A DNA stretch of 64,000 bases from Labedella endophytica (GTDB taxonomy: Bacteria > Actinomycetota > Actinomycetes > Actinomycetales > Microbacteriaceae): contig NZ_RZGZ01000004.1 of the NCBI RefSeq assembly GCF_003990045.1, positions 124,001 through 188,000 of the forward strand, read 5' to 3'. A program made the translations under genes and the position numbers. Positions 1 to 64,000 of this stretch are shown piece by piece. The notes beneath the pieces were generated by a model. It was not told the origin of the DNA and ran no database searches. It saw nothing but the letters and a program-made list of their open reading frames with translations. The first letter of the stretch is position 1. The number at the start of each line of letters is the position of its first letter.

Positions 1-642
1 CGCGCGCGCTCCTACGGACATCCGGGTGGTGCCGCGCGCGAGGCGTACCTGCGGCTCATCCGCGAGTGGGCCGGTCGGGGCGCGGAACCCGAGGATCCGT
101 ACGACCCGGCGCTCGTGCGCCGGGCGCCCGTGGAGATCCGTCGGGCGCTCGCCGAGGCCCTCGCCGAGGAGGCCACGGCACGTCAGGTCTCGGCCCTCGG
201 TATGGCCTTCACCGTGTGGCATGACGTGCACGTGGGCGGCGGGGAGCGGAAGATCGACCACGTCGTGCTCGGTCCGACCGGCCTCTATGCGATCTGCTCG
301 GAGGACTTCGGCGTGCCGGTGCGGATCCACCGCGGCGAGCTCGTCCCCATCGATGTCACGACCGACGAGCAGCCCGTGCGTTCGCTCGTCCGCGCGTCGC
401 GCGAGCTCGGCCGATCCGCCCGGGTCAAGATCACCGGGGTCGTCGTCGTGGTCCCCGACGAGGCGCTCGACGAAGGACTCGTCGAGATCGACCGGATGCG
501 CAAGCCCGCCGCGTTCATCGTGACGCGCTCGCGCCTCCCGCAGCTGCTGCGCACGGGCCCGTCGGGCGTCGACCCGATCGGCGGCAACGAGCTCTTCGAC
601 GTGCGCACGCGACTGCAGGCGGTCGTGCGCTACGAGGTCTGA
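1..642 (+). CDS. NERD-like domain protein, 5' end missing
   Basis: The reading frame is open from the first base, so the start lies outside the window; 213 residues are visible. The stretch from GGGERKIDHVVLGPTGLYAI onward matches the core of the NERD (nuclease-related) domain, where a conserved D in the iDHvv motif precedes a hydrophobic strand and a Gly turn. The usual downstream E-x-K is not clear (it reads CSEDFG), so nuclease activity is doubtful. The 3' end overlaps the convergent ImmA-like gene by 13 bp. Family call by motif only. Confidence 0.6.
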   Translation, partial: RARSYGHPGGAAREAYLRLIREWAGRGAEPEDPYDPALVRRAPVEIRRALAEALAEEATARQVSALGMAFTVWHDVHVGGGERKIDHVVLGPTGLYAICSEDFGVPVRIHRGELVPIDVTTDEQPVRSLVRASRELGRSARVKITGVVVVVPDEALDEGLVEIDRMRKPAAFIVTRSRLPQLLRTGPSGVDPIGGNELFDVRTRLQAVVRYEV

Positions 643-1190
643 CCCACCCGGTGCCGCAGCCGCGGGTCGGGTAGTCGGCCGGCGAGGATCTCCCGGTGGA
701 ACACGGCCACGACGGCGAGCGGGACATCGAGCTGGCGCGCGATGCCGAGCGGTGAGAGTCCCGCGCGTTCGGCCGCGGCGTAGGCCTCGTCGTCGATGAG
801 CATGCGGGCGCACTCGCGCTCGGCCCTCCGTTCGGCGGCGGCACCGGTTCCACGGTCGCGATACCTCGCGTGCACGTACTCGTGGTGCAGGGTCTCGCGC
901 TCGAGGGGAGCGGAGAGGCCGGCGCGGACGAGGATGCGACGCGAGTCGTCGAGGTAGGCGCCGAGGCGACCGGGCGGCAGGTCCGTGCGGTACTCCACGC
1001 GCACCCCGAGCCGCCGGATCAGCTCGTGGATGGCGCGGTCCCGTGGATCGACCGGGACGTGTCCGCCGCCGACGTCCCTGCGGTCGTCATGCGGCTGGTG
1101 GTCGTGCTCCGTCGGCCCCGAGATGCCCGGCCGATCGGACCGATCGGACCGGTCGTCGTTCTGCCGTCGTGTGTCGACGCGTGCGCCCAT
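630..1190 (-). CDS. ImmA/IrrE-family metallopeptidase
   Basis: Protein of 186 aa. The zinc-peptidase motif HHEYVHARY (HExxH) lies near residue 103 and a conserved E follows about 20 residues later in ERRAERECA, as in ImmA/IrrE proteases that cleave partner XRE repressors. The first 45 residues are low-complexity (RSDRSDRP), encoded by a short GATCGGACC tandem repeat, so the true start may be further in. It lies 36 bp downstream of an XRE gene on the same strand, the classic repressor/protease pair of mobile elements and toxin-antitoxin-like loci. Its target is inferred, not shown. Confidence 0.8.
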   Translation of the reverse strand: MGARVDTRRQNDDRSDRSDRPGISGPTEHDHQPHDDRRDVGGGHVPVDPRDRAIHELIRRLGVRVEYRTDLPPGRLGAYLDDSRRILVRAGLSAPLERETLHHEYVHARYRDRGTGAAAERRAERECARMLIDDEAYAAAERAGLSPLGIARQLDVPLAVVAVFHREILAGRLPDPRLRHRVGQTS

Positions 1191-1226
1191 GGTCCCCCGT
1201 CCGGTGGCCCGGACGTGCGCCCGGGC

Positions 1227-1601
1227 TCAGCTGTCGTGCTGCTCGGACTCCTGCTGCGCTTCGAAACCCGGACGATCGAGCGCGGCCATGGGGAGACCGT
1301 CCACATCAGTATCGAGGGCACCGCTGACATCGGTGAGGGCGCGGCCGGACTTCCGGATGGAGCGCTCCGCGCGGCCGAGCACGGCGCCCGGCGTGGTGCC
1401 GAGGGCGGCGGCGAGCTCGGCGACGTCGTTGAGATTGAGGGGGAGCTCCCCGCGCAGCCGCTTGTAGTAGTAGTTGCGCGAGATCGTGAGCTTCTCGAGG
1501 AGGGCCGCGTGGGTCAATCCCCGCTTGGTCCGGAGCACGTCGAATTCACGCGCCACTTCGTACGCGAATGCGGCGGCGACGCCGATTTCCACTCTCCCCA
1601 T
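1227..1601 (-). CDS. XRE-family helix-turn-helix regulator
   Basis: About 124 aa starting MGRVEIG; the longer upstream frame runs into the divergent promoter region. Residues 15-70 form a Cro/CI-type HTH: LRTKRGLTHAALLEKLTISR, then YYYKRLRGELPLNLNDVAEL. The C-terminal tail is acidic and Gln/Glu-rich (EAQQESEQHDS). It is first in a likely two-gene unit with the ImmA-like protease and divergent from another HTH gene, so it probably represses both directions until cleaved. That model comes from ImmR/ImmA-type pairs. Confidence 0.75.
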   Translation of the reverse strand: MGRVEIGVAAAFAYEVAREFDVLRTKRGLTHAALLEKLTISRNYYYKRLRGELPLNLNDVAELAAALGTTPGAVLGRAERSIRKSGRALTDVSGALDTDVDGLPMAALDRPGFEAQQESEQHDS

Positions 1602-1687
1602 GGGTTCAGAGTACCCGTGCGGCGGCCTCCTCCACAGAAAAGGCCTCGACAACTGGGGATGCGTATCTTTATGGGTACGCTGATGGT
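1602..1687. promoter_or_regulatory. divergent promoter region of the two HTH genes
   Basis: This 86-bp gap between divergent regulators contains the inverted hexamers GTACCC (about 1612) and GGGTAC (about 1674) and an AT-rich TATCTTTAT stretch (about 1667) that could serve as a -10 for the rightward gene. Likely operator site for one or both HTH proteins; inferred. Confidence 0.4.
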
Positions 1688-1927
1688 ATGGCGGACAGTC
1701 GAAGCACCTGGTCGGAGAACGTCGCAGCGACGGTGCGCGCGGAACTCGCGCGCCGTCGGATCCGTGCAGCCGCGCTCATGGACGTGCTCCAGCTCGGCCG
1801 CACCGCCACCTACGACCGCGTGAACGGCAAGATCCCGTTCGACACGGCAGAGCTCCTCCTCGTCGCATCGTTCCTCGGTCTCACCGCGGAGGAACTCGTC
1901 CGCGAGGCCGACCGCTCCTCCCACTGA
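1688..1927 (+). CDS. small helix-turn-helix protein
   Basis: A 79-aa protein starting MADSRSTWSENVAATV. Residues 25-70 resemble an XRE HTH (AAALMDVLQLGRTATYDRVN followed by FDTAELLLVASFLGLTAEEL), similar in layout to the divergent regulator. Short enough to be only a DNA-binding domain. A longer frame starting at 1568 exists but would overlap the opposite gene. Probably a second regulator of the same locus. Confidence 0.65.
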   Translation: MADSRSTWSENVAATVRAELARRRIRAAALMDVLQLGRTATYDRVNGKIPFDTAELLLVASFLGLTAEELVREADRSSH

Positions 1928-1998
1928 CCTCGCCCCCCGCCACACCCTCCCCCGCCCCGCCCCGCCACAGCCGCCGCCATCCCGCCCCACGAGGTGGA

Positions 1999-2048
1999 GC
2001 GTTTGCGCCGATATGTGGCGCCATACCGCCGCGTATCGGCACGAACGC
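1999..2048. repeat. 50-bp palindromic repeat, copy 1
   Basis: Imperfect 50-bp palindrome with ends GCGTTTGCGC... and ...GAACGC, matched in length and sequence by a copy at 61557-61606. Both copies share the outer GCGTTTGCGC, the inner GCCATACCGCC/GTATGCCGCC core and the mirrored right arm. It sits between the small HTH gene and the SDR gene. REP- or REPIN-like element, or a strong bidirectional terminator. Confidence 0.7.
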
Positions 2049-2191
2049 CCTCCTTCATGGGACTCGACCGTTCTTGGTCGCGGATGGTCGTGACGCGTGA
2101 CGCGTGACCAGCGGCGGGCGCTGCGGGTACCGCGGGTGGGCGGGGTGCGCAACGGGGAACGGCGTTCAGGCGGGAGACGTAGCGTCGGAGC

Positions 2192-3682
2192 ATGGACACT
2201 CCCGATACCCGCAAACTCGTGCTCGTCACCGGCGCGACCGGTTACATCGGCGGGCGCCTTGCCCCGCGTCTGCTCGACGCCGGCTACCGTGTCCGTGTCC
2301 TCGCGCGTAACCCCGATCGCTTGCGCGACGTGCCGTGGGCCGGCGACGTGGAGATCGTGCGCGGCGACCTGCTCGACGAGGATTCGCTCGAGGCGGCGTT
2401 CGACGGTGTGGACATCGCCTACTACCTCGTTCACTCCATGACCGGGTCGCACGGGAAGAACGCCTTCGAGGACTCCGAGCGACGCTCGGCCGAGAACGTC
2501 GCGCGCGTGGCGAAGGCCGCTGGGGTGTCGCGGCTCGTCTACCTCGGCGGCCTCCACCCGGACGACGCGACGCTCTCCCGCCACCTGCAGTCGCGCACCG
2601 AGGTGGGCGAGATCCTCCTCGCCTCGGGTGTGCCGACGGCGGTGCTGCAGGCGGGCGTCGTGATCGGATCGGGATCCGCGTCGTTCGAGATGGTGCGCCA
2701 CCTCACCGAGGTGCTGCCGTACATGCCGGCGCCGCGCTGGGTGCGCAACAAGATCCAGCCGATCGCCGTGCGCGACGTCATGCACTACCTGATCGGCTCG
2801 GCGGAACTTCCCGACGACGTGAACCGCACGTTCGACATCGGCGGCCCCGACGTGCTGCGCTACGGCCAGATGATGAACGGCTACGCCGTGGAAGCGGGCC
2901 TGCCGCAGCGGCCCATCGCGCCGCTCCCCGTGCTGACCCCCCGGCTCGCCTCGCACTGGGTGAACCTCGTGACGCCGATCCCGCGCAGCCTCGCGATGCC
3001 GCTCGTCGAGTCCCTCCAGCACGAATGCGTCGTGCGCGAGCACGACATCGACACGTACATCCCGGAACCCGATGGCGGACTCACAGGCTACCGGCGGGCC
3101 GTTCGACTCGCGCTCAACAAGGTGCGCGACGGATCCGTCGAGACGAGTTGGCAGGACGCCTCGGTCGCCGACGCCCCGAGCGACCCTCTGCCGAGCGACC
3201 CCGACTGGTCGGGCCACACCGTCTTCACCGACGACCGCACGCGGAAGACCGACGCGTCGCCCGACCGGGTGTGGGCCGTGATCGAGGGGATCGGCGGCGA
3301 GAACGGCTGGTACTCGTTCCCGCTGGCGTGGGCGGTGCGCGGCTGGATGGACAAAGCAGTCGGCGGCGTGGGGCTCCGCCGCGGACGCCGCCACCCCACC
3401 CGGCTCAACATCGGCGAGGCGCTCGACTGGTGGCGCGTGGAGAAGCTCGACCGCGGCCACTTCCTCCGCCTCCGCGCCGAGATGAAGGTTCCGGGACTCG
3501 CCTGGCTCGAGCTGAGCGTGGAGCCGGACGGTGCGGGCACGAGCTACCGCCAGCGTGCGGTGTTCTTCCCCGCTGGCCTCGCGGGCCGGCTCTACTGGTT
3601 CGCGATCCTGCCGTTCCACGGCGTCATCTTCGCGGGCATGGCCCGCCGCATCACGGCCGAGGCGGCCCGCACCGACGCCTGA
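2192..3682 (+). CDS. SDR-family NAD(P)-binding protein with C-terminal DUF2867
   Basis: Protein of 496 aa, the usual size for the two-domain family. Residues 8-250 are an atypical/extended SDR: GATGYIGG nucleotide-binding motif near residue 14, then HSMTG and SRLVYLGGL. Residues about 330-490 are DUF2867, an SRPBCC-like domain (VWAVIEGIGGENGWYSFPLA, WWRVEKL, LRAEMKVPGLAWLEL). Start chosen at the ATG preceded by a GGAG box. The substrate is unknown; members are annotated only as NAD-dependent epimerase-like. Single-gene unit flanked by palindromic repeats on both sides. Confidence 0.85.
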   Translation: MDTPDTRKLVLVTGATGYIGGRLAPRLLDAGYRVRVLARNPDRLRDVPWAGDVEIVRGDLLDEDSLEAAFDGVDIAYYLVHSMTGSHGKNAFEDSERRSAENVARVAKAAGVSRLVYLGGLHPDDATLSRHLQSRTEVGEILLASGVPTAVLQAGVVIGSGSASFEMVRHLTEVLPYMPAPRWVRNKIQPIAVRDVMHYLIGSAELPDDVNRTFDIGGPDVLRYGQMMNGYAVEAGLPQRPIAPLPVLTPRLASHWVNLVTPIPRSLAMPLVESLQHECVVREHDIDTYIPEPDGGLTGYRRAVRLALNKVRDGSVETSWQDASVADAPSDPLPSDPDWSGHTVFTDDRTRKTDASPDRVWAVIEGIGGENGWYSFPLAWAVRGWMDKAVGGVGLRRGRRHPTRLNIGEALDWWRVEKLDRGHFLRLRAEMKVPGLAWLELSVEPDGAGTSYRQRAVFFPAGLAGRLYWFAILPFHGVIFAGMARRITAEAARTDA

Positions 3683-3694
3683 CGACCCCGCCGT

Positions 3695-3754
3695 TGCGCA
3701 CGCAACGTCTCGTCGCGGGTGGAATTTCACCCGCAGAACCCAGTCGCGTGCGCA
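3695..3754. repeat. 60-bp palindromic repeat, copy A
   Basis: Ends are inverted repeats (TGCGCACGCAA left; TCGCGTGCGCA right) with an internal hairpin GGGTGGAATTTCACCC. A second 60-bp copy with the same plan is at 4278-4337; the two copies bracket the gene at 3874-4224 in the same orientation. Confidence 0.75.
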
Positions 3755-3873
3755 AAAACCCGACGATAGGAAAGGACGGGGCGGGCGCGGTCCGCTGGCA
3801 CTGGGCTGAGCGTGCCTGCGAGCGTGAGCGTCACACGAGCGCGAAGCGGTGCCGTGAGCCGTAGGCTTCCGGC

Positions 3874-4224
3874 ATGCCGGAGGACTGGATCGAGCACCGT
3901 CGCGGGATCGACGGCGAACTCCTCGGGTGGATGCGCCCGGATGGCGACGGCTTCGTCGTGATCGACCTCCTCGGCCGCGAGCGATCCGCCGCCCTCGACT
4001 GGCTCGACGCGGAGGAGCTGCTCGAGGAACTCGGCATCGGCTACCTCGCCGACCCTTACGAGCTGCGGCTCGAGAGCGGGGCGTGGTTGCGCGTGCGTCT
4101 CGCCGAGGTGTCGTCGCGCCGGATCCGGGTGAAGAAGGACGACTGGGGCGACATGTCGGCACCCCAGCTCTTCTACGACCTGCCCTTTCCGCCGCGCGAC
4201 GCCCTCCGCCCGCTCCAGCGCTAA
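3874..4224 (+). CDS. conserved hypothetical protein, 116 aa
   Basis: Acidic soluble protein starting MPEDWIEHRRGIDGELLGWM, with codon use like its neighbours. No signal peptide, membrane segment or recognised motif; the C-terminal half is beta-rich in appearance (LRLESGAWLRVRLAEVSSRR). It is a lone gene bracketed by two copies of a 60-bp palindromic repeat. Function unknown. Confidence 0.65.
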   Translation: MPEDWIEHRRGIDGELLGWMRPDGDGFVVIDLLGRERSAALDWLDAEELLEELGIGYLADPYELRLESGAWLRVRLAEVSSRRIRVKKDDWGDMSAPQLFYDLPFPPRDALRPLQR

Positions 4225-4277
4225 TCGCTCCGCGACCGGCGGCCCACCGGCATCCGCGCACGGCGCCGGGGAGTGTC

Positions 4278-4337
4278 TGCGTACGCAAAAACCTTCCGCG
4301 GGTGAAACTTCACGCGCGCAACGCAGTTGCGTGCGCA
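4278..4337. repeat. 60-bp palindromic repeat, copy B
   Basis: Same plan as copy A: ends TGCGTACGCAA and TTGCGTGCGCA, internal hairpin GTGAAACTTCAC. Followed directly by a small tandem repeat, GCATCT three times. The rest of the 208-bp gap between genes holds nothing else I can name. Confidence 0.75.
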
Positions 4338-4433
4338 TCTGCATCTGCATCTGCGGGTGTGGGCTGTGGAGTGCGGCGGGTCGGGCAGGGACGGGGTCTT
4401 GAGCGCGACGGGGGATAGCGCCAGACTCGCGGG

Positions 4434-4904
4434 ATGACGTGGACTCTCGGAATGAGGCGGACGGGTGTGATGGAGCGGACGGGCGGGATGAGGCGGATGC
4501 GACGAGTGGGGCTCACAGCCGGACTCGGTCTCGTGATGGCGGCGGCGCTCGCCGGGTGCGCAAGCCCCGGCGGGTACGCGGTGATCGACGCCGAGCCCGC
4601 GGCCGACAGCCCGGCACTCCCCGAGCTGCCCGACTACGCGCTCGACAACGTCGACGAGTCGACGCTTCGGTACGCGGGCGACGACGACGGAACGCCACTG
4701 TGGCTCGGAGTCGGCGCGGAGACGGCGACGATGTGCCTGTTTGCCTACCCGAACGAGACGGAGTGGATCGTCAGTTGCGGCGGTGATGCCGGCCCGCTCG
4801 AGATGTCGGGAGCCGGAAGCACCTACCGCCTCCAGCCCGACGGCATGCCGGTGCCCGACGGGTGGACCGCGGTGTCCGAGAACGTGCTCGTCCGCGGCGA
4901 CTGA
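4434..4904 (+). CDS. putative lipoprotein
   Basis: A basic N-terminus is followed by a hydrophobic segment and a lipobox, AALAGC, about 40 residues in, so the mature protein would be lipid-anchored outside the membrane. An ATG at about 4488 (MRRMRRVG) gives a more normal signal peptide length than the first ATG at 4434. The DNA before it is a short tandem repeat around ATGAGGCGGACGGG. The mature part, about 115 aa, has two Cys (TMCLF, VSCGG) that could pair. No family recognised. Confidence 0.6.
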   Translation: MTWTLGMRRTGVMERTGGMRRMRRVGLTAGLGLVMAAALAGCASPGGYAVIDAEPAADSPALPELPDYALDNVDESTLRYAGDDDGTPLWLGVGAETATMCLFAYPNETEWIVSCGGDAGPLEMSGAGSTYRLQPDGMPVPDGWTAVSENVLVRGD

Positions 4905-4998
4905 CGGGACGGAACACGCGTCAGGCGGCCGCGACGGGCGGGATCGCCCTCCCGGAGCGGCCGAATCGGCCCTGGCGCACGTCTGCGAGAATGGACGC

Positions 4999-5604
4999 AT
5001 GTCGACGAGTCGCGTGAGCCGGGTCCTCGCCGGGCTCGTCGCCGCGAGCTTCTCGACCTTCGTCGCACTGCTGTCCCACGTCTCCGGCGGCGGGGTCGTG
5101 CCCGGCGTGGTCGGCGTCGTGCTCCCGCTCGTGCTCTCGGTGCTCGTCTGCGTGGCGCTCGCCGGCCGGCGCCTCGGCCTCGTGCGACTGTCGCTGTCCG
5201 TCGTGATCAGCCAGGTCCTCTTCCACACGCTCTTCGTGCTCGGCGCATCGGGCGGCGTGTCGGCGACCGATCAGGCATCGCACCACGGGAGCGTCGCGCT
5301 CACCACCGCGGGGCCGCCCGATCACGCCGCCGGCCACACGAGCCCGGTCATGTGGGTCGCGCACGTCGTGGCCGCGAGCGCGACCATCGCCGCACTTCGT
5401 CACGCGGACGTGATCCTCTCGAGGCTCGGGGACATCGCCCGTTTCGTCGCCGACTTCGTCGCGCGGCTCACGCTCGTCCTGATCCCGGCCGCCTCCGGTC
5501 CGACGCGTGCCCCGCTCGCCCGCGTGGTCCGTCGGGTCCGGGCAGCGACTCGTTCCGTCGGCACCATCAGTCGGCGCGGGCCTCCCCCTCTGTCGATCGC
5601 CTGA
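4999..5604 (+). CDS. hypothetical polytopic membrane protein
   Basis: About 201 aa. Three or four hydrophobic helices: near residues 7-30, 33-53, 60-80 and 115-135. A His-rich loop (ASHHGS, DHAAGHTS) between helices is the type seen in proteins encoded beside copper or cytochrome-oxidase assembly genes. The next gene downstream is a CopD-CtaG fusion, which supports a metal-related role by context only. The C-terminal 40 residues are basic and probably cytoplasmic. Confidence 0.6.
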   Translation: MSTSRVSRVLAGLVAASFSTFVALLSHVSGGGVVPGVVGVVLPLVLSVLVCVALAGRRLGLVRLSLSVVISQVLFHTLFVLGASGGVSATDQASHHGSVALTTAGPPDHAAGHTSPVMWVAHVVAASATIAALRHADVILSRLGDIARFVADFVARLTLVLIPAASGPTRAPLARVVRRVRAATRSVGTISRRGPPPLSIA

Positions 5605-5842
5605 TCCCCGACGTCCCCGAGCCGGCTCCGCCGCTCGTCGGTGTGATCGCCGTGAGCTCGTGACGCGCTGACGAGGAGTCTTCTCCTTGTTCGTGCTGCA
5701 GTGCCGGCCGACCGTATCGATGCGCGCGCTCACGCGCCTCCTCGTCGACGTCTCCATCAGTCCCTCCGCCGCACGTCGTCGCCGGCGCGCGCGGAGGGGA
5801 TTCCGCAGCGCGATCGGCGCTGCACGGGAGGAGCCACACCTC

Positions 5843-8008
5843 GTGGCCGACGCAACGAATCCATCCACCGACCCTTCGACCCTCTCCGGATCCACGGCGC
5901 CCGACCCGTCGGCGCTGGACCCATCGGCCCCGGACTCGTCACCCCCGGACCCGGCACGCCCCGACCCGTCACCCCCGGCCCCCTGGGTGCCGCGCGTCCG
6001 CGCCCCCGAGGCGATCATGCTGGCCTCGGTGCCGCTCGCGGTCGTCGTCATGCTCGTGGCCCTCACCGCCACGGGTGACCTCTTCCCCTCGAGCGGCCTC
6101 GGGGACCCGGGCCCCCTCGTCTCGATCGGCCTGCCCGTGGCACGCGTGCTGCACGACGCGTCCGCCGCGCTCACGATCGGCGCGCTCCTCGCGGCCACCT
6201 TCCTCCTGCCCGGGCAGGAGATCGTCCCGGGCGTCGCCTCGTTCTCGCAGTGGTGGGCGGTGCGGATCGCGCGCTGGGCCGGCACGGCCTGGCTCGCGTC
6301 GGGGCTCGTGGTGTTCGTCTTCACCGCCGCCAACACCATCGGTGCCCCGCTCGACTCGCCGACGTTCGCCCGCACGTTCCTCTTCGTGGCGACGGAGCTG
6401 GAGATCGGCCAGACGCTGCTCGTCTCGCTCGCCTGCGTGGTCGTGGTTCTCCACATCCTGTTCCTCACGCGGCGGGTGGCCTGGATCGCCGCCGCGACGG
6501 CCATCACCGTGGTCGCGCTGCTCCCACTCGCCCTCTCCGGCCACGCGGCCGGCTCCGACGAGCACGGCAACGCGGTGAACAGCCTCGCCGTGCACCTCGT
6601 GGGCGTGACCGCGTGGGCGGGCGGACTCGTGGCGGTGATCCTGCTGCGGCGGAGGGTCGGATCCGAGATCGGACGGGTGGTCGCGCGCTACTCCGTGCTC
6701 GCGGGCTGGGCCTTCGGAGCCGTCGCGTTCTCGGGCATCGTCAACGCGTCGTTGCGGCTCTCCGGCCCCGCGGACCTGCTCGCCCCGTACGGGATGCTCA
6801 TCCTCGTGAAGGCGTCGGCGCTCGTCCTCCTCGGACTGGCGGGGGCGTGGCATCGGCGTCGCGTCATCCCCCGCCTGGACGCGGAACCGGGCCGGAGGGG
6901 GCCCTTCATCCGCTTGGCCGTGGCGGAGGTCGTCGTCATGGCGATCGCGATGGGCGCGTCCGTCGCCGTGTCGCGGAGCGAGCCCCCGGTGTCGCAGGAG
7001 CCCATCGTCGGCGACGCGCGACGCCGACTGCTCGGCTTCGAGTACCCGCCCGACGTGACGCCGCTGCGCATGTTCACCGAGTGGCACATCGACTGGGTGT
7101 GGGCGGCCGCCTCGGTCGTCGGGGCGGTCTTCTACGTGCGGTCCGTGCTCCGACTGCGCGCTCGCGGCGACGCGTGGCCGCTCGGCCGGACCGTGGCCTG
7201 GGTGGCCGGTTGCGCCGCGCTGCTGTGGGCGACCTCCGGTGGACCCGCCGTCTACGGCCAGGTGCACTTCAGCACCCACATGATCCAGCACATGACGCTC
7301 ATGATGGTGGTGCCGCCCCTCCTCGTGCTCGGCGGACCGGTCCTCCTCGCCCTGCGGGTGCTCCCGGTGCGCAGTGACGGTGGGCGGGGCCTGCGCGAAT
7401 GGATGCTCGCCGTGGTGCACTCCCGGTACCTGCGGGTGCTGTCGTACCCGGCCGTCGCCGGCGTGCTCTTCGCGGGCAGCCTCGTGGCCTTCTACTTCAC
7501 GGGCTGGTTCGAATGGGCGATGTTCGCGCACGAGGGGCACGTGGTCATGACCGTGCACTTCCTCGCCACGGGCTACCTGTTCTTCTGGGTCCTCATCGGG
7601 GTCGACCCCGGGCCGCAGCGGCCCACGTACGTGCTGCGGCTGCTGCTCCTGCTCGCGACGCTCGCTTTCCATGCGTTCTTCGGTCTCGCGATCATGTCGA
7701 GCGCCACCGTGCTCGCGCATCCGTGGTGGACCGGCCTCGGCTACGCGGACACCGCCGCTCTGCTCGCCGACCAGAAGGTGGGCGGCGGGGTCGCCTGGAG
7801 CACCGGCGAGATCCCCGCGGTGCTCGTGGCGCTCGCGATCGTGGCGCAGTGGGTCCGGAGCGACGAGCGGGCGGCGAAGCGCTACGACCGCCGGGCCGAT
7901 CGCGATGGCGAGGCCGAGCTCACCGCCTACAACGACCGGCTCTCGCGTCTCGGCGAACGCGATGCCGCCTCCGATGGACCCGGCCCACGCGGCCCCGAGC
8001 ACTCCTGA
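5843..8008 (+). CDS. CopD / CtaG fusion membrane protein (copper handling, oxidase assembly)
   Basis: About 721 aa with more than a dozen membrane helices. The N-terminal half matches the CopD copper-resistance domain (LALSGHAAGSDEH, VHLVGVTAWAGGL, YSVLAGWAF). The C-terminal half matches caa3_CtaG oxidase-assembly proteins (HFSTHMIQHMTLMMVVPPLL, EGHVVMTVHFLATGYLFFW, HAFFGLAIM), with the conserved membrane His residues present. A GTG at 5843 has a GGGAGGAG site 10 nt upstream; longer starts back to 5687 are possible. A Pro/Asp/Ser-rich spacer precedes the first helix. Likely function: copper transfer for cytochrome oxidase. Confidence 0.85.
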   Translation: MADATNPSTDPSTLSGSTAPDPSALDPSAPDSSPPDPARPDPSPPAPWVPRVRAPEAIMLASVPLAVVVMLVALTATGDLFPSSGLGDPGPLVSIGLPVARVLHDASAALTIGALLAATFLLPGQEIVPGVASFSQWWAVRIARWAGTAWLASGLVVFVFTAANTIGAPLDSPTFARTFLFVATELEIGQTLLVSLACVVVVLHILFLTRRVAWIAAATAITVVALLPLALSGHAAGSDEHGNAVNSLAVHLVGVTAWAGGLVAVILLRRRVGSEIGRVVARYSVLAGWAFGAVAFSGIVNASLRLSGPADLLAPYGMLILVKASALVLLGLAGAWHRRRVIPRLDAEPGRRGPFIRLAVAEVVVMAIAMGASVAVSRSEPPVSQEPIVGDARRRLLGFEYPPDVTPLRMFTEWHIDWVWAAASVVGAVFYVRSVLRLRARGDAWPLGRTVAWVAGCAALLWATSGGPAVYGQVHFSTHMIQHMTLMMVVPPLLVLGGPVLLALRVLPVRSDGGRGLREWMLAVVHSRYLRVLSYPAVAGVLFAGSLVAFYFTGWFEWAMFAHEGHVVMTVHFLATGYLFFWVLIGVDPGPQRPTYVLRLLLLLATLAFHAFFGLAIMSSATVLAHPWWTGLGYADTAALLADQKVGGGVAWSTGEIPAVLVALAIVAQWVRSDERAAKRYDRRADRDGEAELTAYNDRLSRLGERDAASDGPGPRGPEHS

Positions 8009-8036
8009 TCACCTCCCCCTCGATAGGAACCTCCCG

Positions 8037-8810
8037 ATGGCCAGCACGAAGAAGAACGAATCCGCCCGCATGCGCGAGATCCGAGAGAAGGCGAACGAAC
8101 AGCGCCGCGCCGAACTGAAGGCGGCCGCACGCCGTCGCGCGCTCATCCAGGCGGGCATCATCGCGGTGATCATCGCGGTCGTCGCCGGCGGCGCCTTCGC
8201 CGTCTACAACGCGAGCCGGGGATCGAGCGAGCTCACGATCCCCGACGCGACGGCGACCGTCTCGGTCGACGGAGCGGAGACGCCGTTCTCGATCGACGAG
8301 TCCCGGATCCGCATCGGTGCCGACGACGCACCTGTGACGGTGGGACTCGTCGAGGACTACTCCTGCCCCCACTTCCAGGAGTACGAAGCAGAGATCGGCT
8401 CGACGATCACGGACCTCGTCGCGGACGGCTCGATCGCGTTCGAGATGACCCCCGTGCAGATCGTGACGAACTACGGCGTGCGTGCGGGCAGCGCGGCTGC
8501 GTGCGTCGCGGTCGACGAGCCGTCGTCGTGGCTGACGGTGCACGAGGCGCTCTTCGAGCGACACGACGGGAGGTCGGACGGGTGGCGGAACACCGACCTG
8601 CGCGAGTTCGTCGAGGGTCTCGGCGTCTCGAACACCGATGCGCTCGACTGCATCGAGGACGGGACGTACGAGAACTGGATCCGACAGAATACGACGGCGG
8701 CGTCGGAGGCCGGGATCACGAGCACACCGACCCTCCTGATCGACGGTGAGGCCGTGAGCCGTCTCACCGCCGAGCAGCTCCGTGCCCGGGTGGCGTCGCT
8801 CTCCGAGTGA
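8037..8810 (+). CDS. membrane-anchored DsbA-like thioredoxin-fold protein
   Basis: About 257 aa. A charged coiled N-terminus (residues 1-35) is followed by one membrane helix (37-58) and an extracellular DsbA_2/thioredoxin_4-type domain. The active-site region reads DYSCPHFQEYE, so the second Cys of CxxC is Phe. Two further Cys (AAACVAV, LDCIED) are present. The cis-Pro motif TSTPTLLIDG is intact. It follows the CopD-CtaG gene by 28 bp and is likely co-transcribed, fitting a role in copper or thiol handling outside the cell. With a single active-site Cys it may act as isomerase, chaperone or metal binder. Confidence 0.75.
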   Translation: MASTKKNESARMREIREKANEQRRAELKAAARRRALIQAGIIAVIIAVVAGGAFAVYNASRGSSELTIPDATATVSVDGAETPFSIDESRIRIGADDAPVTVGLVEDYSCPHFQEYEAEIGSTITDLVADGSIAFEMTPVQIVTNYGVRAGSAAACVAVDEPSSWLTVHEALFERHDGRSDGWRNTDLREFVEGLGVSNTDALDCIEDGTYENWIRQNTTAASEAGITSTPTLLIDGEAVSRLTAEQLRARVASLSE

Positions 8811-8978
8811 TCGTCGGCCCCGCGCGGCCCGGTGTCTGAGGAGATCCTGAGATCTCTACACAGTTTCCGGAGAATCCCTCGCGGCACCCCCCGAATAGGG
8901 TACAGATGGGAGAAGGGGGATCGCTCCGCTACCCGATTCGGGCGCGCAGGGGCGTCACGAATCGCAAGGAGGCTCCGA

Positions 8979-9239
8979 TTGATCGCGCTCATCGACGACG
9001 AGGCGACCTGGGTGTGCGTGATGAAGGCGGATCGCATTCTGGGTCTGCTCCCGGCGCACCAGATCGCGCACCTCGGGGACGCGTTCCCGTGGGCCGTCAC
9101 GGACAGCGACGTCGCCGTCGCTCGAACACACCTCATCGGCCCTCGGGTGCGCGCGATCGAGGTGGGGCGGCGGCTCGCCCGCCTGGCCGAGGACGAGGAT
9201 GCGCGCCTCGCCGTCGATCCTCTCAGCGATACGGCGTGA
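8979..9239 (+). CDS. small hypothetical protein, paralogue of the 9742 gene
   Basis: TTG start chosen because an AGGAGG-like box (AAGGAGG) sits 6 nt upstream and the product, LIALIDDEATWVCVMKADRI, then aligns end to end with the 84-aa protein at 9742. Shared residues include W, KADR.L, LP..QIA.LGD.FPW.VT and DVA.AR. About 86 aa, soluble, no known domain. The upstream 160 bp contains CCCGAATAGGGTA and CTACCCGATTCGGG, echoing the ACCCGAAT motifs before the second paralogue. Confidence 0.6.
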   Translation: MIALIDDEATWVCVMKADRILGLLPAHQIAHLGDAFPWAVTDSDVAVARTHLIGPRVRAIEVGRRLARLAEDEDARLAVDPLSDTA

Positions 9240-9741
9240 GACCACGGGCGGGTGAGCATTCGTCGGCGTCGTCGTCACCCCGATAGCGACTCGCGCGGAT
9301 TGTCCCCTTTTCGAGGGTGACCCCAGTACGGGGGCTACTCGCGTCGTTTACTTTCCCGTTGTATTGGATTTACCCGAATAGAAAGTACTGAATTGATTAC
9401 CCGAATCGATGAAGTAGAACCGTCGGCGTGCCCGCTCAGCGAGCGTCGATCCGTTTTCTCAATCCATGTGCGTCAGAGCGCCGAACCGTCCGTGGCGGTG
9501 GTAGCGCTCCGCTGAACCACCCTCTCGGAAGATCGAACCCGAATCTCGATCCGACCGTTGCACGATGCCCTCCCGACACCCCTGCAGGCCGACCCAGCCT
9601 GGCGTGTACCCGAATTCACCGGGGGTGTGGCGGCTTTGAGCCGCCATTACGACCGATGCTGCGATTTTCTCGACGTTCCCGCGTCATGAATCCCAGCGGT
9701 CGTGCTCTCTCGCAGTGAACCCGAAAGAAAGCCCGAACAAA
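9240..9741. other. 500-bp intergenic region with repeated ACCCGAAT motifs and a paralogue relic
   Basis: Less GC-rich than its surroundings. ACCCGAAT occurs at about 9371, 9399, 9537 and 9607, and again inside the start of the 9742 gene. At 9393 TTGATTACCCGAATCGATGA resembles the first codons of the 9742 gene (MITRIDE) and then diverges in a 40-codon frame ending at 9515, so it looks like a decayed third copy. At 9300 TTGTCCCCTTTTCGAGG resembles a motif at 15840. Confidence 0.5.
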
Positions 9742-9996
9742 ATGATCACCCGAATCGACGAAGACACCATCTGGGAGACCGTCCAGAAGGCCGACCGCCT
9801 CCTCAACCGCCTCCCCGCCGAGCAGATCGCCTACCTCGGCGACGATTTCCCCTGGGACGTGACCGAGGACGATGTGGCCATCGCCCGTCGCAGCCTCAAG
9901 GGTGCGCGCGTGGGAGCCATCCAGCTCGGCTTCGAGATCGCGCAGCTCACTGTGCGTGAGAACACGGCTCGAGAGGACATCGCGCGCGGCGCGTGA
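9742..9996 (+). CDS. small hypothetical protein, paralogue of the 8979 gene
   Basis: An 84-aa protein starting MITRIDEDTIWETVQKADRL. Residues 10-60 align with the 8979 product (KADRLLNRLPAEQIAYLGDD, FPWDVT, DVAIAR). No membrane segment, signal or known motif; mixed charge, probably helical. An ATG nine codons earlier is not conserved in the paralogue. Followed at once by a run of four hairpins, the first of which may end its transcript. Confidence 0.65.
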   Translation: MITRIDEDTIWETVQKADRLLNRLPAEQIAYLGDDFPWDVTEDDVAIARRSLKGARVGAIQLGFEIAQLTVRENTAREDIARGA

Positions 9997-10039
9997 CCTC
10001 TTGCGTGTCGTCCGGCTCGGGGGAGCCGGTCGGCACTCG

Positions 10040-10069
10040 CGTCTGGCACGGGTGCGTCCGTGCCAGACG
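10040..10069 (+). terminator. hairpin 1, probable terminator
   Basis: Perfect 12-bp stem CGTCTGGCACGG / CCGTGCCAGACG with a 6-nt loop, 43 bp after the stop of the 9742 gene. There is no U-tract, so intrinsic termination would be of the GC-rich actinobacterial type. Confidence 0.6.
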
Positions 10070-10080
10070 CCACCGGCCGA

Positions 10081-10099
10081 GCGGACCTGTGCAGTCCGC
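10081..10099. other. hairpin 2
   Basis: A 6-bp stem GCGGAC / GTCCGC with a 7-nt loop, directly after hairpin 1. Weak alone; notable as part of a series of four. Confidence 0.4.
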
Positions 10100-10111
10100 C
10101 GTAGCCGGTCT

Positions 10112-10166
10112 GACGACGACCGTTGTGCGACTCCCATACCCGGGGCGTCGCACGGCGGTCGTCGTC
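10112..10166. other. hairpin 3, long stem
   Basis: Left arm GACGACGACCG-tt-GTGCGAC pairs with GTCGCAC-gg-CGGTCGTCGTC: 18 paired bases with one 2-nt internal mismatch and a loop of about 15 nt. Strongest structure in the series. Confidence 0.6.
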
Positions 10167-10204
10167 GTTTGCGCGGGCTCAGCCTTGGGGCGCACGTGCG
10201 GCTC

Positions 10205-10232
10205 GAGGGCGCCACCTCGTCGTGGCGCCCTC
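10205..10232. other. hairpin 4
   Basis: Perfect 11-bp stem GAGGGCGCCAC / GTGGCGCCCTC with a 6-nt loop, 125 bp before the next gene. The last 125 bp before the 10358 gene hold no other structure I can see. Confidence 0.55.
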
Positions 10233-10357
10233 GCCGAGCTCGTCGGAGGGCCCCTCTACGGAACGCGACCTGTCGTCCACAATGCGGTCCCTCTGATCGG
10301 GGCGGCGCGTCGTCGCACCCCCTGGAGTGCACGTGACGGCTGTGCAAGCCTGGACGT

Positions 10358-10936
10358 ATGACGGATGCACACGAGAAGGACGAGCCCACCCAGGCACCGG
10401 CCGCCACCCCGGCACCGATCGCGACCGAGGTCGGAGCGGACGTCGATCGCGCACCCATCGCGGACGTCGGCTCGGCGGTGTTCGAGGGCGTCGAGGCGTA
10501 CCGTCCCGACGAGGTGTTCCACGGCGTCGCGACATACAGCGGCGACGATGCCTACACGGCCACCCCCGCGACCGGCGGCTCCGCCGCTTACGAGGGAGCG
10601 AGCGCCTACGGCGTCGCCGGCGCCTACGAGCCCGAGGGGGCCTACGTGCCCGCCGTCACTCCCGTGGCCGCCGAGGACATCGTGCCGGACGGGGCCGCCC
10701 CGTCGAAGAGCGGCGAACCCGCGCGCGTCGACCCGATCGGCGTCTATGTGCCCGAAGACGTGCCGGCTGCTGCGCTCCCGCAGAACGAGATCGCCGACGC
10801 GGAAGCCGCATCGACCGATGTGTCGGCCGACGCTGCCGACGCGCTCCCCGGATCCGCGGTGGCACCCGAGACGGGTGAGCCCGTCACCCCGGCCGATGCC
10901 ACGTCGGGCCCGAGCGCCGTCCGCTTCGACGACTGA
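10358..10936 (+). CDS. low-complexity acidic protein with Tyr-spaced repeats
   Basis: A 192-aa, very acidic, Ala/Pro/Val-rich protein with no hydrophobic helix and no signal peptide; probably disordered. Residues 45-100 hold a loose repeat with Tyr every 8-12 residues: FEGVEAY, FHGVATY, GDDAY, AAYEGASAY, VAGAY, PEGAYVP, and later GVYVPEDV. No family recognised. Codon bias and GC match the genome, so it looks like a real gene. Such spaced Tyr could be binding or modification sites, which is speculation. Confidence 0.6.
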   Translation: MTDAHEKDEPTQAPAATPAPIATEVGADVDRAPIADVGSAVFEGVEAYRPDEVFHGVATYSGDDAYTATPATGGSAAYEGASAYGVAGAYEPEGAYVPAVTPVAAEDIVPDGAAPSKSGEPARVDPIGVYVPEDVPAAALPQNEIADAEAASTDVSADAADALPGSAVAPETGEPVTPADATSGPSAVRFDD

Positions 10937-10948
10937 CCGGCCGAGCGT

Positions 10949-12133
10949 TCACCTCCTCCGGTCCGCGAGCAACGCGGAGACCTGAGCGCCGATCGCTCCC
11001 GCTCGGCGGCCGGCCAGTATCACCGGCTCGTCGTCCGTGACGAGGACCACGGGTCCCGGAACCCACGGGTAGACCGAAGGCGACGAGCCGACGTGCCGGA
11101 TGTCGCTGATGGGGATGGTCACCGAGGCGGCCTCGCCGCTCACGTCGTGGATCTCGATGGTGTCCCGTGTCGTGTCGACCCGCACGAACCGGGGACCAGA
11201 CGACAGCACGTCTACTCCGCCCGAGCGCATCGGTTCGACGTGGAGGCGCTGCGCCCGGGCGACCGCCACGGCCACCGCGAGTGCCACGACCATGAGGACG
11301 GCGAGGGCGACCACGAGCACCACCGGATTGGCGGCGGCCGAGCGGGCGAGGACGAACACGACGGCCGCTACGATGACGGCCGCCGCGAGGGGGCGCGCCC
11401 AGCGGGGGAGTTCCGGCTCCGGGGCGCTCTCGGGTCCGCCGAGCGCCCGTCGCCGCAGCAGATACGCCTGACGATCGAGCGCTGTCCGGTTCCACGCGAG
11501 CTGTCGTCGCCAGTACTCATGCCCGGACGTGCAGGAGAGGGCGATCCCCGACACCGCCACGATCCCGGAGGCCACGATCGCCATGACACGGCCGGTCACC
11601 TCTCCCGGTTCACGGAGGGTGTCGAAGACGGAGATAGAGGCGAGGATCGCCGTCATCAGTCCGATGACCATCGAGACGATCGGACGCCACCCGGAGAGGG
11701 CACCGAGCCGACCGAGGCCGACATTCCGGGCCACGACCTCGAGATCGGCGCTGTCTCGGGCGTCCCAGATCGTCGCGAGGCGGGGGCCGAGGTCGCCCGG
11801 TGGGAGTGCGCGCGCGGCCTCGGTGCGGTCGCGCATCGACCAGTCGCGCCGTTCGGCCTCGAGGCGCCCCGAGGTCGTGACGTGACGTCGGAGGATCCAG
11901 ACCCACACCGCCAGGATCGCGCCGAACACAGCGATCCGGACGGGATTCGGACCGCCGTCGTCCCCTGTGAGACCGGCCGCGAGAAGTGCGATACTCGCGA
12001 TGATCGGCGGCCCGAGCCGTCGCACCGCCCACCGCCGGTTCGTCAGCCCGGCGAGCGTCGCACGCTGCATCGTCAGGAGTTCGGCGCGCGTCGTCGCACG
12101 CCGCTCACCGCCGGTGTGCGACTCGCTGCTCAT
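10949..12133 (-). CDS. hypothetical membrane protein, 394 aa
   Basis: Starts MSSESHTGGERRATTRAELL. Hydrophobic helices appear in pairs: residues 43-58 and 69-84, about 150-170 and 185-205, and about 255-272 and 278-298. A C-terminal soluble part of about 95 residues (VRVDTTRDTIEIHDVSG, IRHVGSSPSVYPWVPG) looks like a beta-rich PH-like domain. No known family assigned. It is 53 bp downstream of, and on the same strand as, a MarR gene, so the two may be co-transcribed. Confidence 0.65.
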   Translation of the reverse strand: MSSESHTGGERRATTRAELLTMQRATLAGLTNRRWAVRRLGPPIIASIALLAAGLTGDDGGPNPVRIAVFGAILAVWVWILRRHVTTSGRLEAERRDWSMRDRTEAARALPPGDLGPRLATIWDARDSADLEVVARNVGLGRLGALSGWRPIVSMVIGLMTAILASISVFDTLREPGEVTGRVMAIVASGIVAVSGIALSCTSGHEYWRRQLAWNRTALDRQAYLLRRRALGGPESAPEPELPRWARPLAAAVIVAAVVFVLARSAAANPVVLVVALAVLMVVALAVAVAVARAQRLHVEPMRSGGVDVLSSGPRFVRVDTTRDTIEIHDVSGEAASVTIPISDIRHVGSSPSVYPWVPGPVVLVTDDEPVILAGRRAGAIGAQVSALLADRRR

Positions 12134-12186
12134 GTTCTCCCCGGGGCCGATTCGGTGCTCGACAGGATAGGGGGCGGTCAGGCGCG

Positions 12187-12669
12187 TCAGCCAGTCGTCG
12201 AGCCCACGCGGCCGAGGAGCGACGCGAGGGTTCGGCGCTCCTCGGCGCTGAGGGAGGAGAGGAGATCCTCTTCGGTGGCGAGGTGGTCGGGGAGCACGCT
12301 GTCCACGAGTTCGGCGCCCGCGGACGTGAGCTCGACGAGCTTTCCCCGCCGGTCCTCCGGGTGGGGGAGTCGCCGGATGAGGCCGAGGGCTTCGAGTCGG
12401 TTGAGGCGCTGCGCGACGGCGCTCGACGTGACCATCGCGTCCTCCGCGAGCTGCGCCGGCGTGATCCGATAGGGAGCGCCTTGGCGTGTGAGCGTCGCGA
12501 GCACGTCGAAGGTGCCGGAGTCGATGCCGTGACGGGTGAAGGTCGCATCGAGCTGCGACTGCACGCGGGCGACGGCCCGGCTGAGTCGGCCGATGACGCC
12601 CATCGGCGCCACGTCCAGATCGGGTCGTTCGATCGCCCATTGCGCGAGGATGTGGTCGACGTGATCCAT
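12187..12669 (-). CDS. MarR-family transcriptional regulator
   Basis: About 160 aa. Winged-helix core at residues 50-115: FDVLATLTRQGAPYRITPAQ, LAEDAMVTSSAVAQRLNRLE, then the wing HPEDRRGKLVELT with the conserved D-R-R. Divergent from an EamA transporter with two palindromic sites between the genes, the usual arrangement for a MarR repressor of an exporter. A GTG one codon upstream (12672) is an alternative start. Confidence 0.9.
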   Translation of the reverse strand: MDHVDHILAQWAIERPDLDVAPMGVIGRLSRAVARVQSQLDATFTRHGIDSGTFDVLATLTRQGAPYRITPAQLAEDAMVTSSAVAQRLNRLEALGLIRRLPHPEDRRGKLVELTSAGAELVDSVLPDHLATEEDLLSSLSAEERRTLASLLGRVGSTTG

Positions 12670-12683
12670 CACCCGATCATATC

Positions 12684-12718
12684 GCTAAGCACTGAGCTAC
12701 TATAGCTAAGTGCTTAGC
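12684..12718. promoter_or_regulatory. MarR operator, two palindromic sites
   Basis: GCTAAGTGCTTAGC (12705-12718) is a perfect 14-bp palindrome, and GCTAAGCACTGAGC (12684-12697) is a degenerate copy 7 bp away. Both lie between the MarR and EamA starts; the second overlaps the EamA GTG codon. Confidence 0.75.
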
Positions 12719-13648
12719 AACAGGACTCTCGTCATCCTCCTCACCGCCCTCGCGCCCGCGCTGTGGGGAACGACCTACATCACGGCGTCGACCGTCTTCG
12801 AGCCGGGTCACCCGTTGCTCACGGCCACACTGCGCGCCCTGCCCGCCGGGCTGATCCTGCTCGCGATCGCTCGCCGCCGTCCGCGCGGCGCCTGGTGGTG
12901 GAAGTCCGTGGTCCTCGGCACACTCAACATCGCGGTGTTCTTCGGGTGCCTCTTCGTGGCGGCCGATCGCCTCCCGGGTGGTGTGGCCGCCGTGATCGGC
13001 GGGGTCCAGCCCCTGCTCGTCGCCGTCCTCGGCGCGCGGTTCCTCGGAGAGCGCATCAACACCCTCATCCTGGGCGCCGGCGTGGCCGGGGTGGTGGGTG
13101 TGGGCCTCATCGTGCTGCAGGCGCACGCGGGGCTCGACGCGCTCGGGGTCGGGGCGGCACTCGGCGGCGCCGCATCGATGGGAGTCGGGACCATCCTCGC
13201 GAAGCGCTGGGCCGGGTCCCACGCTCCGATCGCGACGACGTCCTGGCAACTCCTCGCCGGTGGGCTCGTCCTCGCCGTGGCCACCGCCGTGATGGAGCCG
13301 CTGCCCACCGCGGTACCGGGCATCGCCGCGATCCTCGGCCACGTCTACCTCGCGGTCGTCGGCACCGCCCTCGCCTACGTGCTCTGGTTCCGCGGCATCG
13401 CGATCCTGCCCACCCGCATCCCGGCCTTCCTGGGTCTGCTCAGCCCGATCGTCGCCCTCGGTATCGGACTCACCGTGGCGGGTGAGACCCTCTCCCTCAC
13501 TCAGATACTCGGGCTCGTCCTCGTGCTGGCGTCCGTGGCGGTCGCGGTCGTGACGTCCACACGCGGTTCGACACCGCCCGGGTCCCGCGGTGCGTCGAAC
13601 ACGACCGGGCGCAGACCGGCGGGTGCGGGTGTCGGGGCTCGCTCGTAG
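12710..13648 (+). CDS. EamA-family drug/metabolite transporter
   Basis: A 312-aa protein with about ten membrane helices in two EamA repeats: first LLTALAPALWGTTYITAS through AGVVGVGLIVLQ, second LGGAASMGVGTILAKRW through LGLVLVLASVAVAVV. Likely exports a small metabolite or drug. The GTG start lies inside the operator palindrome, so bound MarR would cover the translation start site on the DNA. The last 30 residues are basic and Gly-rich. Confidence 0.85.
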   Translation: MLSNRTLVILLTALAPALWGTTYITASTVFEPGHPLLTATLRALPAGLILLAIARRRPRGAWWWKSVVLGTLNIAVFFGCLFVAADRLPGGVAAVIGGVQPLLVAVLGARFLGERINTLILGAGVAGVVGVGLIVLQAHAGLDALGVGAALGGAASMGVGTILAKRWAGSHAPIATTSWQLLAGGLVLAVATAVMEPLPTAVPGIAAILGHVYLAVVGTALAYVLWFRGIAILPTRIPAFLGLLSPIVALGIGLTVAGETLSLTQILGLVLVLASVAVAVVTSTRGSTPPGSRGASNTTGRRPAGAGVGARS

Positions 13649-13649
13649 G

Positions 13650-14231
13650 ATGAGCGCCATGGTGAGCTTCGCGGACAAGCCCATCCTCGACCTCACGATC
13701 GAGCAGTGGGAGAAGTATCTGGCCGCGTCGCCGGATGACGGCGGCGTCCGACTGAAGCTGCGCAAGAAGAACTCACAGGCTCCCGGGATCACCTGGTCGG
13801 AGGCGCTCGACGTCGCCCTCTGCTACGGCTGGATCGACGGACAGGCCGGACGCTTCGACGAGGACTACACGCTCCAGGCGTTCACGCCGCGGCGGAAGAA
13901 CAGCCCGTGGTCGCAGATCAATCGCGAGCACGTCGCGCGCCTCGTCGAGGAGGGGCGGATGCGACCCGGCGGGCTCGCCGAGATCGAGCGGGCGAAGGCC
14001 GACGGCCGCTGGGACGCGGCATACCGGCAGAAGGACGCCGTCGCACCGCCCGACCTGCAGGCGGCGCTCGATGCGAACCCCGAGGCCGCCGCGTTCATCG
14101 CCGGGCTGTCGGCGGTCGCCCGGTTCCGCATCTACTTCCGGCTCGGCACCATCAAGACGCCAGCGGTGCGTGCGGCGCGGATCGCCGACGTCGTGGAGAA
14201 GGCGGCCCGCGGCGAGGACCACTACGGCTGA
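13650..14231 (+). CDS. YdeI/OmpD-associated family protein
   Basis: About 193 aa. Typical family motifs: GVRLKLRKKNSQAPGITWSE, ALDVALCYGWIDGQ, FTPRRKNSPWSQIN, then a helical C-terminus ending in DVVEKAARG. The family is widespread, cytoplasmic and of uncertain biochemical role. The start (MSAMVSF) lies 1 bp after the EamA stop, so it is probably translated from the same mRNA. An ATG three codons in is an alternative. Confidence 0.85.
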   Translation: MSAMVSFADKPILDLTIEQWEKYLAASPDDGGVRLKLRKKNSQAPGITWSEALDVALCYGWIDGQAGRFDEDYTLQAFTPRRKNSPWSQINREHVARLVEEGRMRPGGLAEIERAKADGRWDAAYRQKDAVAPPDLQAALDANPEAAAFIAGLSAVARFRIYFRLGTIKTPAVRAARIADVVEKAARGEDHYG

Positions 14232-14252
14232 ACGCGGCTGCGCCGCCGTCCG

Positions 14253-15746
14253 CTACAACGCGTCGGAGCGGAAGGTGAAGCGGCCCGCCAGCAGGGTCGC
14301 CGCCACGGGCATACGGCGGAACACGTCGTCGTCGACCTCGAGCGGATCGGCGTCGAGGAGCACGATGTCGGCGACGTCGCCCACCGCCACCTCGGTGCGC
14401 CCCCGGGACGAGGCGGTCAGGGCGTCGCGGCGCGAGACCGCCTGCTCGGGGTGCCACGGCTCGCGGCCGTCGTCGCGGGCCCGTGCGGTCGCGGCGGACA
14501 TCGTGATCCACGGGTCGAGCGGGGCGACGGGGGCGTCCGATCCGAAGGCGAGCGTCGCACCCGCCTCGCGCAGGGAACGCAGGGGGAATGCGCGGTCCGT
14601 CTGGCCCGGCCAGTTGAGCTCGGCCGCATCGCGGTCGTCGAGGGCGTGCTCGGGCTGGACGCTCGCGGTCACCCCGAGGGCACCGAAGCGCGCGACCTCC
14701 TCGGGGCGCAGGAACTGCGCGTGCTCGACGCGGCCGGCCACCCCGACCCGCTCGTACGCATTCAGGGCGATCCGGTTCGCGGCGTCGCCGATCGCGTGCA
14801 CGGCCGGGGTGAAGCCGGCGGCCGTCGCGCGCTCGAGCAGCGCGACGAGTTCCTCCTCCGTCACCGTGAGCATGCCGTGCCCGCCGTTCGGGTACGCGTC
14901 GACGCAATAGGCGGTGCGGGTGTTGAGCGAGCCGTCGATGAGGACCTTGAGCGGACCGGTGCGCAGGAGGTCGGCGGAGGCGTCCGAGATCGGCTCGCCC
15001 GTGCGGAGGCCCTCCGCGATCGCGAGGTCGAGGTGTTCCGCGTACACACCCACGTCCACGCGGAAGGTGCGGAAGCCACCGCCGAAGCGGCGCAGCCACC
15101 CGTCGCGGTTCCAGGCCATCTCGAGGTCAACGACGCCCACGACGCCGCGGGCCGCGGCGCCGGCCGCCGCCTCCGCGACCCACGCGTCGATCAGGGTGTC
15201 GGGGAGATCGGCGAGCGCTTGCGTGATCTCGAACGCGTCGTCCTCGCGCAGGAGACCGTCCTCCGCGAGGGAGACGCCGAATGTCGTGGCGGCGAGCGAG
15301 TTCATCCAGACGCAGTGCAGGTCGTGGCTCACGAGCACGGTTGGTCGGTCGCCCATCGCCTCGTCGATCGCCCGCAGGGAGGGCTCGTCCCCCCAGACGG
15401 CGTCGCGGAAACCGACGCCCACGAGGATGTTGCCCGGGGAGGCGGTGTCGGTGGGGAACCCGGCGATGAGGGCGAGTGTGGCCGCCGCCGAGTCCGCCGC
15501 GGACAGGTCGACGCGCTTCGCGGTGAGCGCCCAGGTCGTGATGTGGGCGTGCTCGTCCCAGAGCCCGGGGATGAGGAATCGCCCACCGGCGTCGATCTCC
15601 TCCACGGAGCCGGGCTCGGCCGGGACGCCGGAGGCGGAAACGGAGCCGGAGGCCGTGATGCTCTCGACGACGCCGTCCCGGATGCGGACATCGAGGAGAT
15701 CGGTCTCACCGGGGCGACGGACGGAGCGTAGGACGAGGGAGGTCAT
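14253..15746 (-). CDS. amidohydrolase-family protein (YtcJ-like)
   Basis: A 497-aa metal-dependent hydrolase of the amidohydrolase_3 type. Metal-site motifs: GLWDEHAHITTW near residue 67, HAIGDAANRIAL, VEHAQFL, and FGSDAPVAPLDPW with the catalytic Asp. Start at MTSLVLRSV; a longer frame adds only four codons. Convergent with the YdeI-like gene. The substrate cannot be read from sequence. Confidence 0.85.
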   Translation of the reverse strand: MTSLVLRSVRRPGETDLLDVRIRDGVVESITASGSVSASGVPAEPGSVEEIDAGGRFLIPGLWDEHAHITTWALTAKRVDLSAADSAAATLALIAGFPTDTASPGNILVGVGFRDAVWGDEPSLRAIDEAMGDRPTVLVSHDLHCVWMNSLAATTFGVSLAEDGLLREDDAFEITQALADLPDTLIDAWVAEAAAGAAARGVVGVVDLEMAWNRDGWLRRFGGGFRTFRVDVGVYAEHLDLAIAEGLRTGEPISDASADLLRTGPLKVLIDGSLNTRTAYCVDAYPNGGHGMLTVTEEELVALLERATAAGFTPAVHAIGDAANRIALNAYERVGVAGRVEHAQFLRPEEVARFGALGVTASVQPEHALDDRDAAELNWPGQTDRAFPLRSLREAGATLAFGSDAPVAPLDPWITMSAATARARDDGREPWHPEQAVSRRDALTASSRGRTEVAVGDVADIVLLDADPLEVDDDVFRRMPVAATLLAGRFTFRSDAL

Positions 15747-15839
15747 CGAGGGAAACACTAGCGAAGCGGAAGGCCCGTTGGGCCCGCCGCGGGTCCGTGG
15801 CGCGCGCGGCGTGGTGGGGCGTCCGCCGGGGACCAGAGC

Positions 15840-15862
15840 TTGTCCCCCTTTTAGAGGACACC
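15840..15862 (+). promoter_or_regulatory. TTGTCCCC motif with short hairpin upstream of 15939 operon
   Basis: TTGTCCCCCTTTTAGAGG here resembles TTGTCCCCTTTTCGAGG at 9300, upstream of another small-paralogue locus. CCCCTTT also pairs with AAAGGGG about 11 nt downstream. A possible shared regulatory site; the remainder of the 190-bp gap shows nothing else. Confidence 0.3.
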
Positions 15863-15938
15863 TGAAAGGGGAGGCGCGCTCAGGTTGTGCCCGATTGTAC
15901 GGTGAAGGAGCATCCTTTCACCCGAGAGAGGTAACGCA

Positions 15939-16655
15939 ATGGATTCACCCGTATCCACTCTTCTTCTTCCCGTCGGCATCGTGCTGGGCGCCATCGCCCT
16001 CGTGACGCTGGTGTCGGCCGTCCTCGAGCGTCGTTACGCCCGCTTGGTCGCCCGATCGCCGCGCGTCGAGCGCCTCGTCGAGCTGTTCGCCGAGCCCGCA
16101 CCGGCGGAGGCAGCCCAGTCCGAGCTCCTCGTCGCCCTGGGCACGGCACTCGGCACCCCACCGGATGCGCCGTCCGTCGAATCGAGCGCCCGCACGGTGA
16201 GCGCCGACGCCGTCCGGCGCATCGTCGATCCGAGCATCCCGTCCGTCCACCAGTCGCACCCGTGGCGCCCGACGGTCGTCCCGGAGTTCTCCGCCCAGGT
16301 CCTCGGCTACGACGCCTCGAAGGCGTGGACTCGCGAGGAGAGCGACGGTCTCGTCGCCCTCGTCCACCTGGGGACCGACCTGCGTGCGCTCGCGGCCGAG
16401 ATGCGTGTCGACGATCGCGTCCTCGTGGCCGAGCTCGCGCGGCGTCTTTACGGGGCGGTCGACCCGGTGGTCGACCCGACCTGCCCACGCACCGGTCGAC
16501 CGTGGAGAGCATCCGAGTTGTCCGGCGCCGAGTCTGTCGTGCACGGAGCCTGCCTCTCCGAGACCGCCGCCCGCCTCGGCCGAGACCAACTCGACGTGGT
16601 CTCCCGTCTCATCCGCGACGGCCGTCGGACGGCCACCGCGACGACGGCATGGTGA
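15939..16655 (+). CDS. membrane-anchored protein of unknown family, paralogue of 16649
   Basis: A 238-aa protein with one N-terminal membrane helix (residues 8-28), a variable linker, and a C-terminal domain. The domain reads AWTREESDGLVALVHLGTDL, LAAEMRVDD, ELARRLYGAVDPVVDPT, R.GRPW, then AARLGRDQLDVVSRLIRDG. It has the look of two small HTH- or SANT-like units around a DPVVDP hinge. The downstream overlapping gene encodes the same plan. RBS GAGAGAGG precedes the ATG. Confidence 0.65.
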   Translation: MDSPVSTLLLPVGIVLGAIALVTLVSAVLERRYARLVARSPRVERLVELFAEPAPAEAAQSELLVALGTALGTPPDAPSVESSARTVSADAVRRIVDPSIPSVHQSHPWRPTVVPEFSAQVLGYDASKAWTREESDGLVALVHLGTDLRALAAEMRVDDRVLVAELARRLYGAVDPVVDPTCPRTGRPWRASELSGAESVVHGACLSETAARLGRDQLDVVSRLIRDGRRTATATTAW

Positions 16656-17482
16656 CGGGCGTGGACGCTTTCAGCGCACTGGGCTTCGACGCGAGCGCCG
16701 CCGAGGTGCTCTCCGTCCTCGTCATCCTGGGGGCCGCGTCCCTCGTCGTGGCCATTGCGCTCGTGATCGCCCAGCGGTTCGAACGGCGCTCCGTCGCGGC
16801 AGACCGATCCCTCGCGGGTGAGCGGCTCGCCGGACCGGACGAGCGGACCGCCGCCCGGACCGGGACGGACACGTTCGGGCGGGATGATGCCGCAGAGGAG
16901 AACGGCGCGCTCGCTCACGGGGCGTTCGTCGTCGCGCTGTCGGGCGCCGGCGTCGATCGGGGGACGACCGGGAGGACGCGACCGGTTCGCCACGGGTCGC
17001 TCATCGTGATCGACGACGACCTCATGCCCGCGACCGACGTCGTGCCGTGGCAGCTGTCGTCGTCCGACTGGGCGCAGGCCGACAGCGACGAGATGGTCGA
17101 GCTGCTGTCCACCGGTTTCCGCGTGGACGAGCTCGCGGCCGAGTTCGGAGTCGAGAGCTGCTCCGTCCTCGTGGAGCTCGCCCGTCGGGTCTTCGGCGCC
17201 CTCGAGCCCGTCCTGGATCCGAGCGCTCGCCGCTTCGGTCAGCCGTGGACCGAGACCGAGCAGCGCACGCTGCTATCGGCCGCATCGGCGGGCCTCGGGA
17301 TACCCGACATCGCCAGACAGCTGGGGCGCGATCAGCTGTCGACGGTCTCGCGACTGCTCGAGCTCGCGGCCGACGAGCGGGAGAAGCGACGACTGGCCCG
17401 GCGCGGCCAGGGTGCCGTGGCGCTCGCCGGCGTGACCCAAGCCGGTCCGGCGCAGCCGCGCGAGGTGGCGATCCACCGCTAG
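16649..17482 (+). CDS. membrane-anchored protein of unknown family, paralogue of 15939
   Basis: A 277-aa protein starting MVTGVDAFSAL, overlapping the previous stop by 7 bp (ATGGTGA), so translation is probably coupled. One helix (residues 20-40), a charged linker, then the same C-terminal domain: DEMVELLSTGFRVDELAAEF, ELARRVFGALEPVLDPS, RRFGQPW, DIARQLGRDQLSTVSRLLEL. The conserved LGRDQL..VSRL segment looks like a recognition helix. Likely forms a pair with its neighbour at the membrane; no known family name. Confidence 0.65.
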   Translation: MVTGVDAFSALGFDASAAEVLSVLVILGAASLVVAIALVIAQRFERRSVAADRSLAGERLAGPDERTAARTGTDTFGRDDAAEENGALAHGAFVVALSGAGVDRGTTGRTRPVRHGSLIVIDDDLMPATDVVPWQLSSSDWAQADSDEMVELLSTGFRVDELAAEFGVESCSVLVELARRVFGALEPVLDPSARRFGQPWTETEQRTLLSAASAGLGIPDIARQLGRDQLSTVSRLLELAADEREKRRLARRGQGAVALAGVTQAGPAQPREVAIHR

Positions 17483-17711
17483 GAGCGGCGTGGGGTGGGG
17501 TGTTCGTGCGGTCCGCGGGCGGAGGGGGACCGGCGGACCGCGCGGTCGCGCCGGGCCACCGGGACGGCCGGGGCCGTCCCGACCTCGCGCCTGCCGTCCG
17601 GCGATCCGGGTTACCCTGGACGTACGTGCCCGCGCACGCTCGACGCCCCACGGGCGCGCGTCGAGTCGCCGCACGTGCCACCCCACCCCGCTTTCTCGCC
17701 GAAGGATCGTC

Positions 17712-18257
17712 ATGTCCAGTTCCACCCCCGGCATTTGTGCCATCTGCCGTCAGACCGTGGATGTCGCCGAGGGCCGTGTCCTCGACCACCGCCGTCAGGG
17801 CACGATGTGCCGCGGATCGGGACTCGCTCCGCGCGTGGCCGCTCCGGCGAAGCGCCAGGCGAAGCGGTCCACCTCCTCCACATCGACGCCGCGCGAACCC
17901 GCGACGCCTCGCGTGAAGAAGCCCGCGCAGGCGGCGCTCAACCTCAGCGACGCGTCGACGATGCGGTGCCCGGTGTGCCGCGAGCTCGTGGGCACCTCGT
18001 CGACCGGCGGTCTCACGCTCCTGGCCGGCCACACCGTGCGCGGAATGCAGTGCGCCGGTGGTGGCCGCCAGGTGGGTCGGCGCACCGTCGGGGCGATGTG
18101 TCCGTCGTGCGGCGAGCTGCACGACGCGCAGATCAACGAGTCCGGCGGCCGGATGACGCGTCACGCCGTGGGCGGTTCGGCGTGCGACGGCTCCGGCGCC
18201 GCGCTCGGCGAGGACGAGCTCGGTCGAGTGTTCGCAGCGGAGGCCGCCGCGCGCTGA
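17712..18257 (+). CDS. small protein with three CxxC zinc-ribbon-like motifs
   Basis: A 181-aa protein starting MSSSTPGICAICRQTVDV. Three repeated modules: CAIC...HRRQGTMCRGSG, CPVC...GHTVRGMQCAGGG, CPSC...HAVGGSACDGSG. Each has a CxxC, then about 25-30 residues later an H and a Cys followed by a small Gly-rich loop, a plausible Cys3-His zinc site. The linker between modules 1 and 2 is Lys/Ser/Pro-rich. RBS GAAGGA sits 5 nt before the ATG. No family recognised; a nucleic-acid or protein-binding role is a guess. Confidence 0.65.
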   Translation: MSSSTPGICAICRQTVDVAEGRVLDHRRQGTMCRGSGLAPRVAAPAKRQAKRSTSSTSTPREPATPRVKKPAQAALNLSDASTMRCPVCRELVGTSSTGGLTLLAGHTVRGMQCAGGGRQVGRRTVGAMCPSCGELHDAQINESGGRMTRHAVGGSACDGSGAALGEDELGRVFAAEAAAR

Positions 18258-18280
18258 CCCGCGCGCGACGGGGTCGTCGG

Positions 18281-19168
18281 ATGGTGGACACGAGCGGGGC
18301 GCAGGCGCACGACGCCGAGCCGGTCGCTGTGCCCGCGCGCGGCGACCGACGGCAGCTGCTGCGCTCCGATTGCGCGTCCTGTTTCGGCCTGTGCTGCGTC
18401 GCGCTGTCGTTCTCGCGGTCGTCGGACTTCGCGATCGACAAGGACGCGGGCGAGCCGTGCGTGAACCTGCAGGAGGACTTCGGGTGCGGCATCCACGCGC
18501 GCCTGCGGTCGAGCGGGTTCCGCGGCTGCACCGTGTTCGAGTGCTTCGGCGCCGGGCAGAAGGTGGCACAGGGCACCTTCGATGGCGTGAGCTGGCGTGA
18601 CGACCCGGCCACGCGCGCGTCGATGTTCGCCGTGTTCCCGGTGATGCGGGAGGTGCACGAACTGCTCTGGTACCTGAACGAGGCCGTCGCGCTGTCGACG
18701 GGCCCGGCTCATGCGGCGCTGGGCGTTGAGGTGCTCGACGTGCTCGAACGGACGGAGCGCATCGCCGACGGAGCGCCCGAGGAGATCCTCGCGGCGGACG
18801 TGCACTCCCACCGCGACGCGGTCGTCGAGCTCCTCGGGCGGGTGAGCGCAGCGGTGCGCGCCTCCTCGCCGAGTGGGAAGCGGATCAAGAGGGTCGGCCC
18901 GCGGGCGGACCTCATGGGTGCGCGGCTGGCCGGCACCGACCTCCGGGGAGTGAACCTGCGCGGCAGCTACCTGATCGCGGCCGACCTCCACGGCGCGGAT
19001 CTGCGGTCCGCGGATCTCATCGGGGCGGATCTGCGCGACACCGACGTGCGAGGTGCCGATCTCTCGACCGCCCTCTTCGTGACGCAGCCGCAGCTGACCG
19101 CGGCGATGGGTGACGCGGCGACGCTCATCCCCCCGATCCTCGAGCGACCGGCACACTGGGCGGCGTGA
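18281..19168 (+). CDS. pentapeptide-repeat protein with N-terminal Cys cluster
   Basis: About 295 aa. Residues 28-90 are Cys-rich (SDCASCFGLCCVAL, EPCVNLQEDFGCGIH, FRGCTVFECFG), resembling a YkgJ-type cluster. Residues 205-270 are pentapeptide repeats of the A(D/N)LxG form: DLMGARLAGTDLRGVNLRGS, DLHGADLRSADLIGADLRDT, DVRGADLSTAL. These build a right-handed beta helix. 23 bp after the CxxC-protein gene. The 3' end overlaps the convergent BTAD gene by 44 bp. Confidence 0.85.
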   Translation: MVDTSGAQAHDAEPVAVPARGDRRQLLRSDCASCFGLCCVALSFSRSSDFAIDKDAGEPCVNLQEDFGCGIHARLRSSGFRGCTVFECFGAGQKVAQGTFDGVSWRDDPATRASMFAVFPVMREVHELLWYLNEAVALSTGPAHAALGVEVLDVLERTERIADGAPEEILAADVHSHRDAVVELLGRVSAAVRASSPSGKRIKRVGPRADLMGARLAGTDLRGVNLRGSYLIAADLHGADLRSADLIGADLRDTDVRGADLSTALFVTQPQLTAAMGDAATLIPPILERPAHWAA

Positions 19169-21062
19169 GGTTCGTCGCCGCGTCCGCCCCCGCGGACCCG
19201 GCCACCGGGGTGAGGCGGTCGAGCACGGCGGCGATCGGGCCCAGGTCGATGACGGCGCTTCCGGCCGCGCGCTCGCCGCGGGCGGGAGCGAGGGCCTGCA
19301 CGCAGCGCCGGGCCGCCTCCGCATCGTCGAGGTCGATCGCGGCCTCGGCGAGCAGGCACCAGAGCACCTCGAGGAGGAGACCCTTCGGCGGGTCGGGCGC
19401 CTCCCGTAGTGCCGAGAGCGCCTCCTGGCGCCGACCCGAGTGCGCCAGCAGCAGGGGCTGCACCCACGGCGCGTAGGATCCGGGGTCGACCGGTGGGAGT
19501 GCACGTCCCGAGCGGAGCGCGCGGGTGACGTCGTCGAGGGCCTCGATCCCCTCCTCGAACCCGGGCATCCGCCCGGTGGGCGGGGGGCGCGTCGCGGCGC
19601 CCTCGAACGTCCACCGGAACCACCCCGTGAAGACGGATGCCAAGGTGCGCTCGTGCAGCCCCGCGAGCGCGTCGATCGCATCGGCATGGCGGCGAGCCTG
19701 CGCGATGTCGTCGAGCGCGCAGCTCGCCTGCAGCTGGATGAAGAGCCCGGTGATCTCCCACGTGATGCCGGCGGACTGCGCACCCGCGTGGGTGATGTCG
19801 GAGCCCAGGTCGCTGCGTTCCACCGCCAGTCCGGTGCGCCAGAAGGTCTGCATGGCGAGCGAACTCTGGGCGAGGCACTGAAGGAGGGGGTCCTCGACGA
19901 TCAACGAGAGGGACTCCGCCTCCTGGGCTTCCTCCCGTCGGTCCGCCGTGCCGCGCGACTCCATCGCGATCGTGGCGAGCAGCCGTGCCCGCACCCGATC
20001 GGGTGCGTCGGGTGGCAACCGGTCGAGGGCCCGTTCCGCGGCGGCGACGATCCGGGCCGCGTGCTCCTCGTCGTCGGAGCGCGTCCAGATGCCCGGGGCC
20101 TCGAAGGAGCCCGTGACCTGTGCGACGAGCAGAGGGTCGCCGAGCTCCTCCGCCGCGTCGATGGCCGAGAGTCGCTGCACGCGCGCCACGGCGATGTCAC
20201 CGGACACGGCGATGCTCGTGAGCACGGGGCCCGAGGACTCGAGCTGCGCGCGAGTGCTCGATCGCGCGAGGGCATCGGCCGTGGACCGCAGCGCCGGGTC
20301 GGCGTCGAGCGAGGGGTCCTGGATGCTCAAGCGATGGAAGAGCGTCTCGACGGCCGAGCTCGCGTCGATCCCGAATGCGCGCTCGAGCCGCTCCCGGGCC
20401 TCCGACAGCACGCGGAAGGCCTGGGTCGTTCGGCCGTCGCGGTGGAGGGCGAGAGCGAGGAGTCGCCAGGCCTCCTCGTTCCACGGCTGCTCGACGAGGA
20501 AACCGTCGAGCAGGGGGACCGCCGTGTCGGGACGGCCCCTGGCGATGCGCGCCTCCGCGAGCTGCTCGACCATGCGCGTGCGGAGGGACGCGATGTTCGC
20601 GCGAGCCGGGGCGGCCCACGCACGATCGGCGAACTCCTCGAACGCCGATCCGCGCCACTCGAGGAGGGCCTCGGTGAGGAGATCGTCGGCCCGGTCGGGC
20701 GGCTGCGCCGACGCCGCCGACGGTGCGTGGCCGACGCTCCACGCGTCGACGGCGCGCTCCGGGACGCGGAACGCGTAACCGTCGACCACGGTTACGAGCT
20801 CGGAGGGAGGCGCGCCTGCAGCCCGATCGGGCTCCAGAGCCCGTCGAAGCTCGCCCACGAACGTGCGGACGGCCCCCACCGCTCCGGGTGGCGGGTCGCC
20901 GTCCCACAGGTCGTCGATGAGGGCGTTCGTCGACACGACGCGGCCGTGCGCCGCGACGAGGATGCCGAGCAGCTCCCGTAGCCGCGGCTTCGTGATGGGC
21001 AGGGCGCGCCCGCCGCGTTCTGCCTCGATGGGGCCGAGGATGCGGATGCGGAGGTCGCTCAT
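19125..21062 (-). CDS. BTAD-domain (SARP-type) transcriptional regulator
   Basis: About 645 aa. Residues 1-90 are an OmpR-like winged helix (IRILGPIEAERGGRALPITK, RLRELLGILVAAHGRVVST, LIDDLWDGDPPPGAV). Residues 95-240 are the BTAD tetratricopeptide region (FADRAWAAPARANIASLRTR, NEEAWRLLALALHRDGRTTQ). The remainder is helical, TPR-like. It is divergent from an alpha/beta hydrolase, and a pair of 11-bp direct repeats lies between them, the arrangement used by SARP activators. Confidence 0.85.
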   Translation of the reverse strand: MSDLRIRILGPIEAERGGRALPITKPRLRELLGILVAAHGRVVSTNALIDDLWDGDPPPGAVGAVRTFVGELRRALEPDRAAGAPPSELVTVVDGYAFRVPERAVDAWSVGHAPSAASAQPPDRADDLLTEALLEWRGSAFEEFADRAWAAPARANIASLRTRMVEQLAEARIARGRPDTAVPLLDGFLVEQPWNEEAWRLLALALHRDGRTTQAFRVLSEARERLERAFGIDASSAVETLFHRLSIQDPSLDADPALRSTADALARSSTRAQLESSGPVLTSIAVSGDIAVARVQRLSAIDAAEELGDPLLVAQVTGSFEAPGIWTRSDDEEHAARIVAAAERALDRLPPDAPDRVRARLLATIAMESRGTADRREEAQEAESLSLIVEDPLLQCLAQSSLAMQTFWRTGLAVERSDLGSDITHAGAQSAGITWEITGLFIQLQASCALDDIAQARRHADAIDALAGLHERTLASVFTGWFRWTFEGAATRPPPTGRMPGFEEGIEALDDVTRALRSGRALPPVDPGSYAPWVQPLLLAHSGRRQEALSALREAPDPPKGLLLEVLWCLLAEAAIDLDDAEAARRCVQALAPARGERAAGSAVIDLGPIAAVLDRLTPVAGSAGADAATNLTPPSVPVARGSGG

Positions 21063-21089
21063 GCACACACGCTAACCCCTGCCACCGAC

Positions 21090-21111
21090 GCGCTGATCGA
21101 GCGCTGATCGG
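21090..21111. promoter_or_regulatory. SARP-like direct repeat
   Basis: GCGCTGATCGA (21090-21100) is followed immediately by GCGCTGATCGG (21101-21111): two direct repeats with an 11-bp period, the spacing SARP/BTAD regulators recognise on one face of the helix. It lies between the BTAD gene and the hydrolase. Confidence 0.6.
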
Positions 21112-21153
21112 ACCCGTGGAGGGTGGACTCACCTGTGGACGAAAGGACAAGAG

Positions 21154-22077
21154 ATGACCATCACCCTCCCCGGATTCGAGTACCACCGCATCGCCGTGCC
21201 GGCCAGTAGCGAGAGCAGCGGGAGCGGCGAGAGTGGCACAGATGCCGCGCCCGTCGAGCTCAATGTCGCCGTGGCGGGATCCGGCCCCGCCGTCGTGCTC
21301 CTCCACGGCTTCCCGCAGACGCACCTCATGTGGCGTCACGTCGCGGCCGACCTCGCCGCCGACCACACTGTGATCGTGCCGGATCTCCGCGGCTACGGTG
21401 CGAGCGCCAAGCCCGCCGAGGCCGACGAGCACACGTACTCCAAGCGCACGATGGCGGCGGACGTCGTCACGGTGGCTGCAGCCCTCGGCCACGACCGGTT
21501 CGCGCTCGCCGGCCACGACCGCGGTGCCCTCGTCGCGATGCGCGCCGCCCTCGATCACCCCACCACCGTCACCCACCTGCTGACGCTCGACGTGCTCCCG
21601 ACGCTCGACATGTGGGAGATCCTCCGCGGCGTGGACGCGAAGGTGGCGTGGCACCTCTATCTCATGGCACAGCCCGTCGGCGTTCCGGAGCCCATGATCG
21701 AGGCGACGGCCGACGCGTTCTTCGCCTCCTTCCTCGACGGCTGGGTGTCGCGGCCGGACGCGATCCCGTCCGAGTACCGGGCGGAGTACCTGCGGGCGTC
21801 GCGCGAGGCGGTGTGGTCGATCGTCGCGGACTACCGCGCGTCAGCCGGCATCGACGTGCGACACGACCGGGAGGACCGCGACGCCGGGCGGACACTGACG
21901 ATGCCGGTGGCCGTGATGCAGCAGGACTGGGGCGCGCAGCTCGGCTACGACGGCGCGGCCCTCTGGGGTGCGTGGGCCCCCGACCTCGACCACCGGATCC
22001 TCGACGCCGGCCACTTCATGGCGGAGGAATCGCCCGCGGTCGTCGCGGCCGCGATCCGCGAGTTGCTGGCCCGGTAG
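21154..22077 (+). CDS. alpha/beta hydrolase, haloacetate dehalogenase/epoxide hydrolase type
   Basis: A 307-aa protein. VVLLHGFPQTHLMWRHVA gives the oxyanion HGFP; AGHDRGALVA gives an Asp nucleophile in the elbow; DAGHFMAEE gives the catalytic His. DLRGYGASAKP and YSKRTMAADVV are typical of fluoroacetate dehalogenases, but epoxide hydrolases share them. A Ser/Gly-rich insert (residues 19-32) is unusual. Divergent from the BTAD regulator and probably its target. Confidence 0.8.
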   Translation: MTITLPGFEYHRIAVPASSESSGSGESGTDAAPVELNVAVAGSGPAVVLLHGFPQTHLMWRHVAADLAADHTVIVPDLRGYGASAKPAEADEHTYSKRTMAADVVTVAAALGHDRFALAGHDRGALVAMRAALDHPTTVTHLLTLDVLPTLDMWEILRGVDAKVAWHLYLMAQPVGVPEPMIEATADAFFASFLDGWVSRPDAIPSEYRAEYLRASREAVWSIVADYRASAGIDVRHDREDRDAGRTLTMPVAVMQQDWGAQLGYDGAALWGAWAPDLDHRILDAGHFMAEESPAVVAAAIRELLAR

Positions 22078-22241
22078 GGCGCCGCGACGGCTCGAAACCG
22101 TTTGCGAGAGCAGATGGATGGGGCGGAAGCAATGCCCCCGTCGATCCGGGCATCAGGACAGGGCCCGGTCGTAGGCTGCGAACATCAGGCCGTCGACGCC
22201 CCGATCGGGCGCCGCGGATCGACCGATCGAAAGGATCTACC

Positions 22242-22724
22242 GTGACTGACACCACTGACGGCACCGCGAAGGTCGCCGAACTCCTCAAGGACTTCCGCTT
22301 CGCCATGTTCACGACCATCGACGAGCAGGGCAAGCTCGTCGCCCACCCCCTCACCGTGCAGGAGCGCGAGTTCGACGGTGACCTCTGGTTCATCATCGGC
22401 CGGAACGCCTCCGCGGTGACGCATCTCGACATCAACCCGAGCGCGGGCGTCTCGCTCTCCTCGAACGATTCGTGGGTGTCGCTCTCCGGCACCGGAGCGG
22501 TCGTCGAGGACACCGCCAAGCTGAAGGACCTCTGGAACCCTGCCGTCGAGGCGTGGTTCCCGGACGGACCCACCGACCCGAACGTGACGCTGCTGAGGTT
22601 CTCCGCCGACAGCGCCGAGTACTGGGACAGCCCCGGCGGAAAGGTCGCCTCGGTCCTGAGCTTCGTGAAGTCGAAGGTCACGGGCGAGGCGCTCGAGGGC
22701 GACAACGCCAAGGTCGACCTCTAG
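22242..22724 (+). CDS. pyridoxamine 5'-phosphate oxidase-like protein (general stress type)
   Basis: A 160-aa flavin-binding split-barrel protein: FRFAMFTTIDEQGKLVAHPL, LWFIIGRNASAVTHLDINP, GVSLSSNDSWVSLSGTGAVV, NPAVEAWFPDGPTDPNVTLL. This is the GspB/general stress protein 26 branch of the PNPOx-like family, not the vitamin B6 enzyme. GTG start with AAAGGA 7 nt upstream. Monocistronic. Confidence 0.85.
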   Translation: MTDTTDGTAKVAELLKDFRFAMFTTIDEQGKLVAHPLTVQEREFDGDLWFIIGRNASAVTHLDINPSAGVSLSSNDSWVSLSGTGAVVEDTAKLKDLWNPAVEAWFPDGPTDPNVTLLRFSADSAEYWDSPGGKVASVLSFVKSKVTGEALEGDNAKVDL

Positions 22725-22751
22725 GTCACGAGCGCGGTCTCCCGTATCACG

Positions 22752-22879
22752 CTTCGACAGGCTCAGCGACCGGTTCCCCCGGTTCCTGGGCCTGTCGCGC
22801 GAGTGCGATCGGTCCCTGAGCTTGTCGAAGGGTGGTGACCCGAGACTTCCGCGGCATGGTTCGACAGGCCCAACGACCG
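22752..22879. repeat. cluster of four REP-like units between convergent genes
   Basis: CTTCGACAGGCTCAGCGACC (22752), inverted GGTTCCTGGGCCTGTCG (22781), inverted GGTCCCTGAGCTTGTCGAAG (22811) and forward GGTTCGACAGGCCCAACGAC (22858). The motif TTCGACAGGCTCAG is a dispersed extragenic repeat in many high-GC bacteria. The inverted units can pair, giving a likely bidirectional terminator. Confidence 0.7.
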
Positions 22880-22897
22880 CTCGCGTCTCCCCCGCGC

Positions 22898-23581
22898 TCA
22901 GGCGCGGCGCTCGTGGCGGCGCGGTTTGAGGCGCGTGGGCGCGTCCGTGGCCGGCGGGAACTCGCACATGAACGTGCCCTCGTAGCCGAAGAGGAAACCG
23001 CACACACGATTCCGCACCTCGAGGCGGATGCGGAAGCACTCCGCGGCGTCGTCGTACGACTCCACGAGTTCCGCGTAGCCGCTCGCTATCATGGGAAAGC
23101 GGAACGAGGCCGGCCCCTCGTGGAACCGTTGCACGCCCGATCGGAGTCGGAGCGCACCGTCGGGATCGACGCTCAGGTCCAGGTCGACCGCGAGATGCTG
23201 GTGGGTGCCGAGGTAGTCCACGATCCGGCCGTCGTGGAGGATCATCGTCGCGTCGAATCGTGCGGGACGGCCCGACGGCCTCGCCCGGTATTCGCGGACG
23301 AAGGTGACCGTCTCCCGACCGAACGGATCGCGGTACGGGTAGTTCTCGACGGTGAACGGGACGTTCTCGCCGACCTCCGCGACGAGGATGTTGCGGAGAC
23401 GGCCGAACTGCAGGAACGGCACCGTCCACCACGGCCCGCGGCGGATGCGCGTGATCGTGCCGGACCCCACACACGCGTAGCCCGCATCGAGTCCGACCCC
23501 GAATCGCTTCTGCAGCATCGGGTGCAGGCGTTCGAAGTCGGCACCCATCGCCTGGGCGAACAAGGACGTCGTCGCGGTCAC
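22898..23581 (-). CDS. DUF4166-type protein
   Basis: About 227 aa. FAQAMGADFERLHPMLQKRF, TITRIRRGPWWTVPFLQFGR and the C-terminal GFLFGYEGTFMCEF match the DUF4166 family, often found with saccharopine-dehydrogenase-like or SRPBCC proteins. The GTG start shares a GTGA overlap with the stop of the upstream SRPBCC gene, so the two are translated together. Function unknown. Confidence 0.7.
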   Translation of the reverse strand: MTATTSLFAQAMGADFERLHPMLQKRFGVGLDAGYACVGSGTITRIRRGPWWTVPFLQFGRLRNILVAEVGENVPFTVENYPYRDPFGRETVTFVREYRARPSGRPARFDATMILHDGRIVDYLGTHQHLAVDLDLSVDPDGALRLRSGVQRFHEGPASFRFPMIASGYAELVESYDDAAECFRIRLEVRNRVCGFLFGYEGTFMCEFPPATDAPTRLKPRRHERRA

Positions 23582-24192
23582 GGTGCCTCCAGGCGCGAGA
23601 GTGTCTCGGGGCTGTCGCGCATCGCGTCGCCCCGGGTGGGGTGGGTTCGGATGCAGCGGGACGCACGCGGCCGGTCCGTCCGCCAGACGACGAGGGCCGA
23701 GAGAGGCGGCCAGCGTTCCGGTTCCACGCCGGTCTCGGCCCAGATCCGCAATCGGTCGAAGCTCCACGCCGTCATCCATCCGACGGCTTTCCGCAGGACG
23801 AGTCGATCGAGCGTGGATCCCCACCCGGGTTCGTAGTCGAAGCCCGTCACGAAGCGCGTCCCGCCGTCGACGGGCGTGTAGCGCCAGTATCCGCGCCCCT
23901 CGCCGAGCGGGGAGAGGCGGTCGTCCGTGTCGAAGCGGAGGGCGGAGGTGCGGGTGCCGTCCGCCGCTTCGCGCTCGCCGAGCGACGTCCCGGTGCCGAC
24001 GATCGTGTGCAGAAGGAGACTCCGCTCGTACCGGAAGCGGTACCCGCCGGACTCCAGACGCTCGGGCAGCGGTTCGATGCGACTGAAGCGCAGGTCCCAT
24101 CGCGCGTGAAGGATCGGGTCCTGCGTCAACTCCCACACGCGCTCGATCGGCGCGCGGATGGTCGTCTCCACGTACACCGGCGACCGACCCAT
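23578..24192 (-). CDS. SRPBCC-family protein
   Basis: About 204 aa starting MGRSPVYVETTIRAPIERVW, the characteristic first strand and helix of START/SRPBCC folds (polyketide cyclase-like). Later TPVDGGTRFVTGFDYEPGWG fits the buried beta sheet. Eleven further upstream codons are open but lack a good ribosome site. First gene of a two-gene unit with the DUF4166 gene. Probably binds a hydrophobic ligand. Confidence 0.75.
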   Translation of the reverse strand: MGRSPVYVETTIRAPIERVWELTQDPILHARWDLRFSRIEPLPERLESGGYRFRYERSLLLHTIVGTGTSLGEREAADGTRTSALRFDTDDRLSPLGEGRGYWRYTPVDGGTRFVTGFDYEPGWGSTLDRLVLRKAVGWMTAWSFDRLRIWAETGVEPERWPPLSALVVWRTDRPRASRCIRTHPTRGDAMRDSPETLSRLEAP

Positions 24193-24264
24193 GGCATCAG
24201 CATGCCGTACGCGCCGCGGTCGCACCTCGCCAAACGCCTCATGTGGTGTGTAGCGAACAGTGCG

Positions 24265-24954
24265 TCACCAGCCGAGGGCGGCGAGCGCACCCGTCGCGGC
24301 GACGGCGATGAGGGTCGTCCACAGGACGATCGCGACGACCTGCCAGAGGATGACCCACTCCTTGCGCACGCCCGAGCTCACGAAGAAGGCTGCGGTGAGC
24401 ATGGTCGGCAGTGCGAGGGGCGCGAGGAGGCTCGCGCCCGGAACGCCGAACTTCACCATCCAGCGGCGGAGCTTCGCTCGCCCCTTCGCTCCACGGCTCG
24501 GCTTCTCACCGTGCTCCTCGGCGGGTCCATTGGGGGCGACCGCGGTCTCGGAACGGACGCCCTGGTTGGTGATGACGGGCATCGCGGTGGTCGAGGTCGT
24601 CGCGGCGGCGGCGGACGCGTCGAGCGGAGCGGCGACGACGGGTCGATCCGCCACGAGCGGGGTGTGCGTGCTCGCTGGCTGCTCCCCAATGGTCCGCGAC
24701 CGCCCGGCCCGACGCGAGACGATCGCCCCGCGGATGCGCGAACCGAGGAGGACCACGGCGATGACGCAGAGGATGTTGCCGGCGGCCCCCGCGATCGCGG
24801 CGACGACCGGGTGGAGGCCCGCGAGGATGCCGAAGGCCGCCGCGCCCTCTCCCTCGATGTAGGGCACCATTCCCGCGAGGGCGACGATGACCGGCTGCAG
24901 GAACTCCGGCACCTGGTCGATCGCGCTCTGCAGCCATTCGTACGGGTTGTCCAC
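24265..24954 (-). CDS. small multidrug efflux-type membrane protein (Sm_multidrug_ex)
   Basis: A 229-aa protein from a GTG with AAGGAGAG upstream. DNPYEWLQSAIDQVPEFLQP, AGMVPYIEGEGAAAFGI and AAIAGAAGNILCVIAVVLLG form the N-terminal half; KFGVPGASLLAPLALPTM, WQVVAIVLWTTLIAVAATGA the C-terminal half, with a Thr/Ala-rich loop between. This matches actinobacterial small multidrug export proteins. Transcribed from MerR-type promoter P1. A deletion relic of a paralogue lies at 58103. Confidence 0.8.
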   Translation of the reverse strand: MDNPYEWLQSAIDQVPEFLQPVIVALAGMVPYIEGEGAAAFGILAGLHPVVAAIAGAAGNILCVIAVVLLGSRIRGAIVSRRAGRSRTIGEQPASTHTPLVADRPVVAAPLDASAAAATTSTTAMPVITNQGVRSETAVAPNGPAEEHGEKPSRGAKGRAKLRRWMVKFGVPGASLLAPLALPTMLTAAFFVSSGVRKEWVILWQVVAIVLWTTLIAVAATGALAALGW

Positions 24955-25036
24955 GGTCTGTCTCTCCTTCTGATCCGGCGTCCTCGCTCGACGGGAAGCA
25001 GGCCCCATCGAGGGTCCGCGCGAGCATCTGAGGAGA

Positions 25037-25067
25037 AGTACAGCCCCTGTTCTCGCAACAGGGTCAA
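25037..25067 (-). promoter_or_regulatory. MerR-type promoter P1
   Basis: -35 TTGACC, exactly 19 bp, -10 TGTACT; spacer dyad CCTGT/ACAGG. Drives the efflux gene, 83 nt downstream. Back-to-back with P2. Confidence 0.85.
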
Positions 25068-25074
25068 GGGCGGC

Positions 25075-25105
25075 TTGAGCATGACGCGACGGCATGGTCT
25101 TGGAT
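25075..25105 (+). promoter_or_regulatory. MerR-type promoter P2
   Basis: -35 TTGAGC, 19 bp, -10 TTGGAT; the spacer ends CATGGTC like other members. Points toward a 21-codon ORF. Confidence 0.65.
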
Positions 25106-25169
25106 CGACTCGCGCACGTCGCCTCGACGCCGATGCACACGCTTCCGCTCGCGAACACAGGAGACCCCG

Positions 25170-25235
25170 ATGACAGACATCCGCCTACTGATCGAGGCGG
25201 AGCTGCCCGCCGGCGAGCTCGCGTGCGCCCTGTGA
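25170..25235 (+). CDS. possible 21-aa small protein or gene relic
   Basis: ATG with ACAGGAG 6 nt upstream encodes MTDIRLLIEAELPAGELACA and one more residue before TGA. It lies 65 nt after the P2 -10. It may be a genuine small protein, a leader peptide, or the 5' end of a deleted gene, as nearby loci show internal deletions. No homologue recognised. Confidence 0.35.
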   Translation: MTDIRLLIEAELPAGELACAL

Positions 25236-25278
25236 CCCCGGCCATCGGCGGCTTCCGTGCTGCGTCGGCCTGACCGAC

Positions 25279-25309
25279 TTGACCGTGTTCCTGGAACGCA
25301 GCGTGAGGT
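25279..25309 (+). promoter_or_regulatory. MerR-type promoter P3
   Basis: -35 TTGACC, 19 bp, -10 TGAGGT; the dyad is weaker on the right side. The next good start is the DUF418 gene 164 nt downstream. The intervening DNA holds no convincing gene and may be a relic. Confidence 0.7.
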
Positions 25310-25472
25310 GGAAGACGTCGAACGCACGCGCGGCGGCCCACGACCTCGAAGCGGAGATCAAGAACGCGCGTCACCTTCCTGGTCCTCACCGACTCGATGG
25401 GGTGGCCGCTCCTCATCCCGGGCTGGCAATGACCCTGTCCCCCCTCCCCACATCTCACGAAAGAGGAACGAC

Positions 25473-26738
25473 ATGACCGACGACTCGCGCGTCACAACAG
25501 GCCCCCTGGCCACGCCTCCTGCGTCAGACCGTCAGGCGCCCGAGCGCGCCCCACGACCGACGCCGCTCTCCGAGCGCTCCGCCGCCCCCGACCTCGCGCG
25601 CGGCATGATGCTGCTGCTGATCGCGCTGGCCCATGTGCCCTACTTCCTCTACGTGGCGCCCGTGGGAGCCGTGGGTCTGCACCCCGTCGACGGCGGGCTC
25701 GCGGACCGGATCGCCCAAGCGGTCACGCTCATCGTGGTGGACGCCCGGGTGTACACGATGTTCGGATTCCTCTTCGCCTACGGCATCGGTCAGATGTACG
25801 CGCGACAGGTGCGCTCGGGCGCCGAGCCCGCCGACGCGCGTCGCCTGTTGCGTCGCCGTCACCTGTGGATGATCGTCTTCGGTGCGGTCCACGGGATCCT
25901 GCTCTGGCAGGGCGACATCATCGGCGCCTACGGGGTCATCGGACTCGTCCTGATGCCGCTGTTCTTCCGACGCAGCGACAAGACCCTCGTGGTCTGGATC
26001 GTGGTCCTGCTCGCGGTCGGCGCCGCCGTTGCGGCCCTCAATGCCGTCTCGTACGGCCTCGGCCTCGTGCCGGAGGCGATGGCCTCCGACCTCCAGCGGC
26101 TCAGCATCGCCGAACCGAACTACCTGCTGGCCGCCCTCGCCCGCATCCCCGCCTGGTTCGCCGTGGTCTTCGGCAGCTTCGTCGGTCTCGCGCTCCCGAC
26201 CGCGTTCCTCGCGGGAAACCTCGCGTCGCGGCGCCGCATCCTCGACGAGCCCAGCCGCCACCTCCCGCTCCTGCGCAGGCTCGCGTTCTGGGGCATCCTG
26301 CTCGGCTGGGGCACCGGAGTGGTCCTCGCGCTGCAGCACACCGGCGTCGTGGAGATCGCGCCCGACGGGACCCTCGTGAACGTGCACCTGTTCGCGGGAA
26401 CGTTCGCGGGGATCGGGTACGCGGCGCTCTTCGGGCTCATCGCGCACCGCCTGTCGGTGCGATCCGCGATCACGATCGCGCCCGTGCGATGGATCGGCGC
26501 GCTCGGTCGCCGCTCCATGAGCGGATACCTCTTCCAGTCGCTCGCCTGGGGGCCGGTGCTCGCCGCGTGGGGTCTCGGCCTCGGCGCCCACCTCTCGAGC
26601 TGGTCGGTCGCCCTCTACGCCGTGCTCGTCTGGGCGATCACCGTGGCGCTCGCCGCCGTGATGGAAAGCCGCGGCATCCGCGGACCCGCCGAGACGCTGC
26701 TGCGGCGGCTCATGTACGGGGCGCGGAAGCGGACCTGA
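25473..26738 (+). CDS. DUF418-type multi-pass membrane protein
   Basis: About 421 aa with ten or so helices. Family features: PDLARGMMLLLIALAHVPYF at the N-terminus, DARVYTMFGFLFAYGIGQMY, RRRHLWMIVFGAVHGILLWQ, GDIIGAYGVIGLVLMPLFFR, and C-terminal WIGALGRRSMSGYLFQSLAW. The family belongs to the acyltransferase-3-like superfamily; its substrate is unknown. The first 40 residues are Pro/Thr-rich and cytoplasmic. RBS AAGAGGA. Likely read from P3. Confidence 0.8.
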   Translation: MTDDSRVTTGPLATPPASDRQAPERAPRPTPLSERSAAPDLARGMMLLLIALAHVPYFLYVAPVGAVGLHPVDGGLADRIAQAVTLIVVDARVYTMFGFLFAYGIGQMYARQVRSGAEPADARRLLRRRHLWMIVFGAVHGILLWQGDIIGAYGVIGLVLMPLFFRRSDKTLVVWIVVLLAVGAAVAALNAVSYGLGLVPEAMASDLQRLSIAEPNYLLAALARIPAWFAVVFGSFVGLALPTAFLAGNLASRRRILDEPSRHLPLLRRLAFWGILLGWGTGVVLALQHTGVVEIAPDGTLVNVHLFAGTFAGIGYAALFGLIAHRLSVRSAITIAPVRWIGALGRRSMSGYLFQSLAWGPVLAAWGLGLGAHLSSWSVALYAVLVWAITVALAAVMESRGIRGPAETLLRRLMYGARKRT

Positions 26739-26771
26739 CCGTGGTGGCGTCGGGGGAACGGCGCGGCTGAC

Positions 26772-27409
26772 TCACGGCCGCAGCCACTCGCGGGAGGCGG
26801 CGACGAGAGCGGCGACCCCGCGGTCGAGTGTCGGCTGGATCACGGGAGCGAAGTGGGGCGAGTGGTTCGACGGGATGTCGCGATCGATCGTCCCGGCCGC
26901 AGCGGCCGCAAGGTAGGTCTCCGCGTCCGCGCCGCCGAGGATCCAGTAGACGAGCGGGGCGTTCGCGGCGGTGGCGAGCAGGCCGACATCCTCGCTCCCG
27001 GAGACCGGGCCGGGGTCGATGACTGACGCGTCGCCGAAAACGGACCGGAAGGCGGCCATCGTGCGTTCCGTGGCGGTCGGCTCGTTGACGGTCACGGGGA
27101 ACGATTCGGCGGGATCGATCGTCGGGTCCGGTGCCCCCGCCAGTCCGCTCGGGTCGCCATGAGTTCGCGGACGGCCCCGACCAGGCACGCGACGTGCACG
27201 TCGTGCCCGCACGCGTGCATGATGTCGGATGTGGTGCTCGCGTAGTGGAGACCGGTGTCCTCGACCACAGGCAACGCGTCCATGTCGGCGCGCAGCAGGA
27301 TCGTCGGTCCATCGCCGTTGCGCAGCACCCCGACGACCCCGGTGATCCCGATGTGCTCGATGACGTCGAAGACCGCGGCACGGAGCTCCGCGGCCGCGAT
27401 CGTCACGAT
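26772..27409 (-). pseudogene. M20-family amidohydrolase, decayed
   Basis: Two pieces of one peptidase are in different frames. The 5' piece has [20 protein letters not shown] and [20 protein letters not shown] with metal ligands. The 3' piece has DPGPVSGSEDVGLLATAANA, LVYWILGGADAE and NHSPHFAPVI. The dimerisation domain between them (roughly 150-200 residues) and the true N-terminus are absent, and a frame change lies near 27130. It cannot make an active enzyme. Full-length relatives are near 400 aa. Confidence 0.8.
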
Positions 27410-27441
27410 GCGCTGCGAACGTCGTCCGCAGCGGGAGAGTC

Positions 27442-28035
27442 TCAGCGGTTCAGCCTGCCTGGTCGGGCCCCCGATCGCCGGTGCGGTCTCGACGGGTTCG
27501 GCCGATCGGGCGCACCAGGCGTTCCGATCGATTCGTCGAATTGAGCCATGACGAGGGCTGCGGTGCTCGAGAACCCGGCGGCGACGAGAAGCAGGAGCGA
27601 GGGCGTGAAGTCCTCGGGTGACGGCAGCCACCCTCCTCCCAGCCACGGAAGGACCATCGAGGCGACGACCGCTGTGGTCGTCGCCCATTCGTTGACGATG
27701 AGGATCGGCGACGACCCCGATCCTCCGGTCATCGAGATCCTCCGGCCGGTATCGACGGTCGCCGCGAGCAGGACCGCCCCGAAGAGGATGAACGCTACGG
27801 TGCCCCACACCGGCCCGGCTCCGGCGAGAGCGAGCGGCACGAGGACGGGGACGCCGTAGGCGGCGAACACCCACCGGATCGCCGACCGCCGGTAGCGGTC
27901 GGCGGCGACCGTCGCGGAGAGGGCGCGGTGCTGGTCGGAGTCGATGTAGAAGAACACCCCGACGATGAACGTGCCGAGGAGGGTCGACGCGACGCCGGCC
28001 ACTCCCAGGTGGAACTCCGGAGTGGCGAGCGTCAC
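27442..28035 (-). CDS. hypothetical membrane protein, about 197 aa
   Basis: Start chosen at GTG ([16 protein letters not shown]) with GGGAGTG just upstream; longer frames run through the hydrolase gene. Five hydrophobic helices: [55 protein letters not shown] and [16 protein letters not shown]. No family recognised. A degenerate operator-like stretch (CTGACT, then CACGGTCG) overlaps the preceding stop codon, so it may have its own weak promoter. Confidence 0.6.
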
Positions 28036-28094
28036 GTTCCCACTCCCGAAGCGCGTCTCATCGGACGACGGCTCGACCGTGAGTCGGCCACGAG

Positions 28095-28820
28095 TCAGTC
28101 CGTCGTCGCCCGGACGGACTCGACCGCGCGGAGGATGAGGTCGGCCACAACGGCAGGCTGCGAGACGGGCAGTGCGTGCGAGGCGTCGGGGATCTCGATC
28201 GCCTCGACCGCCGCAGCGCGCTCGGCCATGAACCGGAGCGCCTCGACGGGGATGTTCCGGTCCCCCGAGGAGAACACGAAGAACGAGGGAATCGATCGCC
28301 ACGCCGGCTCGGATGCGCGCCCGTTGAGCGCTTCGGTGTTGAGCGGACGTTGGGTGGCGGCGTCGAGGCGGGCCCGCTCCTCGGCGACGTCGGCTGCGAA
28401 CTGTGCCCGGTAGCGCTCCGGCTGGATGAAGAAGTCGGTCGTTCCATCGCTGAGCTCGACGGCGTGAAGCGTCTCGCCGAGAGTGCTGCCGGGGAACTTC
28501 CCCGACAGGTCGCCGATCGTCTCACCCACCTCGGGCGCGAAGGCGGCGACGAAGACGAGCGCCCCGACGTTCTCGAGACCCGTCGCGGCGTTCGAGATGA
28601 CGGCGCCTCCGTAGGAGTGACCGACGGCGACGACGGGCCCGTCGATGGAGCTGATCAGGCTGCGAACGGAGGATGCGTCGCCGTCGAGGCTGCGCAGCGG
28701 GTTGGCGGCGGCGATCACGGGCACGCCAGCGGCCTGCAGGCGTTCGATCACCTCGTTCCAACTGGACGACTCGGCGAACGCGCCGTGGACCAGGACGACG
28801 GTGGGAAGGGAGGTGGGCAT
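28095..28820 (-). CDS. alpha/beta hydrolase
   Basis: A 241-aa single-domain hydrolase. VVLVHGAFAESSSWNEVI holds the oxyanion motif, AVGHSYGGAVIS the Ser nucleophile elbow, and PDASHALPVSQP the His. The FIQPERYRAQFAADVAEER segment is typical of the salicylate-esterase/MES-like branch. Lies 49 bp downstream of an SDR gene on the same strand and is probably transcribed with it from P4. Confidence 0.85.
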   Translation of the reverse strand: MPTSLPTVVLVHGAFAESSSWNEVIERLQAAGVPVIAAANPLRSLDGDASSVRSLISSIDGPVVAVGHSYGGAVISNAATGLENVGALVFVAAFAPEVGETIGDLSGKFPGSTLGETLHAVELSDGTTDFFIQPERYRAQFAADVAEERARLDAATQRPLNTEALNGRASEPAWRSIPSFFVFSSGDRNIPVEALRFMAERAAAVEAIEIPDASHALPVSQPAVVADLILRAVESVRATTD

Positions 28821-28869
28821 CGTTTCTCCGAACGGTTGGTGGGTGTTCCGAAGCGCGTGGGCGGTGTCT

Positions 28870-29643
28870 CTAACGCCCGCGCTCCTCGCTGATGGAGTTG
28901 GCGCCGTCGACGGTGATGAGCTGCCCCGAGATGTACGAGGCGCCGTCGTCGGCGAGGAAGGCGATGGTGTGCGCGACCTCGTCCGGGGTGCCGGACCGGC
29001 CGACGGGTGTCGCCGCGCCCATCGCCCGCTCGCGATCGGAGGCCGAGGACGTGTCGATCCACCCCGGGGCGACGGCGTTCACCGTGATGCCCGCCGCCGC
29101 CATGTCGATCGCGGTCGCTCGGGTGAGCCCGACGACGCCGGCCTTCGCCGCGTGATAGGCGACGTCTCCGGGATAGGCGGCCACGGGACCCGACACCGAC
29201 GACACGTTGACGATGCGCCCGTAACCGGCCGCTTGCATGAGAGGGGCGACCGCGCGGGTGACGAGGAACATCGTGGTGAGGTTCCGATCGAGGGAGGCGC
29301 GCCAATGGTCGAGGGACAACGCGTCGACGGGGCCGGACCCGAACCACTCGGAGACGGACGACATCCCGGCGTTGTTGACGAGGATGTCGACACCGCCGAA
29401 CGCGTCCGTCGCGGTCGCGACGACGGCGTCGACGCCGGCCTGATGAGTGAGGTCGGCGATCACGCCCTCCGCTCGGATGCCGACGGCGCGCAGTTCCTCG
29501 ACCCGCTCGACGATGCGGTCGGTCGTGGACGTGATGACCACACGACGTCCCTGGGCGCCGAGCAGACTTGCCGCCGCGAACCCGATGCCCTGCGCGCTTC
29601 CCGCGCCGGTGACGATGGCGACGCGCTGTCGTTGCGTGGTCAT
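28870..29643 (-). CDS. SDR-family oxidoreductase
   Basis: A 257-aa classical SDR. VTGAGSAQGIGFAA is the cofactor loop, NNAGMSS the structural motif, and SSVSGPVAAYPGDVAYHAAK the S-Y-K catalytic set; the C-terminus has DGASYISGQLITVDGANS. Start at MTTQRQRVAIV, with GGAGAGG upstream. First gene after promoter P4 and followed by an alpha/beta hydrolase. Substrate unknown. Confidence 0.9.
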   Translation of the reverse strand: MTTQRQRVAIVTGAGSAQGIGFAAASLLGAQGRRVVITSTTDRIVERVEELRAVGIRAEGVIADLTHQAGVDAVVATATDAFGGVDILVNNAGMSSVSEWFGSGPVDALSLDHWRASLDRNLTTMFLVTRAVAPLMQAAGYGRIVNVSSVSGPVAAYPGDVAYHAAKAGVVGLTRATAIDMAAAGITVNAVAPGWIDTSSASDRERAMGAATPVGRSGTPDEVAHTIAFLADDGASYISGQLITVDGANSISEERGR

Positions 29644-29681
29644 GGCGAACCCTCTCCTCGGTGATACGTCCGGCACGTCCT

Positions 29682-29712
29682 AGTGAAGACCCTGTGGTGG
29701 GCACAAGGTCAA
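29682..29712 (-). promoter_or_regulatory. MerR-type promoter P4
   Basis: -35 TTGACC, 19 bp, -10 TTCACT; dyad with right arm ACAGGGT. Drives the SDR gene 39 nt downstream. Confidence 0.85.
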
Positions 29713-29766
29713 CAGCACGGTCGACGGCTTCCACGTCCCGCTCCGCCTCACGGAAGCAGTCTCGGT

Positions 29767-30147
29767 CTAGAAGGCTCTCGGCGCGTTCCGATTCACCGGT
29801 GCGAGGTAGAAGCGGGACTCCGAGATGAGACCTCCCTCGTCGGTACTCCAAATGGCGGTGCCGACCAGGGCGTCCGGGCCACCGTCGCTGACGGTCCCCC
29901 GCATATCCCATTCCGTCCAGATGTCCTCACCGTTCACTGACGATCGGAGGATCGCTGCAGTGATATCGGGCATCCGAGCGATGATCGCCGTCCAGTTGCG
30001 GAGCACCGTGTCGCGGCCTGTGAAGGACAGAGATGGGTTCTGCGGAGCGATCGTGACGTAATCCTCGGAAAAACACGCGGCGATAACGGCGGGGTCTCGC
30101 GTGGCGATCGCGTCTCGGAGGCGAATGGCGGATTCAGGATGGTTCAT
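29767..30147 (-). CDS. NTF2-like (SnoaL/DUF4440-type) protein
   Basis: A 126-aa protein. AIRLRDAIATRDPAVIAACF, PSLSFTGRDTVLRNWTAIIA and TEWDMRGTVSDGGPDALVG follow the cone-shaped NTF2 fold with a ligand pocket. It could be a small isomerase, cyclase or ligand-binding protein. Upstream there is a TTGACACAGT box without the 19-bp MerR spacing, so it may use an ordinary promoter. Confidence 0.75.
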   Translation of the reverse strand: MNHPESAIRLRDAIATRDPAVIAACFSEDYVTIAPQNPSLSFTGRDTVLRNWTAIIARMPDITAAILRSSVNGEDIWTEWDMRGTVSDGGPDALVGTAIWSTDEGGLISESRFYLAPVNRNAPRAF

Positions 30148-30275
30148 GTCGTTCAGATCTCCTCGTTCTGGACGAAGTCTGGCCGTTCGTATGGGGCTGC
30201 GACTGTGTCAACAGCTCCGCACCGCACATTCGGCTGGCGAGGGGAACCGAGTGTCGGAAGCACACCCCTTCAGGC

Positions 30276-30701
30276 TTAGGCGGTGCTGCTGCAACTCTTG
30301 TCGCAGAATGGCCGTCTCGTAGATGCACCGCATCCGCATGCACTCATGCGCGTCTCCTCACGGGACATCGCTCCAGATCCGTCAGTGAGTCGGAGGTCGC
30401 CCCGGATGATGATCTGTCCAATGGCGGTCTGAGTGATGGTCGTTGGGACGGTCGGAGCCTCCGCTTGCCCGGGGAGAACGTAGTGGAGGGCGCCGGACGG
30501 GCAGCGTTCAACCACTTCAGCGACTGTGCTCGCCGCCGCGTTTCCGGGCTGGATCCACGGCCTCTGCGAAACGTCGAATACCGACGGCAGGCCGCGAGTG
30601 CACTCGGCGAAGTGGACGCACCGAGCACTGTCGTACTCGACTGTGATGTCCGGGGCCCGGTACTCGCGGGCACCGGGCACAGGAGCAGACGGTTCAGTCA
30701 C
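30276..30701 (-). CDS. iron-sulfur protein: Fer4_19 plus CDGSH-type domain
   Basis: About 141 aa. Residues 15-75: ARCVHFAECTRGLPSVFDVS, then ERCPSGALHY, a divergent 4Fe-4S domain. Residues 90-141: RGDLRLTDGSGAMSREETRM, then CGCGASTRRPFCDKSC, a CDGSH-like cluster site whose usual His is Cys. The two-domain arrangement is known in actinobacteria and predicts an electron carrier or redox sensor. The GTG start overlaps the stop of the acetyltransferase gene (GTGA). Confidence 0.8.
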   Translation of the reverse strand: MTEPSAPVPGAREYRAPDITVEYDSARCVHFAECTRGLPSVFDVSQRPWIQPGNAAASTVAEVVERCPSGALHYVLPGQAEAPTVPTTITQTAIGQIIIRGDLRLTDGSGAMSREETRMSACGCGASTRRPFCDKSCSSTA

Positions 30702-31021
30702 AGCGTCTTCTCCAACTTTCGACGGAAAGCCGGCTGGACGATGTCGAGCCACTCTCGGTGCTCGCGGATGTACGCGGCGAAGAACGGACAGAGCGGGACG
30801 ACCTCGTATCCCCGAGCTCGAGCATCACCCAGTGCAGTTCGTGCGAGCAGGCCCCCCAGGCCGCGGTGTCCGAACTGCGGGAAGATGACAGTGTGCGTGA
30901 ATCTGCGCACGTTGCCGCGCTGCTCGTAGACCGCTAACCCCGCCTCATCCTCATCGATGAACACCTCGAATCGCTCCGCGTCGTGGTTTTCCTCGACCGT
31001 TATGTTCTGCTCGTCACCCAC
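30698..31021 (-). CDS. GNAT acetyltransferase, YjdJ type
   Basis: About 107 aa from a GTG with a perfect AGGAGG 7 nt upstream; a GTG at 31063 is less likely. ENHDAERFEVFIDEDEAGLA, FTHTVIFPQFGHRGLGGLLA (CoA-binding Q-x-x-G-x-G/A), ALGDARARGYEVVPLCPFFA and YIREHREWLDIV match the short GNAT family that usually travels with Fer4_19/CDGSH proteins. Translationally coupled to that gene. Read from P5. Confidence 0.85.
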   Translation of the reverse strand: MGDEQNITVEENHDAERFEVFIDEDEAGLAVYEQRGNVRRFTHTVIFPQFGHRGLGGLLARTALGDARARGYEVVPLCPFFAAYIREHREWLDIVQPAFRRKLEKTL

Positions 31022-31169
31022 GGTTAGGCCTCCTGGCGACGGCGCGACTCCATCTGCGTCCACTCGAGGACTGACGTAGCCCCTGCTCGTCGCTCCATGA
31101 TCTGTCCACCACTCTGTGTTTCCGTTCCTGCGGTCAGCGCCGCGTGCGTTTCGAACTGGATTTCACCTC

Positions 31170-31200
31170 ATCGAACACCGTGTGGCCACCACATGGTCAA
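31170..31200 (-). promoter_or_regulatory. MerR-type promoter P5
   Basis: -35 TTGACC, 19 bp, -10 TTCGAT. Drives the GNAT/Fe-S pair with a leader of about 140 nt, longer than at other members. Confidence 0.85.
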
Positions 31201-31278
31201 GGGCGGTCGATCGTCTTCCGTGCACCTTGTCCGATTCGGCCGGCGCCTCGGGATCCATCTCGTGGGCTCGCTCGTGTC

Positions 31279-32157
31279 TCACGCATCGCGACGCTTCAGC
31301 AGCACTATCGCCGCGGTGAACACCACCACCACCCACATCACGAGCCCGAGTGCTCCCTGCCAGGGTTCGAGCACCCAGAGCCCCTCCGGCCGCTGCAATG
31401 GCACACCCGGCGAGGCGAAGTCGGCGTACCCCGGATGGGCGGTAAGGGCGCGGCCGAGGTTGAAGGGCAACAGCGCCACGAAGTTCTGCAACCAGATCTG
31501 CGGTGCCGAACTACCACCCACCAGGCCGAGCGCGAGCGGCGCGACGAACACGAGACCCAGTGCCACGGCAATGCCACCGGCGATACTGCGGAGGATCGCC
31601 CCGATTCCAAAAGCCATGAGCCCGATCAGCACGAGATAGCAGATGCTCCCGATCATCGCGCGCCAATAATGCGGGTCGTCGAGGCGGACATCTATGCCGT
31701 TACCGGCAAGCAGGCCGATAGAGATCGGGATCGTGATCGCCACAGCCAGCGCGACAACCAGGAAGGTGCCGATGGCGAGTACCAGGGACTTTGCGAGGAG
31801 GGCGGGAACGCGTTGCGGAACGGTCGTAAAAGTGGACCGAATCATCCCCGTGCTGTATTCGCTGGCAATCACGAGTACACCCAGCACGCTCACGACGAGC
31901 ACATTGATATCGGTGCCGATGATCACGGCATTCACGCCGGCGGCCTGCATACCGGTCTGAGAGAGCCCGCCGTCGAGCCACGCGAAGCTCGTCGAGGAGG
32001 ACATCTGGATGCCCACCCCGACGGTGATCACGAACAGGATGGCAAACGTCCACCAGGTCGAGCGGAGGCTGCGCAGTTTGATCCATTCGGATTGGATGAT
32101 CCCCAGGTGACTGAGATCGTTTCGATTGGTCGTCGAGAGGGACGTTGCCGTGCTCAT
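31279..32157 (-). CDS. ABC-2 type transporter permease
   Basis: A 292-aa permease with six helices: TWWTFAILFVITVGVGI, INVLVVSVLGVLVIASEYST, LVLAIGTFLVVALAVAITIP, MIGSICYLVLIGLMAFGIGA, IAVALGLVFVAPLALGLV and LGLVMWVVVVFTAAIVLL. EYSTGMIRSTF is the typical coupling segment of drug or lantibiotic exporters. Its ATG overlaps the ATPase stop (ATGA), so the pair forms one exporter operon. Confidence 0.9.
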   Translation of the reverse strand: MSTATSLSTTNRNDLSHLGIIQSEWIKLRSLRSTWWTFAILFVITVGVGIQMSSSTSFAWLDGGLSQTGMQAAGVNAVIIGTDINVLVVSVLGVLVIASEYSTGMIRSTFTTVPQRVPALLAKSLVLAIGTFLVVALAVAITIPISIGLLAGNGIDVRLDDPHYWRAMIGSICYLVLIGLMAFGIGAILRSIAGGIAVALGLVFVAPLALGLVGGSSAPQIWLQNFVALLPFNLGRALTAHPGYADFASPGVPLQRPEGLWVLEPWQGALGLVMWVVVVFTAAIVLLKRRDA

Positions 32158-33080
32158 CGCTTCTCCGAACGGGTCTGAGAGGCCGGGTACTCGACCTCGT
32201 CACGGGTCAATTGCATGTAGGCCTCTTCGAGCGACTTCGAGACCGGGGTGAGTTCGTGGATGACGAGGCTCTCGGCGGCGGCGGCGAGCTCGGCGATCCG
32301 CGGCGCAGCTATGCCTCGGACCGACAGCTGGCCGGTTTCGACGTGTGCGACGACCCCGCCGTGGTCGACGAGAAGAGCGTTGAGCCGGTCTGCGTCGCTC
32401 GCTCGTACGAGCACCGAGTCATCGGAGGCCTTCGCGAGGATCTCGCTCACCGGCGCGTCGGCGAGTACCCGCCCTCGTCCGAGGACGATCAGGTGTTCGG
32501 CAGTCTGCGCCATCTCGCTCATCAGGTGTGAAGAGAGAAATACGGTGCGGCCCTCCGCAGCAAGCCCGCGAGCGAGCTGACGAACCCACATGACGCCCTC
32601 GGGGTCGAGTCCATTGACCGGCTCGTCGAGTATCAGCGTCGCTGGGTCGCCCAGCAGCGCCGCCGCGAGTCCGAGGCGCTGCCCCATACCGAGTGAAAAA
32701 CCGTTCACTCGTTTGTCGGCGACGGAATCGAGGCCGGTGAGCCCGATGACCTCATCGACGCGAGCCGGTCGGATCCGGTGCGTCGCCGCCAGGGCCCTCA
32801 GATGGTTGCGGGCGCTCCGCCCGGGGTGCACGGCCTTCGCATCGAGGAGCACGCCGACCTCGTGCAGGGGCGCGCGGAACGTGGCGTACGACACCCCGTT
32901 GATCGTGACCGTTCCCGATGTCGGACGATCGAGCCCGACGATCATCCGCATGGTGGTCGACTTGCCTGCGCCGTTCGGGCCGAGAAAACCCGTCACCCGT
33001 CCGGCGGCTACTGAGAAGTCGATGCCGTCGACGGCCGTCTTCGATCCGTATCGCTTGGTCAGAGAGTGGGCTTCAATCAC
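32154..33080 (-). CDS. ABC transporter ATP-binding protein
   Basis: About 308 aa from a GTG (VIEAHSLTKRYGSKTAVDGI). Walker A GPNGAGKST, signature FSLGMGQRLGLAAALLGDP, Walker B TLILDEPVNGLDPEG, H-loop SSHLMSEM. The C-terminal extension (residues 220-308) is typical of DrrA-like drug exporters. The upstream GTG at 33152 lies at the P6 -10 and would precede the transcript, so it is rejected. Confidence 0.9.
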   Translation of the reverse strand: MIEAHSLTKRYGSKTAVDGIDFSVAAGRVTGFLGPNGAGKSTTMRMIVGLDRPTSGTVTINGVSYATFRAPLHEVGVLLDAKAVHPGRSARNHLRALAATHRIRPARVDEVIGLTGLDSVADKRVNGFSLGMGQRLGLAAALLGDPATLILDEPVNGLDPEGVMWVRQLARGLAAEGRTVFLSSHLMSEMAQTAEHLIVLGRGRVLADAPVSEILAKASDDSVLVRASDADRLNALLVDHGGVVAHVETGQLSVRGIAAPRIAELAAAAESLVIHELTPVSKSLEEAYMQLTRDEVEYPASQTRSEKR

Positions 33081-33143
33081 GGGGGTCCATTCTTCGGCGG
33101 TGTCGGGGGTCGTCGTGAAGCTGCCCGATGGGCGGGCTCTGCA

Positions 33144-33174
33144 AGTGGACACGATGTGGCAGGAACAGTGTCAA
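33144..33174 (-). promoter_or_regulatory. MerR-type promoter P6
   Basis: -35 TTGACA, 19 bp, -10 TCCACT; spacer begins CTGTTCC. Drives the ABC exporter operon. Confidence 0.85.
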
Positions 33175-33213
33175 GGTGACGGCGACCCCGTCGCGTGATA
33201 CCCGGGCTCGGCC

Positions 33214-33969
33214 TCAGGAGGCGCTCGTGGCCTCACGGAGCGACGGGATCAGCTCGTCGCTGCGGGCCGTCACGCGCTCGACGACGTCGCGTTGGGCCGG
33301 GTTGTAAACCTCGAGGAACGTGTCGGCGATGATCCGGCGCGTCTCTGTCGGGCTTCTCCTGGGTCGCCGCCCGGAGGCGAGGGACGCGAGGTCATCGATG
33401 GATCGCCAGCGACTGGACTCGGCGGCGAACCGCTCGGCGACGCGCTCGCGGCTCCGCTCACTCGCGTCGGCACGCAGCGCGGCGAACTCCTCGGCGGCAA
33501 TGATCGACCCGCGCGAGATCGTGTCTCGCAGGCTCGCCACCGCCTCATCATCGTCGGCGAGCCGCGTGACGACGTGCAGCACCGCACGATCCGCCGGAGA
33601 CAACCGCGCGGCGACGGACTCGAATCCCCGCGGCGTATCGATGGGCGCCTGGTCGTGCAGGATGGCCGCGATGTCCTCCCGCGACCGGCGGAGCTTCGCG
33701 AGGTCCGCCGCGAGGACGGCGTCGACCGCGCGGAGCTCCTCCTGCGCCTCGGGGCCGGACGACCCCACCTGCTCGATGCTCGCGAGCGGCACGCCGAGTT
33801 CCGTCAGCCGTCGGATCCGCACGAGGCACACGAGGTGCCGGGCCGTGTAGCGCTTGTAGCCGTTCGTGTCGCGCTCGGGCAGGTCGAGCAGGCCGACCGA
33901 ATGATAGTACCGGACGGTGTTGACCGTCACGTTCGCCAGATCGGCGATCTCGCTCGTGCTCCAGGGCAT
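33214..33969 (-). CDS. MerR-family regulator (paralogue 1)
   Basis: A 251-aa protein. N-terminal MerR HTH: MPWSTSEIADLANVTVNTVR, YYHSVGLLDLPERDTNGYKR, then the dimerisation helix from SREDIAAILHDQ. Residues 110-250 are a helical effector domain shared with the 50132 and 58606 products (GFESVAARLSPADRAVLHVV, and near the end TFLEVYNPAQRDVVERV). Two decayed versions of the 19-bp-spacer promoter lie just upstream. Probably senses a small molecule and activates the surrounding promoters. Confidence 0.9.
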   Translation of the reverse strand: MPWSTSEIADLANVTVNTVRYYHSVGLLDLPERDTNGYKRYTARHLVCLVRIRRLTELGVPLASIEQVGSSGPEAQEELRAVDAVLAADLAKLRRSREDIAAILHDQAPIDTPRGFESVAARLSPADRAVLHVVTRLADDDEAVASLRDTISRGSIIAAEEFAALRADASERSRERVAERFAAESSRWRSIDDLASLASGRRPRRSPTETRRIIADTFLEVYNPAQRDVVERVTARSDELIPSLREATSAS

Positions 33970-33975
33970 CGTGTT

Positions 33976-34063
33976 CCTCCGGGTGTGGCCTGGATACCAG
34001 GGTCGGACAGGGGCGTGCGGCTCGCGTCGGTATGTTCCACCTATCTCCCCAGCACCGGGTCGG
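33976..34063 (-). promoter_or_regulatory. degenerate MerR-type sites upstream of paralogue 1
   Basis: CCGACC at 34001-34006 precedes CTGGTATCCAGG; a second CCGACC at 34058-34063 is followed by CGGTGCTGGGGA, identical over 12 bp to the P15 spacer. Both lack a good -10 at 19 bp. Possible autoregulatory operators. Confidence 0.4.
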
Positions 34064-34092
34064 CGGGCACCGAAGTGGCGGTGGTCGGCGGG

Positions 34093-36930
34093 ATGCGTGA
34101 CAATCGCCTCGGAGCGGCATTCCTTCCGCTCCTCCCATGGGCAGGAGTGTCACTGACAGGGTTCCTTGGCCGACGCGATGAACGCGAGGTGGTCGCGCGC
34201 CTGTTGTCCGACGCACGTCGCGGACGCAGCGGGGTCCTCGTCGTGCGCGGCGAGGCGGGCATCGGGAAGACCGCCCTCCTCGAGCAGGCCCGTGACGAGG
34301 CGATCGCGGGAGGGTTCCAGGCGATCGAGTGTGCGGGGATCGAGGCGGAGACCCAGTTCGCCTTCGCCGGGCTCCAACGGCTGTGCGCCGATCGCCTCGG
34401 CGGCCTGCCGGAGCTGCCGGACGTGCAGCAGGTCGCACTCGGCGTCGCCTTCGGACTGCGCGCCGGTGCACCGCCCGACCGGTTCCTCGTGGGACTCGCC
34501 GTCCTCGGTCTGCTGGCGGAGGCCGCCGCGGGACAGCCGCTCATCACGCTCGTCGACGACGCGCAGTGGCTGGATCAGGCGTCCGCCGACGTCCTGGCCT
34601 TCGTCGCCCGACGGCTGGAGGCCGAGGGGGTGCTGATCGTCTTCGCGATCCGGAGCGAGGACGGCTCCGACCTCGCGCCGGACGATCCCTTCGTCGGGCT
34701 CGTTCCCGAGTTGCGGCTGACGGGCCTCGGCGAGACGGACGCGCGGACCTTGCTCGGCGCCTCCGTCCAGGCCCCGATGGACGGAGACGTCCGCGACCGC
34801 ATCCTCGCCGAGGCCCGCGGCAATCCGCTGGCCCTCCTCGAACTGCCGTCGAGCGCGGCGCTCGCCGGCGGATTCGGGCTCCCCAACACGCAACTCGTCC
34901 CGCGGCGCGTCGAGGAGGGCTTCCGCCGCCGGTCGGGCGACCTGCCGCGGGAGACGCAGTCGATGCTTCTGCTCGCGGCGGCGGATCCGACGGGGGACGT
35001 CGCGCTGCTGCAGCGCGCCGCGGCGTTGTTCGGGGTGGCTCCCGAGGCGGTGGAACCGGCAGAGGCGTCGGGGCTGCTCGACGTCGGTTCGCGCGTACGT
35101 TTCCGGCATCCGCTCGTCCGATCGGCCGTGTACCGTGCCGCCACCCCGGGCGACCGGCGCCGAGCGCATGGGGTGCTCGCTGACGCGACCGATCCGATCG
35201 CGCACGCCGATCGACGCGCCTGGCACCGCGCGCAGGCCGTCCTGGGCACGGACGAAGCGGTCGCATCCGAACTCGAGCGTTCCGCCGGGCGGACGCGAGC
35301 GCGCGGCGGACTCGCGGCCGCGGCGGCGTTCCTCGAGCGATCGATGGAACTCACCCCGGACGCCGCGCGAAGGGCGGAGCGTGCCCTCGCCGCCGCCTAT
35401 GCGAAGCACGACGCGGGAGCGTCCGAGGTGGCCCTGGAACTGCTGTCCGAGGCGTCGGTCGGACCGCTCGACACTCTGCAGCGCGCGCGGCGCGACCTGC
35501 TCCGCGCTCGGATCGGACTGCACCTGACCAATGACCCGGATGCCCCGAGGATGCTGCTGGAGGTCGCCGAGACTTTCACCGTGCTCGGGGCTCGGCAAGC
35601 CCGCGAGACCTACTTGAGCGCCCTCGATGCCGCGCTGGTCGTGGGCACCGGGGTGATGGAGGTCGCTCGGGCCGCTCGGGCCGCGCCCGCGCTGGTCGGT
35701 CCACCGAGCGCCGCCGATCTGCTCCTCGACGGACTGGTCACGGCCTTCACGACCGGCTTCGGCGAGGCCGTTCCGATCCTCCGCCGCGCACTCGCCGCGC
35801 TCCGGGAGGAAAGGCCACCGTCCCCCCTCGACGCCGGTGCGAGCGTTGAGGCCCCGACGGCACCGGCGTCGAACGAGGGTCGCCGCTGGCTCTGGCTCCC
35901 CAGTGGGGTGGCTGCAGGCGTATTCGACGAGGAGTCGATGTTCGACGTCGCCTCCCGCAACGTACGGATCGCACGTGACACCGGTTCGCTCTCGATCCTG
36001 CCCGCCGCCCTCGTGGGCCTCTCCGCCGTGACGGTCCTCCGCGGCGACCTCGCCCGAGCGGCGGAGTTGGCGGACGCGAGCGCCGCCATCACCCGCGCGA
36101 CGGGCGCGGTGCCGCTCCGATACGGTCGGATCTTCGTCGCCGCGTGGCAGGGGGATGGGGAGGCGATCGACGAACTTCGCCTGGGTGAGGCCGGGGACGG
36201 CGCCGGTACGGTCGTCGGTGCCGAACTCTCCCTCGCGCACTACGCGAATGCGGTGCTGCGCAACGGGCTCGGCGAGTATGGGGCTGCGGCGGACGCGGCA
36301 GCGCGGGCATGTCTGTCCGACGAGCTGTCCAATACGAGTCTCGCGCTCCCCGAATTCATCGAGGGCGCGACGCGCTCGGATCAGTCGGCGCTCGCGATGT
36401 CGGCGCTCGCAGCGCTCCGAGAGCGCGCCGAGGCGAGCGGGACCGAGTGGGGCCTCGGTCTCGCCGCCGGGTCCGGCGCCCTCCTCGCTCACGGAGCGGA
36501 GGCCGACGCCCTGTACCGGGAAGCGATCGACCGGCTGAGCCGTGGCCGCATGGTCCTCCATCTGGCCCGCGCCCACCTCGTGTACGGCGAATGGCTGCGC
36601 CGGGAGGGGCGTCGCCTGGACGCTCGAAAACAGCTCCGCATCGCCCACGACACGTTGGCGGACAGCGGCGCGGTCGCCTTCGCAGCGCGCGCCGCGCGCG
36701 AGCTCCGTGCCACCGGAGAGCAGCCGCGAGCCCGATCGGCCCCGTCGTCCGGCGCTCTCACGGAGCACGAGCTCCAGATCGCCCGCCTCGTGGCGGCTGG
36801 AGCGACGTCGAGGGAGGTCGGCGCCCAGCTGTTCCTCAGCACTCGGACCATCGAGGCCCACTTGAGGAACATCTTCCCGAAGCTCGGGATCACGTCGAGG
36901 CGCCAACTCCGCGACCACCTGCCGCAGTAG
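34093..36930 (+). CDS. large ATP-binding LuxR-family regulator (LAL type)
   Basis: About 945 aa. GFLGRRDE precedes Walker A GEAGIGKTALLE (near residue 55); Walker B-like LITLVDDAQWLD follows. The middle is TPR-like helical repeats. C-terminal HTH: LTEHELQIARLVAAGATSRE, VGAQLFLSTRTIEAHLRNIF. Start at MRDNRLGAA; a GTG at 34147 just before the conserved region is the alternative. Divergent from a MerR gene. Such regulators are STAND ATPases that respond to small molecules. Confidence 0.85.
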   Translation: MRDNRLGAAFLPLLPWAGVSLTGFLGRRDEREVVARLLSDARRGRSGVLVVRGEAGIGKTALLEQARDEAIAGGFQAIECAGIEAETQFAFAGLQRLCADRLGGLPELPDVQQVALGVAFGLRAGAPPDRFLVGLAVLGLLAEAAAGQPLITLVDDAQWLDQASADVLAFVARRLEAEGVLIVFAIRSEDGSDLAPDDPFVGLVPELRLTGLGETDARTLLGASVQAPMDGDVRDRILAEARGNPLALLELPSSAALAGGFGLPNTQLVPRRVEEGFRRRSGDLPRETQSMLLLAAADPTGDVALLQRAAALFGVAPEAVEPAEASGLLDVGSRVRFRHPLVRSAVYRAATPGDRRRAHGVLADATDPIAHADRRAWHRAQAVLGTDEAVASELERSAGRTRARGGLAAAAAFLERSMELTPDAARRAERALAAAYAKHDAGASEVALELLSEASVGPLDTLQRARRDLLRARIGLHLTNDPDAPRMLLEVAETFTVLGARQARETYLSALDAALVVGTGVMEVARAARAAPALVGPPSAADLLLDGLVTAFTTGFGEAVPILRRALAALREERPPSPLDAGASVEAPTAPASNEGRRWLWLPSGVAAGVFDEESMFDVASRNVRIARDTGSLSILPAALVGLSAVTVLRGDLARAAELADASAAITRATGAVPLRYGRIFVAAWQGDGEAIDELRLGEAGDGAGTVVGAELSLAHYANAVLRNGLGEYGAAADAAARACLSDELSNTSLALPEFIEGATRSDQSALAMSALAALRERAEASGTEWGLGLAAGSGALLAHGAEADALYREAIDRLSRGRMVLHLARAHLVYGEWLRREGRRLDARKQLRIAHDTLADSGAVAFAARAARELRATGEQPRARSAPSSGALTEHELQIARLVAAGATSREVGAQLFLSTRTIEAHLRNIFPKLGITSRRQLRDHLPQ

Positions 36931-36994
36931 AGCCCCTACTCCAGGCCGAAGCCCGGGGAGCACGGGAGGGGAGGAAACAGGGTCACCGGCCCGG

Positions 36995-37690
36995 TCACGC
37001 TACGTTCCAGTCGGTCAGGGTCGCGGCGGACGCTGGATCACCGAGGCGAGTGAGACGCCTCAGCTCATCGATGCCCTCATTCGCTCCGAAGGCGGGGGAG
37101 CCGGGTTCCAGGCGAGCACCGACGGACAGAGGGCCGATGGTCAATGGATCGAAACCCAGTCCGTCGACGAACCGCGACACGACGGCGATGTCCGCGCGCG
37201 CGTCGCCCGCAATCGCGATAGCCTTCCGCCCGGCCGCTCCGCGGGCGCGTGCCTCGTTCTCGAGGTCGTGGTAGCCCATGTGGTTGAGCGCCTTGACCAC
37301 GCGGGCCCCGAGGAGGAACTGCTGGACGGCCTCGCTCGAGGTGATACCCGATTCGAGCACGGTGTCTCGGTCGCCGTCGACCTCATGCCAGTGGTTCATG
37401 GCGTCGACGACGAGCTTCCCGACCAGTCGGCTCGCCGGGAGCGACCAGTACTTGCTGAGAGGAATCGCGAGGACCACGAGATCCGCCTGTTCGGCGGCCT
37501 CTGTGGGGCGCACCGCCTCGGCGCCGGGCGTGAGCACGTCGGTGGACAGGGCGATCCGTCGAGGGTCGCCCGATCCCGCGATCAGCACGGGGTGCCCCGC
37601 GGCGAGTGCGAGCCGCGCGATGGCGGTTCCGGCCTTCCCTGCGCCGAGGATTCCGATGGTGCCGAACTCGATCTCCGCGGCGCCGATCAT
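36995..37690 (-). CDS. NAD(P)-binding protein, F420-dependent NADP reductase-like
   Basis: A 231-aa Rossmann protein. [20 protein letters not shown] is the dinucleotide site, [19 protein letters not shown] follows, and [20 protein letters not shown] is the mid-domain helix. The family includes FNO-type F420:NADP reductases and NADPH-dependent relatives; which cofactor pair applies cannot be told. Divergent from a MarR gene with a palindrome between them, so probably MarR-controlled. Confidence 0.8.
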
Positions 37691-37769
37691 CGTGATCCAC
37701 CTCTCCGTGCAGTTCTGGTCTCGCCATGCATCGGCCGCTGACGGGGCCGACGAGCGAAGGGTGTGTAAT

Positions 37770-37788
37770 TGACATGTAAATCATGTCA
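37770..37788. promoter_or_regulatory. MarR-type operator
   Basis: TGACATG taaat CATGTCA, a perfect 7-bp inverted repeat with a 5-bp spacer, between the reductase and MarR genes. A related TTCACGTGTCAA lies next to it. Confidence 0.7.
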
Positions 37789-37821
37789 GAAGTAATTCAC
37801 GTGTCAACAACAGGAGGAACG

Positions 37822-38313
37822 GTGGCCGCATCCCGTCGTGACGCGCTCCCCACGAGCGAGCAGTTTGCCGTGTGGCGCGCCTACATTCAGACGGCCGAGA
37901 TCCTTCGAGCGCGCGTGCAGGCGAGATTGCAGGCCGACTCGAACCTCTCCGACGGCGACTACAAGGTGCTGCTCGCCCTCAGTGAAGCGGACGGCTCGGC
38001 GCTCCGCTCCTCCGAACTCGCCGCCATCATCGAATGGGAGCGCAGCCGGATGTCGGGGCACCTCGGGCGGATGGAGAAGCGCGGACTCGTCCGGCGTGAG
38101 CGGCACGACGAGGACGCTCGCGGATCGCGTGTCGTCCTCACGGGCGAGGGCGCTCGCGCGTTCCGAGCGAGCATGATCCCCCACCTCGAGGCGGTCAAGG
38201 GCATCTTCGTCGATGCGTTCACGGACGTACAGCTCGACGAGATCGACGACACGACGACGGCACTCCGCACGCACCTCGGCCTTCCCCCGATGTCGGGACG
38301 ATCTCGCGCCTGA
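37822..38313 (+). CDS. MarR-family regulator
   Basis: About 163 aa. AGGAGG lies 4 nt before the chosen GTG (VAASRRDALP); an ATG at 37783 would lie in the operator. Winged helix: LSDGDYKVLLALSEADGSAL, SSELAAIIEWERSRMSGHLG, RMEKRGLVRRERHDEDARGS. Probable repressor of the divergent reductase and itself. Confidence 0.85.
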   Translation: MAASRRDALPTSEQFAVWRAYIQTAEILRARVQARLQADSNLSDGDYKVLLALSEADGSALRSSELAAIIEWERSRMSGHLGRMEKRGLVRRERHDEDARGSRVVLTGEGARAFRASMIPHLEAVKGIFVDAFTDVQLDEIDDTTTALRTHLGLPPMSGRSRA

Positions 38314-38334
38314 GTCCGTTCCGGTCGGCGTGAC

Positions 38335-38365
38335 TTGACCTCGTGGTGGGAACAGGGTCTTGAGT
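38335..38365 (+). promoter_or_regulatory. MerR-type promoter P7
   Basis: -35 TTGACC, 19 bp, -10 TTGAGT; right arm ACAGGGTC. Drives the short MerR gene. Confidence 0.85.
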
Positions 38366-38423
38366 AGTTCCACGATGCGCACCGGCCTCTCCCCGGGCGT
38401 TGCGTTCGAGGAGGACGATCGAG

Positions 38424-38801
38424 ATGCCGTGGAGTACGCGAGAGCTCGCCGAGCTCGCCGGCACGACGCTCAACGCCGTGCGTCACTACCACCGGGTCGG
38501 GCTCCTCGACGAGCCGGATCGGACGAGCAACGGCTACAAGCAGTACCAGGTCCGACACCTCGTGCGCCTCATCCGGATCAGACGCCTTCGCGACCTGGGT
38601 GTACCTCTCGACCGGATCGAGGAGGTGACCGCCCCCGGTAGTGCGGCGACGGAGGCGCTGAGCGCGATCGATGCCGACATCGCGGAGACGATGGAGCGGC
38701 TGGGGCGTGCCCGCTCGGAGATCGGCGCGATCGTCCGCGGGTCGAAGCCTCCGGACCCTGCCTCCCTGTTCGCGGACGCCGATCGCGATGCCGAGTGTTG
38801 A
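38424..38801 (+). CDS. MerR-family regulator, short (paralogue 2)
   Basis: Only 125 aa. HTH and dimerisation helix are intact (MPWSTRELAELAGTTLNAVR, HYHRVGLLDEPDRTSNGYKQ, ATEALSAIDADIAETMERLG), but the protein ends 20 residues after the helix, where its paralogues carry about 130 more residues of effector domain. Either a deletion product or a constitutive or antagonist regulator. Its TGA stop overlaps the -35 of P8. GGAGG 9 nt upstream of the ATG. Confidence 0.85.
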   Translation: MPWSTRELAELAGTTLNAVRHYHRVGLLDEPDRTSNGYKQYQVRHLVRLIRIRRLRDLGVPLDRIEEVTAPGSAATEALSAIDADIAETMERLGRARSEIGAIVRGSKPPDPASLFADADRDAEC

Positions 38802-38828
38802 CTCGGTCGCTACGACATGGTGTCCACT
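38798..38828 (+). promoter_or_regulatory. MerR-type promoter P8
   Basis: -35 TTGACT overlapping the stop codon of the short MerR gene, 19 bp, -10 TCCACT. Drives the LLM oxidoreductase. Confidence 0.8.
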
Positions 38829-38878
38829 GCCGGTACCGACCCGGTCACCGATCCGGGGGCGACACGAGAGGAGCGGCC

Positions 38879-39958
38879 ATGTCCACACCCACGGTTCAGT
38901 TCGGAGTCGACACGTTCGCAGACGCGATGACCGATCTGTCGGGTCGCGTGCTGAGCGATGCGGAGACCCTTCGACGTACGGTCGATCATGGTGTTCTCGC
39001 CGAGGCAGTGGGCCTCGACTTCTTCAGCGTCGGCGAGCACTACCGGTCGGACATGCTGGACTCCGCTCCGCCCGTGATCCTGGCGGCGATCGCCGGCCGG
39101 ACCTCCCGGATACTCCTCGGGACGAGCGTGACGGTCTTGTCGACGCAGGACCCCGTTCGCGTCTTCCACCAGTACTCGACGCTCGATGCCATCTCCGACG
39201 GTCGGGCGGAGCTCGTCGTGGGCCGTGCGTCGACGATCGACTCCTTCCCCCTCTTCGGTTTCGACCTGACGGACTACGAGCGCCTGTTCGACGAGAACCT
39301 CGACCTCTGGGTACGACTGATGCGCGAACAGCCCGTGACGTGGTCCGGCAGCACCCGCGCGGCACTCGGTGCCCAGACCCTGTATCCGCGTGTCGAGGGA
39401 GGCTCGCTCCCGACGTGGGTCGGCGTCGGCGGCAGCCCGGACTCGGTCGTCCGTGCGGCACGCTACAACCTCCCGCTCATGATCGCGATCATCGGCGGGA
39501 GTCCCTCGCGATTCGCGGGCCATGTCGACTTGTTCTATCGGGCGCTCGCTCAGTTCGGTCATCCGCAACTGCCCGTCGGCCAGCACGCGATCGGACACGT
39601 GGCCGAGACCGATGCCGAGGCGGCGGAGGTGTTCTGGCCGGCGTGGAGGACGACGATGACGCGGGCCGCCGGGGAGCGCGGTTCCCGCGCACCGACGCCC
39701 GAGTCGTATCGCAACGAGATCGAGACGGGGGCGCTCATGATCGGCTCGCCCGAAACCGTCGCGACGAAGATCGCGGAGTGCGTGCGCACCCTCAATCTGA
39801 GCCGCTTCGACCTGAAGTACGCGCTCGCTCCTCTGCCGTGGGAGCACGGCGCGCGTTCGATCGAACTCTACGGGCGCGAGGTCGTCCCGCGGGTCCGTGA
39901 GCTGCTCGGCGAGTACTCGCCGATCGAGCGCGTCTCGGCGTTCGTGACGGGCGGCTGA
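38879..39958 (+). CDS. LLM-class flavin-dependent oxidoreductase
   Basis: A 359-aa luciferase-like monooxygenase: HGVLAEAVGLDFFSVGEHYR, AAIAGRTSRILLGTSVTVLS, RVFHQYSTLDAISDGRAELV, VGRASTIDSFPLFGFDL and a C-terminal GSPETVATKIAECVRTLNLS. Cofactor (FMN or F420) undetermined. ATG with GAGAGGAG upstream. Sits between the short MerR gene and an unknown membrane-protein gene. Confidence 0.9.
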   Translation: MSTPTVQFGVDTFADAMTDLSGRVLSDAETLRRTVDHGVLAEAVGLDFFSVGEHYRSDMLDSAPPVILAAIAGRTSRILLGTSVTVLSTQDPVRVFHQYSTLDAISDGRAELVVGRASTIDSFPLFGFDLTDYERLFDENLDLWVRLMREQPVTWSGSTRAALGAQTLYPRVEGGSLPTWVGVGGSPDSVVRAARYNLPLMIAIIGGSPSRFAGHVDLFYRALAQFGHPQLPVGQHAIGHVAETDAEAAEVFWPAWRTTMTRAAGERGSRAPTPESYRNEIETGALMIGSPETVATKIAECVRTLNLSRFDLKYALAPLPWEHGARSIELYGREVVPRVRELLGEYSPIERVSAFVTGG

Positions 39959-40018
39959 CGCGTCGACCTCATCGGATGGTTCTCAGCAATACACCGTACG
40001 AGCACGCTCTGAGAGTGT

Positions 40019-40049
40019 CTGTCTCCGTTACCCGAGCACCGTGTTGGTC
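40019..40049 (+). promoter_or_regulatory. MerR-type promoter P9 (degenerate)
   Basis: CTGTCT, 19 bp, TTGGTC; the spacer (CCGTTACCC... ACCGTG) matches the regulon consensus at about 14 of 19 positions. Lies 20 nt before the 40069 start. Confidence 0.5.
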
Positions 40050-40068
40050 GCTCACGAGAGGAGAGCAC

Positions 40069-40698
40069 GTGTCCCGCATCCGGTTCCCGCGCCGCGTGAA
40101 ACCCGGCGACGGACGTGCCCTCGGGCGCTTCCGGTGGTGGCAGCTGTTCACGGGACGCCACCTGTTCTACCTCGACGTCGATCGCCCGGGCGGCGGACGC
40201 AACCACTACGCGCTCGACGTGCGGAACGGCGAGGACGACAAGGTGGCCCACCTCTACCTCGAGTCGCGGCAGGTCGCCAGATCACGACTCCCCGCGAGGA
40301 TCCCGGTCGAGGGCGGTGTGATCGAGGTGGCCGAGGGCGCCGCGGGACTCAAGCGGGTGCACTACGTGACCGCGACCGGGGAGTCCCTGCTCGTGCCCGA
40401 CCCGAGGTCGCCCGTCGGTCGACGGATGGACTTCGCGCGGACTCACCCCGTCGCGAGCAGCAGGGTCGGACTCGTCTCCGTCGTGGTCCTCCTCGTGGGC
40501 GCCGTCCTCAACGTGCTCCAGCTCCTCGAGCCGATCCTGCAGATCCCGCCCATCCTCGAGGCCGTCGGGCGCTACGAATCCCCCGTCCACCTTCCGATCT
40601 GGCTCAACGTGACCCTCGGCCTGCTCGCTGCCGCGGGCGCGACGGAACGCGCCTTGCGGATCCGCTACAACTGGCTGCTCGACGGGCTCGGCATCTAG
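40069..40698 (+). CDS. unknown membrane protein, paralogue of 51491
   Basis: About 209 aa from a GTG with GAGAGGAG upstream. Residues 20-120 are soluble (FRWWQLFTGRHLFYLDVDRP, YALDVRNGEDDKVAHLYLES, VEGGVIEVAEGAAGLKRVHY). Two helices follow (VGLVSVVVLLVGAVLNVLQL, LNVTLGLLAAAGATERAL), then IRYNWLLDGLG. It aligns end to end with the 51491 product. No family known to me. Confidence 0.75.
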   Translation: MSRIRFPRRVKPGDGRALGRFRWWQLFTGRHLFYLDVDRPGGGRNHYALDVRNGEDDKVAHLYLESRQVARSRLPARIPVEGGVIEVAEGAAGLKRVHYVTATGESLLVPDPRSPVGRRMDFARTHPVASSRVGLVSVVVLLVGAVLNVLQLLEPILQIPPILEAVGRYESPVHLPIWLNVTLGLLAAAGATERALRIRYNWLLDGLGI

Positions 40699-40754
40699 TG
40701 CCGCCCGCCAGCAGCCCTCATCTCCACGACCTCGCTTCGAGAAAGAAGACCGTC

Positions 40755-41057
40755 ATGCAGAACCCGACCGATCGTCGTTCGCTCGTGAAAGCGGCCGGCA
40801 ACCACCGCACGCCTCCGCCTGCCAACCGATTCATCCAGACGATCCTCACCCCACGAGAGGGCCACAGGAGACCCGTGAACGCTCTCAGGGGCGACCAGCA
40901 CGACCCGTCGCCCCTGACCGACCCGCGCGGGGCCGGCACTGTCCGCCCCGGTCCCGTCCTCGCTCCTCTCGACGGGAGCCGACCCTTCGGCCGTCTCGCG
41001 GCGCTCGTCATGGTCTGGCTCCGGGAACGCCGCCGTCGCGCATCGGAGCGCGACTGA
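40755..41057 (+). CDS. possible 100-aa protein
   Basis: Starts MQNPTDRRSLVKAAGNHRTP, 57 bp after the 40069 gene, with a weak GAAAGAAG site. Basic, Pro/Arg-rich, with a short hydrophobic stretch near the end (FGRLAALVMVWLRERRRR). No family and unremarkable codon bias; it may be chance or a relic. Confidence 0.35.
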   Translation: MQNPTDRRSLVKAAGNHRTPPPANRFIQTILTPREGHRRPVNALRGDQHDPSPLTDPRGAGTVRPGPVLAPLDGSRPFGRLAALVMVWLRERRRRASERD

Positions 41058-41086
41058 CAGACGGGCGGCTCGGACGGGGCAGGATC

Positions 41087-42019
41087 TCAGACGGTGCGGC
41101 GTGCGTCGCCCCGGAACCGGGCGGGTGAGCGGCCGACCACACGGCGGAATGCCGTGCTGAAGGCGCTCTCCGATCGATAGCCGGTCGCCACGGCGAGGTC
41201 CGCGATGGACAGGGTGTCGCGAGCGAGGGCGTCGCGGGCGAGGCTCATCCGCCAGCCAGTGACGTACTCGAGCGGAGGAATGCCGACGTGGCGCCGGAAC
41301 GACTCCGCGAACGCGGACCGCGACAGGTGACTGATGTCCGCCAGCTCCTGGAGCGTCCACGAGTGCGCGACGTCCGCGTGGATCGCACGCAGGGCTTCGC
41401 TGATGCCGCCGGCGCCGAGCGCGCCGAGCCAGCCGGAGGGCTGGTCGGTCCGAGCGGCGTGGACGCGCAGCAGGTGCACGAGGAGGATCTGCGCGAGGTG
41501 GTTCTCGACGAGTGGGCTCCCCGGCGCGTCGATGCCCACCTCGACGGCCAGAAGGTCGATCAGCTGCGCGAGCCGCGAACCGTCCGGATCCGATGCTCGC
41601 ACCACCAGGAGGGGCGGTAGGAAGTCGGTGAGGAGAGCCGCATTCGCGTCGTCGAATTCGATATGTCCCACGCAGAGGTAGACATCGTCGTCTCCGGGAT
41701 CGCGACCGATCCGCACGAGGCCGTCCTCCGCTGTCGCCCAGACCGTCGCGGCTTCGCGGGTCTCCACGTCGGGTGAGCTGGCGAGGGCGTAGGCCGGCGG
41801 GTTCCCGAGCATGAAGGTGTCACCCTCCTGCAGGAGCACGGGCTCATGCCCGTCGAGCATCAGCCAGCAGGAGCCGCGGACGAGGCCGCCGATCCTCACA
41901 TGGGTGAACCTGCCGAATCGCAGCCCCCAGTCGCCCGTGGCGAGGAGGCTCGGGCCGACGATCGTACGAGGGCGCAGGAGGCCGATCGCGTCGGCGACGG
42001 GGTCCCGGTATCCGAGCAT
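41087..42019 (-). CDS. AraC-family regulator with cupin_6 sensor
   Basis: About 310 aa starting MLGYRDPVADAIGLLRPRTI. Residues 1-180 are the AraC-type cupin (GPSLLATGDWGLRFGRF, VLLQEGDTFMLGNPPAYAL). The last 100 residues carry two HTHs: LQELADISHLSRSAFAESFR and SIADLAVATGYRSESAFSTA. Divergent from an SDR gene; a TGGCCGGTGTGGCCA palindrome near 42107 may be its site. Confidence 0.9.
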   Translation of the reverse strand: MLGYRDPVADAIGLLRPRTIVGPSLLATGDWGLRFGRFTHVRIGGLVRGSCWLMLDGHEPVLLQEGDTFMLGNPPAYALASSPDVETREAATVWATAEDGLVRIGRDPGDDDVYLCVGHIEFDDANAALLTDFLPPLLVVRASDPDGSRLAQLIDLLAVEVGIDAPGSPLVENHLAQILLVHLLRVHAARTDQPSGWLGALGAGGISEALRAIHADVAHSWTLQELADISHLSRSAFAESFRRHVGIPPLEYVTGWRMSLARDALARDTLSIADLAVATGYRSESAFSTAFRRVVGRSPARFRGDARRTV

Positions 42020-42137
42020 GTGCGGTCCTTTCTGGACGATCGGTAAACAATGGCGGTCTCCACGTGATGGATCGCAGGGTGAAGGCCGAGCACTATCGAC
42101 TGTGGCCGGTGTGGCCACGGAAGAGAGGAGACCCACG

Positions 42138-42890
42138 ATGGGTCGGTTGGATGGAAAGACGGCGGTCGTCACGGGCGGCAGCAGCGGGATCGGCCTGGCG
42201 TCCGCGAGGCGGCTGGCGGACGAGGGCGCGTTCGTCTTCATCACGGGACGACGAGAAGCCGAACTGATGGCGGCGGTTCGAACGATCGGCCCCGAGCGGG
42301 CCGCCACGGTCGTCGGCGACGTCGCCGCGCTCGCGGACCTCGATCGGCTCTACGCCGACGTGCGAGCCCGCGGACGGGGTGTCGACGTACTCGTGGCGAA
42401 CGCGGCGACCGGGTCGTTCATGTCCCTCGAGCAGACCACCGAGGAACACCTCGACGAGACCTTCGCGGTCAACGTGCGAGGAACGTTCTTCACCGTGCAG
42501 AAGGCGCTGCCGCTGCTCAACGACGGTGCAGCGATCGTCCTGATCGGCTCGACCGCGGCCGACCGGGGGATGGACGCGTTCGGCGCCTATGCGGCATCGA
42601 AGGCCGCGGTCCGATCCTTCGCCCGGACCTGGTCCGTGGAACTCAAAGGCCGCGGCATCCGGGTGAACGTCGTGTCGCCGGCGTGGATCGAGACGCCGGG
42701 TGGCACCGCCGCCTTCGGCGACGAGGAGACCGCTCGAGCCATGGAGGAGCTGGTCGTCGCGACGGTGCCGAAGGGTCGCATGGGGCGTCCCGACGAGGCC
42801 GCGGCCGTCGTCGCCTTCCTCGCGTCGGAGGAGAGCAGTTACGTCGTGGGGGCCAACCTCTACGTCGACGGCGGCACGAATCAGATTTGA
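42138..42890 (+). CDS. SDR-family oxidoreductase
   Basis: A 250-aa classical SDR: VTGGSSGIGLASARRLADEG, VANAATGSFM, IGSTAADRGMDAFGAYAASK (S, Y, K present), SSYVVGANLYVDGGTN. GAGAGGAG upstream of the ATG. Divergent from the AraC regulator, its probable activator. It has no MerR-type promoter. Confidence 0.9.
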   Translation: MGRLDGKTAVVTGGSSGIGLASARRLADEGAFVFITGRREAELMAAVRTIGPERAATVVGDVAALADLDRLYADVRARGRGVDVLVANAATGSFMSLEQTTEEHLDETFAVNVRGTFFTVQKALPLLNDGAAIVLIGSTAADRGMDAFGAYAASKAAVRSFARTWSVELKGRGIRVNVVSPAWIETPGGTAAFGDEETARAMEELVVATVPKGRMGRPDEAAAVVAFLASEESSYVVGANLYVDGGTNQI

Positions 42891-42913
42891 ATCGCTCCCG
42901 GCCGACGGGCGCC

Positions 42914-44122
42914 TCACCGGGGCGCCGTCGGCCGAGTCGCCTCGAGCATGACGACGATCGCGATCATCACGACGGCGGCCACGACGAGGGTGTAGGGCGA
43001 GAGGGCCGCAAGCCCGATGGCGACCGCGAGAATCGGTACGGCGATGTTCGCCCATCGCGGAAGGCTGGACCGCAGGGCGAGAAGCCAGATCCCCAGGACG
43101 AACAGCGCGACGGGGACGGTCGTGGTCGCGGCGGCGGCGACACCGTCCAGGTCGGTCTGATGGGTGTCGCGGTCGATCGCGACCTCGATGCCCGCGGAGA
43201 AGGCGCCGGCCGCGGCGAAGATGATGTAGTGCACGTAGGCGAAGGCGAGCGAGCCGCCCCCTGTCGCGAGCCGTTCATGCTGAGGGCGGGAGAAGTACAC
43301 CCACCACATGCCCCCCGCGAGTGCGAGGCCCGTCACGGCGATGGTCACGAGCGGGCCGATCTCCTCGCTGTGGTGGAGGGCGTCGATGAGTGCGTTGGCG
43401 GACGCGAGGATCGACTCACCCAGCAGGATGATCGTGAAGAGTCCGTAGCGCTCGGTGATGTGATGAGGATGCGAGGGGGTCGCGGTGGCGCGCTCCGCCC
43501 AGACGGGGACGGCGAGTTCGGCCGCCACGAGCACGATGAGACCCGGTACCCGGGCCCCGTCGGGAACGGTGAGCCACCAGACGACCCACAACACCTGCAC
43601 GCTCGCGATGCCCCCGGCATAGCGGAGCGCCGCCCGCCGATGGGAGGGCGAACCGGCGGCGGCGCGGAACCACTGCCCCACCATCACGAGTCGCATCACG
43701 ACGTAGCCGACGATCGTGAGACCGAACTCGCCATCGATCATCGCCGCTTCCGCGCCCGCCGCGACGAGGAGGGCCCCGCCCATCTGCAGGATCGTCGCCA
43801 GGCGATAGAGCCAGTCGTCGGTGTCGAACGACGTCGCGAACCAGGTGAAGTTCATCCAGGCCCACCAGATGGCGAAGAAGACCATGAGATACGGCCCGAC
43901 GCCGTCGGCGATGTGCCCCTCGGATTCGAAGTGGTGCAGGTTCCGCGACGCGATCGCGATCGAGACGACGAAGACGAGATCGAAGAACAGCTCGAGGGGA
44001 GTCGCCGAGCGATGCGGCTCAGCCGGGTCGCGCGGTCGCATCCTCTTCAGTCCGACGCGCGTTCCAGCCGTTCCGGGATCCGATTCACCCGCTCGGCGCG
44101 ACTCGTCCGCGATCGAGGTCAT
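42914..44122 (-). CDS. ltrA: low-temperature-requirement A (LtrA) family membrane protein
   Basis: A 402-aa protein with about ten helices. Family hallmarks: ATPLELFFDLVFVVSIAIAS near residue 40, FAIWWAWMNFTWFATSFDTD, HHITERYGLFTIILLGESIL, and AGGMWWVYFSRPQHERLA. The molecular role is unknown; the name comes from a Listeria cold-growth mutant. Transcribed from P10. Confidence 0.9.
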   Translation of the reverse strand: MTSIADESRRAGESDPGTAGTRVGLKRMRPRDPAEPHRSATPLELFFDLVFVVSIAIASRNLHHFESEGHIADGVGPYLMVFFAIWWAWMNFTWFATSFDTDDWLYRLATILQMGGALLVAAGAEAAMIDGEFGLTIVGYVVMRLVMVGQWFRAAAGSPSHRRAALRYAGGIASVQVLWVVWWLTVPDGARVPGLIVLVAAELAVPVWAERATATPSHPHHITERYGLFTIILLGESILASANALIDALHHSEEIGPLVTIAVTGLALAGGMWWVYFSRPQHERLATGGGSLAFAYVHYIIFAAAGAFSAGIEVAIDRDTHQTDLDGVAAAATTTVPVALFVLGIWLLALRSSLPRWANIAVPILAVAIGLAALSPYTLVVAAVVMIAIVVMLEATRPTAPR

Positions 44123-44187
44123 GCCGGCTCTCCTTCGTGACGCTCGCGGGCACGGGAAGGCCCTCGTGCAGGCGAGTCGTCACTCCG

Positions 44188-44218
44188 ATCTCACACCCTG
44201 TGGTGAGGACAGGGTCAA
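44188..44218 (-). promoter_or_regulatory. MerR-type promoter P10
   Basis: -35 TTGACC, 19 bp, -10 TGAGAT; perfect dyad ACCCTGT n7 ACAGGGT, the cleanest in the set. Drives ltrA. Confidence 0.9.
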
Positions 44219-44240
44219 GTGCGGCGAGGAACCACCACGA

Positions 44241-44972
44241 TCAGGACCGGGCGAGCGATGCGAGATCGAGTGCCCGCGGCGGACCGGACAGGGAGGCCTT
44301 CGCCTCGGCGCCCAGGGGATCGACGATCTCCAGTTCGTCCGCTTCGAGCCCGTCGAGCGCCAGTGCCGCGAGCTCCGCGGGGTCCGTCATGACGTCGTCG
44401 GGAAGGACGAGGCCGGCGCTCCGCAGCGCGTCGGTGAGCGTGTCCGACCCGACGAGGGTCGGTAGGAACGCGGCGACGTGGGTGCCCTGAGGGGCGAGTT
44501 CGACGCGCACGCCGTTCGTCAGTCCCCACTCGGCCGACTTCGCGGCGGCGAGGGCGGAATTGCCGTGGACCGACGTCCATGCCGTCGACGACAGCACGTT
44601 GAGGATGGCCCCGCCGCCGTTCCGAGCGAGAACGGGGGCGAAGGCTCGGACCATGGCGAGGGTGCCGAAGAAGTGCGAGTCCATGAGCTTCCGGATCACG
44701 TCCAGGTCGCCATCGACGAGATTGGCGATCGCCGTCAGCGCCGCGTTGTTGACCAGGAGGTCGACGTCCGTCGCCACGGCGGCCGCCTCGGCGACCGACC
44801 GCTTGTCGGTGATGTCGAGCCGAAGGACGGTGGAGCCGGGGACGTCCACGTCGTCGGGCTGTCTGGCCGTCGCGTAGACCGTCGCTCCCCGTCGTACGAG
44901 TTCGAGGGCCAGACTGCGTCCCAACCCGCGACTGGTTCCGGTCACGAGTGCTGTCGCACCGTTGAGGTTCAT
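44241..44972 (-). CDS. SDR-family oxidoreductase
   Basis: A 243-aa SDR: ALVTGTSRGLGRSLALELVR, VDLLVNNAALTAI, NVLSSTAWTSVHGNSALAAA then KSAEWGLTNGVRVEL. The catalytic Tyr of YxxxK is replaced (NSALAAAK), so activity is doubtful. Close relative of the 62741 SDR, which keeps the Tyr. Transcribed from P11. Confidence 0.85.
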   Translation of the reverse strand: MNLNGATALVTGTSRGLGRSLALELVRRGATVYATARQPDDVDVPGSTVLRLDITDKRSVAEAAAVATDVDLLVNNAALTAIANLVDGDLDVIRKLMDSHFFGTLAMVRAFAPVLARNGGGAILNVLSSTAWTSVHGNSALAAAKSAEWGLTNGVRVELAPQGTHVAAFLPTLVGSDTLTDALRSAGLVLPDDVMTDPAELAALALDGLEADELEIVDPLGAEAKASLSGPPRALDLASLARS

Positions 44973-45013
44973 CGATGACGTCCTTTCGGGAGTGTGGCGA
45001 GAGAGCCGCACCC

Positions 45014-45044
45014 ACCGCACACCGTGTCGTCGCGACAGGGTCAA
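45014..45044 (-). promoter_or_regulatory. MerR-type promoter P11
   Basis: -35 TTGACC, 19 bp, -10 TGCGGT. Drives the SDR gene 42 nt downstream. Confidence 0.85.
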
Positions 45045-45114
45045 ATCACTCGATACCTCGGGCGAGTCCCGCGCGCCAGGAGCGTCCCGACGATCGCGCC
45101 CACGTGCACGAGGG

Positions 45115-45570
45115 TCACGTGCCGCGGGGGCGCACCGGATGTCCGCTGAGGATCGAGATCCGGTTGAAGGCGTTGATCGTGGCGGCAATCCATTCGGCGG
45201 CGACGAACGTCTCATCGCCCAGAACGGTCCGCGCGCCGAAGAGATCGGCGGCCGACTCCTCTGAAAGAGGGAGCGCGGTCGCCGCTTCCGCGACGGCCAG
45301 CACCGCCTGTTCCCGGTCGTCGAACAGGTCGGTCTCCCGCCACGCCGGCAACAGATCGAGCTTCTGCTGGCTGACGCCGGCGTCCCGCGCCTTGCGGGAG
45401 TGCAGGTCGAGGCAGAACGCACACCCGTCCAACTGCGAGGCGCGGAGTTTGATCAGCTCGGACTCCTGCGCCGTGAGCCCGTGACGCTCGGCCTCCGCGG
45501 CGACGGCCGTCGCGAAGGCGACAGCGGCCTGCCAGGCCTCGGGCATGACCTTGTCCATGAACGGATGCAT
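45115..45570 (-). CDS. carboxymuconolactone decarboxylase/AhpD-like protein
   Basis: A 151-aa helical protein. LIKLRASQLDGCAFCLDLHS, RKARDAGVSQQKLDLL contains the CxxC and downstream His of AhpD-type peroxidase partners. DDREQAVLAVAEAATALP and FVAAEWIAATINAFNRISI complete the fold. It lies 14 bp downstream of the deleted SDR gene and is probably co-transcribed from P12. Confidence 0.85.
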   Translation of the reverse strand: MHPFMDKVMPEAWQAAVAFATAVAAEAERHGLTAQESELIKLRASQLDGCAFCLDLHSRKARDAGVSQQKLDLLPAWRETDLFDDREQAVLAVAEAATALPLSEESAADLFGARTVLGDETFVAAEWIAATINAFNRISILSGHPVRPRGT

Positions 45571-45584
45571 CGCGACTCCCCTTC

Positions 45585-46019
45585 TCAGGCGGTGCTCGCC
45601 AGCACGCGCTTCGTCAACGATCGCACCGACGCGGCGATTTCGGGCGTCAGGACGTGCAGCAGGTCGCGAGACGGCGTGCCGTCGGGCCCAAGGAGCAGTC
45701 CTGATCGGCCGTGGAACGAGGGGTCGACGGCGAGCACCGTGATCCCGGACGGTCCGAGCTCGCGTGCCAGGTCCTGGTTGTACGCCAGATGCGCGAGTTT
45801 GGCACGGCCCATCACTGCCATACCGGCGTACTCGCCGGCCTCATCGACGTCGTCGTACCTCGGCGCGCCGTCGATCGTCGCGGTCGTGATGGCGGAGGAG
45901 GTCACGTCGAAGCCATGTTCGTGCAGGCGGCGGGCCACGTGAAATCCGAGTCCTCCGGTCCCGCCCGTGACGACGGCGCGACGCGTGGTCGTGCCGTTCT
46001 CGGTTCGCTTCGATGTCAT
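45585..46019 (-). pseudogene. SDR with in-frame internal deletion
   Basis: 144 codons, open throughout. The N-terminus (AVVTGGTGGLGFHVARRLHE) runs to HGFDVT and jumps straight to SSAITTATIDGAPRYDDVDE and MGRAKLAHLAYNQDLARELG, which belong about 95 residues further on in full-length retinol-dehydrogenase-type SDRs. The NNAG region and most of the cofactor domain are missing. Still has promoter P12, so it may be transcribed with the AhpD-like gene. Confidence 0.75.
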
Positions 46020-46050
46020 CGGTATTCGCTCCTGCCGCGTTGTCGCTCCG

Positions 46051-46081
46051 ATCCCACACCCGGTTCCCGCCACAGGGTCAA
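46051..46081 (-). promoter_or_regulatory. MerR-type promoter P12
   Basis: -35 TTGACC, 19 bp, -10 TGGGAT. Leftward; back-to-back with P13. Confidence 0.85.
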
Positions 46082-46154
46082 GCGCGACGGCCCCGGCCGG
46101 TCCCGGAAAGGACGTCGGACTGGCCGGGCGCATCCTCGCGCGGCTGAGAGGGAC

Positions 46155-46185
46155 TTGACCCTGTCCCCGGCACACGGTGTGGGAT
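46155..46185 (+). promoter_or_regulatory. MerR-type promoter P13
   Basis: -35 TTGACC, 19 bp, -10 TGGGAT; spacer starts CTGTCCCC and ends ACACGGTG. Rightward, 39 nt before the hydrolase ATG. Confidence 0.9.
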
Positions 46186-46224
46186 CGCCTGCGCACCCTG
46201 ATCGTCGAGCACAGGAGGACGAGG

Positions 46225-47229
46225 ATGACATCGAGCAGCGTCGGGACGGACGCGTTCCCCCTCACCGAGAGGGTCGTCGCGAACGGGGACGTCACGCTTC
46301 GCGTGATCGAACAGGGGAGCGGGCCCGCCGTGCTCTTCTGCCACGGGTTCCCGGAGACCGCGGACACGTGGAGGTCGCAGATGCTGGCCGTTGCGCGCGC
46401 GGGCTACCGTGCCGTCGCCCTCGACATGCGGGGGCACGGAGCGAGTTCCGCCCCGGTCGATCCCGCCCTTTACACCTCGCTCCACACGGTGGGTGATCTG
46501 ATCGCGGTCCTCGACACGCTCGACATCGAGGCGGCGGTCATTGTCGGTCACGACTGGGGAGCCGATCACGCGCAGCGCGCCGCCGTGATGCGGCCCGACC
46601 GGGTTCGCGCCATCGTCAGTATGAGCATCCCCTTCGCTCCACGTGGTGAGATGAGCCACTGGGACGCGTTGCGCGCCGAGGGTCTCGGCGACCGGTACTA
46701 CGCACTCGACATGCTCCGGGACGACGCCGATTCGGACTTCCCGCCGACGGCCGACACCGTCGCGAGCATCCTCTACTGGCTCTCGGCGAGCCCGGACCCC
46801 GGGGAGGGGTGGGACCCCATCGATGCGCGCCGGTCGATGCTGCGCCCCGCCCCCGATCCGGCGCCCGCCTGGATCGATCCCGAGTACCTCGATCGCCTGG
46901 TCGGCGCGATCGGGCGAAGCGGCTTTCGCGGCGGCCTCAACCACTATCGGGCGGTCCAGGCGAGCTTCGATCTCACCGCCGCGTTCCGAAACGTCGTCAT
47001 CACCCAGCCGTCCCTCTACATCTGGGGTGCCGACGACGGCCTGAGCCGCTTCTTCCATCCCGAGACGCCGACGCTCTCCGAACTGCGTCACGCGCAACCG
47101 GGCCTCGTCGACCAGATCCGACTCGAGGGAGTGGGGCATTGGATCCATCAGGAAGCCCCGAGTCGACTGAATGAGGCGATCCTCGGGTTCCTCGAGCATC
47201 TCGACTGGTCCGAGGAGCGATGGTGGTGA
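46225..47229 (+). CDS. alpha/beta hydrolase, epoxide hydrolase type
   Basis: About 334 aa. VLFCHGFPETADTWRSQM (oxyanion), IVGHDWGADHAQRAAVM (Asp nucleophile), GVGHWIHQEAPSRLNEAI (catalytic His). The cap region contains GFRGGLNHYRAVQASF with the Tyr typical of soluble epoxide hydrolases. ATG follows ACAGGAGGACGAGG. Overlaps the ankyrin gene by 10 bp. Confidence 0.85.
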   Translation: MTSSSVGTDAFPLTERVVANGDVTLRVIEQGSGPAVLFCHGFPETADTWRSQMLAVARAGYRAVALDMRGHGASSAPVDPALYTSLHTVGDLIAVLDTLDIEAAVIVGHDWGADHAQRAAVMRPDRVRAIVSMSIPFAPRGEMSHWDALRAEGLGDRYYALDMLRDDADSDFPPTADTVASILYWLSASPDPGEGWDPIDARRSMLRPAPDPAPAWIDPEYLDRLVGAIGRSGFRGGLNHYRAVQASFDLTAAFRNVVITQPSLYIWGADDGLSRFFHPETPTLSELRHAQPGLVDQIRLEGVGHWIHQEAPSRLNEAILGFLEHLDWSEERWW

Positions 47230-48266
47230 CGCTGCTCCGGGCGATCCGGGCCGGGGACACCCGCGGCGCCGTTCGAGCGATCCGTGAGAGAGCGGACGTG
47301 CACCATGCCGGCCCTGACGGTTTCACTCCACTCATGGTTGCGGCGGGCCTCGGCCAGCGCGAGAGCGTCGCGGCGCTCCTCGCCGCCGGCGCGAACGTCC
47401 TCGCCGTCGAGCCGAGTATGGGGGCGACAGCGCTCCACAAAGCCGCCCAGTCGGGCGACGGCGAGATCGTCGCGCAACTCCTCGATCACGGCGCCTTCAT
47501 CGACCAGCAGTCTCCCGTGCTGGGACACACACCGCTCATGGACGCCGTGCAGCATAAGAGCGTCGCCGCCGTCATGGTCCTCATCGAGCGCGGAGCGCGG
47601 CTCACCCCGCTGAACCACTTCCAGCAGACGGCGCTCGACCTCGCCGACGGTGACGGGCTCTCGGACATCGCCGGACTCATCCGGTCGGCCGAGCGGCGCA
47701 TCACCGATCGGCTCCGCGCTCGCGAACTCTCCGCGGCGGTCCTCGCCGGGGCGACGGAGGAGGTGAGGCGGCTCCTGTCGCGCGGCGCCGACCCCGACGA
47801 GCGTCTCCCGCTCGCCGGCAGTCCCGACGACGACTACACACCCCTCGGGCTCGCGGCGCGCGACGGCCACGAGCGCATCGTGCGGCTCCTCCTCGACGCG
47901 GGTGCCGACGTGCGCACGATCAACGGGCTCATGGGGGCTACCCCCGCGCACGAGGCGGCGTACGGCGGGCATGACGGAGTGATCCGTATCCTGACGGGAT
48001 CGCCGTCGGCGGCGGCGCTCGAGATCGACGCGCAAGGTGCGTACAACGGGCTCACCGCGCTTCACGATGCGGTCTGGCACGGCCATCGCGATGCGGCGCG
48101 CGCGCTCGTCGAGGCCGGTGCTGCGCTTCACCTCCGGACGCACGCCGGTGTCACGCCGCGCGAGCTCGCAGCGCTCTACGGCTACGCCGACATCGCGAGG
48201 ATGCTCGAGGGTGCCGAGCGCGCGCGCGGCGAGGTGGTCCTCTACCGCACGCTCGACGACGACTGA
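47220..48266 (+). CDS. ankyrin-repeat protein
   Basis: A 348-aa protein built of ankyrin repeats: GFTPLMVAAGLGQRESVAAL, ATALHKAAQSGDGEIVAQLL, HTPLMDAVQHKSVAAVMVLI, YTPLGLAARDGHERIVRLLL, GATPAHEAAYGGHDGVIRIL, LTALHDAVWHGHRDAARALV, VTPRELAALYGYADIARML. A linker with AERRITDRLRAREL splits the two blocks. Start overlaps the hydrolase stop (ATGGTGGTGA). Cytoplasmic scaffold or inhibitor; target unknown. Confidence 0.9.
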   Translation: MVVTLLRAIRAGDTRGAVRAIRERADVHHAGPDGFTPLMVAAGLGQRESVAALLAAGANVLAVEPSMGATALHKAAQSGDGEIVAQLLDHGAFIDQQSPVLGHTPLMDAVQHKSVAAVMVLIERGARLTPLNHFQQTALDLADGDGLSDIAGLIRSAERRITDRLRARELSAAVLAGATEEVRRLLSRGADPDERLPLAGSPDDDYTPLGLAARDGHERIVRLLLDAGADVRTINGLMGATPAHEAAYGGHDGVIRILTGSPSAAALEIDAQGAYNGLTALHDAVWHGHRDAARALVEAGAALHLRTHAGVTPRELAALYGYADIARMLEGAERARGEVVLYRTLDDD

Positions 48267-48327
48267 GTCCGTCGTCGCCCTTCGGGAAGGCGCACGGGCG
48301 CCCTCGGTGACCGGCCAGTGCGTGCAT

Positions 48328-48358
48328 TTGACTATGTGCTAGCCACAGGGTGTGAGGT
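48328..48358 (+). promoter_or_regulatory. MerR-type promoter P14
   Basis: -35 TTGACT, 19 bp, -10 TGAGGT. The ATG at 48365 falls 7 nt after the -10, at the expected start of transcription. Confidence 0.85.
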
Positions 48359-48364
48359 TATGGC

Positions 48365-49297
48365 ATGACAACCGAAACTCGATCCCTGGACTCGGCGCTC
48401 CCCGGTACCCTTCCGGACCGCCCCTTCGGCGTCCACTTCCGGATGGCTCGCTGGAAGTCGCTCATCGTTCTCATCGCCATCCCGGTGACGCTTTTCCTCG
48501 CGCAGATCATCGTCTTCCAGATACCGATCGCGATCGAGGGTCCCGCCGATCCGAACAAACCCGCGCTCACCCCGCTCACGATCGCCGCATCGGGCATCAG
48601 CACCGCCATCACCGCCGTACTCATGACCATGCTGGTCGCCGCCATGGCGAAGGTGTCGTGGCGAGCGGTATTCAGCCACACCCGCAGGTTCGACTGGCGC
48701 CGTATCGGCACCTACCTGCTCGGCTCTGCCGTCCTCGTCGGTCTGAGCATCGTCGCGACCCTGCTGATCGCACCGGACTCGCTGGGATGGGGGTCATTCG
48801 CCGTCGGAGGGACGACGATTGCCATCATCCTCGTCAACCTCGTCGCCACTCCCCTGCAGTCCGCCGGCGAAGAGATCGCATTCCGCGGAGCGCTGATCCC
48901 CGCAGCCGGTTCCTGGTTCCGTAACACCCGCGTCGCTGTCGCGTTCGGCATCCTCCTTTCGGGCGTGCTCTTCGCGCTGATCCATGTGACGCTGGACCCG
49001 TGGCTGCTCGCCTACCTGTTCGTCTTCTCAGCGTGCACGGCCGCCATAGGTCTGATCAGCGGCGGGCTGGAAGCCGCGATGGCCTTCCACGTCGCGAACA
49101 ACGTGCTCGTGGGCATCGTGAACCCCTTGTTCACGGGAGGCGAGTCGACATCACTCGACCGATCCGTGGGTGCCGGCCCCGGCCCCGGGCTCCTCATCCT
49201 CATGGTGATGAACGTCGCCGTCGTGGTCATGGTCTGGCTCGTGGAGCGGAGAAAGCGGTCGCGAACGCAGGAGAACGCCCCCGAAACGACGTCGTGA
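48365..49297 (+). CDS. CPBP-family intramembrane protease
   Basis: A 310-aa protein with eight helices. CPBP motifs: SAGEEIAFRGALI (EExxxR), LFALIHVTLDP, and AAMAFHVANNVLVG, giving the two Glu and two His of Abi/CAAX proteases. No ribosome site; the ATG coincides with the predicted transcription start, so the mRNA should be leaderless. The last 15 residues are polar and cytoplasmic. Confidence 0.9.
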   Translation: MTTETRSLDSALPGTLPDRPFGVHFRMARWKSLIVLIAIPVTLFLAQIIVFQIPIAIEGPADPNKPALTPLTIAASGISTAITAVLMTMLVAAMAKVSWRAVFSHTRRFDWRRIGTYLLGSAVLVGLSIVATLLIAPDSLGWGSFAVGGTTIAIILVNLVATPLQSAGEEIAFRGALIPAAGSWFRNTRVAVAFGILLSGVLFALIHVTLDPWLLAYLFVFSACTAAIGLISGGLEAAMAFHVANNVLVGIVNPLFTGGESTSLDRSVGAGPGPGLLILMVMNVAVVVMVWLVERRKRSRTQENAPETTS

Positions 49298-49463
49298 ACG
49301 ATCGCCGCCGTCACGCTGATACTCGGCCCCCTCGAGGACGACCCTCTCCCGAACGCATTCCCGGTGAACACCACGTTCACGTGAAACCGACTCGAAGCGT
49401 GTGAAGAGGCGGGCCGAGCCCACTGAGAGCACGACCGATAACACGCACCGGAGAAGGAAATAG

Positions 49464-49946
49464 ATGACGGACGAGAAGGTCGCACGTCGTACGGTCGGTG
49501 GGGAGATCATCGAGTGGCTGGACGTTCCTCCACGTGCGGCCGCGTTGCAACTCGAGCCTCACCCGGAGGGCGGCTGGTATCGAGAGACCTGGAGGTCGGC
49601 GGACCCCGTGCACACCGAAGCCGGAGATCGCCCCGCCGCGACGCTGATCTACTTCCTCCTGCCGCCGGGCGAGGCTTCCGCCTGGCATGCCGTGACCAGT
49701 GACGAGATCTGGTTGTGGCACGGACCGGGCGAGGTAGCGCTGCAACTTGGTGGATCCGGGGCCGAACCCGTGAACACGGACGTGCTCCTCTTGGGCGCCG
49801 ACGAAGCGGCCGGACAGCGAGCTCAGGGACTCGTGCCGGCCGGCGTCTGGCAACGTACCCTGCCCCGCGCGTCCGAGGCGTTGGTGAGCTGTCTCGTGTC
49901 GCCCGGTTTCAGCTTCGACGACTGGTCGCTGAACCACGCCGTGTAG
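49464..49946 (+). CDS. cupin_5 (DUF985) protein
   Basis: A 160-aa protein. LQLEPHPEGGWYRETWRSAD, TLIYFLLPPGEASAWHAVTS, DEIWLWHGPGEVALQL and VSCLVSPGFSFDDWSL are the family motifs; His and Glu residues line the barrel. A sugar-epimerase-like fold of unknown activity. RBS GGAGAAGGA. The 165 bp upstream has a GTGAAC/GTTCAC inverted repeat near 49362 but no MerR-type promoter. Confidence 0.85.
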   Translation: MTDEKVARRTVGGEIIEWLDVPPRAAALQLEPHPEGGWYRETWRSADPVHTEAGDRPAATLIYFLLPPGEASAWHAVTSDEIWLWHGPGEVALQLGGSGAEPVNTDVLLLGADEAAGQRAQGLVPAGVWQRTLPRASEALVSCLVSPGFSFDDWSLNHAV

Positions 49947-50131
49947 ACAGGCGTTCCTGTCGGGGACGGGCCACATGATCGATGTCAGTCATCGTCGAAA
50001 CAATGAACGCTCGTCTCGATCCGGGTCAGCCGTAGGCGATGAGAATGGCCTTCCAGCCCCTCGGATGCCATATGGTGCGTCGTATCGGAGCTGCATTGCG
50101 CACGCTCCTGGCAACGAAGAGAGGAACGTTC

Positions 50132-50887
50132 ATGCCGTGGAGTACGCGGGAGGTCGCCGAACTGGCGGGGACGACCTTGAACACGGTTCGTCACTACCAC
50201 CAGATCGGACTTCTCGAAGAGCCCGATCGCCACGAGAACGGCTACAAGCAATACGACGAGCGGCACGTCGAAACTCTTCTGCGCATTCGGCGCTTAGCCG
50301 CCCTCGGGGTTCCTCTGACGGAGGTCAAGGAGGTTCTCTCGGGCACGAAATCCGCAGAGGCTTCGCTGCGCGCGCTCGACGTCGAACTCCACGTGGAGAC
50401 GGAACGCCTGGAAAAAGCGCGGGAGGACATTGCAGCGATCCACCGGCACGGCGCACCGGCACACTCTCCTGTCGGCTTCGAGTCCCTGGCCTCCCGACTG
50501 TCGGACGCGGACCGGTCGGTGATCCACATCTACACGCAGGTCTACGACGAGGACGCGTTGTCCGACGTCAAGCAGATGGCCGAGGCGCACGACGAAGCGC
50601 TGGATGCGGAGATCGACGCTCTGCCCGCGGATGCTGATGTGGCGACGAAGGAGCGTCTCATCGAGCAGCTCGCTCGGACGCAGGCGCAGAATCTCGTCGA
50701 TTTCCCCTGGCTGGAGGATTCTGCCCCCCGGCTCGCGAAGAGCGGCAGCGTCGATTCGCAGACGTGGGTGGACATGCTGGTGGAGCTGTACAACCCGGCT
50801 CAGCTGGAAGTGCTCGGCCGGGCAAGTCTGCTCGCCATCGAGTACGCACGCGACCTGCGGAGGAATGCCACAGCAAAGGACGCATGA
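50132..50887 (+). CDS. MerR-family regulator (paralogue 3)
   Basis: A 251-aa protein. MPWSTREVAELAGTTLNTVR and HYHQIGLLEEPDRHENGYKQ form the HTH, nearly the same as in the 38424 and 58606 products. The effector half contains GFESLASRLSDADRSVIHIY and WVDMLVELYNPAQLEVLGRA. GAGAGGAA precedes the ATG. The upstream stretch has only a faint trace of the 19-bp-spacer motif (CCATATGGTG). Likely one of the activators of the island promoters. Confidence 0.9.
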   Translation: MPWSTREVAELAGTTLNTVRHYHQIGLLEEPDRHENGYKQYDERHVETLLRIRRLAALGVPLTEVKEVLSGTKSAEASLRALDVELHVETERLEKAREDIAAIHRHGAPAHSPVGFESLASRLSDADRSVIHIYTQVYDEDALSDVKQMAEAHDEALDAEIDALPADADVATKERLIEQLARTQAQNLVDFPWLEDSAPRLAKSGSVDSQTWVDMLVELYNPAQLEVLGRASLLAIEYARDLRRNATAKDA

Positions 50888-50902
50888 GGCAGTATGCCGC
50901 TC

Positions 50903-50990
50903 TCAGTTGCTCGCGTCGGAGGAGGCGCTCAGCGCGATCGACGACGAACTCGAGAGAAGTATCGAACAGATCGAACTCTTCGTCTGCAGA
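50903..50990 (+). pseudogene. fragment of a MerR-family gene
   Basis: LLASEEALSAIDDELERSIE QIEL in one frame aligns with the dimerisation helix of the MerR paralogues (TEALSAIDADIAETMERL in 38424). There is no HTH before it and no effector domain after it. The 16 bp just before (TGAGGCAGTATGCCGC, 50885) are identical to part of the 50-bp palindrome at 61557. Confidence 0.55.
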
Positions 50991-51061
50991 TCAGAGCACC
51001 CCTTCGCGGCGCGGCCGGTGGAGAGAACTCAGAACAGTGACCGTCCGAGAGCGGAGAAGGG

Positions 51062-51304
51062 TCACCGTTCGCCGCTCGCGAATCCGGCGGCGCGCAGCTC
51101 CGCAAGATAGGCGCTGTCTGCCGGAGCGAGGTAGTGCGCCTCTGAGCGCTCGTCGACGCCGACGACGCGGACCGGAACTCCTCCTGCCCCGATCACGGCG
51201 TCCATTGCGACCTGGGTGAGGGCCGAACCTGGATTGCGGAGCAGCCACTCCTGTGCGCTGCGTCCGCATCGTGTGAACCAGTGACCGTCATCGCTCGTTT
51301 TCAT
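51062..51304 (-). CDS. small hypothetical protein, 80 aa, leaderless
   Basis: MKTSDDGHWFTRCGRSAQEW, then NPGSALTQVAMDAVIGAGGV and SEAHYLAPADSAYLAELRAA. Soluble, no known motif. The ATG is 7 nt after the P15 -10, where transcription should start, and there is no ribosome site. This promoter match is the best evidence that the gene is real. Confidence 0.65.
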   Translation of the reverse strand: MKTSDDGHWFTRCGRSAQEWLLRNPGSALTQVAMDAVIGAGGVPVRVVGVDERSEAHYLAPADSAYLAELRAAGFASGER

Positions 51305-51310
51305 GGAACC

Positions 51311-51341
51311 ATCCCACACCCTGTCCCCAGCACCGGGTCAA
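51311..51341 (-). promoter_or_regulatory. MerR-type promoter P15
   Basis: -35 TTGACC, 19 bp, -10 TGGGAT. Leftward, opposite P16. Confidence 0.85.
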
Positions 51342-51403
51342 GGAACGCACGGCTCCTTCTCGTCTGTGGCGACCGACCGATCGCTCACCGGACCGTCCCG
51401 TTG

Positions 51404-51434
51404 TTGACCCGGTGGTAGGAACATGGTGTGCACT
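51404..51434 (+). promoter_or_regulatory. MerR-type promoter P16
   Basis: -35 TTGACC, 19 bp, -10 TGCACT; spacer CGGTGGTAGGA shared with P17. Drives the 51491 gene. Confidence 0.85.
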
Positions 51435-51490
51435 GAGCCATGCGCGCGGGTAACGACGCGTCCGACGCCCGATCGATCCGAGGAGACATC

Positions 51491-52132
51491 GTGCACTGTG
51501 GACGGGCAAGGCGCGTCGCCCCAGGAGACGAAAGTGTTCTCGAGCCGTTCCGCTGGTGGCATCTGCTCAACGGCCGTCAACTGTTCTACGTCACCGTCGA
51601 ACTCACCGGCACCCGTCGGAGCGCCTACGCCCTCGATGTGAGGTCTTCCGGAAAGCAATCGGGAGACTTCGGGATGGCCTACGTCTACCTCGACGGGCGG
51701 CAGCTCTTGCGAGCTGAACTTCCCGCTGAATTCCCTGTGGAAGGCGGGGTCATCGACGTTGCGTACGGCGCCGCCGGCTTGAAGCGAGCTCACTACGTCA
51801 CACCGAACGGCATCGCGACGCCCCTGACACCGGAGCCCCGGTCCGCCGTGGGGCGTCGTATGCGTTTCGCGCGCACCCATCCGAGCGCAAGTCGATGGAT
51901 TGGAGCCGTCTCCATCGTTCTGCTCCTCGCGGGCGTCATCGTGAATGGGCTTCAGCTCATCGAGCCGGTTCTGCAGATCCCGCCCGTCGTCGAACGCATC
52001 GGGCGCTTCGAATCCCCGATTCACCTTCCCGTGTGGCTGAACGTGACACTTGGAGTCCTCGCCGGCATCGGAGCGTCCGAGCGAGCCCTCCGTCTTCGCT
52101 ACAACTGGCTCCTCGACGGCCTCGGCTTCTGA
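51491..52132 (+). CDS. unknown membrane protein, paralogue of 40069
   Basis: About 213 aa. GTG start with GAGGAG 6-7 nt upstream, chosen because the product then begins where the 40069 paralogue does; an ATG at 51440 lies at the predicted transcript start. FRWWHLLNGRQLFYVTVELT, VEGGVIDVAYGAAGLKRAHY, two helices (IGAVSIVLLLAGVIVNGLQL; LNVTLGVLAGIGASERAL), ending RYNWLLDGLGF. The conserved RWW.L..GR.LFY and LRYNWLLDGLG ends define the family. Confidence 0.75.
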   Translation: MHCGRARRVAPGDESVLEPFRWWHLLNGRQLFYVTVELTGTRRSAYALDVRSSGKQSGDFGMAYVYLDGRQLLRAELPAEFPVEGGVIDVAYGAAGLKRAHYVTPNGIATPLTPEPRSAVGRRMRFARTHPSASRWIGAVSIVLLLAGVIVNGLQLIEPVLQIPPVVERIGRFESPIHLPVWLNVTLGVLAGIGASERALRLRYNWLLDGLGF

Positions 52133-52252
52133 ACGTCGATCAAAGACCAGCCAACGGTCGGGATTGAATTCCTCGACCGGTGAAGCCGGCGAGCCGTCGG
52201 CGAGCCCGCCACCCCGTGTTTCGAGGTGGCAATCCGCCGTGTCGCACTCCTC

Positions 52253-52283
52253 TTGACTCGGTGGTAGGAACACGCTCTTGACT
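52253..52283 (+). promoter_or_regulatory. MerR-type promoter P17
   Basis: -35 TTGACT, 19 bp, -10 TTGACT. 82 nt before the CPBP gene. Confidence 0.8.
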
Positions 52284-52364
52284 TCATGCGCGTCAGGTGT
52301 CGACTTGCGCGCATCCCGGCCGGCCGTCCAGCCGACGGGCCCCATCCGGAGGAAAAGAGCTGCA

Positions 52365-53249
52365 ATGGATCATCCCGCCACCCCCGTTGAGTACCACCGG
52401 GTTCTCGTCAGCGATAAACGGCGGATCGGACGAGGCATCCTCGCGATCGCCCTCCTCCTGCTCGGCATGCAGGTGTTCATCTTCGCGTTCGCCATCGGCG
52501 CGACCCTGATCGACACGGCGATCGGCACGGAGCCCCGCGCCGGATACACCCCCCTTGTGAACGCCGCCGGCGCCTTCGCGGTGGCGCTCCTGATCCCGTG
52601 GAGCATGCTGATACAGCGCTGGCTCTACGGCGTCCGCGGCGGGTCGCTGTCGTCGGTGCTGGGGCATCTTCGCTTCGACCTGCTGGGTCGCGCCCTCGTG
52701 GTCCTTCTGCCGGTGATCGCCGTCGTCCAGATCGTCTACTACGTGACCCCGTTGCCGCAGACGACGTGGGGCTGGCACGACACACTGCTCCTCGTGTCCA
52801 CCGCTCTATTCCTCACGCCCTTCCAAGCCGCAGGCGAGGAGTACGGCTTCCGCGGCCTGATCTTCCGAGTCGTTGGCAGTTGGACGCGGAATCCCCGGCT
52901 TGGTCTTCTGCTCGCCATCATCGTCTCCAGCGTGCTCTTTGCGAGCGTCCACGTCTCCACCAGCGGCCTGCTGAACCTGTGGTACATCGTCTTCGCGGTC
53001 GGCACCGCGTGGATCACCTGGCGTTCGGGCGGACTCGAGATCGCGATCGTGCTGCACGCCCTGTACAACGCCACTCAGTTCGCCATCGACGCTGCACTCC
53101 AGATCGACCCCACTGTCGCGACCGACCGCTCGGCCGCAGCGATCGATCTGACCGTACTCATCCCGATTCCCCTCGTCGTCGTCGCCGTCATCGTGGTGGC
53201 GATCCGCACACGGAGTACCGGGACGATACGCACGCCGGGCCACCGCTGA
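52365..53249 (+). CDS. CPBP-family intramembrane protease
   Basis: A 294-aa protein with eight helices. AAGEEYGFRGLIFRVVGSW (EExxxR), LFASVHVSTSG and IVLHALYNATQFA carry the catalytic Glu and His residues. ATG with GGAGG 12 nt upstream. Followed 49 bp later by a second CPBP gene, so P17 probably drives both. Confidence 0.9.
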   Translation: MDHPATPVEYHRVLVSDKRRIGRGILAIALLLLGMQVFIFAFAIGATLIDTAIGTEPRAGYTPLVNAAGAFAVALLIPWSMLIQRWLYGVRGGSLSSVLGHLRFDLLGRALVVLLPVIAVVQIVYYVTPLPQTTWGWHDTLLLVSTALFLTPFQAAGEEYGFRGLIFRVVGSWTRNPRLGLLLAIIVSSVLFASVHVSTSGLLNLWYIVFAVGTAWITWRSGGLEIAIVLHALYNATQFAIDAALQIDPTVATDRSAAAIDLTVLIPIPLVVVAVIVVAIRTRSTGTIRTPGHR

Positions 53250-53298
53250 GAGTGCTCGGTCGAGTCGTCAGGCTTGCTTGTCGCCTCAGGGGCGCTCG

Positions 53299-54006
53299 AT
53301 GACGGGCACCGGACCCATCGCCGTGACTTCGTCGCCTCTCAGGCCCGGGTGGCCCGAGGTCCTCGTGGGCCTCGCCCTCGGGGCGGCTGTCGTGCTCCTC
53401 CTCGTCGTCGCTCCGGATACGGTCTCGGCCGATCCCGTCGTCTGGGGGCTCATCCTCGCGGCGGCGGCCGGAGTGGCCGGGCTCATCGGTTTCGGCGGCG
53501 CCGTCCTCACCCGGCGCCGGCCCCTGCAGGCGTTCGCCATCCGGCGCACCTCGGGCCGCTGGATCCTCCTCGGAATCGTCTTCGGCATCGTCGCCTTCGT
53601 CCTGAAGGGGCTCGTCAACACCGTCGTGAGCGCCGTCGCCGGAGCGCTCGAGGACCCGCAGGGTTCGTACTACGACGCCGCTGGGGGTGGACTGCTGCCC
53701 CTCGTCCTGACGTTCCTCTTCCTCGCCGTACTGACGCCGATCGGCGAGGAGTTCCTGTTCCGGGGTGTCATCACGAACGCCCTTCTCCGGTACGGGCCGC
53801 TCGTCGGCGTCGTGGGGAGCTCGATCATCTTCGCGCTCTTCCACGGGATCAACCTCGCGCTACCGTCCGCCTTCGTCGTCGGCCTCGTCGCCGCCGAGGT
53901 CATGCGACGGAGTGGATCGATCTGGCCGGCCGTCATCGTGCACTCGGTCAACAACCTGGCCCTGCCGATCCTCGCAATCGTCCTGCGGGCCACGGGCGCC
54001 GAGTGA
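53299..54006 (+). CDS. CPBP-family intramembrane protease (second)
   Basis: About 235 aa, a different branch from its neighbour. TPIGEEFLFRGVITNALLRY, IIFALFHGINLALPSAF and AVIVHSVNNLALPILA hold the motifs. AGGGG precedes the chosen ATG; a TTG seven codons upstream is possible. Convergent with nothing; P18 follows directly. Confidence 0.85.
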   Translation: MTGTGPIAVTSSPLRPGWPEVLVGLALGAAVVLLLVVAPDTVSADPVVWGLILAAAAGVAGLIGFGGAVLTRRRPLQAFAIRRTSGRWILLGIVFGIVAFVLKGLVNTVVSAVAGALEDPQGSYYDAAGGGLLPLVLTFLFLAVLTPIGEEFLFRGVITNALLRYGPLVGVVGSSIIFALFHGINLALPSAFVVGLVAAEVMRRSGSIWPAVIVHSVNNLALPILAIVLRATGAE

Positions 54007-54034
54007 CGGGCGTCGCCGCATCTCAGCGAGCGTC

Positions 54035-54065
54035 TTGACCATGTTCCTGGCACATGGTGTTCGCT
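54035..54065 (+). promoter_or_regulatory. MerR-type promoter P18
   Basis: -35 TTGACC, 19 bp, -10 TTCGCT. The ATG at 54073 follows 8 nt after the -10. Confidence 0.85.
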
Positions 54066-54072
54066 GAAGAAC

Positions 54073-54795
54073 ATGACGCGACACGGGGGACCGAAGGTCC
54101 GCTCGGATCGCAGCCGCTCGCTCATCAGCTTCCTGGTGTCATCGCTCGTCGTGGTCGGAACGCTCCCGCTCCTCGCGCTCACGACGGGGGTCGCTCTCGA
54201 CCCGAACGACGGTCGACAGATCGTCACCCTCCTCTACCTCGTCTACTGGCCGGCCTACACGGTCATCTACGTTGCTTGGAGTGCGCGCACCTATGTGCGG
54301 CTCGACTCGGAACCGCTCCGGCGGTCGGCGCTCATCGACGAGCGCGACCATCGCAACGTCTTCACCCGCACGCTGGGAGCCGCCGGCGTCGCAGACACCG
54401 CTATGTCTGGTGCCGTCGTGGCGGTGTTCGTGACGATCTTCATCGCGCAGCAACCGGTCATGCGCGAAGAGCCCATCTACGTCGCGTTGACCTTCCTCAC
54501 CGTCGCCGCATCCTGGACCCAGATGATGTTCTCCTTCGCCCTCAGCTACATGCGGCTCGCGGCCAGGACGAGCGAGACGGAGCATTTCCGGTTCTCGCTC
54601 CCCGGCCCGGCGCGCTTCCCCGACTACCTCACGCTCGCCTCGCTGGTCTCGTCCATGGCCGCGACGACGCCGGCCGAGATGCTCTCACCGGCAGCGTGGC
54701 GACTCGTGCGCGCGAACGTGCTGGTCGCCTTCGGCTTCAACTCGGTCATCGTCGCGATGATGGTCTCGCTTCTCTTCGGCGGGTTCCTCAGCTAG
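54073..54795 (+). CDS. DUF1345-family membrane protein
   Basis: A 240-aa protein with five helices (SFLVSSLVVVGTLPLLALTT, QIVTLLYLVYWPAYTVIYVA, TAMSGAVVAVFVTIFIA, YVALTFLTVAASWTQMMFSF, VAFGFNSVIVAMMVSLLF). WTQMMFSFALSYMRLA and the PDYLTLASLVSS segment fit DUF1345. Leaderless by position: no ribosome site, and the ATG is at the predicted transcript start. Confidence 0.8.
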   Translation: MTRHGGPKVRSDRSRSLISFLVSSLVVVGTLPLLALTTGVALDPNDGRQIVTLLYLVYWPAYTVIYVAWSARTYVRLDSEPLRRSALIDERDHRNVFTRTLGAAGVADTAMSGAVVAVFVTIFIAQQPVMREEPIYVALTFLTVAASWTQMMFSFALSYMRLAARTSETEHFRFSLPGPARFPDYLTLASLVSSMAATTPAEMLSPAAWRLVRANVLVAFGFNSVIVAMMVSLLFGGFLS

Positions 54796-54945
54796 CCGCC
54801 GGCGTCGGTGCCGTCGTTCTCGGCCGCCGTGTTCCAGGCGTAGAACGTGCCGTCGACCTCGACGATCGACCAATTCATGCACTGCCATTCCGAGCGTGGA
54901 TGGCCCGATGTCGTCCGGTGGCATGGTCTTGCGATCGAGCGGATC
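54796..54945. other. intergenic, possible relic
   Basis: 150 bp between convergent genes. Contains CCGGTGGCATGGTCTTGCGA (about 54914), similar to the right half of the regulon promoters but without a -35. No gene seen. Confidence 0.3.
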
Positions 54946-55152
54946 TCAGCCCAACCGTCGTACCCGGAGGACGACGGCGGTCACGACGACGAGCACGAGG
55001 CCGACCGCGCCGAGCGGGATGCCGACGAGGGACAGTGCGCCCGCGCCGATGTTGGCGTCGAGCGCCGTGGGGTCGCGGATGAGGACGGCCACGGCGAGCA
55101 TCGTGAAGCCGATCGCGAGGAGGACCGTGCCGAGGGTTCGGAGGGCGCGCAT
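54946..55152 (-). CDS. small two-helix membrane protein
   Basis: 68 aa: MRALRTLGTVLLAIGFTMLA continues into the first helix, and GALSLVGIPLGAVGLVLVVV forms the second; the end is VLRVRRLG. The ATG overlaps the stop of the DUF4188 gene (ATGA), so it is translationally coupled and probably functions with it. No family recognised. Confidence 0.65.
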   Translation of the reverse strand: MRALRTLGTVLLAIGFTMLAVAVLIRDPTALDANIGAGALSLVGIPLGAVGLVLVVVTAVVLRVRRLG

Positions 55153-55682
55153 CAGCGGACCGCCTCCGCGTCTGGGCTCGATGACGCGGCGGATGCGGGA
55201 GCGCGCGTCTCGTCTGCGCCGATGCGCTCACCGCCGCCGCCCTCCCCGTGTCCCGCCGAGACGATCGACGTCGCACGAGCCAGACCCATCACGGGCGTCG
55301 TGACGTACAGGCTCTCGGCGCGGTCGACGAGGAAGGTCTCGTGCCAGACGCCGACGGCGCCGCCGGACCTCCGCGTCGTGCGGGAGAAGATGTTCCAGGC
55401 CGCGCGGTGCGACGCCGATGCGTCGGCCGCGTAGGCGTACAGCTCGTCGAGCGACGACCAGTACTGAGTCTGGGACGGCCCGTTCCGATCGACGTGTGTG
55501 GCGGCTCCGAGAAGCCCGGAGTCGGGGTCCGCTTGCAGCTCACGGAGCATGCGTGTCATCGCTCGATAGGGCGGGAGCCAGAGGTCGGGACGCCTCCAGC
55601 GGTTCACGCGCAGGCCCATGCGGAAGACGACGAGTTCGCCGTCGTACTCATGCGTCATCCGGCCCCGGATCACGTTGTGCAT
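55152..55682 (-). CDS. DUF4188-family protein (monooxygenase-like)
   Basis: A 176-aa protein. RMTHEYDGELVVFRMGLRVN, LPPYRAMTRMLRELQADPDS, GPSQTQYWSSLDELYAYAAD, HRAAWNIFSRTTRRSGGAVG then VWHETFLVDRAESLYV match DUF4188, a ferredoxin-like fold related to haem-dependent dehydratases and monooxygenases. The last 35 residues are acidic and disordered. From P19. Confidence 0.85.
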   Translation of the reverse strand: MHNVIRGRMTHEYDGELVVFRMGLRVNRWRRPDLWLPPYRAMTRMLRELQADPDSGLLGAATHVDRNGPSQTQYWSSLDELYAYAADASASHRAAWNIFSRTTRRSGGAVGVWHETFLVDRAESLYVTTPVMGLARATSIVSAGHGEGGGGERIGADETRAPASAASSSPDAEAVR

Positions 55683-55718
55683 CGCGTGCCTTCCTCTCGG
55701 TGGGTGACGTCCTGCTCC

Positions 55719-55749
55719 ATGGAACCCCGTGTCCTGGGAACAGGGTCAA
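55719..55749 (-). promoter_or_regulatory. MerR-type promoter P19
   Basis: -35 TTGACC, 19 bp, -10 TTCCAT; spacer CTGTTCCCAGGACA. Back-to-back with P20, 17 bp away. Confidence 0.85.
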
Positions 55750-55766
55750 GTGGCAGGTAGGGCCTC

Positions 55767-55797
55767 TTGACCGTGTGGCGGGAACACGGAGTGTGAT
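55767..55797 (+). promoter_or_regulatory. MerR-type promoter P20
   Basis: -35 TTGACC, 19 bp, -10 TGTGAT. 47 nt before the serine hydrolase ATG. Confidence 0.85.
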
Positions 55798-55844
55798 CGA
55801 CCAGGCGCTACCGGAGCGCATACAGCCCCGTCCGAGGAGGACCC

Positions 55845-56972
55845 ATGACGATCCGCAGTGCTCTCATCGCCACGACCGGGGCAGCGGCGCTGCTCGCCGG
55901 GCTCGCACTCGCCCCGCCGGCCCCAGAGGCCGCGAGCGGGCACGACCCGGTCCGAGCCGCCCTTGCCGAGACGATGCGGCTCGACGATTGGCCGGCCGCA
56001 TTCGCCGCCACCACCGACGAGCGCGGCAAGACCCGCACCTACGCCGCGGGGGTTGTCGAGCTCGGCACCTCCACGAAGGTCAGCCGCGACAGCAGCCTCC
56101 GGATCGGGAGCAACACGAAGACCTTCACCGCCGCCGTCGTGCTCCAGCTCGTCGCCGAGGGAGAGATCGATCTCGATGCCACGGTCGAGTCGTATCTGCC
56201 GGGTGTGCTCGACCACCCCGAGGTGACGGGCGCAGACGTCACCGTCCGTCAGCTGCTCCAGCACACCGCTGGGCTGCCGGATCTGGACGACGACGTCTTC
56301 GCGAACATCGTCGAGTGGCAGCACCGCTACATCTCGCCGCGCTCCGCCCTCGACATCGCACTGACGGAGCCGGTGACCGGCGCCCCGGGGGAGGCGTTCT
56401 CCTACAGCAACACCCACTACATCCTCGCGGGCCTCATCGTCGAGGCGGTCGCCGGGCGGCCCTTCAGCGAGGTGGTCCACGAGCGCATCCTCGCCCCGCT
56501 CGGGCTCGACGACACCTACATGCCCGACCAGGGCGAACAGGTGATCCGCGGAAAGCACCCGCACAGCTACATCCCGGTGGACGGTGAGTCCCTCGACTAC
56601 ACGGACTTCGACCCGTCGTGGGGCTTCACCGCCGGTGCGATGGTCTCGACCACCAGCGACCTCACGGCCTTCTACGCGGCGCTCGCGCAGGGCGACGTCG
56701 TTCCCGCAGACCTCCTCGCAGAGATGCAGACGACGATCCCGACCACCGGCCTGTGGGAGGGTGCTCGGTACGGTCTCGGGCTCATCTCCTTCGACCTCAG
56801 CTGCGGCGTGACCGCGTGGGGTCACGGCGGCGACGTGCCGGGCACCCAATCGCGGGTAGCGGCCACGGAGGACGGGCGGTCCGCCGCGATCGTCGTCACA
56901 CGGAATGCGACGACCGCCGAGGGCGAAGCGCGCCTGCGGGCCTTCCTCGACACGGCGATCTGCTCGCAGTAG
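55845..56972 (+). CDS. secreted serine hydrolase, class C beta-lactamase/DD-peptidase fold
   Basis: A 375-aa protein with a signal peptide (ALIATTGAAALLAGLALAPP, cleavage near AASG). Penicillin-binding motifs: IGSNTKTFTAAV (SxxK), AFSYSNTHYILAGL (YxN), and AWGHGGDVPGTQS (HxG). The hydrolase could be a DD-carboxypeptidase, esterase or beta-lactamase; substrate not readable. GAGGA precedes the ATG. Confidence 0.9.
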   Translation: MTIRSALIATTGAAALLAGLALAPPAPEAASGHDPVRAALAETMRLDDWPAAFAATTDERGKTRTYAAGVVELGTSTKVSRDSSLRIGSNTKTFTAAVVLQLVAEGEIDLDATVESYLPGVLDHPEVTGADVTVRQLLQHTAGLPDLDDDVFANIVEWQHRYISPRSALDIALTEPVTGAPGEAFSYSNTHYILAGLIVEAVAGRPFSEVVHERILAPLGLDDTYMPDQGEQVIRGKHPHSYIPVDGESLDYTDFDPSWGFTAGAMVSTTSDLTAFYAALAQGDVVPADLLAEMQTTIPTTGLWEGARYGLGLISFDLSCGVTAWGHGGDVPGTQSRVAATEDGRSAAIVVTRNATTAEGEARLRAFLDTAICSQ

Positions 56973-57071
56973 TCGTCGCCCCGTCCAAACACCGAGAAGA
57001 GAAGAACCCCCGACTGAATCCTCTATGAGACGACCGCGCAGATCGTGCCGACCGTCGTCGGGTGTCTCGAG

Positions 57072-58106
57072 TCACCCGAACAGGCTGTGCTGCTCGGCGA
57101 ATCCCCAGGCGATCTCGGAGGCATCCGGCCCTGCCTGATCGGTGTATTCGCCTTCGCCCTCGGGGCCGGGCCACGCGTGTGCCATCGCCGGGACGAGGTA
57201 GTGCTCGATGAGGGTGCCGCCGTCGGCGGTGGTGTAGACGGTGCGCTCGAACGCGTGGCGGCCATCGTGTGCGGGCGTCGACGTCGTCTCGCTCGTGAGC
57301 TCGAGACTGCTGTTGAGGAGCCCATCGTCGATGAGGTCGGCGACCGCGCTCCACTGCTCGACGAGACGGCCGCCGACGAGCTCGGGGACCACCTCGTCCT
57401 GGCCGCCCTGGATGACGAGCAGTGGCACGAGACGCTGCCGATCGGCCATCTGAGCCCATGCCTGCCGGGCGGTCTCCACCGGCGGAGTGTCGTCGGGGTT
57501 CTCCGGGTCCACCCGGTTGAGTCCGTACTCGCCCCCCGCGACCGACGTCACCGTTGCAAAGACGTCAGGGTATGTGGCACCCAGGATGACGGCGGTGCCG
57601 GCCCCCGACGAAGCGCCCGACACGTGCACCCGCGACGCGTCGGCGCCGTAGGTCTCGACGACCTCGCCTGCGATACCGGCGAGGAGCGCCGGCTCGCCGC
57701 TACCGCGCTGCTGGTTCTCGGGATCGCCTGAGTTCCAGCAGTTGATGGCGCTCGCGAAGGGACGCTGGCTGGGATAGACGACGATGAACCCTTCGCGGTC
57801 GGCGAGAGCGTCGAACTGTGTCGTGCGCTCCATCGAGTTCCAGCCGAAGCCTGTCATGGCGCAGCCGTGCAGGGCCATCATCACGGGCAGCGGGGTGGAG
57901 CCGTCGTATTGCGGAGGGACGTGCACCTGGTAGGGAAGCCAGTCGCCGTCCGCGTCGTGGTAGACGTGGGTGCTGTCGTTGTCGCCGCTCGCCATCGGAA
58001 GGCCGAGCTGGAACAGTGCGGTGACGCCGGCAGCCGTCAGCAGGAGGAGCGCGAGGGTTCCTGCGGTGAGGAGAGACCAACGCCGCCGGCGATCCAGGGT
58101 CTTCAC
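57072..58106 (-). CDS. LpqC/PHB-depolymerase-type esterase
   Basis: About 344 aa from a GTG (VKTLDRRRRWSLLTAGTLAL) with an N-terminal signal anchor. VMMALHGCAMTGFGWNSMER (oxyanion), FIVVYPSQRPFASAINCWN, VHVSGASSGAGTAVIL (Ser nucleophile), VIQGGQDEVVPELVGGRLVE, and a C-terminal His in PAMAHAWPGP. The GTG overlaps the stop of the 34-codon relic at 58103, so translation is coupled to it. Confidence 0.85.
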   Translation of the reverse strand: MKTLDRRRRWSLLTAGTLALLLLTAAGVTALFQLGLPMASGDNDSTHVYHDADGDWLPYQVHVPPQYDGSTPLPVMMALHGCAMTGFGWNSMERTTQFDALADREGFIVVYPSQRPFASAINCWNSGDPENQQRGSGEPALLAGIAGEVVETYGADASRVHVSGASSGAGTAVILGATYPDVFATVTSVAGGEYGLNRVDPENPDDTPPVETARQAWAQMADRQRLVPLLVIQGGQDEVVPELVGGRLVEQWSAVADLIDDGLLNSSLELTSETTSTPAHDGRHAFERTVYTTADGGTLIEHYLVPAMAHAWPGPEGEGEYTDQAGPDASEIAWGFAEQHSLFG

Positions 58107-58207
58107 CGGCCGAGGAGCGCGAGTGCGCCCGACGCGGCGATGAGGAGCTGCGTGAGCACTGGCACCTGGTCGACTGCGCTCTGCAGCCCGTCGCAGGGGT
58201 CGTCCAT
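58103..58207 (-). pseudogene. 34-codon deletion relic of a small multidrug efflux gene
   Basis: Encodes MDDPCDGLQSAVDQVP, matching the start of the 24265 protein (VDNPYEWLQSAIDQVP), joined in frame to LLIAASGALALLGR, matching its end (TLIAVAATGALAALGW). About 195 internal codons are missing. GAGGAG precedes the ATG, and the TGA overlaps the esterase GTG. Retained perhaps as a translated leader that feeds ribosomes to the esterase. Confidence 0.75.
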
Positions 58208-58265
58208 GGTTGTCCGTCTCCTCAGATTCCGATGTGCGGAGCAGTCGCTCCACTCGACGAAACCG

Positions 58266-58296
58266 AGTCAAGGCCGTGTTCTTGGAACATGGTCAA
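58266..58296 (-). promoter_or_regulatory. MerR-type promoter P21
   Basis: -35 TTGACC, 19 bp, -10 TTGACT; spacer ATGTTCCAAGAACA has an inner TTCCAAGAA near-dyad. Drives the relic and esterase. Confidence 0.85.
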
Positions 58297-58518
58297 GTGC
58301 ACGTCGGAGCAGCACCGATCGCTCGGTAGGTGCCGCCCCCGCAGCCGACCGGACCGCCGGAGAATGAAGGAGCAGGCGGTCGGCTCTAGCGATGGGGACC
58401 CCGGGCTGCCTGCCGTGCCCTGTTCTCGATCGCTTCCGCGCCGCCCGTGTGAGCTCGCTCATCGTCGTGGCGAAGAACGGCGAGTGGCGACGACGCGTTG
58501 CCCCGAGAGTGCCCGTTC

Positions 58519-58549
58519 TTGACCCTGTTCCGGGAACACGGTCTTGAAT
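58519..58549 (+). promoter_or_regulatory. MerR-type promoter P22
   Basis: -35 TTGACC, 19 bp, -10 TTGAAT; spacer CTGTTCCGGGAACACGG contains a perfect TGTTCCnGGAACA dyad. Drives MerR paralogue 4. Confidence 0.9.
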
Positions 58550-58605
58550 TGCCTTGTCTGTAGCGACCGAGACGCGGCCGTAGTGCGAGCGGAAGAGGAT
58601 GACCG

Positions 58606-59391
58606 ATGCCCTGGAGCACGAGCGAGCTCGCGGAACTCGCGGGGACGACCGTCAACACGGTGCGTCATTATCACCGCTCGGGGTTGCTCGAGGAGCCCGA
58701 CCGGATGTCGAACGGCTACAAGCAGTACGGAGCACGGCACCTCGTCCGGCTTCTGCAGATCAGGCGACTCCGCGACCTCGGCGTCCCGCTGTCGCAGATC
58801 GAGACGGTCGGCTTCGGCGGCGAATCACCGGCCGGAGCGCTCCTCGCGATCGACGCCGACCTCGCCGCGAGTATCGAGCGGCTGCAGCGTGCGCGGGCGG
58901 AGATCCGCGCGATCCTCGACGGCTCGACGGGGACGGACGTCCCGCCGGGATTCGAGGACGTCGCCAAGCGGCTTTCCGCTCGTGAGCGATCGCTCATGCT
59001 CGTCTACGAGCAGCTCTATGACGACGAGGCCATGGGGGATCTGCGCACGATGGTCGAGAACGAGTCCGATGATGGCAGTGCGGAGTTCGAGGCGCTCGAA
59101 GCGGACGCGGACGACGAGACCCGGCAGCGCATCGCCGAACTGTTCGCGCCGGTGATCGCTCAGCACATCACCGACTACCCCTGGCTCCTGGAACCGAACG
59201 GTCATATGTCGAAGCCTCAACGTGTGACGGGCGAGACATTCGTGGAAACCATGATCGAGCTGTACAACGAGGCTCAACTGGACGTCCTCGGGAGAGCGAG
59301 CGTGATGGCCCGCGAACAGGTGGATGCGACGAGCGCCGGGCAGACCGGTACGCCGAACCACGGTGCTCACGACGAAGGAGAGAACAGATGA
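58606..59391 (+). CDS. MerR-family regulator (paralogue 4)
   Basis: A 261-aa protein: MPWSTSELAELAGTTVNTVR, HYHRSGLLEEPDRMSNGYKQ, then LLAIDADLAASIERLQRARA. The effector domain (GFEDVAKRLSARERSLMLVY, TFVETMIELYNEAQLDVLGR) is shared with paralogues 1 and 3. It stands behind its own MerR-type promoter and overlaps the GPP34 gene (ATGA), so it is probably autoregulated. Confidence 0.9.
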   Translation: MPWSTSELAELAGTTVNTVRHYHRSGLLEEPDRMSNGYKQYGARHLVRLLQIRRLRDLGVPLSQIETVGFGGESPAGALLAIDADLAASIERLQRARAEIRAILDGSTGTDVPPGFEDVAKRLSARERSLMLVYEQLYDDEAMGDLRTMVENESDDGSAEFEALEADADDETRQRIAELFAPVIAQHITDYPWLLEPNGHMSKPQRVTGETFVETMIELYNEAQLDVLGRASVMAREQVDATSAGQTGTPNHGAHDEGENR

Positions 59392-60104
59392 CGGATCAGC
59401 CCGCCCCCCGTGCCGAGGGAGCCGCCGCCCCGGCTCTCGGTGAGCACCTCCTCGTCGAGGACCTGATGCTTCTTCTCTTCCAGCCCGACTCGGGTTCGAT
59501 CGCGGGGGAGAACATCCTCTTCTACGTGTTGGCCGGAGCGGCGCTCGGCGATCTGACGATCCAGGAGCGCATCGAGGTGCGCAAGGAGGGCGCGCTCACG
59601 AACCGTGTCTACGCCCTCGACGCCACGACCGCGCCCGACGAGCTGCTCGCACCCGGGCTCGCGTACATCTCGCCGAAGCCGCGCGACGTGCAGACGGTAC
59701 TCGCGGCGATCGGTCCGGACCTCCGCGCTCCTGTACTCGACCGTCTCGTCGAGCGTGGCGACATCACGCGCGAGCAGGGCAAGACGCTCGGTATCTTCCC
59801 GTCGACGAAGCTCACCCTCGGCAGCGACCGTCGTGCCGGTCTGATCGAGCGCGTGCGCGCGGTCCTCACGGACGGTGAGACACCCGATGTCCGGACCGCC
59901 GCGAGCATCGCGCTCCTCTCCGCGAGCGGGACGCTTCCGCAGTTCCACAACGAGATCCCGTGGAGCGGTGACGTCTACACGCGTGCCAAGGCGATCGAGC
60001 GCGGCGACTGGGGTGCGGCCGCCGCATCGGAGGCCGTCACCCGCACGATGACGGCGATCCTCACCAACGCGCTCATCGCGGCCTTCGTCCTCCCCCGCGC
60101 GTAG
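59388..60104 (+). CDS. GPP34 (Golgi phosphoprotein 3-like) family protein
   Basis: A 238-aa protein. [60 protein letters not shown] and [20 protein letters not shown] fit bacterial GPP34 proteins, relatives of phosphoinositide-binding GOLPH3 and common in actinomycetes. Translationally coupled to the MerR gene. Bacterial role unclear; membrane-lipid binding is possible by homology. Confidence 0.85.
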
Positions 60105-60150
60105 CGGCAGCCCGCACCGTCAGAAAAGGAAAACGATCATCACTGACACC

Positions 60151-61146
60151 ATGAAGGCCGTCGTCCTGAGCCGTTTCGGCGGCGCCGACGCGTTCGAACT
60201 GCGCGACGTCCCCGTGCCGACGGTCGGGCCCACGCAGGTGCGGGTGCGCGTCCACGCGACCGCCATCAACCCGCTCGACGTCCAGATCCGCCGCGGGGAC
60301 TACTCGGACGACGTACCGCTCCCGGCGATCACCGGGCACGACATCTCCGGCGTGATCGAGGAGATCGGGAACGATGTGACCGAGTTCCGCGTCGGAGAAG
60401 AGGTCTACTACACGCCGAAGATCTTCGGCGGCGCCGGTTCGTATGCCGAGCAGCACGTCGCCGACGTCGAGCTCGTCGGCCGGAAGCCGGAGAACCTCAC
60501 CCACCTCGAGGCGGCGAGCCTGACGCTCGTCGGCGGGACGGTCTGGGAGTCCCTCGTCACGCGGGCGCAGCTCACCGTGGGGGAGACGATTCTGATCCAC
60601 GGCGGCGCCGGCGGTGTCGGCTCGATCGCCATCCAAGTGGCCAAGGCGATGGGCGCGCGGGTGATCACCACGGCGAAAGCGGCGGACCACGAGTTCGTGC
60701 GCACGCTCGGAGCGGATGAGGCGATCGACTTCGCGTCGGCCGACTACGTGGACGCCGTCTCCGAGCTGACGGGTGGTGAGGGAGTCGACGTCGTCCTCGA
60801 CACCATCGGCGGCGACACGCTGACCCGGAGCCCTCTGACGCTCGCCGACGGCGGGCGCGTCGTCACCATCGTCGACATCTCGGAGCCTCAGAACCTCATC
60901 GAGGCATGGGGTAAGAACGCCGCCTACCATTTCGTCTTCACCCGACAGAACAGCGGCAAGCTCGACGCGCTCACCGCGCTGATCGAGCGAGGGCTCGTGA
61001 AGCCCGTGATCGGTGCGACGCTGCCGCTGGCACGCGTGGGCGAGGCTCACGAGATCCTCGAGAACCGGCGGGCGTACGGATTGCGCGGCAAGGTCGTGAT
61101 CGACGTCGTCGGCGACACCGTCGACGTGCCCGGGCGCCACTCGTAG
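60151..61146 (+). CDS. NADP-dependent quinone oxidoreductase-like dehydrogenase
   Basis: A 331-aa zinc-free MDR protein. [59 protein letters not shown] (cofactor motif), [20 protein letters not shown], and the C-terminal [12 protein letters not shown]. 46 bp after the GPP34 gene, so it may belong to the same unit. Confidence 0.9.
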
Positions 61147-61191
61147 CCGGATTCCCTACGCTTCACGAACCGAACGACGGAGGACCGAGAC

Positions 61192-61497
61192 ATGACCGCG
61201 TACATCGTGTTCCAGCGCGAGAGCACCATCGATCAGCAGGCGCTCGACCGCTACATGGAACGCGCCGACGGAACGCTCGCGACTCACGATGTGCAGGCCC
61301 TCGTCGACTACGGCCGACACGAGGTCCTCGAGGGGCCGCCGGTCGAGGGCGTCGTCATCCTCGCCTTCCCCGACGCGGCAGCCGCGAAGGACTGGTATCT
61401 CGGCGAGGAGTACCAGGAGGTGGTCAAGAACCGCTTCCAGGGCGCGATCTACCGCGCTGTGCTCGTCGACGGTGTGGACGCCGGCACCCTTCACTGA
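61192..61497 (+). CDS. DUF1330-family protein
   Basis: A 101-aa dimeric alpha-beta barrel-type protein: AYIVFQRESTIDQQALDRYM, EVLEGPPVEGVVILAFPDAA, AKDWYLGEEYQEVVKNRFQG. GGAGGA upstream of the ATG. Function of the family is unknown. 45 bp after the dehydrogenase. Confidence 0.9.
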   Translation: MTAYIVFQRESTIDQQALDRYMERADGTLATHDVQALVDYGRHEVLEGPPVEGVVILAFPDAAAAKDWYLGEEYQEVVKNRFQGAIYRAVLVDGVDAGTLH

Positions 61498-61556
61498 GCG
61501 TCGCCCCTCGCACCCCGCTCCCCGCCCCCTCACCCCCCCCGCCCCCTCGAAGTAGT

Positions 61557-61606
61557 GCGTTTGCGCGGATTTGAGGCAGTATGCCGCCTCATATCCGCGC
61601 AAACGC
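61557..61606. repeat. 50-bp palindromic repeat, copy 2
   Basis: Nearly perfect palindrome: GCGTTTGCGCGGAT.. pairs with ..ATCCGCGCAAACGC around a GAGGCAGTATGCCGCCTC core. Same length and plan as 1999-2048. Lies between the convergent DUF1330 and DUF1801 genes, where it could act as a bidirectional terminator. Confidence 0.8.
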
Positions 61607-61628
61607 TATACCTGGCGGGGGTCGGTGG

Positions 61629-62051
61629 TCAGCGGGAGGGGTCGGCGGCGGTCGGCGCGGCCGTCCAGGCGTCGCGGACGAGGCGTTCGAGCACGGAGAG
61701 ATCGAGTGCAGCGAGGCGTTTCACGTAGACGCAGCCGACTCCCGTGGTGTGCGGGCCGAGGTCGGCAAGGATCGGATTCTCGGGGCCGTAGCCGTCGTGG
61801 ATCCCGTAGATGGTGAGGGCCGCCTTGCGCGGGGAGAAGCCCACGACGAACCACTCGTTCGTGCCCGTCGTGTTCGTATACGGGCGCGAACCGAAACCCA
61901 CCATCGAGGCGCCCCACATCACCGCGGGTTCGCCTGTGACGCGTTCCATCAGCTCGCGGACCACATGCCCCTCGGCGCGGCGCCGCTCGTCGGGCACGGC
62001 GTCGAGGAAAGCCACGACGTCCTCGCCGGTGGGCTGCGTCGCGATCGCCAT
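61629..62051 (-). CDS. DUF1801-family protein
   Basis: A 140-aa protein: TGEDVVAFLDAVPDERRRAE, GEPAVMWGASMVGFGSRPY, EWFVVGFSPRKAALTIYGIH, CVYVKRLAALDLSVLERLVR. A small frataxin-like-fold family of unknown role. Ends 22 bp from the palindromic repeat. Confidence 0.9.
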   Translation of the reverse strand: MAIATQPTGEDVVAFLDAVPDERRRAEGHVVRELMERVTGEPAVMWGASMVGFGSRPYTNTTGTNEWFVVGFSPRKAALTIYGIHDGYGPENPILADLGPHTTGVGCVYVKRLAALDLSVLERLVRDAWTAAPTAADPSR

Positions 62052-62085
62052 GCCCGCCAGGCTAGTCCGGCCAGGTGCCCGCGGC

Positions 62086-62655
62086 CTAGGAGGCCGTGGA
62101 GACGAGGTTCGGCGTGAGGGCCTGGAGGCCCATCTCCGCGATCGCGAGCACCTCGGCGGTCGTGCCGCCGTCGCGGGCGCGGGCGGCCATGCCGGTGTGC
62201 ACGGCCATCACGTAGGCCGCGAGCTGCTCCGCGTCGGTGCCGGGCAGGACGTCGCCCTCGGTGATGCCCTGGGTGATCCGCTCCGCGAACCGCTGGCGCA
62301 GCGCCTCGCGCTGAGGGGCCATCCGGGGTTCGAGCGTGAGGAAGCAGCCCGCAGGAGTGCCCGCATCGGTGTGCGCCTCGCCCGAGCTGTAGAGCATCTG
62401 CCGGATCGCTTCGAACGCGGTCGGCTCGGCGAGGGCGGCCTCTAGACCGACGGTCATCGCGTCGACGTAGCAGGCGGCGGCCGCGTGGAAGAGCTGATCC
62501 TTGTCGCCGAATGCGGCGTACAGGCTCGGCGGGGTGATGCCCATCGCCTCGGTGAGCTTCGCGACCGTCGTGGCCTCGTACCCGTCGCGCCAGAACTGTT
62601 CCATCGCGACGAGGATCGCGGTGTTCCGGTCGAAGGATCTGGGTCTGCCTGCCAT
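62086..62655 (-). CDS. TetR-family regulator
   Basis: A 189-aa protein. HTH: AMEQFWRDGYEATTVAKLTE, AMGITPPSLYAAFGDKDQLF. The C-terminal ligand domain has CFLTLEPRMAPQREALRQRF. Divergent from the 62741 SDR with a two-layer palindrome between them; a likely repressor of both. Confidence 0.9.
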   Translation of the reverse strand: MAGRPRSFDRNTAILVAMEQFWRDGYEATTVAKLTEAMGITPPSLYAAFGDKDQLFHAAAACYVDAMTVGLEAALAEPTAFEAIRQMLYSSGEAHTDAGTPAGCFLTLEPRMAPQREALRQRFAERITQGITEGDVLPGTDAEQLAAYVMAVHTGMAARARDGGTTAEVLAIAEMGLQALTPNLVSTAS

Positions 62656-62673
62656 GGTCCGTCCATTCTATAA

Positions 62674-62721
62674 CGATCACTAGGAAATGTGTTACGGTCA
62701 CATTTCATTACCTAGTGATCG
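62674..62721. promoter_or_regulatory. TetR operator, nested palindrome
   Basis: Outer arms CGATCACTAGG / CCTAGTGATCG are a perfect 11-bp inverted repeat; inner arms AAATGTG / CACATTT are a perfect 7-bp repeat. Lies between the TetR and SDR starts. Confidence 0.85.
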
Positions 62722-62740
62722 CTACAGAAAGGCATCCATC

Positions 62741-63445
62741 ATGCAGATCAAGGACTCGGTCGTTCTCGTCACCGGCGCGAATCGCGGCATCGGAGCGGAG
62801 TTCGTCCGCCAGCTCAAGGAGCGCGGCGCGGCGAAGATCTACGCGACCGCTCGCGACGCCGCCTCCATCACCGCGGACGGCGTCGAGGCCGTGGCGCTCG
62901 ACGTGACGGACGAAGGCCAGGTGCGCGCGATCGCCGAGCGGGCGACCGACGTGACGATCCTCATCAACAACGCCGGAGTGTCGTTGGGTGCCGACCTCAT
63001 CGGTGGTGACATGGACACCATCCGCCGCGAGCTCGAGACGAACGCCTTCGGACCGCTCAACACCACCCGTGCCTTCGCTCCCGTGCTCGCCGCGAACGGC
63101 GGCGGCGCGATCCTCAACGTGCTCTCCGCCATCGCGTGGTTCGCGGCTCCGGGTGCGACGTCGTACGGGATGTCGAAGGCTGCCGCATTCAGCCTCACCG
63201 AGGGAACGCGCGCGCTACTCGCCCGGCAGGGGACGCAGGTCGCCGGCCTCCTTATGGCGCTCATCGACACCGACATGGCGGCTGGCATGGACGCGCCGAA
63301 GACCGCACCGGAAACCCTCGTCGCCACAGCGCTCGACGGACTCGAGGCGGGCGCGATCGAGATCCTCGGAGACGCCATGACGGTGCAGCTAAAGGCGCAC
63401 ATGCACCTCGACCCTGCCGAGCGGTACGCGATGTTCGCCGGCTGA
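62741..63445 (+). CDS. SDR-family oxidoreductase
   Basis: A 234-aa SDR: VLVTGANRGIGAEFVRQLKE, LINNAGVSLGADL, NVLSAIAWFAAPGATSYGMS with SYGMSK giving the Tyr and Lys. No glycine-rich C-terminal GxxxxVDGG. A full-length relative of the 44241 SDR. ATG follows AGAAAGGC. Controlled by the divergent TetR. Confidence 0.9.
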   Translation: MQIKDSVVLVTGANRGIGAEFVRQLKERGAAKIYATARDAASITADGVEAVALDVTDEGQVRAIAERATDVTILINNAGVSLGADLIGGDMDTIRRELETNAFGPLNTTRAFAPVLAANGGGAILNVLSAIAWFAAPGATSYGMSKAAAFSLTEGTRALLARQGTQVAGLLMALIDTDMAAGMDAPKTAPETLVATALDGLEAGAIEILGDAMTVQLKAHMHLDPAERYAMFAG

Positions 63446-63457
63446 GCGGCGGGAGCC

Positions 63458-63970
63458 CTAGTGGCCGTCGGCCGCGAGGCAGCCTCCGTCCATGATGAGG
63501 CCGCCCGCCTGCACCGTGACCGCGCCGTCCAAAGAGACGGATCCCGTGACGCAGCCGCCGGAGGCGAGGGCGCCGAACGCGATGCCCGTGCCGTGGTCGG
63601 ACGTCTGGATGGATGACTCGTCCAGCCCGACGCTCGCGAGGGCGGCGATCACATCCTCCACCGAGGCGGGCGGGGCGAGGGCCTCGAGGGCGGCGCGAGC
63701 GGGCTCGACGTAGGAATCGAGATCCGCTTGCGTCGCCGGGTCGACCGGCATCTGCTCGCGGTAGCGCTCGTTCTCCGCCATCGCGGCGTCCGGGTCGTAG
63801 ACGGCGCAGTCGCGCTCTGCGTCGGGCACGTCGTCGAGACGCGGGCACGCGGCCGTCGGCGTGGGCGACGGGGTCGAGGCCGCTCCCGATTCCCCGCCGG
63901 CTGCACAGCCGCTCAGCGCGATCGTCGCGGCCACGGTGAGCGTGAGGACGAAACGACAGCGCCGGATCAT
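63458..63970 (-). CDS. putative lipoprotein
   Basis: About 170 aa from MIRRCRFVLTLTVAATIALS, with lipobox ALSGC near residue 22, then a Ser/Pro/Thr linker and a Cys-containing mature domain (CPRLDDVPDAERDCAVYDPD). The C-terminal VEDVIAALASVGLDESSIQT, then GGCVTGSVSLDGAVTVQ, has the look of Microbacteriaceae lipoproteins of DUF6993 type; that name is tentative. The last 30 bp of the window hold no separate feature. Confidence 0.65.
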   Translation of the reverse strand: MIRRCRFVLTLTVAATIALSGCAAGGESGAASTPSPTPTAACPRLDDVPDAERDCAVYDPDAAMAENERYREQMPVDPATQADLDSYVEPARAALEALAPPASVEDVIAALASVGLDESSIQTSDHGTGIAFGALASGGCVTGSVSLDGAVTVQAGGLIMDGGCLAADGH

Positions 63971-64000
63971 CGTTCCGCCAGCGCCTCGCGCAGCATCCAC

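Follow-up and report, generated by a model that had tools for sequence, protein, structure and literature searches.

A cluster of 20 putative MerR-type promoters with 19-bp spacers in Labedella endophytica, the largest case seen of a widespread type

Introduction

Well-known MerR activators mostly control one or two operons. For the heavy-metal regulators of this family (CueR, CadR, MerR), a palindrome is described as lying inside a promoter spacer of 19 or 20 bp (PMC1526738), and activation by distortion of the spacer is set out in an account covering BmrR and Mta of Bacillus (PMC9909328). We analysed a window of 64,000 nucleotides of Labedella endophytica DNA (all positions below are those of this whole stretch), in which an earlier note, made from the sequence alone, had proposed a dense MerR regulon. 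No published account of this regulon or its motif was recognised in searches of the open-licence PubMed Central literature.

Results

Promoter-like sites in the window

The pattern TTGAC-N20-TNNNNT matched 20 times in the window, compared to a mean of 1.42 and a maximum of 6 in 100 dinucleotide shuffles. When the spacer was varied from 14 to 25 bp, these 20 matches were all obtained at 19 bp, with 0–4 at each other length, in agreement with the invariant 19-bp spacer noted earlier. Likewise, the 16 sites said to read exactly TTGACC were all counted (16/20), the others being TTGACT (three) and TTGACA (one), and the divergent pairs at 46051/46155, 51311/51404 and 55719/55767 were recovered. The dyad near CCTGT-N7-ACAGG within the spacer was borne out in its core, G9 T10 and A18 C19 being invariant in 20/20 sites, but not in its exact form, which occurs only twice. 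With two mismatches allowed, the dyad pattern alone gave 29 matches against a shuffle mean of 19.4, barely over chance, and specificity thus lies in the dyad combined with the -35 and -10 elements.

In the 3,665,080-base genome, the full pattern TTGACNNNGTN7ACN6TNNNNT has 20 exact matches, all confined to about 33 kb of the window (25037–58549); equal frequency across the rest of the genome, which the earlier note had named as speaking against its reading, is thus not seen. Allowing one mismatch added 19 matches in the genome, none of them in the window, with 8 for the reversed control. In a matrix built from the 20 sites the weakest member scored 30.0 bits, followed by one place at 20.3 (25075–25105, plus strand) and then by 9.0, and a second matrix scan without the -10 part gave nothing new except antisense overlaps of known sites. 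Of the 22 sites originally counted, 20 strong ones and this weak one were found, and a 22nd was not. The clustered promoter-like sites are thereby confirmed as real.

The putative targets (Table 1) are membrane, exporter, hydrolase, redox and acyltransferase genes. The small membrane protein weakly resembles Sm_multidrug_ex, with a score under the Pfam threshold, and the cluster's Pfam hits included no metal-resistance family.

Table 1 Promoter-like sites and associated genes in the window
Feature	Position	Strand	Description
Site 1	25037..25067	-	5' of small membrane protein
Weak degenerate site	25075..25105	+	Divergent from site 1; counterpart in Labedella populi (L062:4595)
Site 2	25279..25309	+	5' of DUF418 membrane protein
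Site 3	29682..29712	-	SDR / alpha-beta hydrolase / membrane protein operon
Site 4	31170..31200	-	GNAT / Fer4-CDGSH operon
Site 5	33144..33174	-	ABC-2 exporter operon
Site 6	38335..38365	+	Short MerR2
Site 7	38798..38828	+	LLM-class oxidoreductase; MerR2 stop codon comes from the site's TTGAC
Site 8	44188..44218	-	LtrA membrane protein
Site 9	45014..45044	-	SDR
Site 10	46051..46081	-	SDR remnant and CMD (AhpD-like) gene; divergent from site 11
Site 11	46155..46185	+	Alpha-beta hydrolase and ankyrin protein
Site 12	48328..48358	+	CPBP protease-like protein; ATG 6 bases past site (leaderless)
Site 13	51311..51341	-	80-codon ORF; ATG 6 bases past site (leaderless)
Site 14	51404..51434	+	FRWW-type membrane protein without Pfam family
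Site 15	52253..52283	+	Two CPBP proteins
Site 16	54035..54065	+	DUF1345; ATG 7 bases past site (leaderless)
Site 17	55719..55749	-	af470-like monooxygenase; divergent from site 18
Site 18	55767..55797	+	Beta-lactamase-fold serine hydrolase
Site 19	58266..58296	-	PHB-depolymerase-type esterase, start codon uncertain
Site 20	58519..58549	+	MerR4 and GPP34 protein
Small membrane protein	24265..24954	-	Most frequent motif target in fetched loci
AAA-LuxR regulator	34036..36930	+	Divergent from MerR1; without own site; start codon assigned by hand
MerR1	33214..33969	-	Pfam MerR_1 7.4e-14; without strong site of its own
MerR2	38424..38801	+	125 aa; without effector domain; behind site 6
MerR3	50132..50887	+	Without strong site of its own
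MerR4	58606..59391	+	Nearest to Labedella populi MerR (82%); behind site 20

The MerR regulators

The four MerR genes of the earlier note were all found, and its fragment corresponds to a short piece of MerR-like translation following 50887 that was picked out by eye. All four proteins begin with MPWST, and their DNA-binding domain is TipA-like. The N-terminal winged helix-turn-helix typical of the family is present together with its promoter features, a 19–20-bp spacer between -35 and -10 and a dyad inside that spacer. A dimerisation helix (residues 75–104) is predicted after the DNA-binding domain, with a model confidence of 64–77 over most of its length. By sequence, the effector domain had no relative in the PDB (best E-value 0.16, to an unrelated protein), and none of 21 effector domains matched Pfam TipAS at an E-value of 1 or less. 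A structural search with the all-helical model of this domain placed AlbA in the top rows as a weak match; whole-protein fold searches returned lists taken up by the DNA-binding domain. When MerR1, MerR3 and MerR4 were scanned with the NCBIfam metal-regulator models, all three fell below the cut-off, the best score of MerR4 being 50.1 bits against the 150.85 set for MerR.

For the phylogeny, loci with broken reading frames (L083 and L100) were excluded from the MerR alignments, which comprised 24/41 loci and three window proteins (alignment A2) or 19 loci and two window proteins (A3), the rest being omitted mostly as near-duplicates. The four MerRs occupy scattered positions in the tree, with differing effector domains. 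A recent in-place duplication of the four is ruled out by the tree.

Such a spread, as well as the lack of a strong site at MerR1 and MerR3, would be expected if the region held four separate small circuits, each MerR having its own ligand and a few sites and the common motif reflecting descent of the DNA-binding domain. However, no classes are visible by eye among the 20 sites, the DNA-binding domains share 41–55 of 70 residues pairwise, and the motif is the same in genomes with a single MerR, whichever of the two main branches of the tree this MerR belongs to; we therefore regard separate circuits as unlikely. The motif distribution in the single-MerR genomes instead suggests that recognition of one motif by both branches is likely.

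Linkage of regulator and motif across genomes

The motif and the MPWST-type MerR co-occur strongly, both among 299 genomes of the family (Fisher 2e-20) and among 376 genomes of the order (3e-30). At a matrix score above 15 bits, the motif adjoins 40/41 MerR loci, and in loci with a single site it is the MerR gene that the motif adjoins. More distant MerR relatives, such as those of genomes G048, G110 and G259, lack this motif. A site stands before homologues of two target genes in 9/15 MerR-positive genomes (L. endophytica included) and in 0/34 MerR-negative ones. For the small membrane protein, 24/30 loci were used (the other six were second pieces), 5/24 of which had no usable match; for the LLM protein, which had matches in 81/109 genomes, the best 30 loci were examined. 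The link between motif and MerR, which the earlier note had inferred, is shown at the sequence level by co-occurrence, adjacency and the restriction of target sites to MerR-positive genomes, and its interpretation of the locus as a MerR regulon is supported.

Leaderless starts and the -10 box

Across the sites, ATG codons peak at 6–7 bases past the -10 box (20 cases) and hardly occur at 8 (one case), as expected of leaderless transcripts, which indicates that the sites are promoters and supports the earlier expectation that transcription starts just after the -10 boxes. The matrix training set consisted of 69 sites, some of which are counted again in the leaderless and -10 tally; the strict-pattern counts are free of the matrix. 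The same ATG distribution, together with a T at position 33 in 15/138, argues against a -10 box shifted by one or two bases, which was considered and rejected.

The A at -11 is the base normally captured by sigma to start melting. Its absence here was unexpected: -11 is A in 0/164 sites of the promoter class of the MPWST-type MerRs, whereas 18/25 CTCAAG-dyad 19-bp promoters, tallied from the site list and serving as control class, have it. In current structural accounts, a pocket of sigma holds the -11 A (PMC9909328), and for Mycobacterium tuberculosis the passage on primary starts reports TANNNT at 73% of them and no -35 motif (PMC3898074). That actinobacterial MerR promoters generally avoid the -11 A, a TANNNT box alone sufficing, was rejected, since the control class shows avoidance to be no general rule; for the present promoter class alone, a sufficient TANNNT box may be the explanation.

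The missing -11 A would also suit sites that act as operators for a repressor or are recognised by a different factor, such as the AAA-LuxR protein or an alternative sigma, with the MerR genes being mere neighbours. AAA-LuxR homologues were found in 6/38 fetched loci and none was seen in 32/38, although each locus spans 8–20 kb and the gene may lie outside. Considering further that MerR promoters are known for just this layout, a 19-bp spacer enclosing a dyad, and that the motif of single-site loci adjoins the MerR gene, we judge this quite improbable.

Related islands

No case larger than the window was seen, which has 17 strict sites against 9 in the next. The number and density of sites had been put forward as new; judged from sequence, the regulon is not unique to this genome but is, among those seen, the largest of a type that is widespread. 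At the same place, Labedella populi has a small version of the island, and the target families turn up again in several of the order's bacterial families. From a comparison of 39 window proteins with the fetched loci, the results for AraC and the esterase were excluded because of a wrong frame. The left flank gene had a close match only in genome G165 (87%) and the right flank gene only in G108 (78%). A clean empty site was sought in the same genus and none was found.

Gene order varies between the islands, and various genes have one copy of the repeat each, as could be seen if the repeats served not as promoters but for the recombination or attachment of a gene-cassette element. Such a role is highly improbable, as the sites point towards the gene, precede start codons and display the leaderless peak, and the cluster proteins scanned with Pfam gave no hit to an integrase-type family.

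Discussion

We propose that the island is probably a MerR-family activator regulon responding to a toxic small molecule, each operon having its own promoter. Dimers of the MPWST-type MerRs would bind to the dyad within the spacer, over-long at 19 bp, and hold the promoters off until a ligand occupies the helical C-terminal domain, upon which MerR would bend and untwist the spacer and allow RNA polymerase to use both boxes. All four MerRs may share in this control, and the position of MerR2 and MerR4 behind such sites would provide feedback. With a promoter copy for each of about 20 operons, a gene could enter the regulon, drop out of it or be moved as one unit, and gains and losses of this kind around a small core of MerR and membrane protein may have changed the size of the island.

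Most likely, the regulon is drug- or xenobiotic-responsive and gathers genes that each have their own MerR promoter. As to the signal, the exporters, membrane proteins, hydrolases, reductases and acyltransferases among the targets, together with the weakly AlbA-like effector domain, tentatively suggest a small molecule that is hydrophobic and toxic, or an antibiotic. Should an antibiotic be the ligand, the island would be a catalogue of genes switched on together against it. With one type of site heading about 20 operons of a single block and target families used repeatedly, the growth of a regulon becomes traceable gene by gene.

It is also conceivable, though somewhat doubtful, that selection excludes the -11 A across the order, either because the distorted complex of activator, DNA and polymerase opens the DNA without it or because its absence silences the promoters without activator. 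The same unit would then constitute an open-ended plug-in regulon that any gene acquiring it joins, its members being gathered in one island here. The exclusion offers a cheap and direct way to test which features of the -10 box are required for MerR-driven distortion to work.

Among known systems, the drug-sensing MerR-type proteins TipAL from Streptomyces and AlbA resemble the present one in that a profile search against PDB sequences put the MPWST DNA-binding domain closest to TipAL, in having the regulator among its own targets and perhaps, going by the weak structural match, in a predicted all-helical effector domain; they differ in that here Pfam TipAS is not matched, 20 sites lie in one island and the promoters lack the -11 A. 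The BmrR operator also starts with ACCCT. The multidrug activators BmrR and Mta further share the MerR fold, a long-spacer promoter and the activation by spacer distortion proposed here, but have a GyrI-like ligand domain and targets that the account cited for them names as bmr and blt (PMC9909328). The heavy-metal MerR regulons have the palindrome within a long promoter spacer in common with the island, from which they are set apart by the metal-model scores of MerR1, MerR3 and MerR4. Finally, the CTCAAG-dyad promoters of related actinobacteria, which we take to be SoxR/NmlR-like, have the same -35 element, 19-bp spacer and spacer dyad arrangement, but a different dyad and, for the most part, the -11 A that is missing here.

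Number and confinement of the promoter sites

The pattern TTGAC-N20-TNNNNT was matched 20 times in the window, against a mean of 1.42 after shuffling, and a scan of spacer lengths in the window showed 19 bp to stand out from every other length tried. The fuller pattern TTGACNNNGTN7ACN6TNNNNT had 20 exact matches in the whole 3.67 Mb genome, all within an island at 25037-58549; under random placement, the probability that 19 other sites fall in the same stretch is about 1e-39. Scores of a position matrix built from the sites fell into well-separated ranges, with 20 places reaching 30-47 bits, a single one 20 and no other more than 9, and a dyad-only pattern search of the window lacked specificity. 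The promoter sites described in an earlier note thus hold as an observation, with a count of 20 rather than 22. The G+C content of the window is 69.5%, with 68.3% in the cluster (25000-59500) versus 71.3% in bases 1-24000.

Every one of the 20 sites is oriented towards a gene: for 19 this is a target gene or operon in the compiled gene list, and for the remaining one, 51311, an 80-codon ORF. After extension of the matrix with sites from MerR loci of other genomes (training set of 69), open ATG codons at 138 distinct sites peaked shortly after the -10 box, with 11 sites at exactly 6 bases and 9 at 7, the background being 1.75 per offset on average (offsets 9 to 60). An ATG at 6 bases was likewise found in 8 of the 48 sites from 20 loci of 15 further genomes. 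Probabilities for this peak come out too small because related sites are not independent, and the peak is plain in both site sets. The spacing of 6-7 bases is that expected of leaderless transcripts, so that the start sites of those genes are readable from sequence.

Positions of regulators, predicted leaderless sites and remnants in the window and in compared sequences
Feature	Sequence	Position	Strand
MerR1	window	33214-33969	-
MerR1 and AAA-LuxR regulator	window	33217-36930	divergent
Palindrome over MarR gene start	window	37769-37788	
MerR2	window	38424-38801	+
SDR remnant	window	45586-46019	
Predicted leaderless site	window	48328	
MerR3	window	50132-50887	+
MerR-like coiled-coil remnant	window	50888-51110	
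Predicted leaderless site	window	51311	
Predicted leaderless site	window	54035	
MerR4	window	58606-59391	+
Broken MerR frame	L083	335-721	
Broken MerR frame	L100	10001-10243	
Strict sites	G343:C1	338342, 338386, 808302, 3517919	

Linkage of the motif to the MerR proteins

The four window MerR proteins all start with MPWST and have 41-55 of the first 70 residues in common pairwise. Relatives of MerR4 in named genomes provided 41 loci (Microbacterium, Agreia, Cryobacterium, Arthrobacter, Brevibacterium and others), 40 of which held a matrix match above 15 bits (68 matches versus 1 in shuffled DNA); only one or two matches were present in 35 of the 41, often as a divergent pair before the MerR gene. 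In the sole locus lacking a match, L083, the MerR frame is cut to 129 codons. Among 299 genomes of the family, 39 encoded the regulator (E 1e-30 or better), 35 contained the strict motif and 26 had both, the corresponding numbers for 376 genomes of the order being 56 (E 1e-40), 52 and 40. Within the family, all 13 regulator-bearing genomes without the motif scored below 273 bits and 22 of the 26 with it above 297.

The most direct control of the link is the presence of a site before homologues of the target genes. For the small membrane protein, sites were found in 7/9 MerR-positive versus 0/10 MerR-negative genomes, and for the LLM oxidoreductase in 2/6 versus 0/24, the window's own gene being counted among the positives in both. 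Comparison across genomes supports the proposal of the earlier note that these would be MerR-type promoters. A congeneric genome without the regulator, G033, had two matches to a looser pattern and none to the strict one. Four strict sites, including a good-looking divergent pair (338342/338386), occur in G343, which has no MerR match at E 1e-40.

The AAA-LuxR regulator is a divergent neighbour of MerR1 in the window; of 38 further loci that were fetched, 6 contain a homologue of it, which in G287 is likewise divergent from a MerR. The MarR gene start is overlain by its own palindrome, TTGACATG...CATGTCA, unrelated to the MerR dyad.

Composition and probable history of the island

Strict-pattern counts were highest in the window genome (17), followed by G080 (9) and by G306 and G567 (8 each). 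Partial clusters enclosing MerR genes were found in G078, G080, G233, G021, G306, G647, G567 and G524; in others, G370 and G509 among them, the listed sites lie far apart or on separate contigs. The commonest of 107 called targets in the fetched loci was the small membrane protein (20), followed by MerR itself (13), an ABC exporter and an unnamed membrane protein (5 each), and CPBP, FRWW-type and esterase proteins (4 each). In the 20 loci of the 15 further genomes (13 from other families), 33 of 48 targets had a homologue among 39 window proteins compared, which include one alcohol dehydrogenase just outside the island; identities reached, for example, 70-77% for SDR and 67-76% for CMD.

In the Labedella populi locus (L062), the left flank (20059-25183) is retained, as are portions of the right one as far as 61860. 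The sites of this locus extend over 5.4 kb and serve a short set of genes, namely the small membrane protein, an inverted ABC exporter, the esterase and MerR4, with CPBP between them. Its MerR is identical to that of G165, which, like L. populi, belongs to the same genus as the window genome. In the MerR tree, MerR4 falls together with the protein of L. populi and those of other genera (support 100/99), MerR1 with G287 and G233 (99/97) and MerR2 with other genera (90/93), and MerR3 has no settled grouping; the four are thus not close copies of one another. Decay is visible in an SDR remnant of 144 codons that lacks its middle and retains a good site. Taken together, these observations make gain and loss of promoter-bearing genes the simplest history.

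MerR2 is short and without an effector domain, and the TTGAC of the next site supplies its stop codon. Another short form, besides that of L083, is found in G021 (119 aa, own site), and partial matches in G195, G412 and G488. A remnant judged by eye lies 3' of MerR3, and the broken frames of L100 and L083 belong to two Arthrobacter strains, sp. ATA002 and sp. MSA 4-2.

The -10 box and comparison with known systems

The strict pattern leaves position 27 unconstrained, which corresponds to -11 and is the second base in the -10 hexamer. This base is A in 0/20 window sites, in 0/164 distinct strict sites of all fetched DNA and in 0/45 from the further loci alone; T is most frequent (72/164). A different 19-bp dyad promoter class (119 relatives) has A at -11 in 18/25 sites, which against 0/138 gives a Fisher probability of 1e-18, a value too small as related sites are not independent. 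In current accounts (PMC9909328), the -11 A is central to DNA opening; we prefer to explain its absence by a putative silence of these promoters without their activator.

The evidence supports assigning this putative regulon to a known mechanism class, long-spacer activation by MerR proteins. New here are the unusually large clustered regulon, the effector domain lacking a Pfam family and the -10 box without the -11 A.
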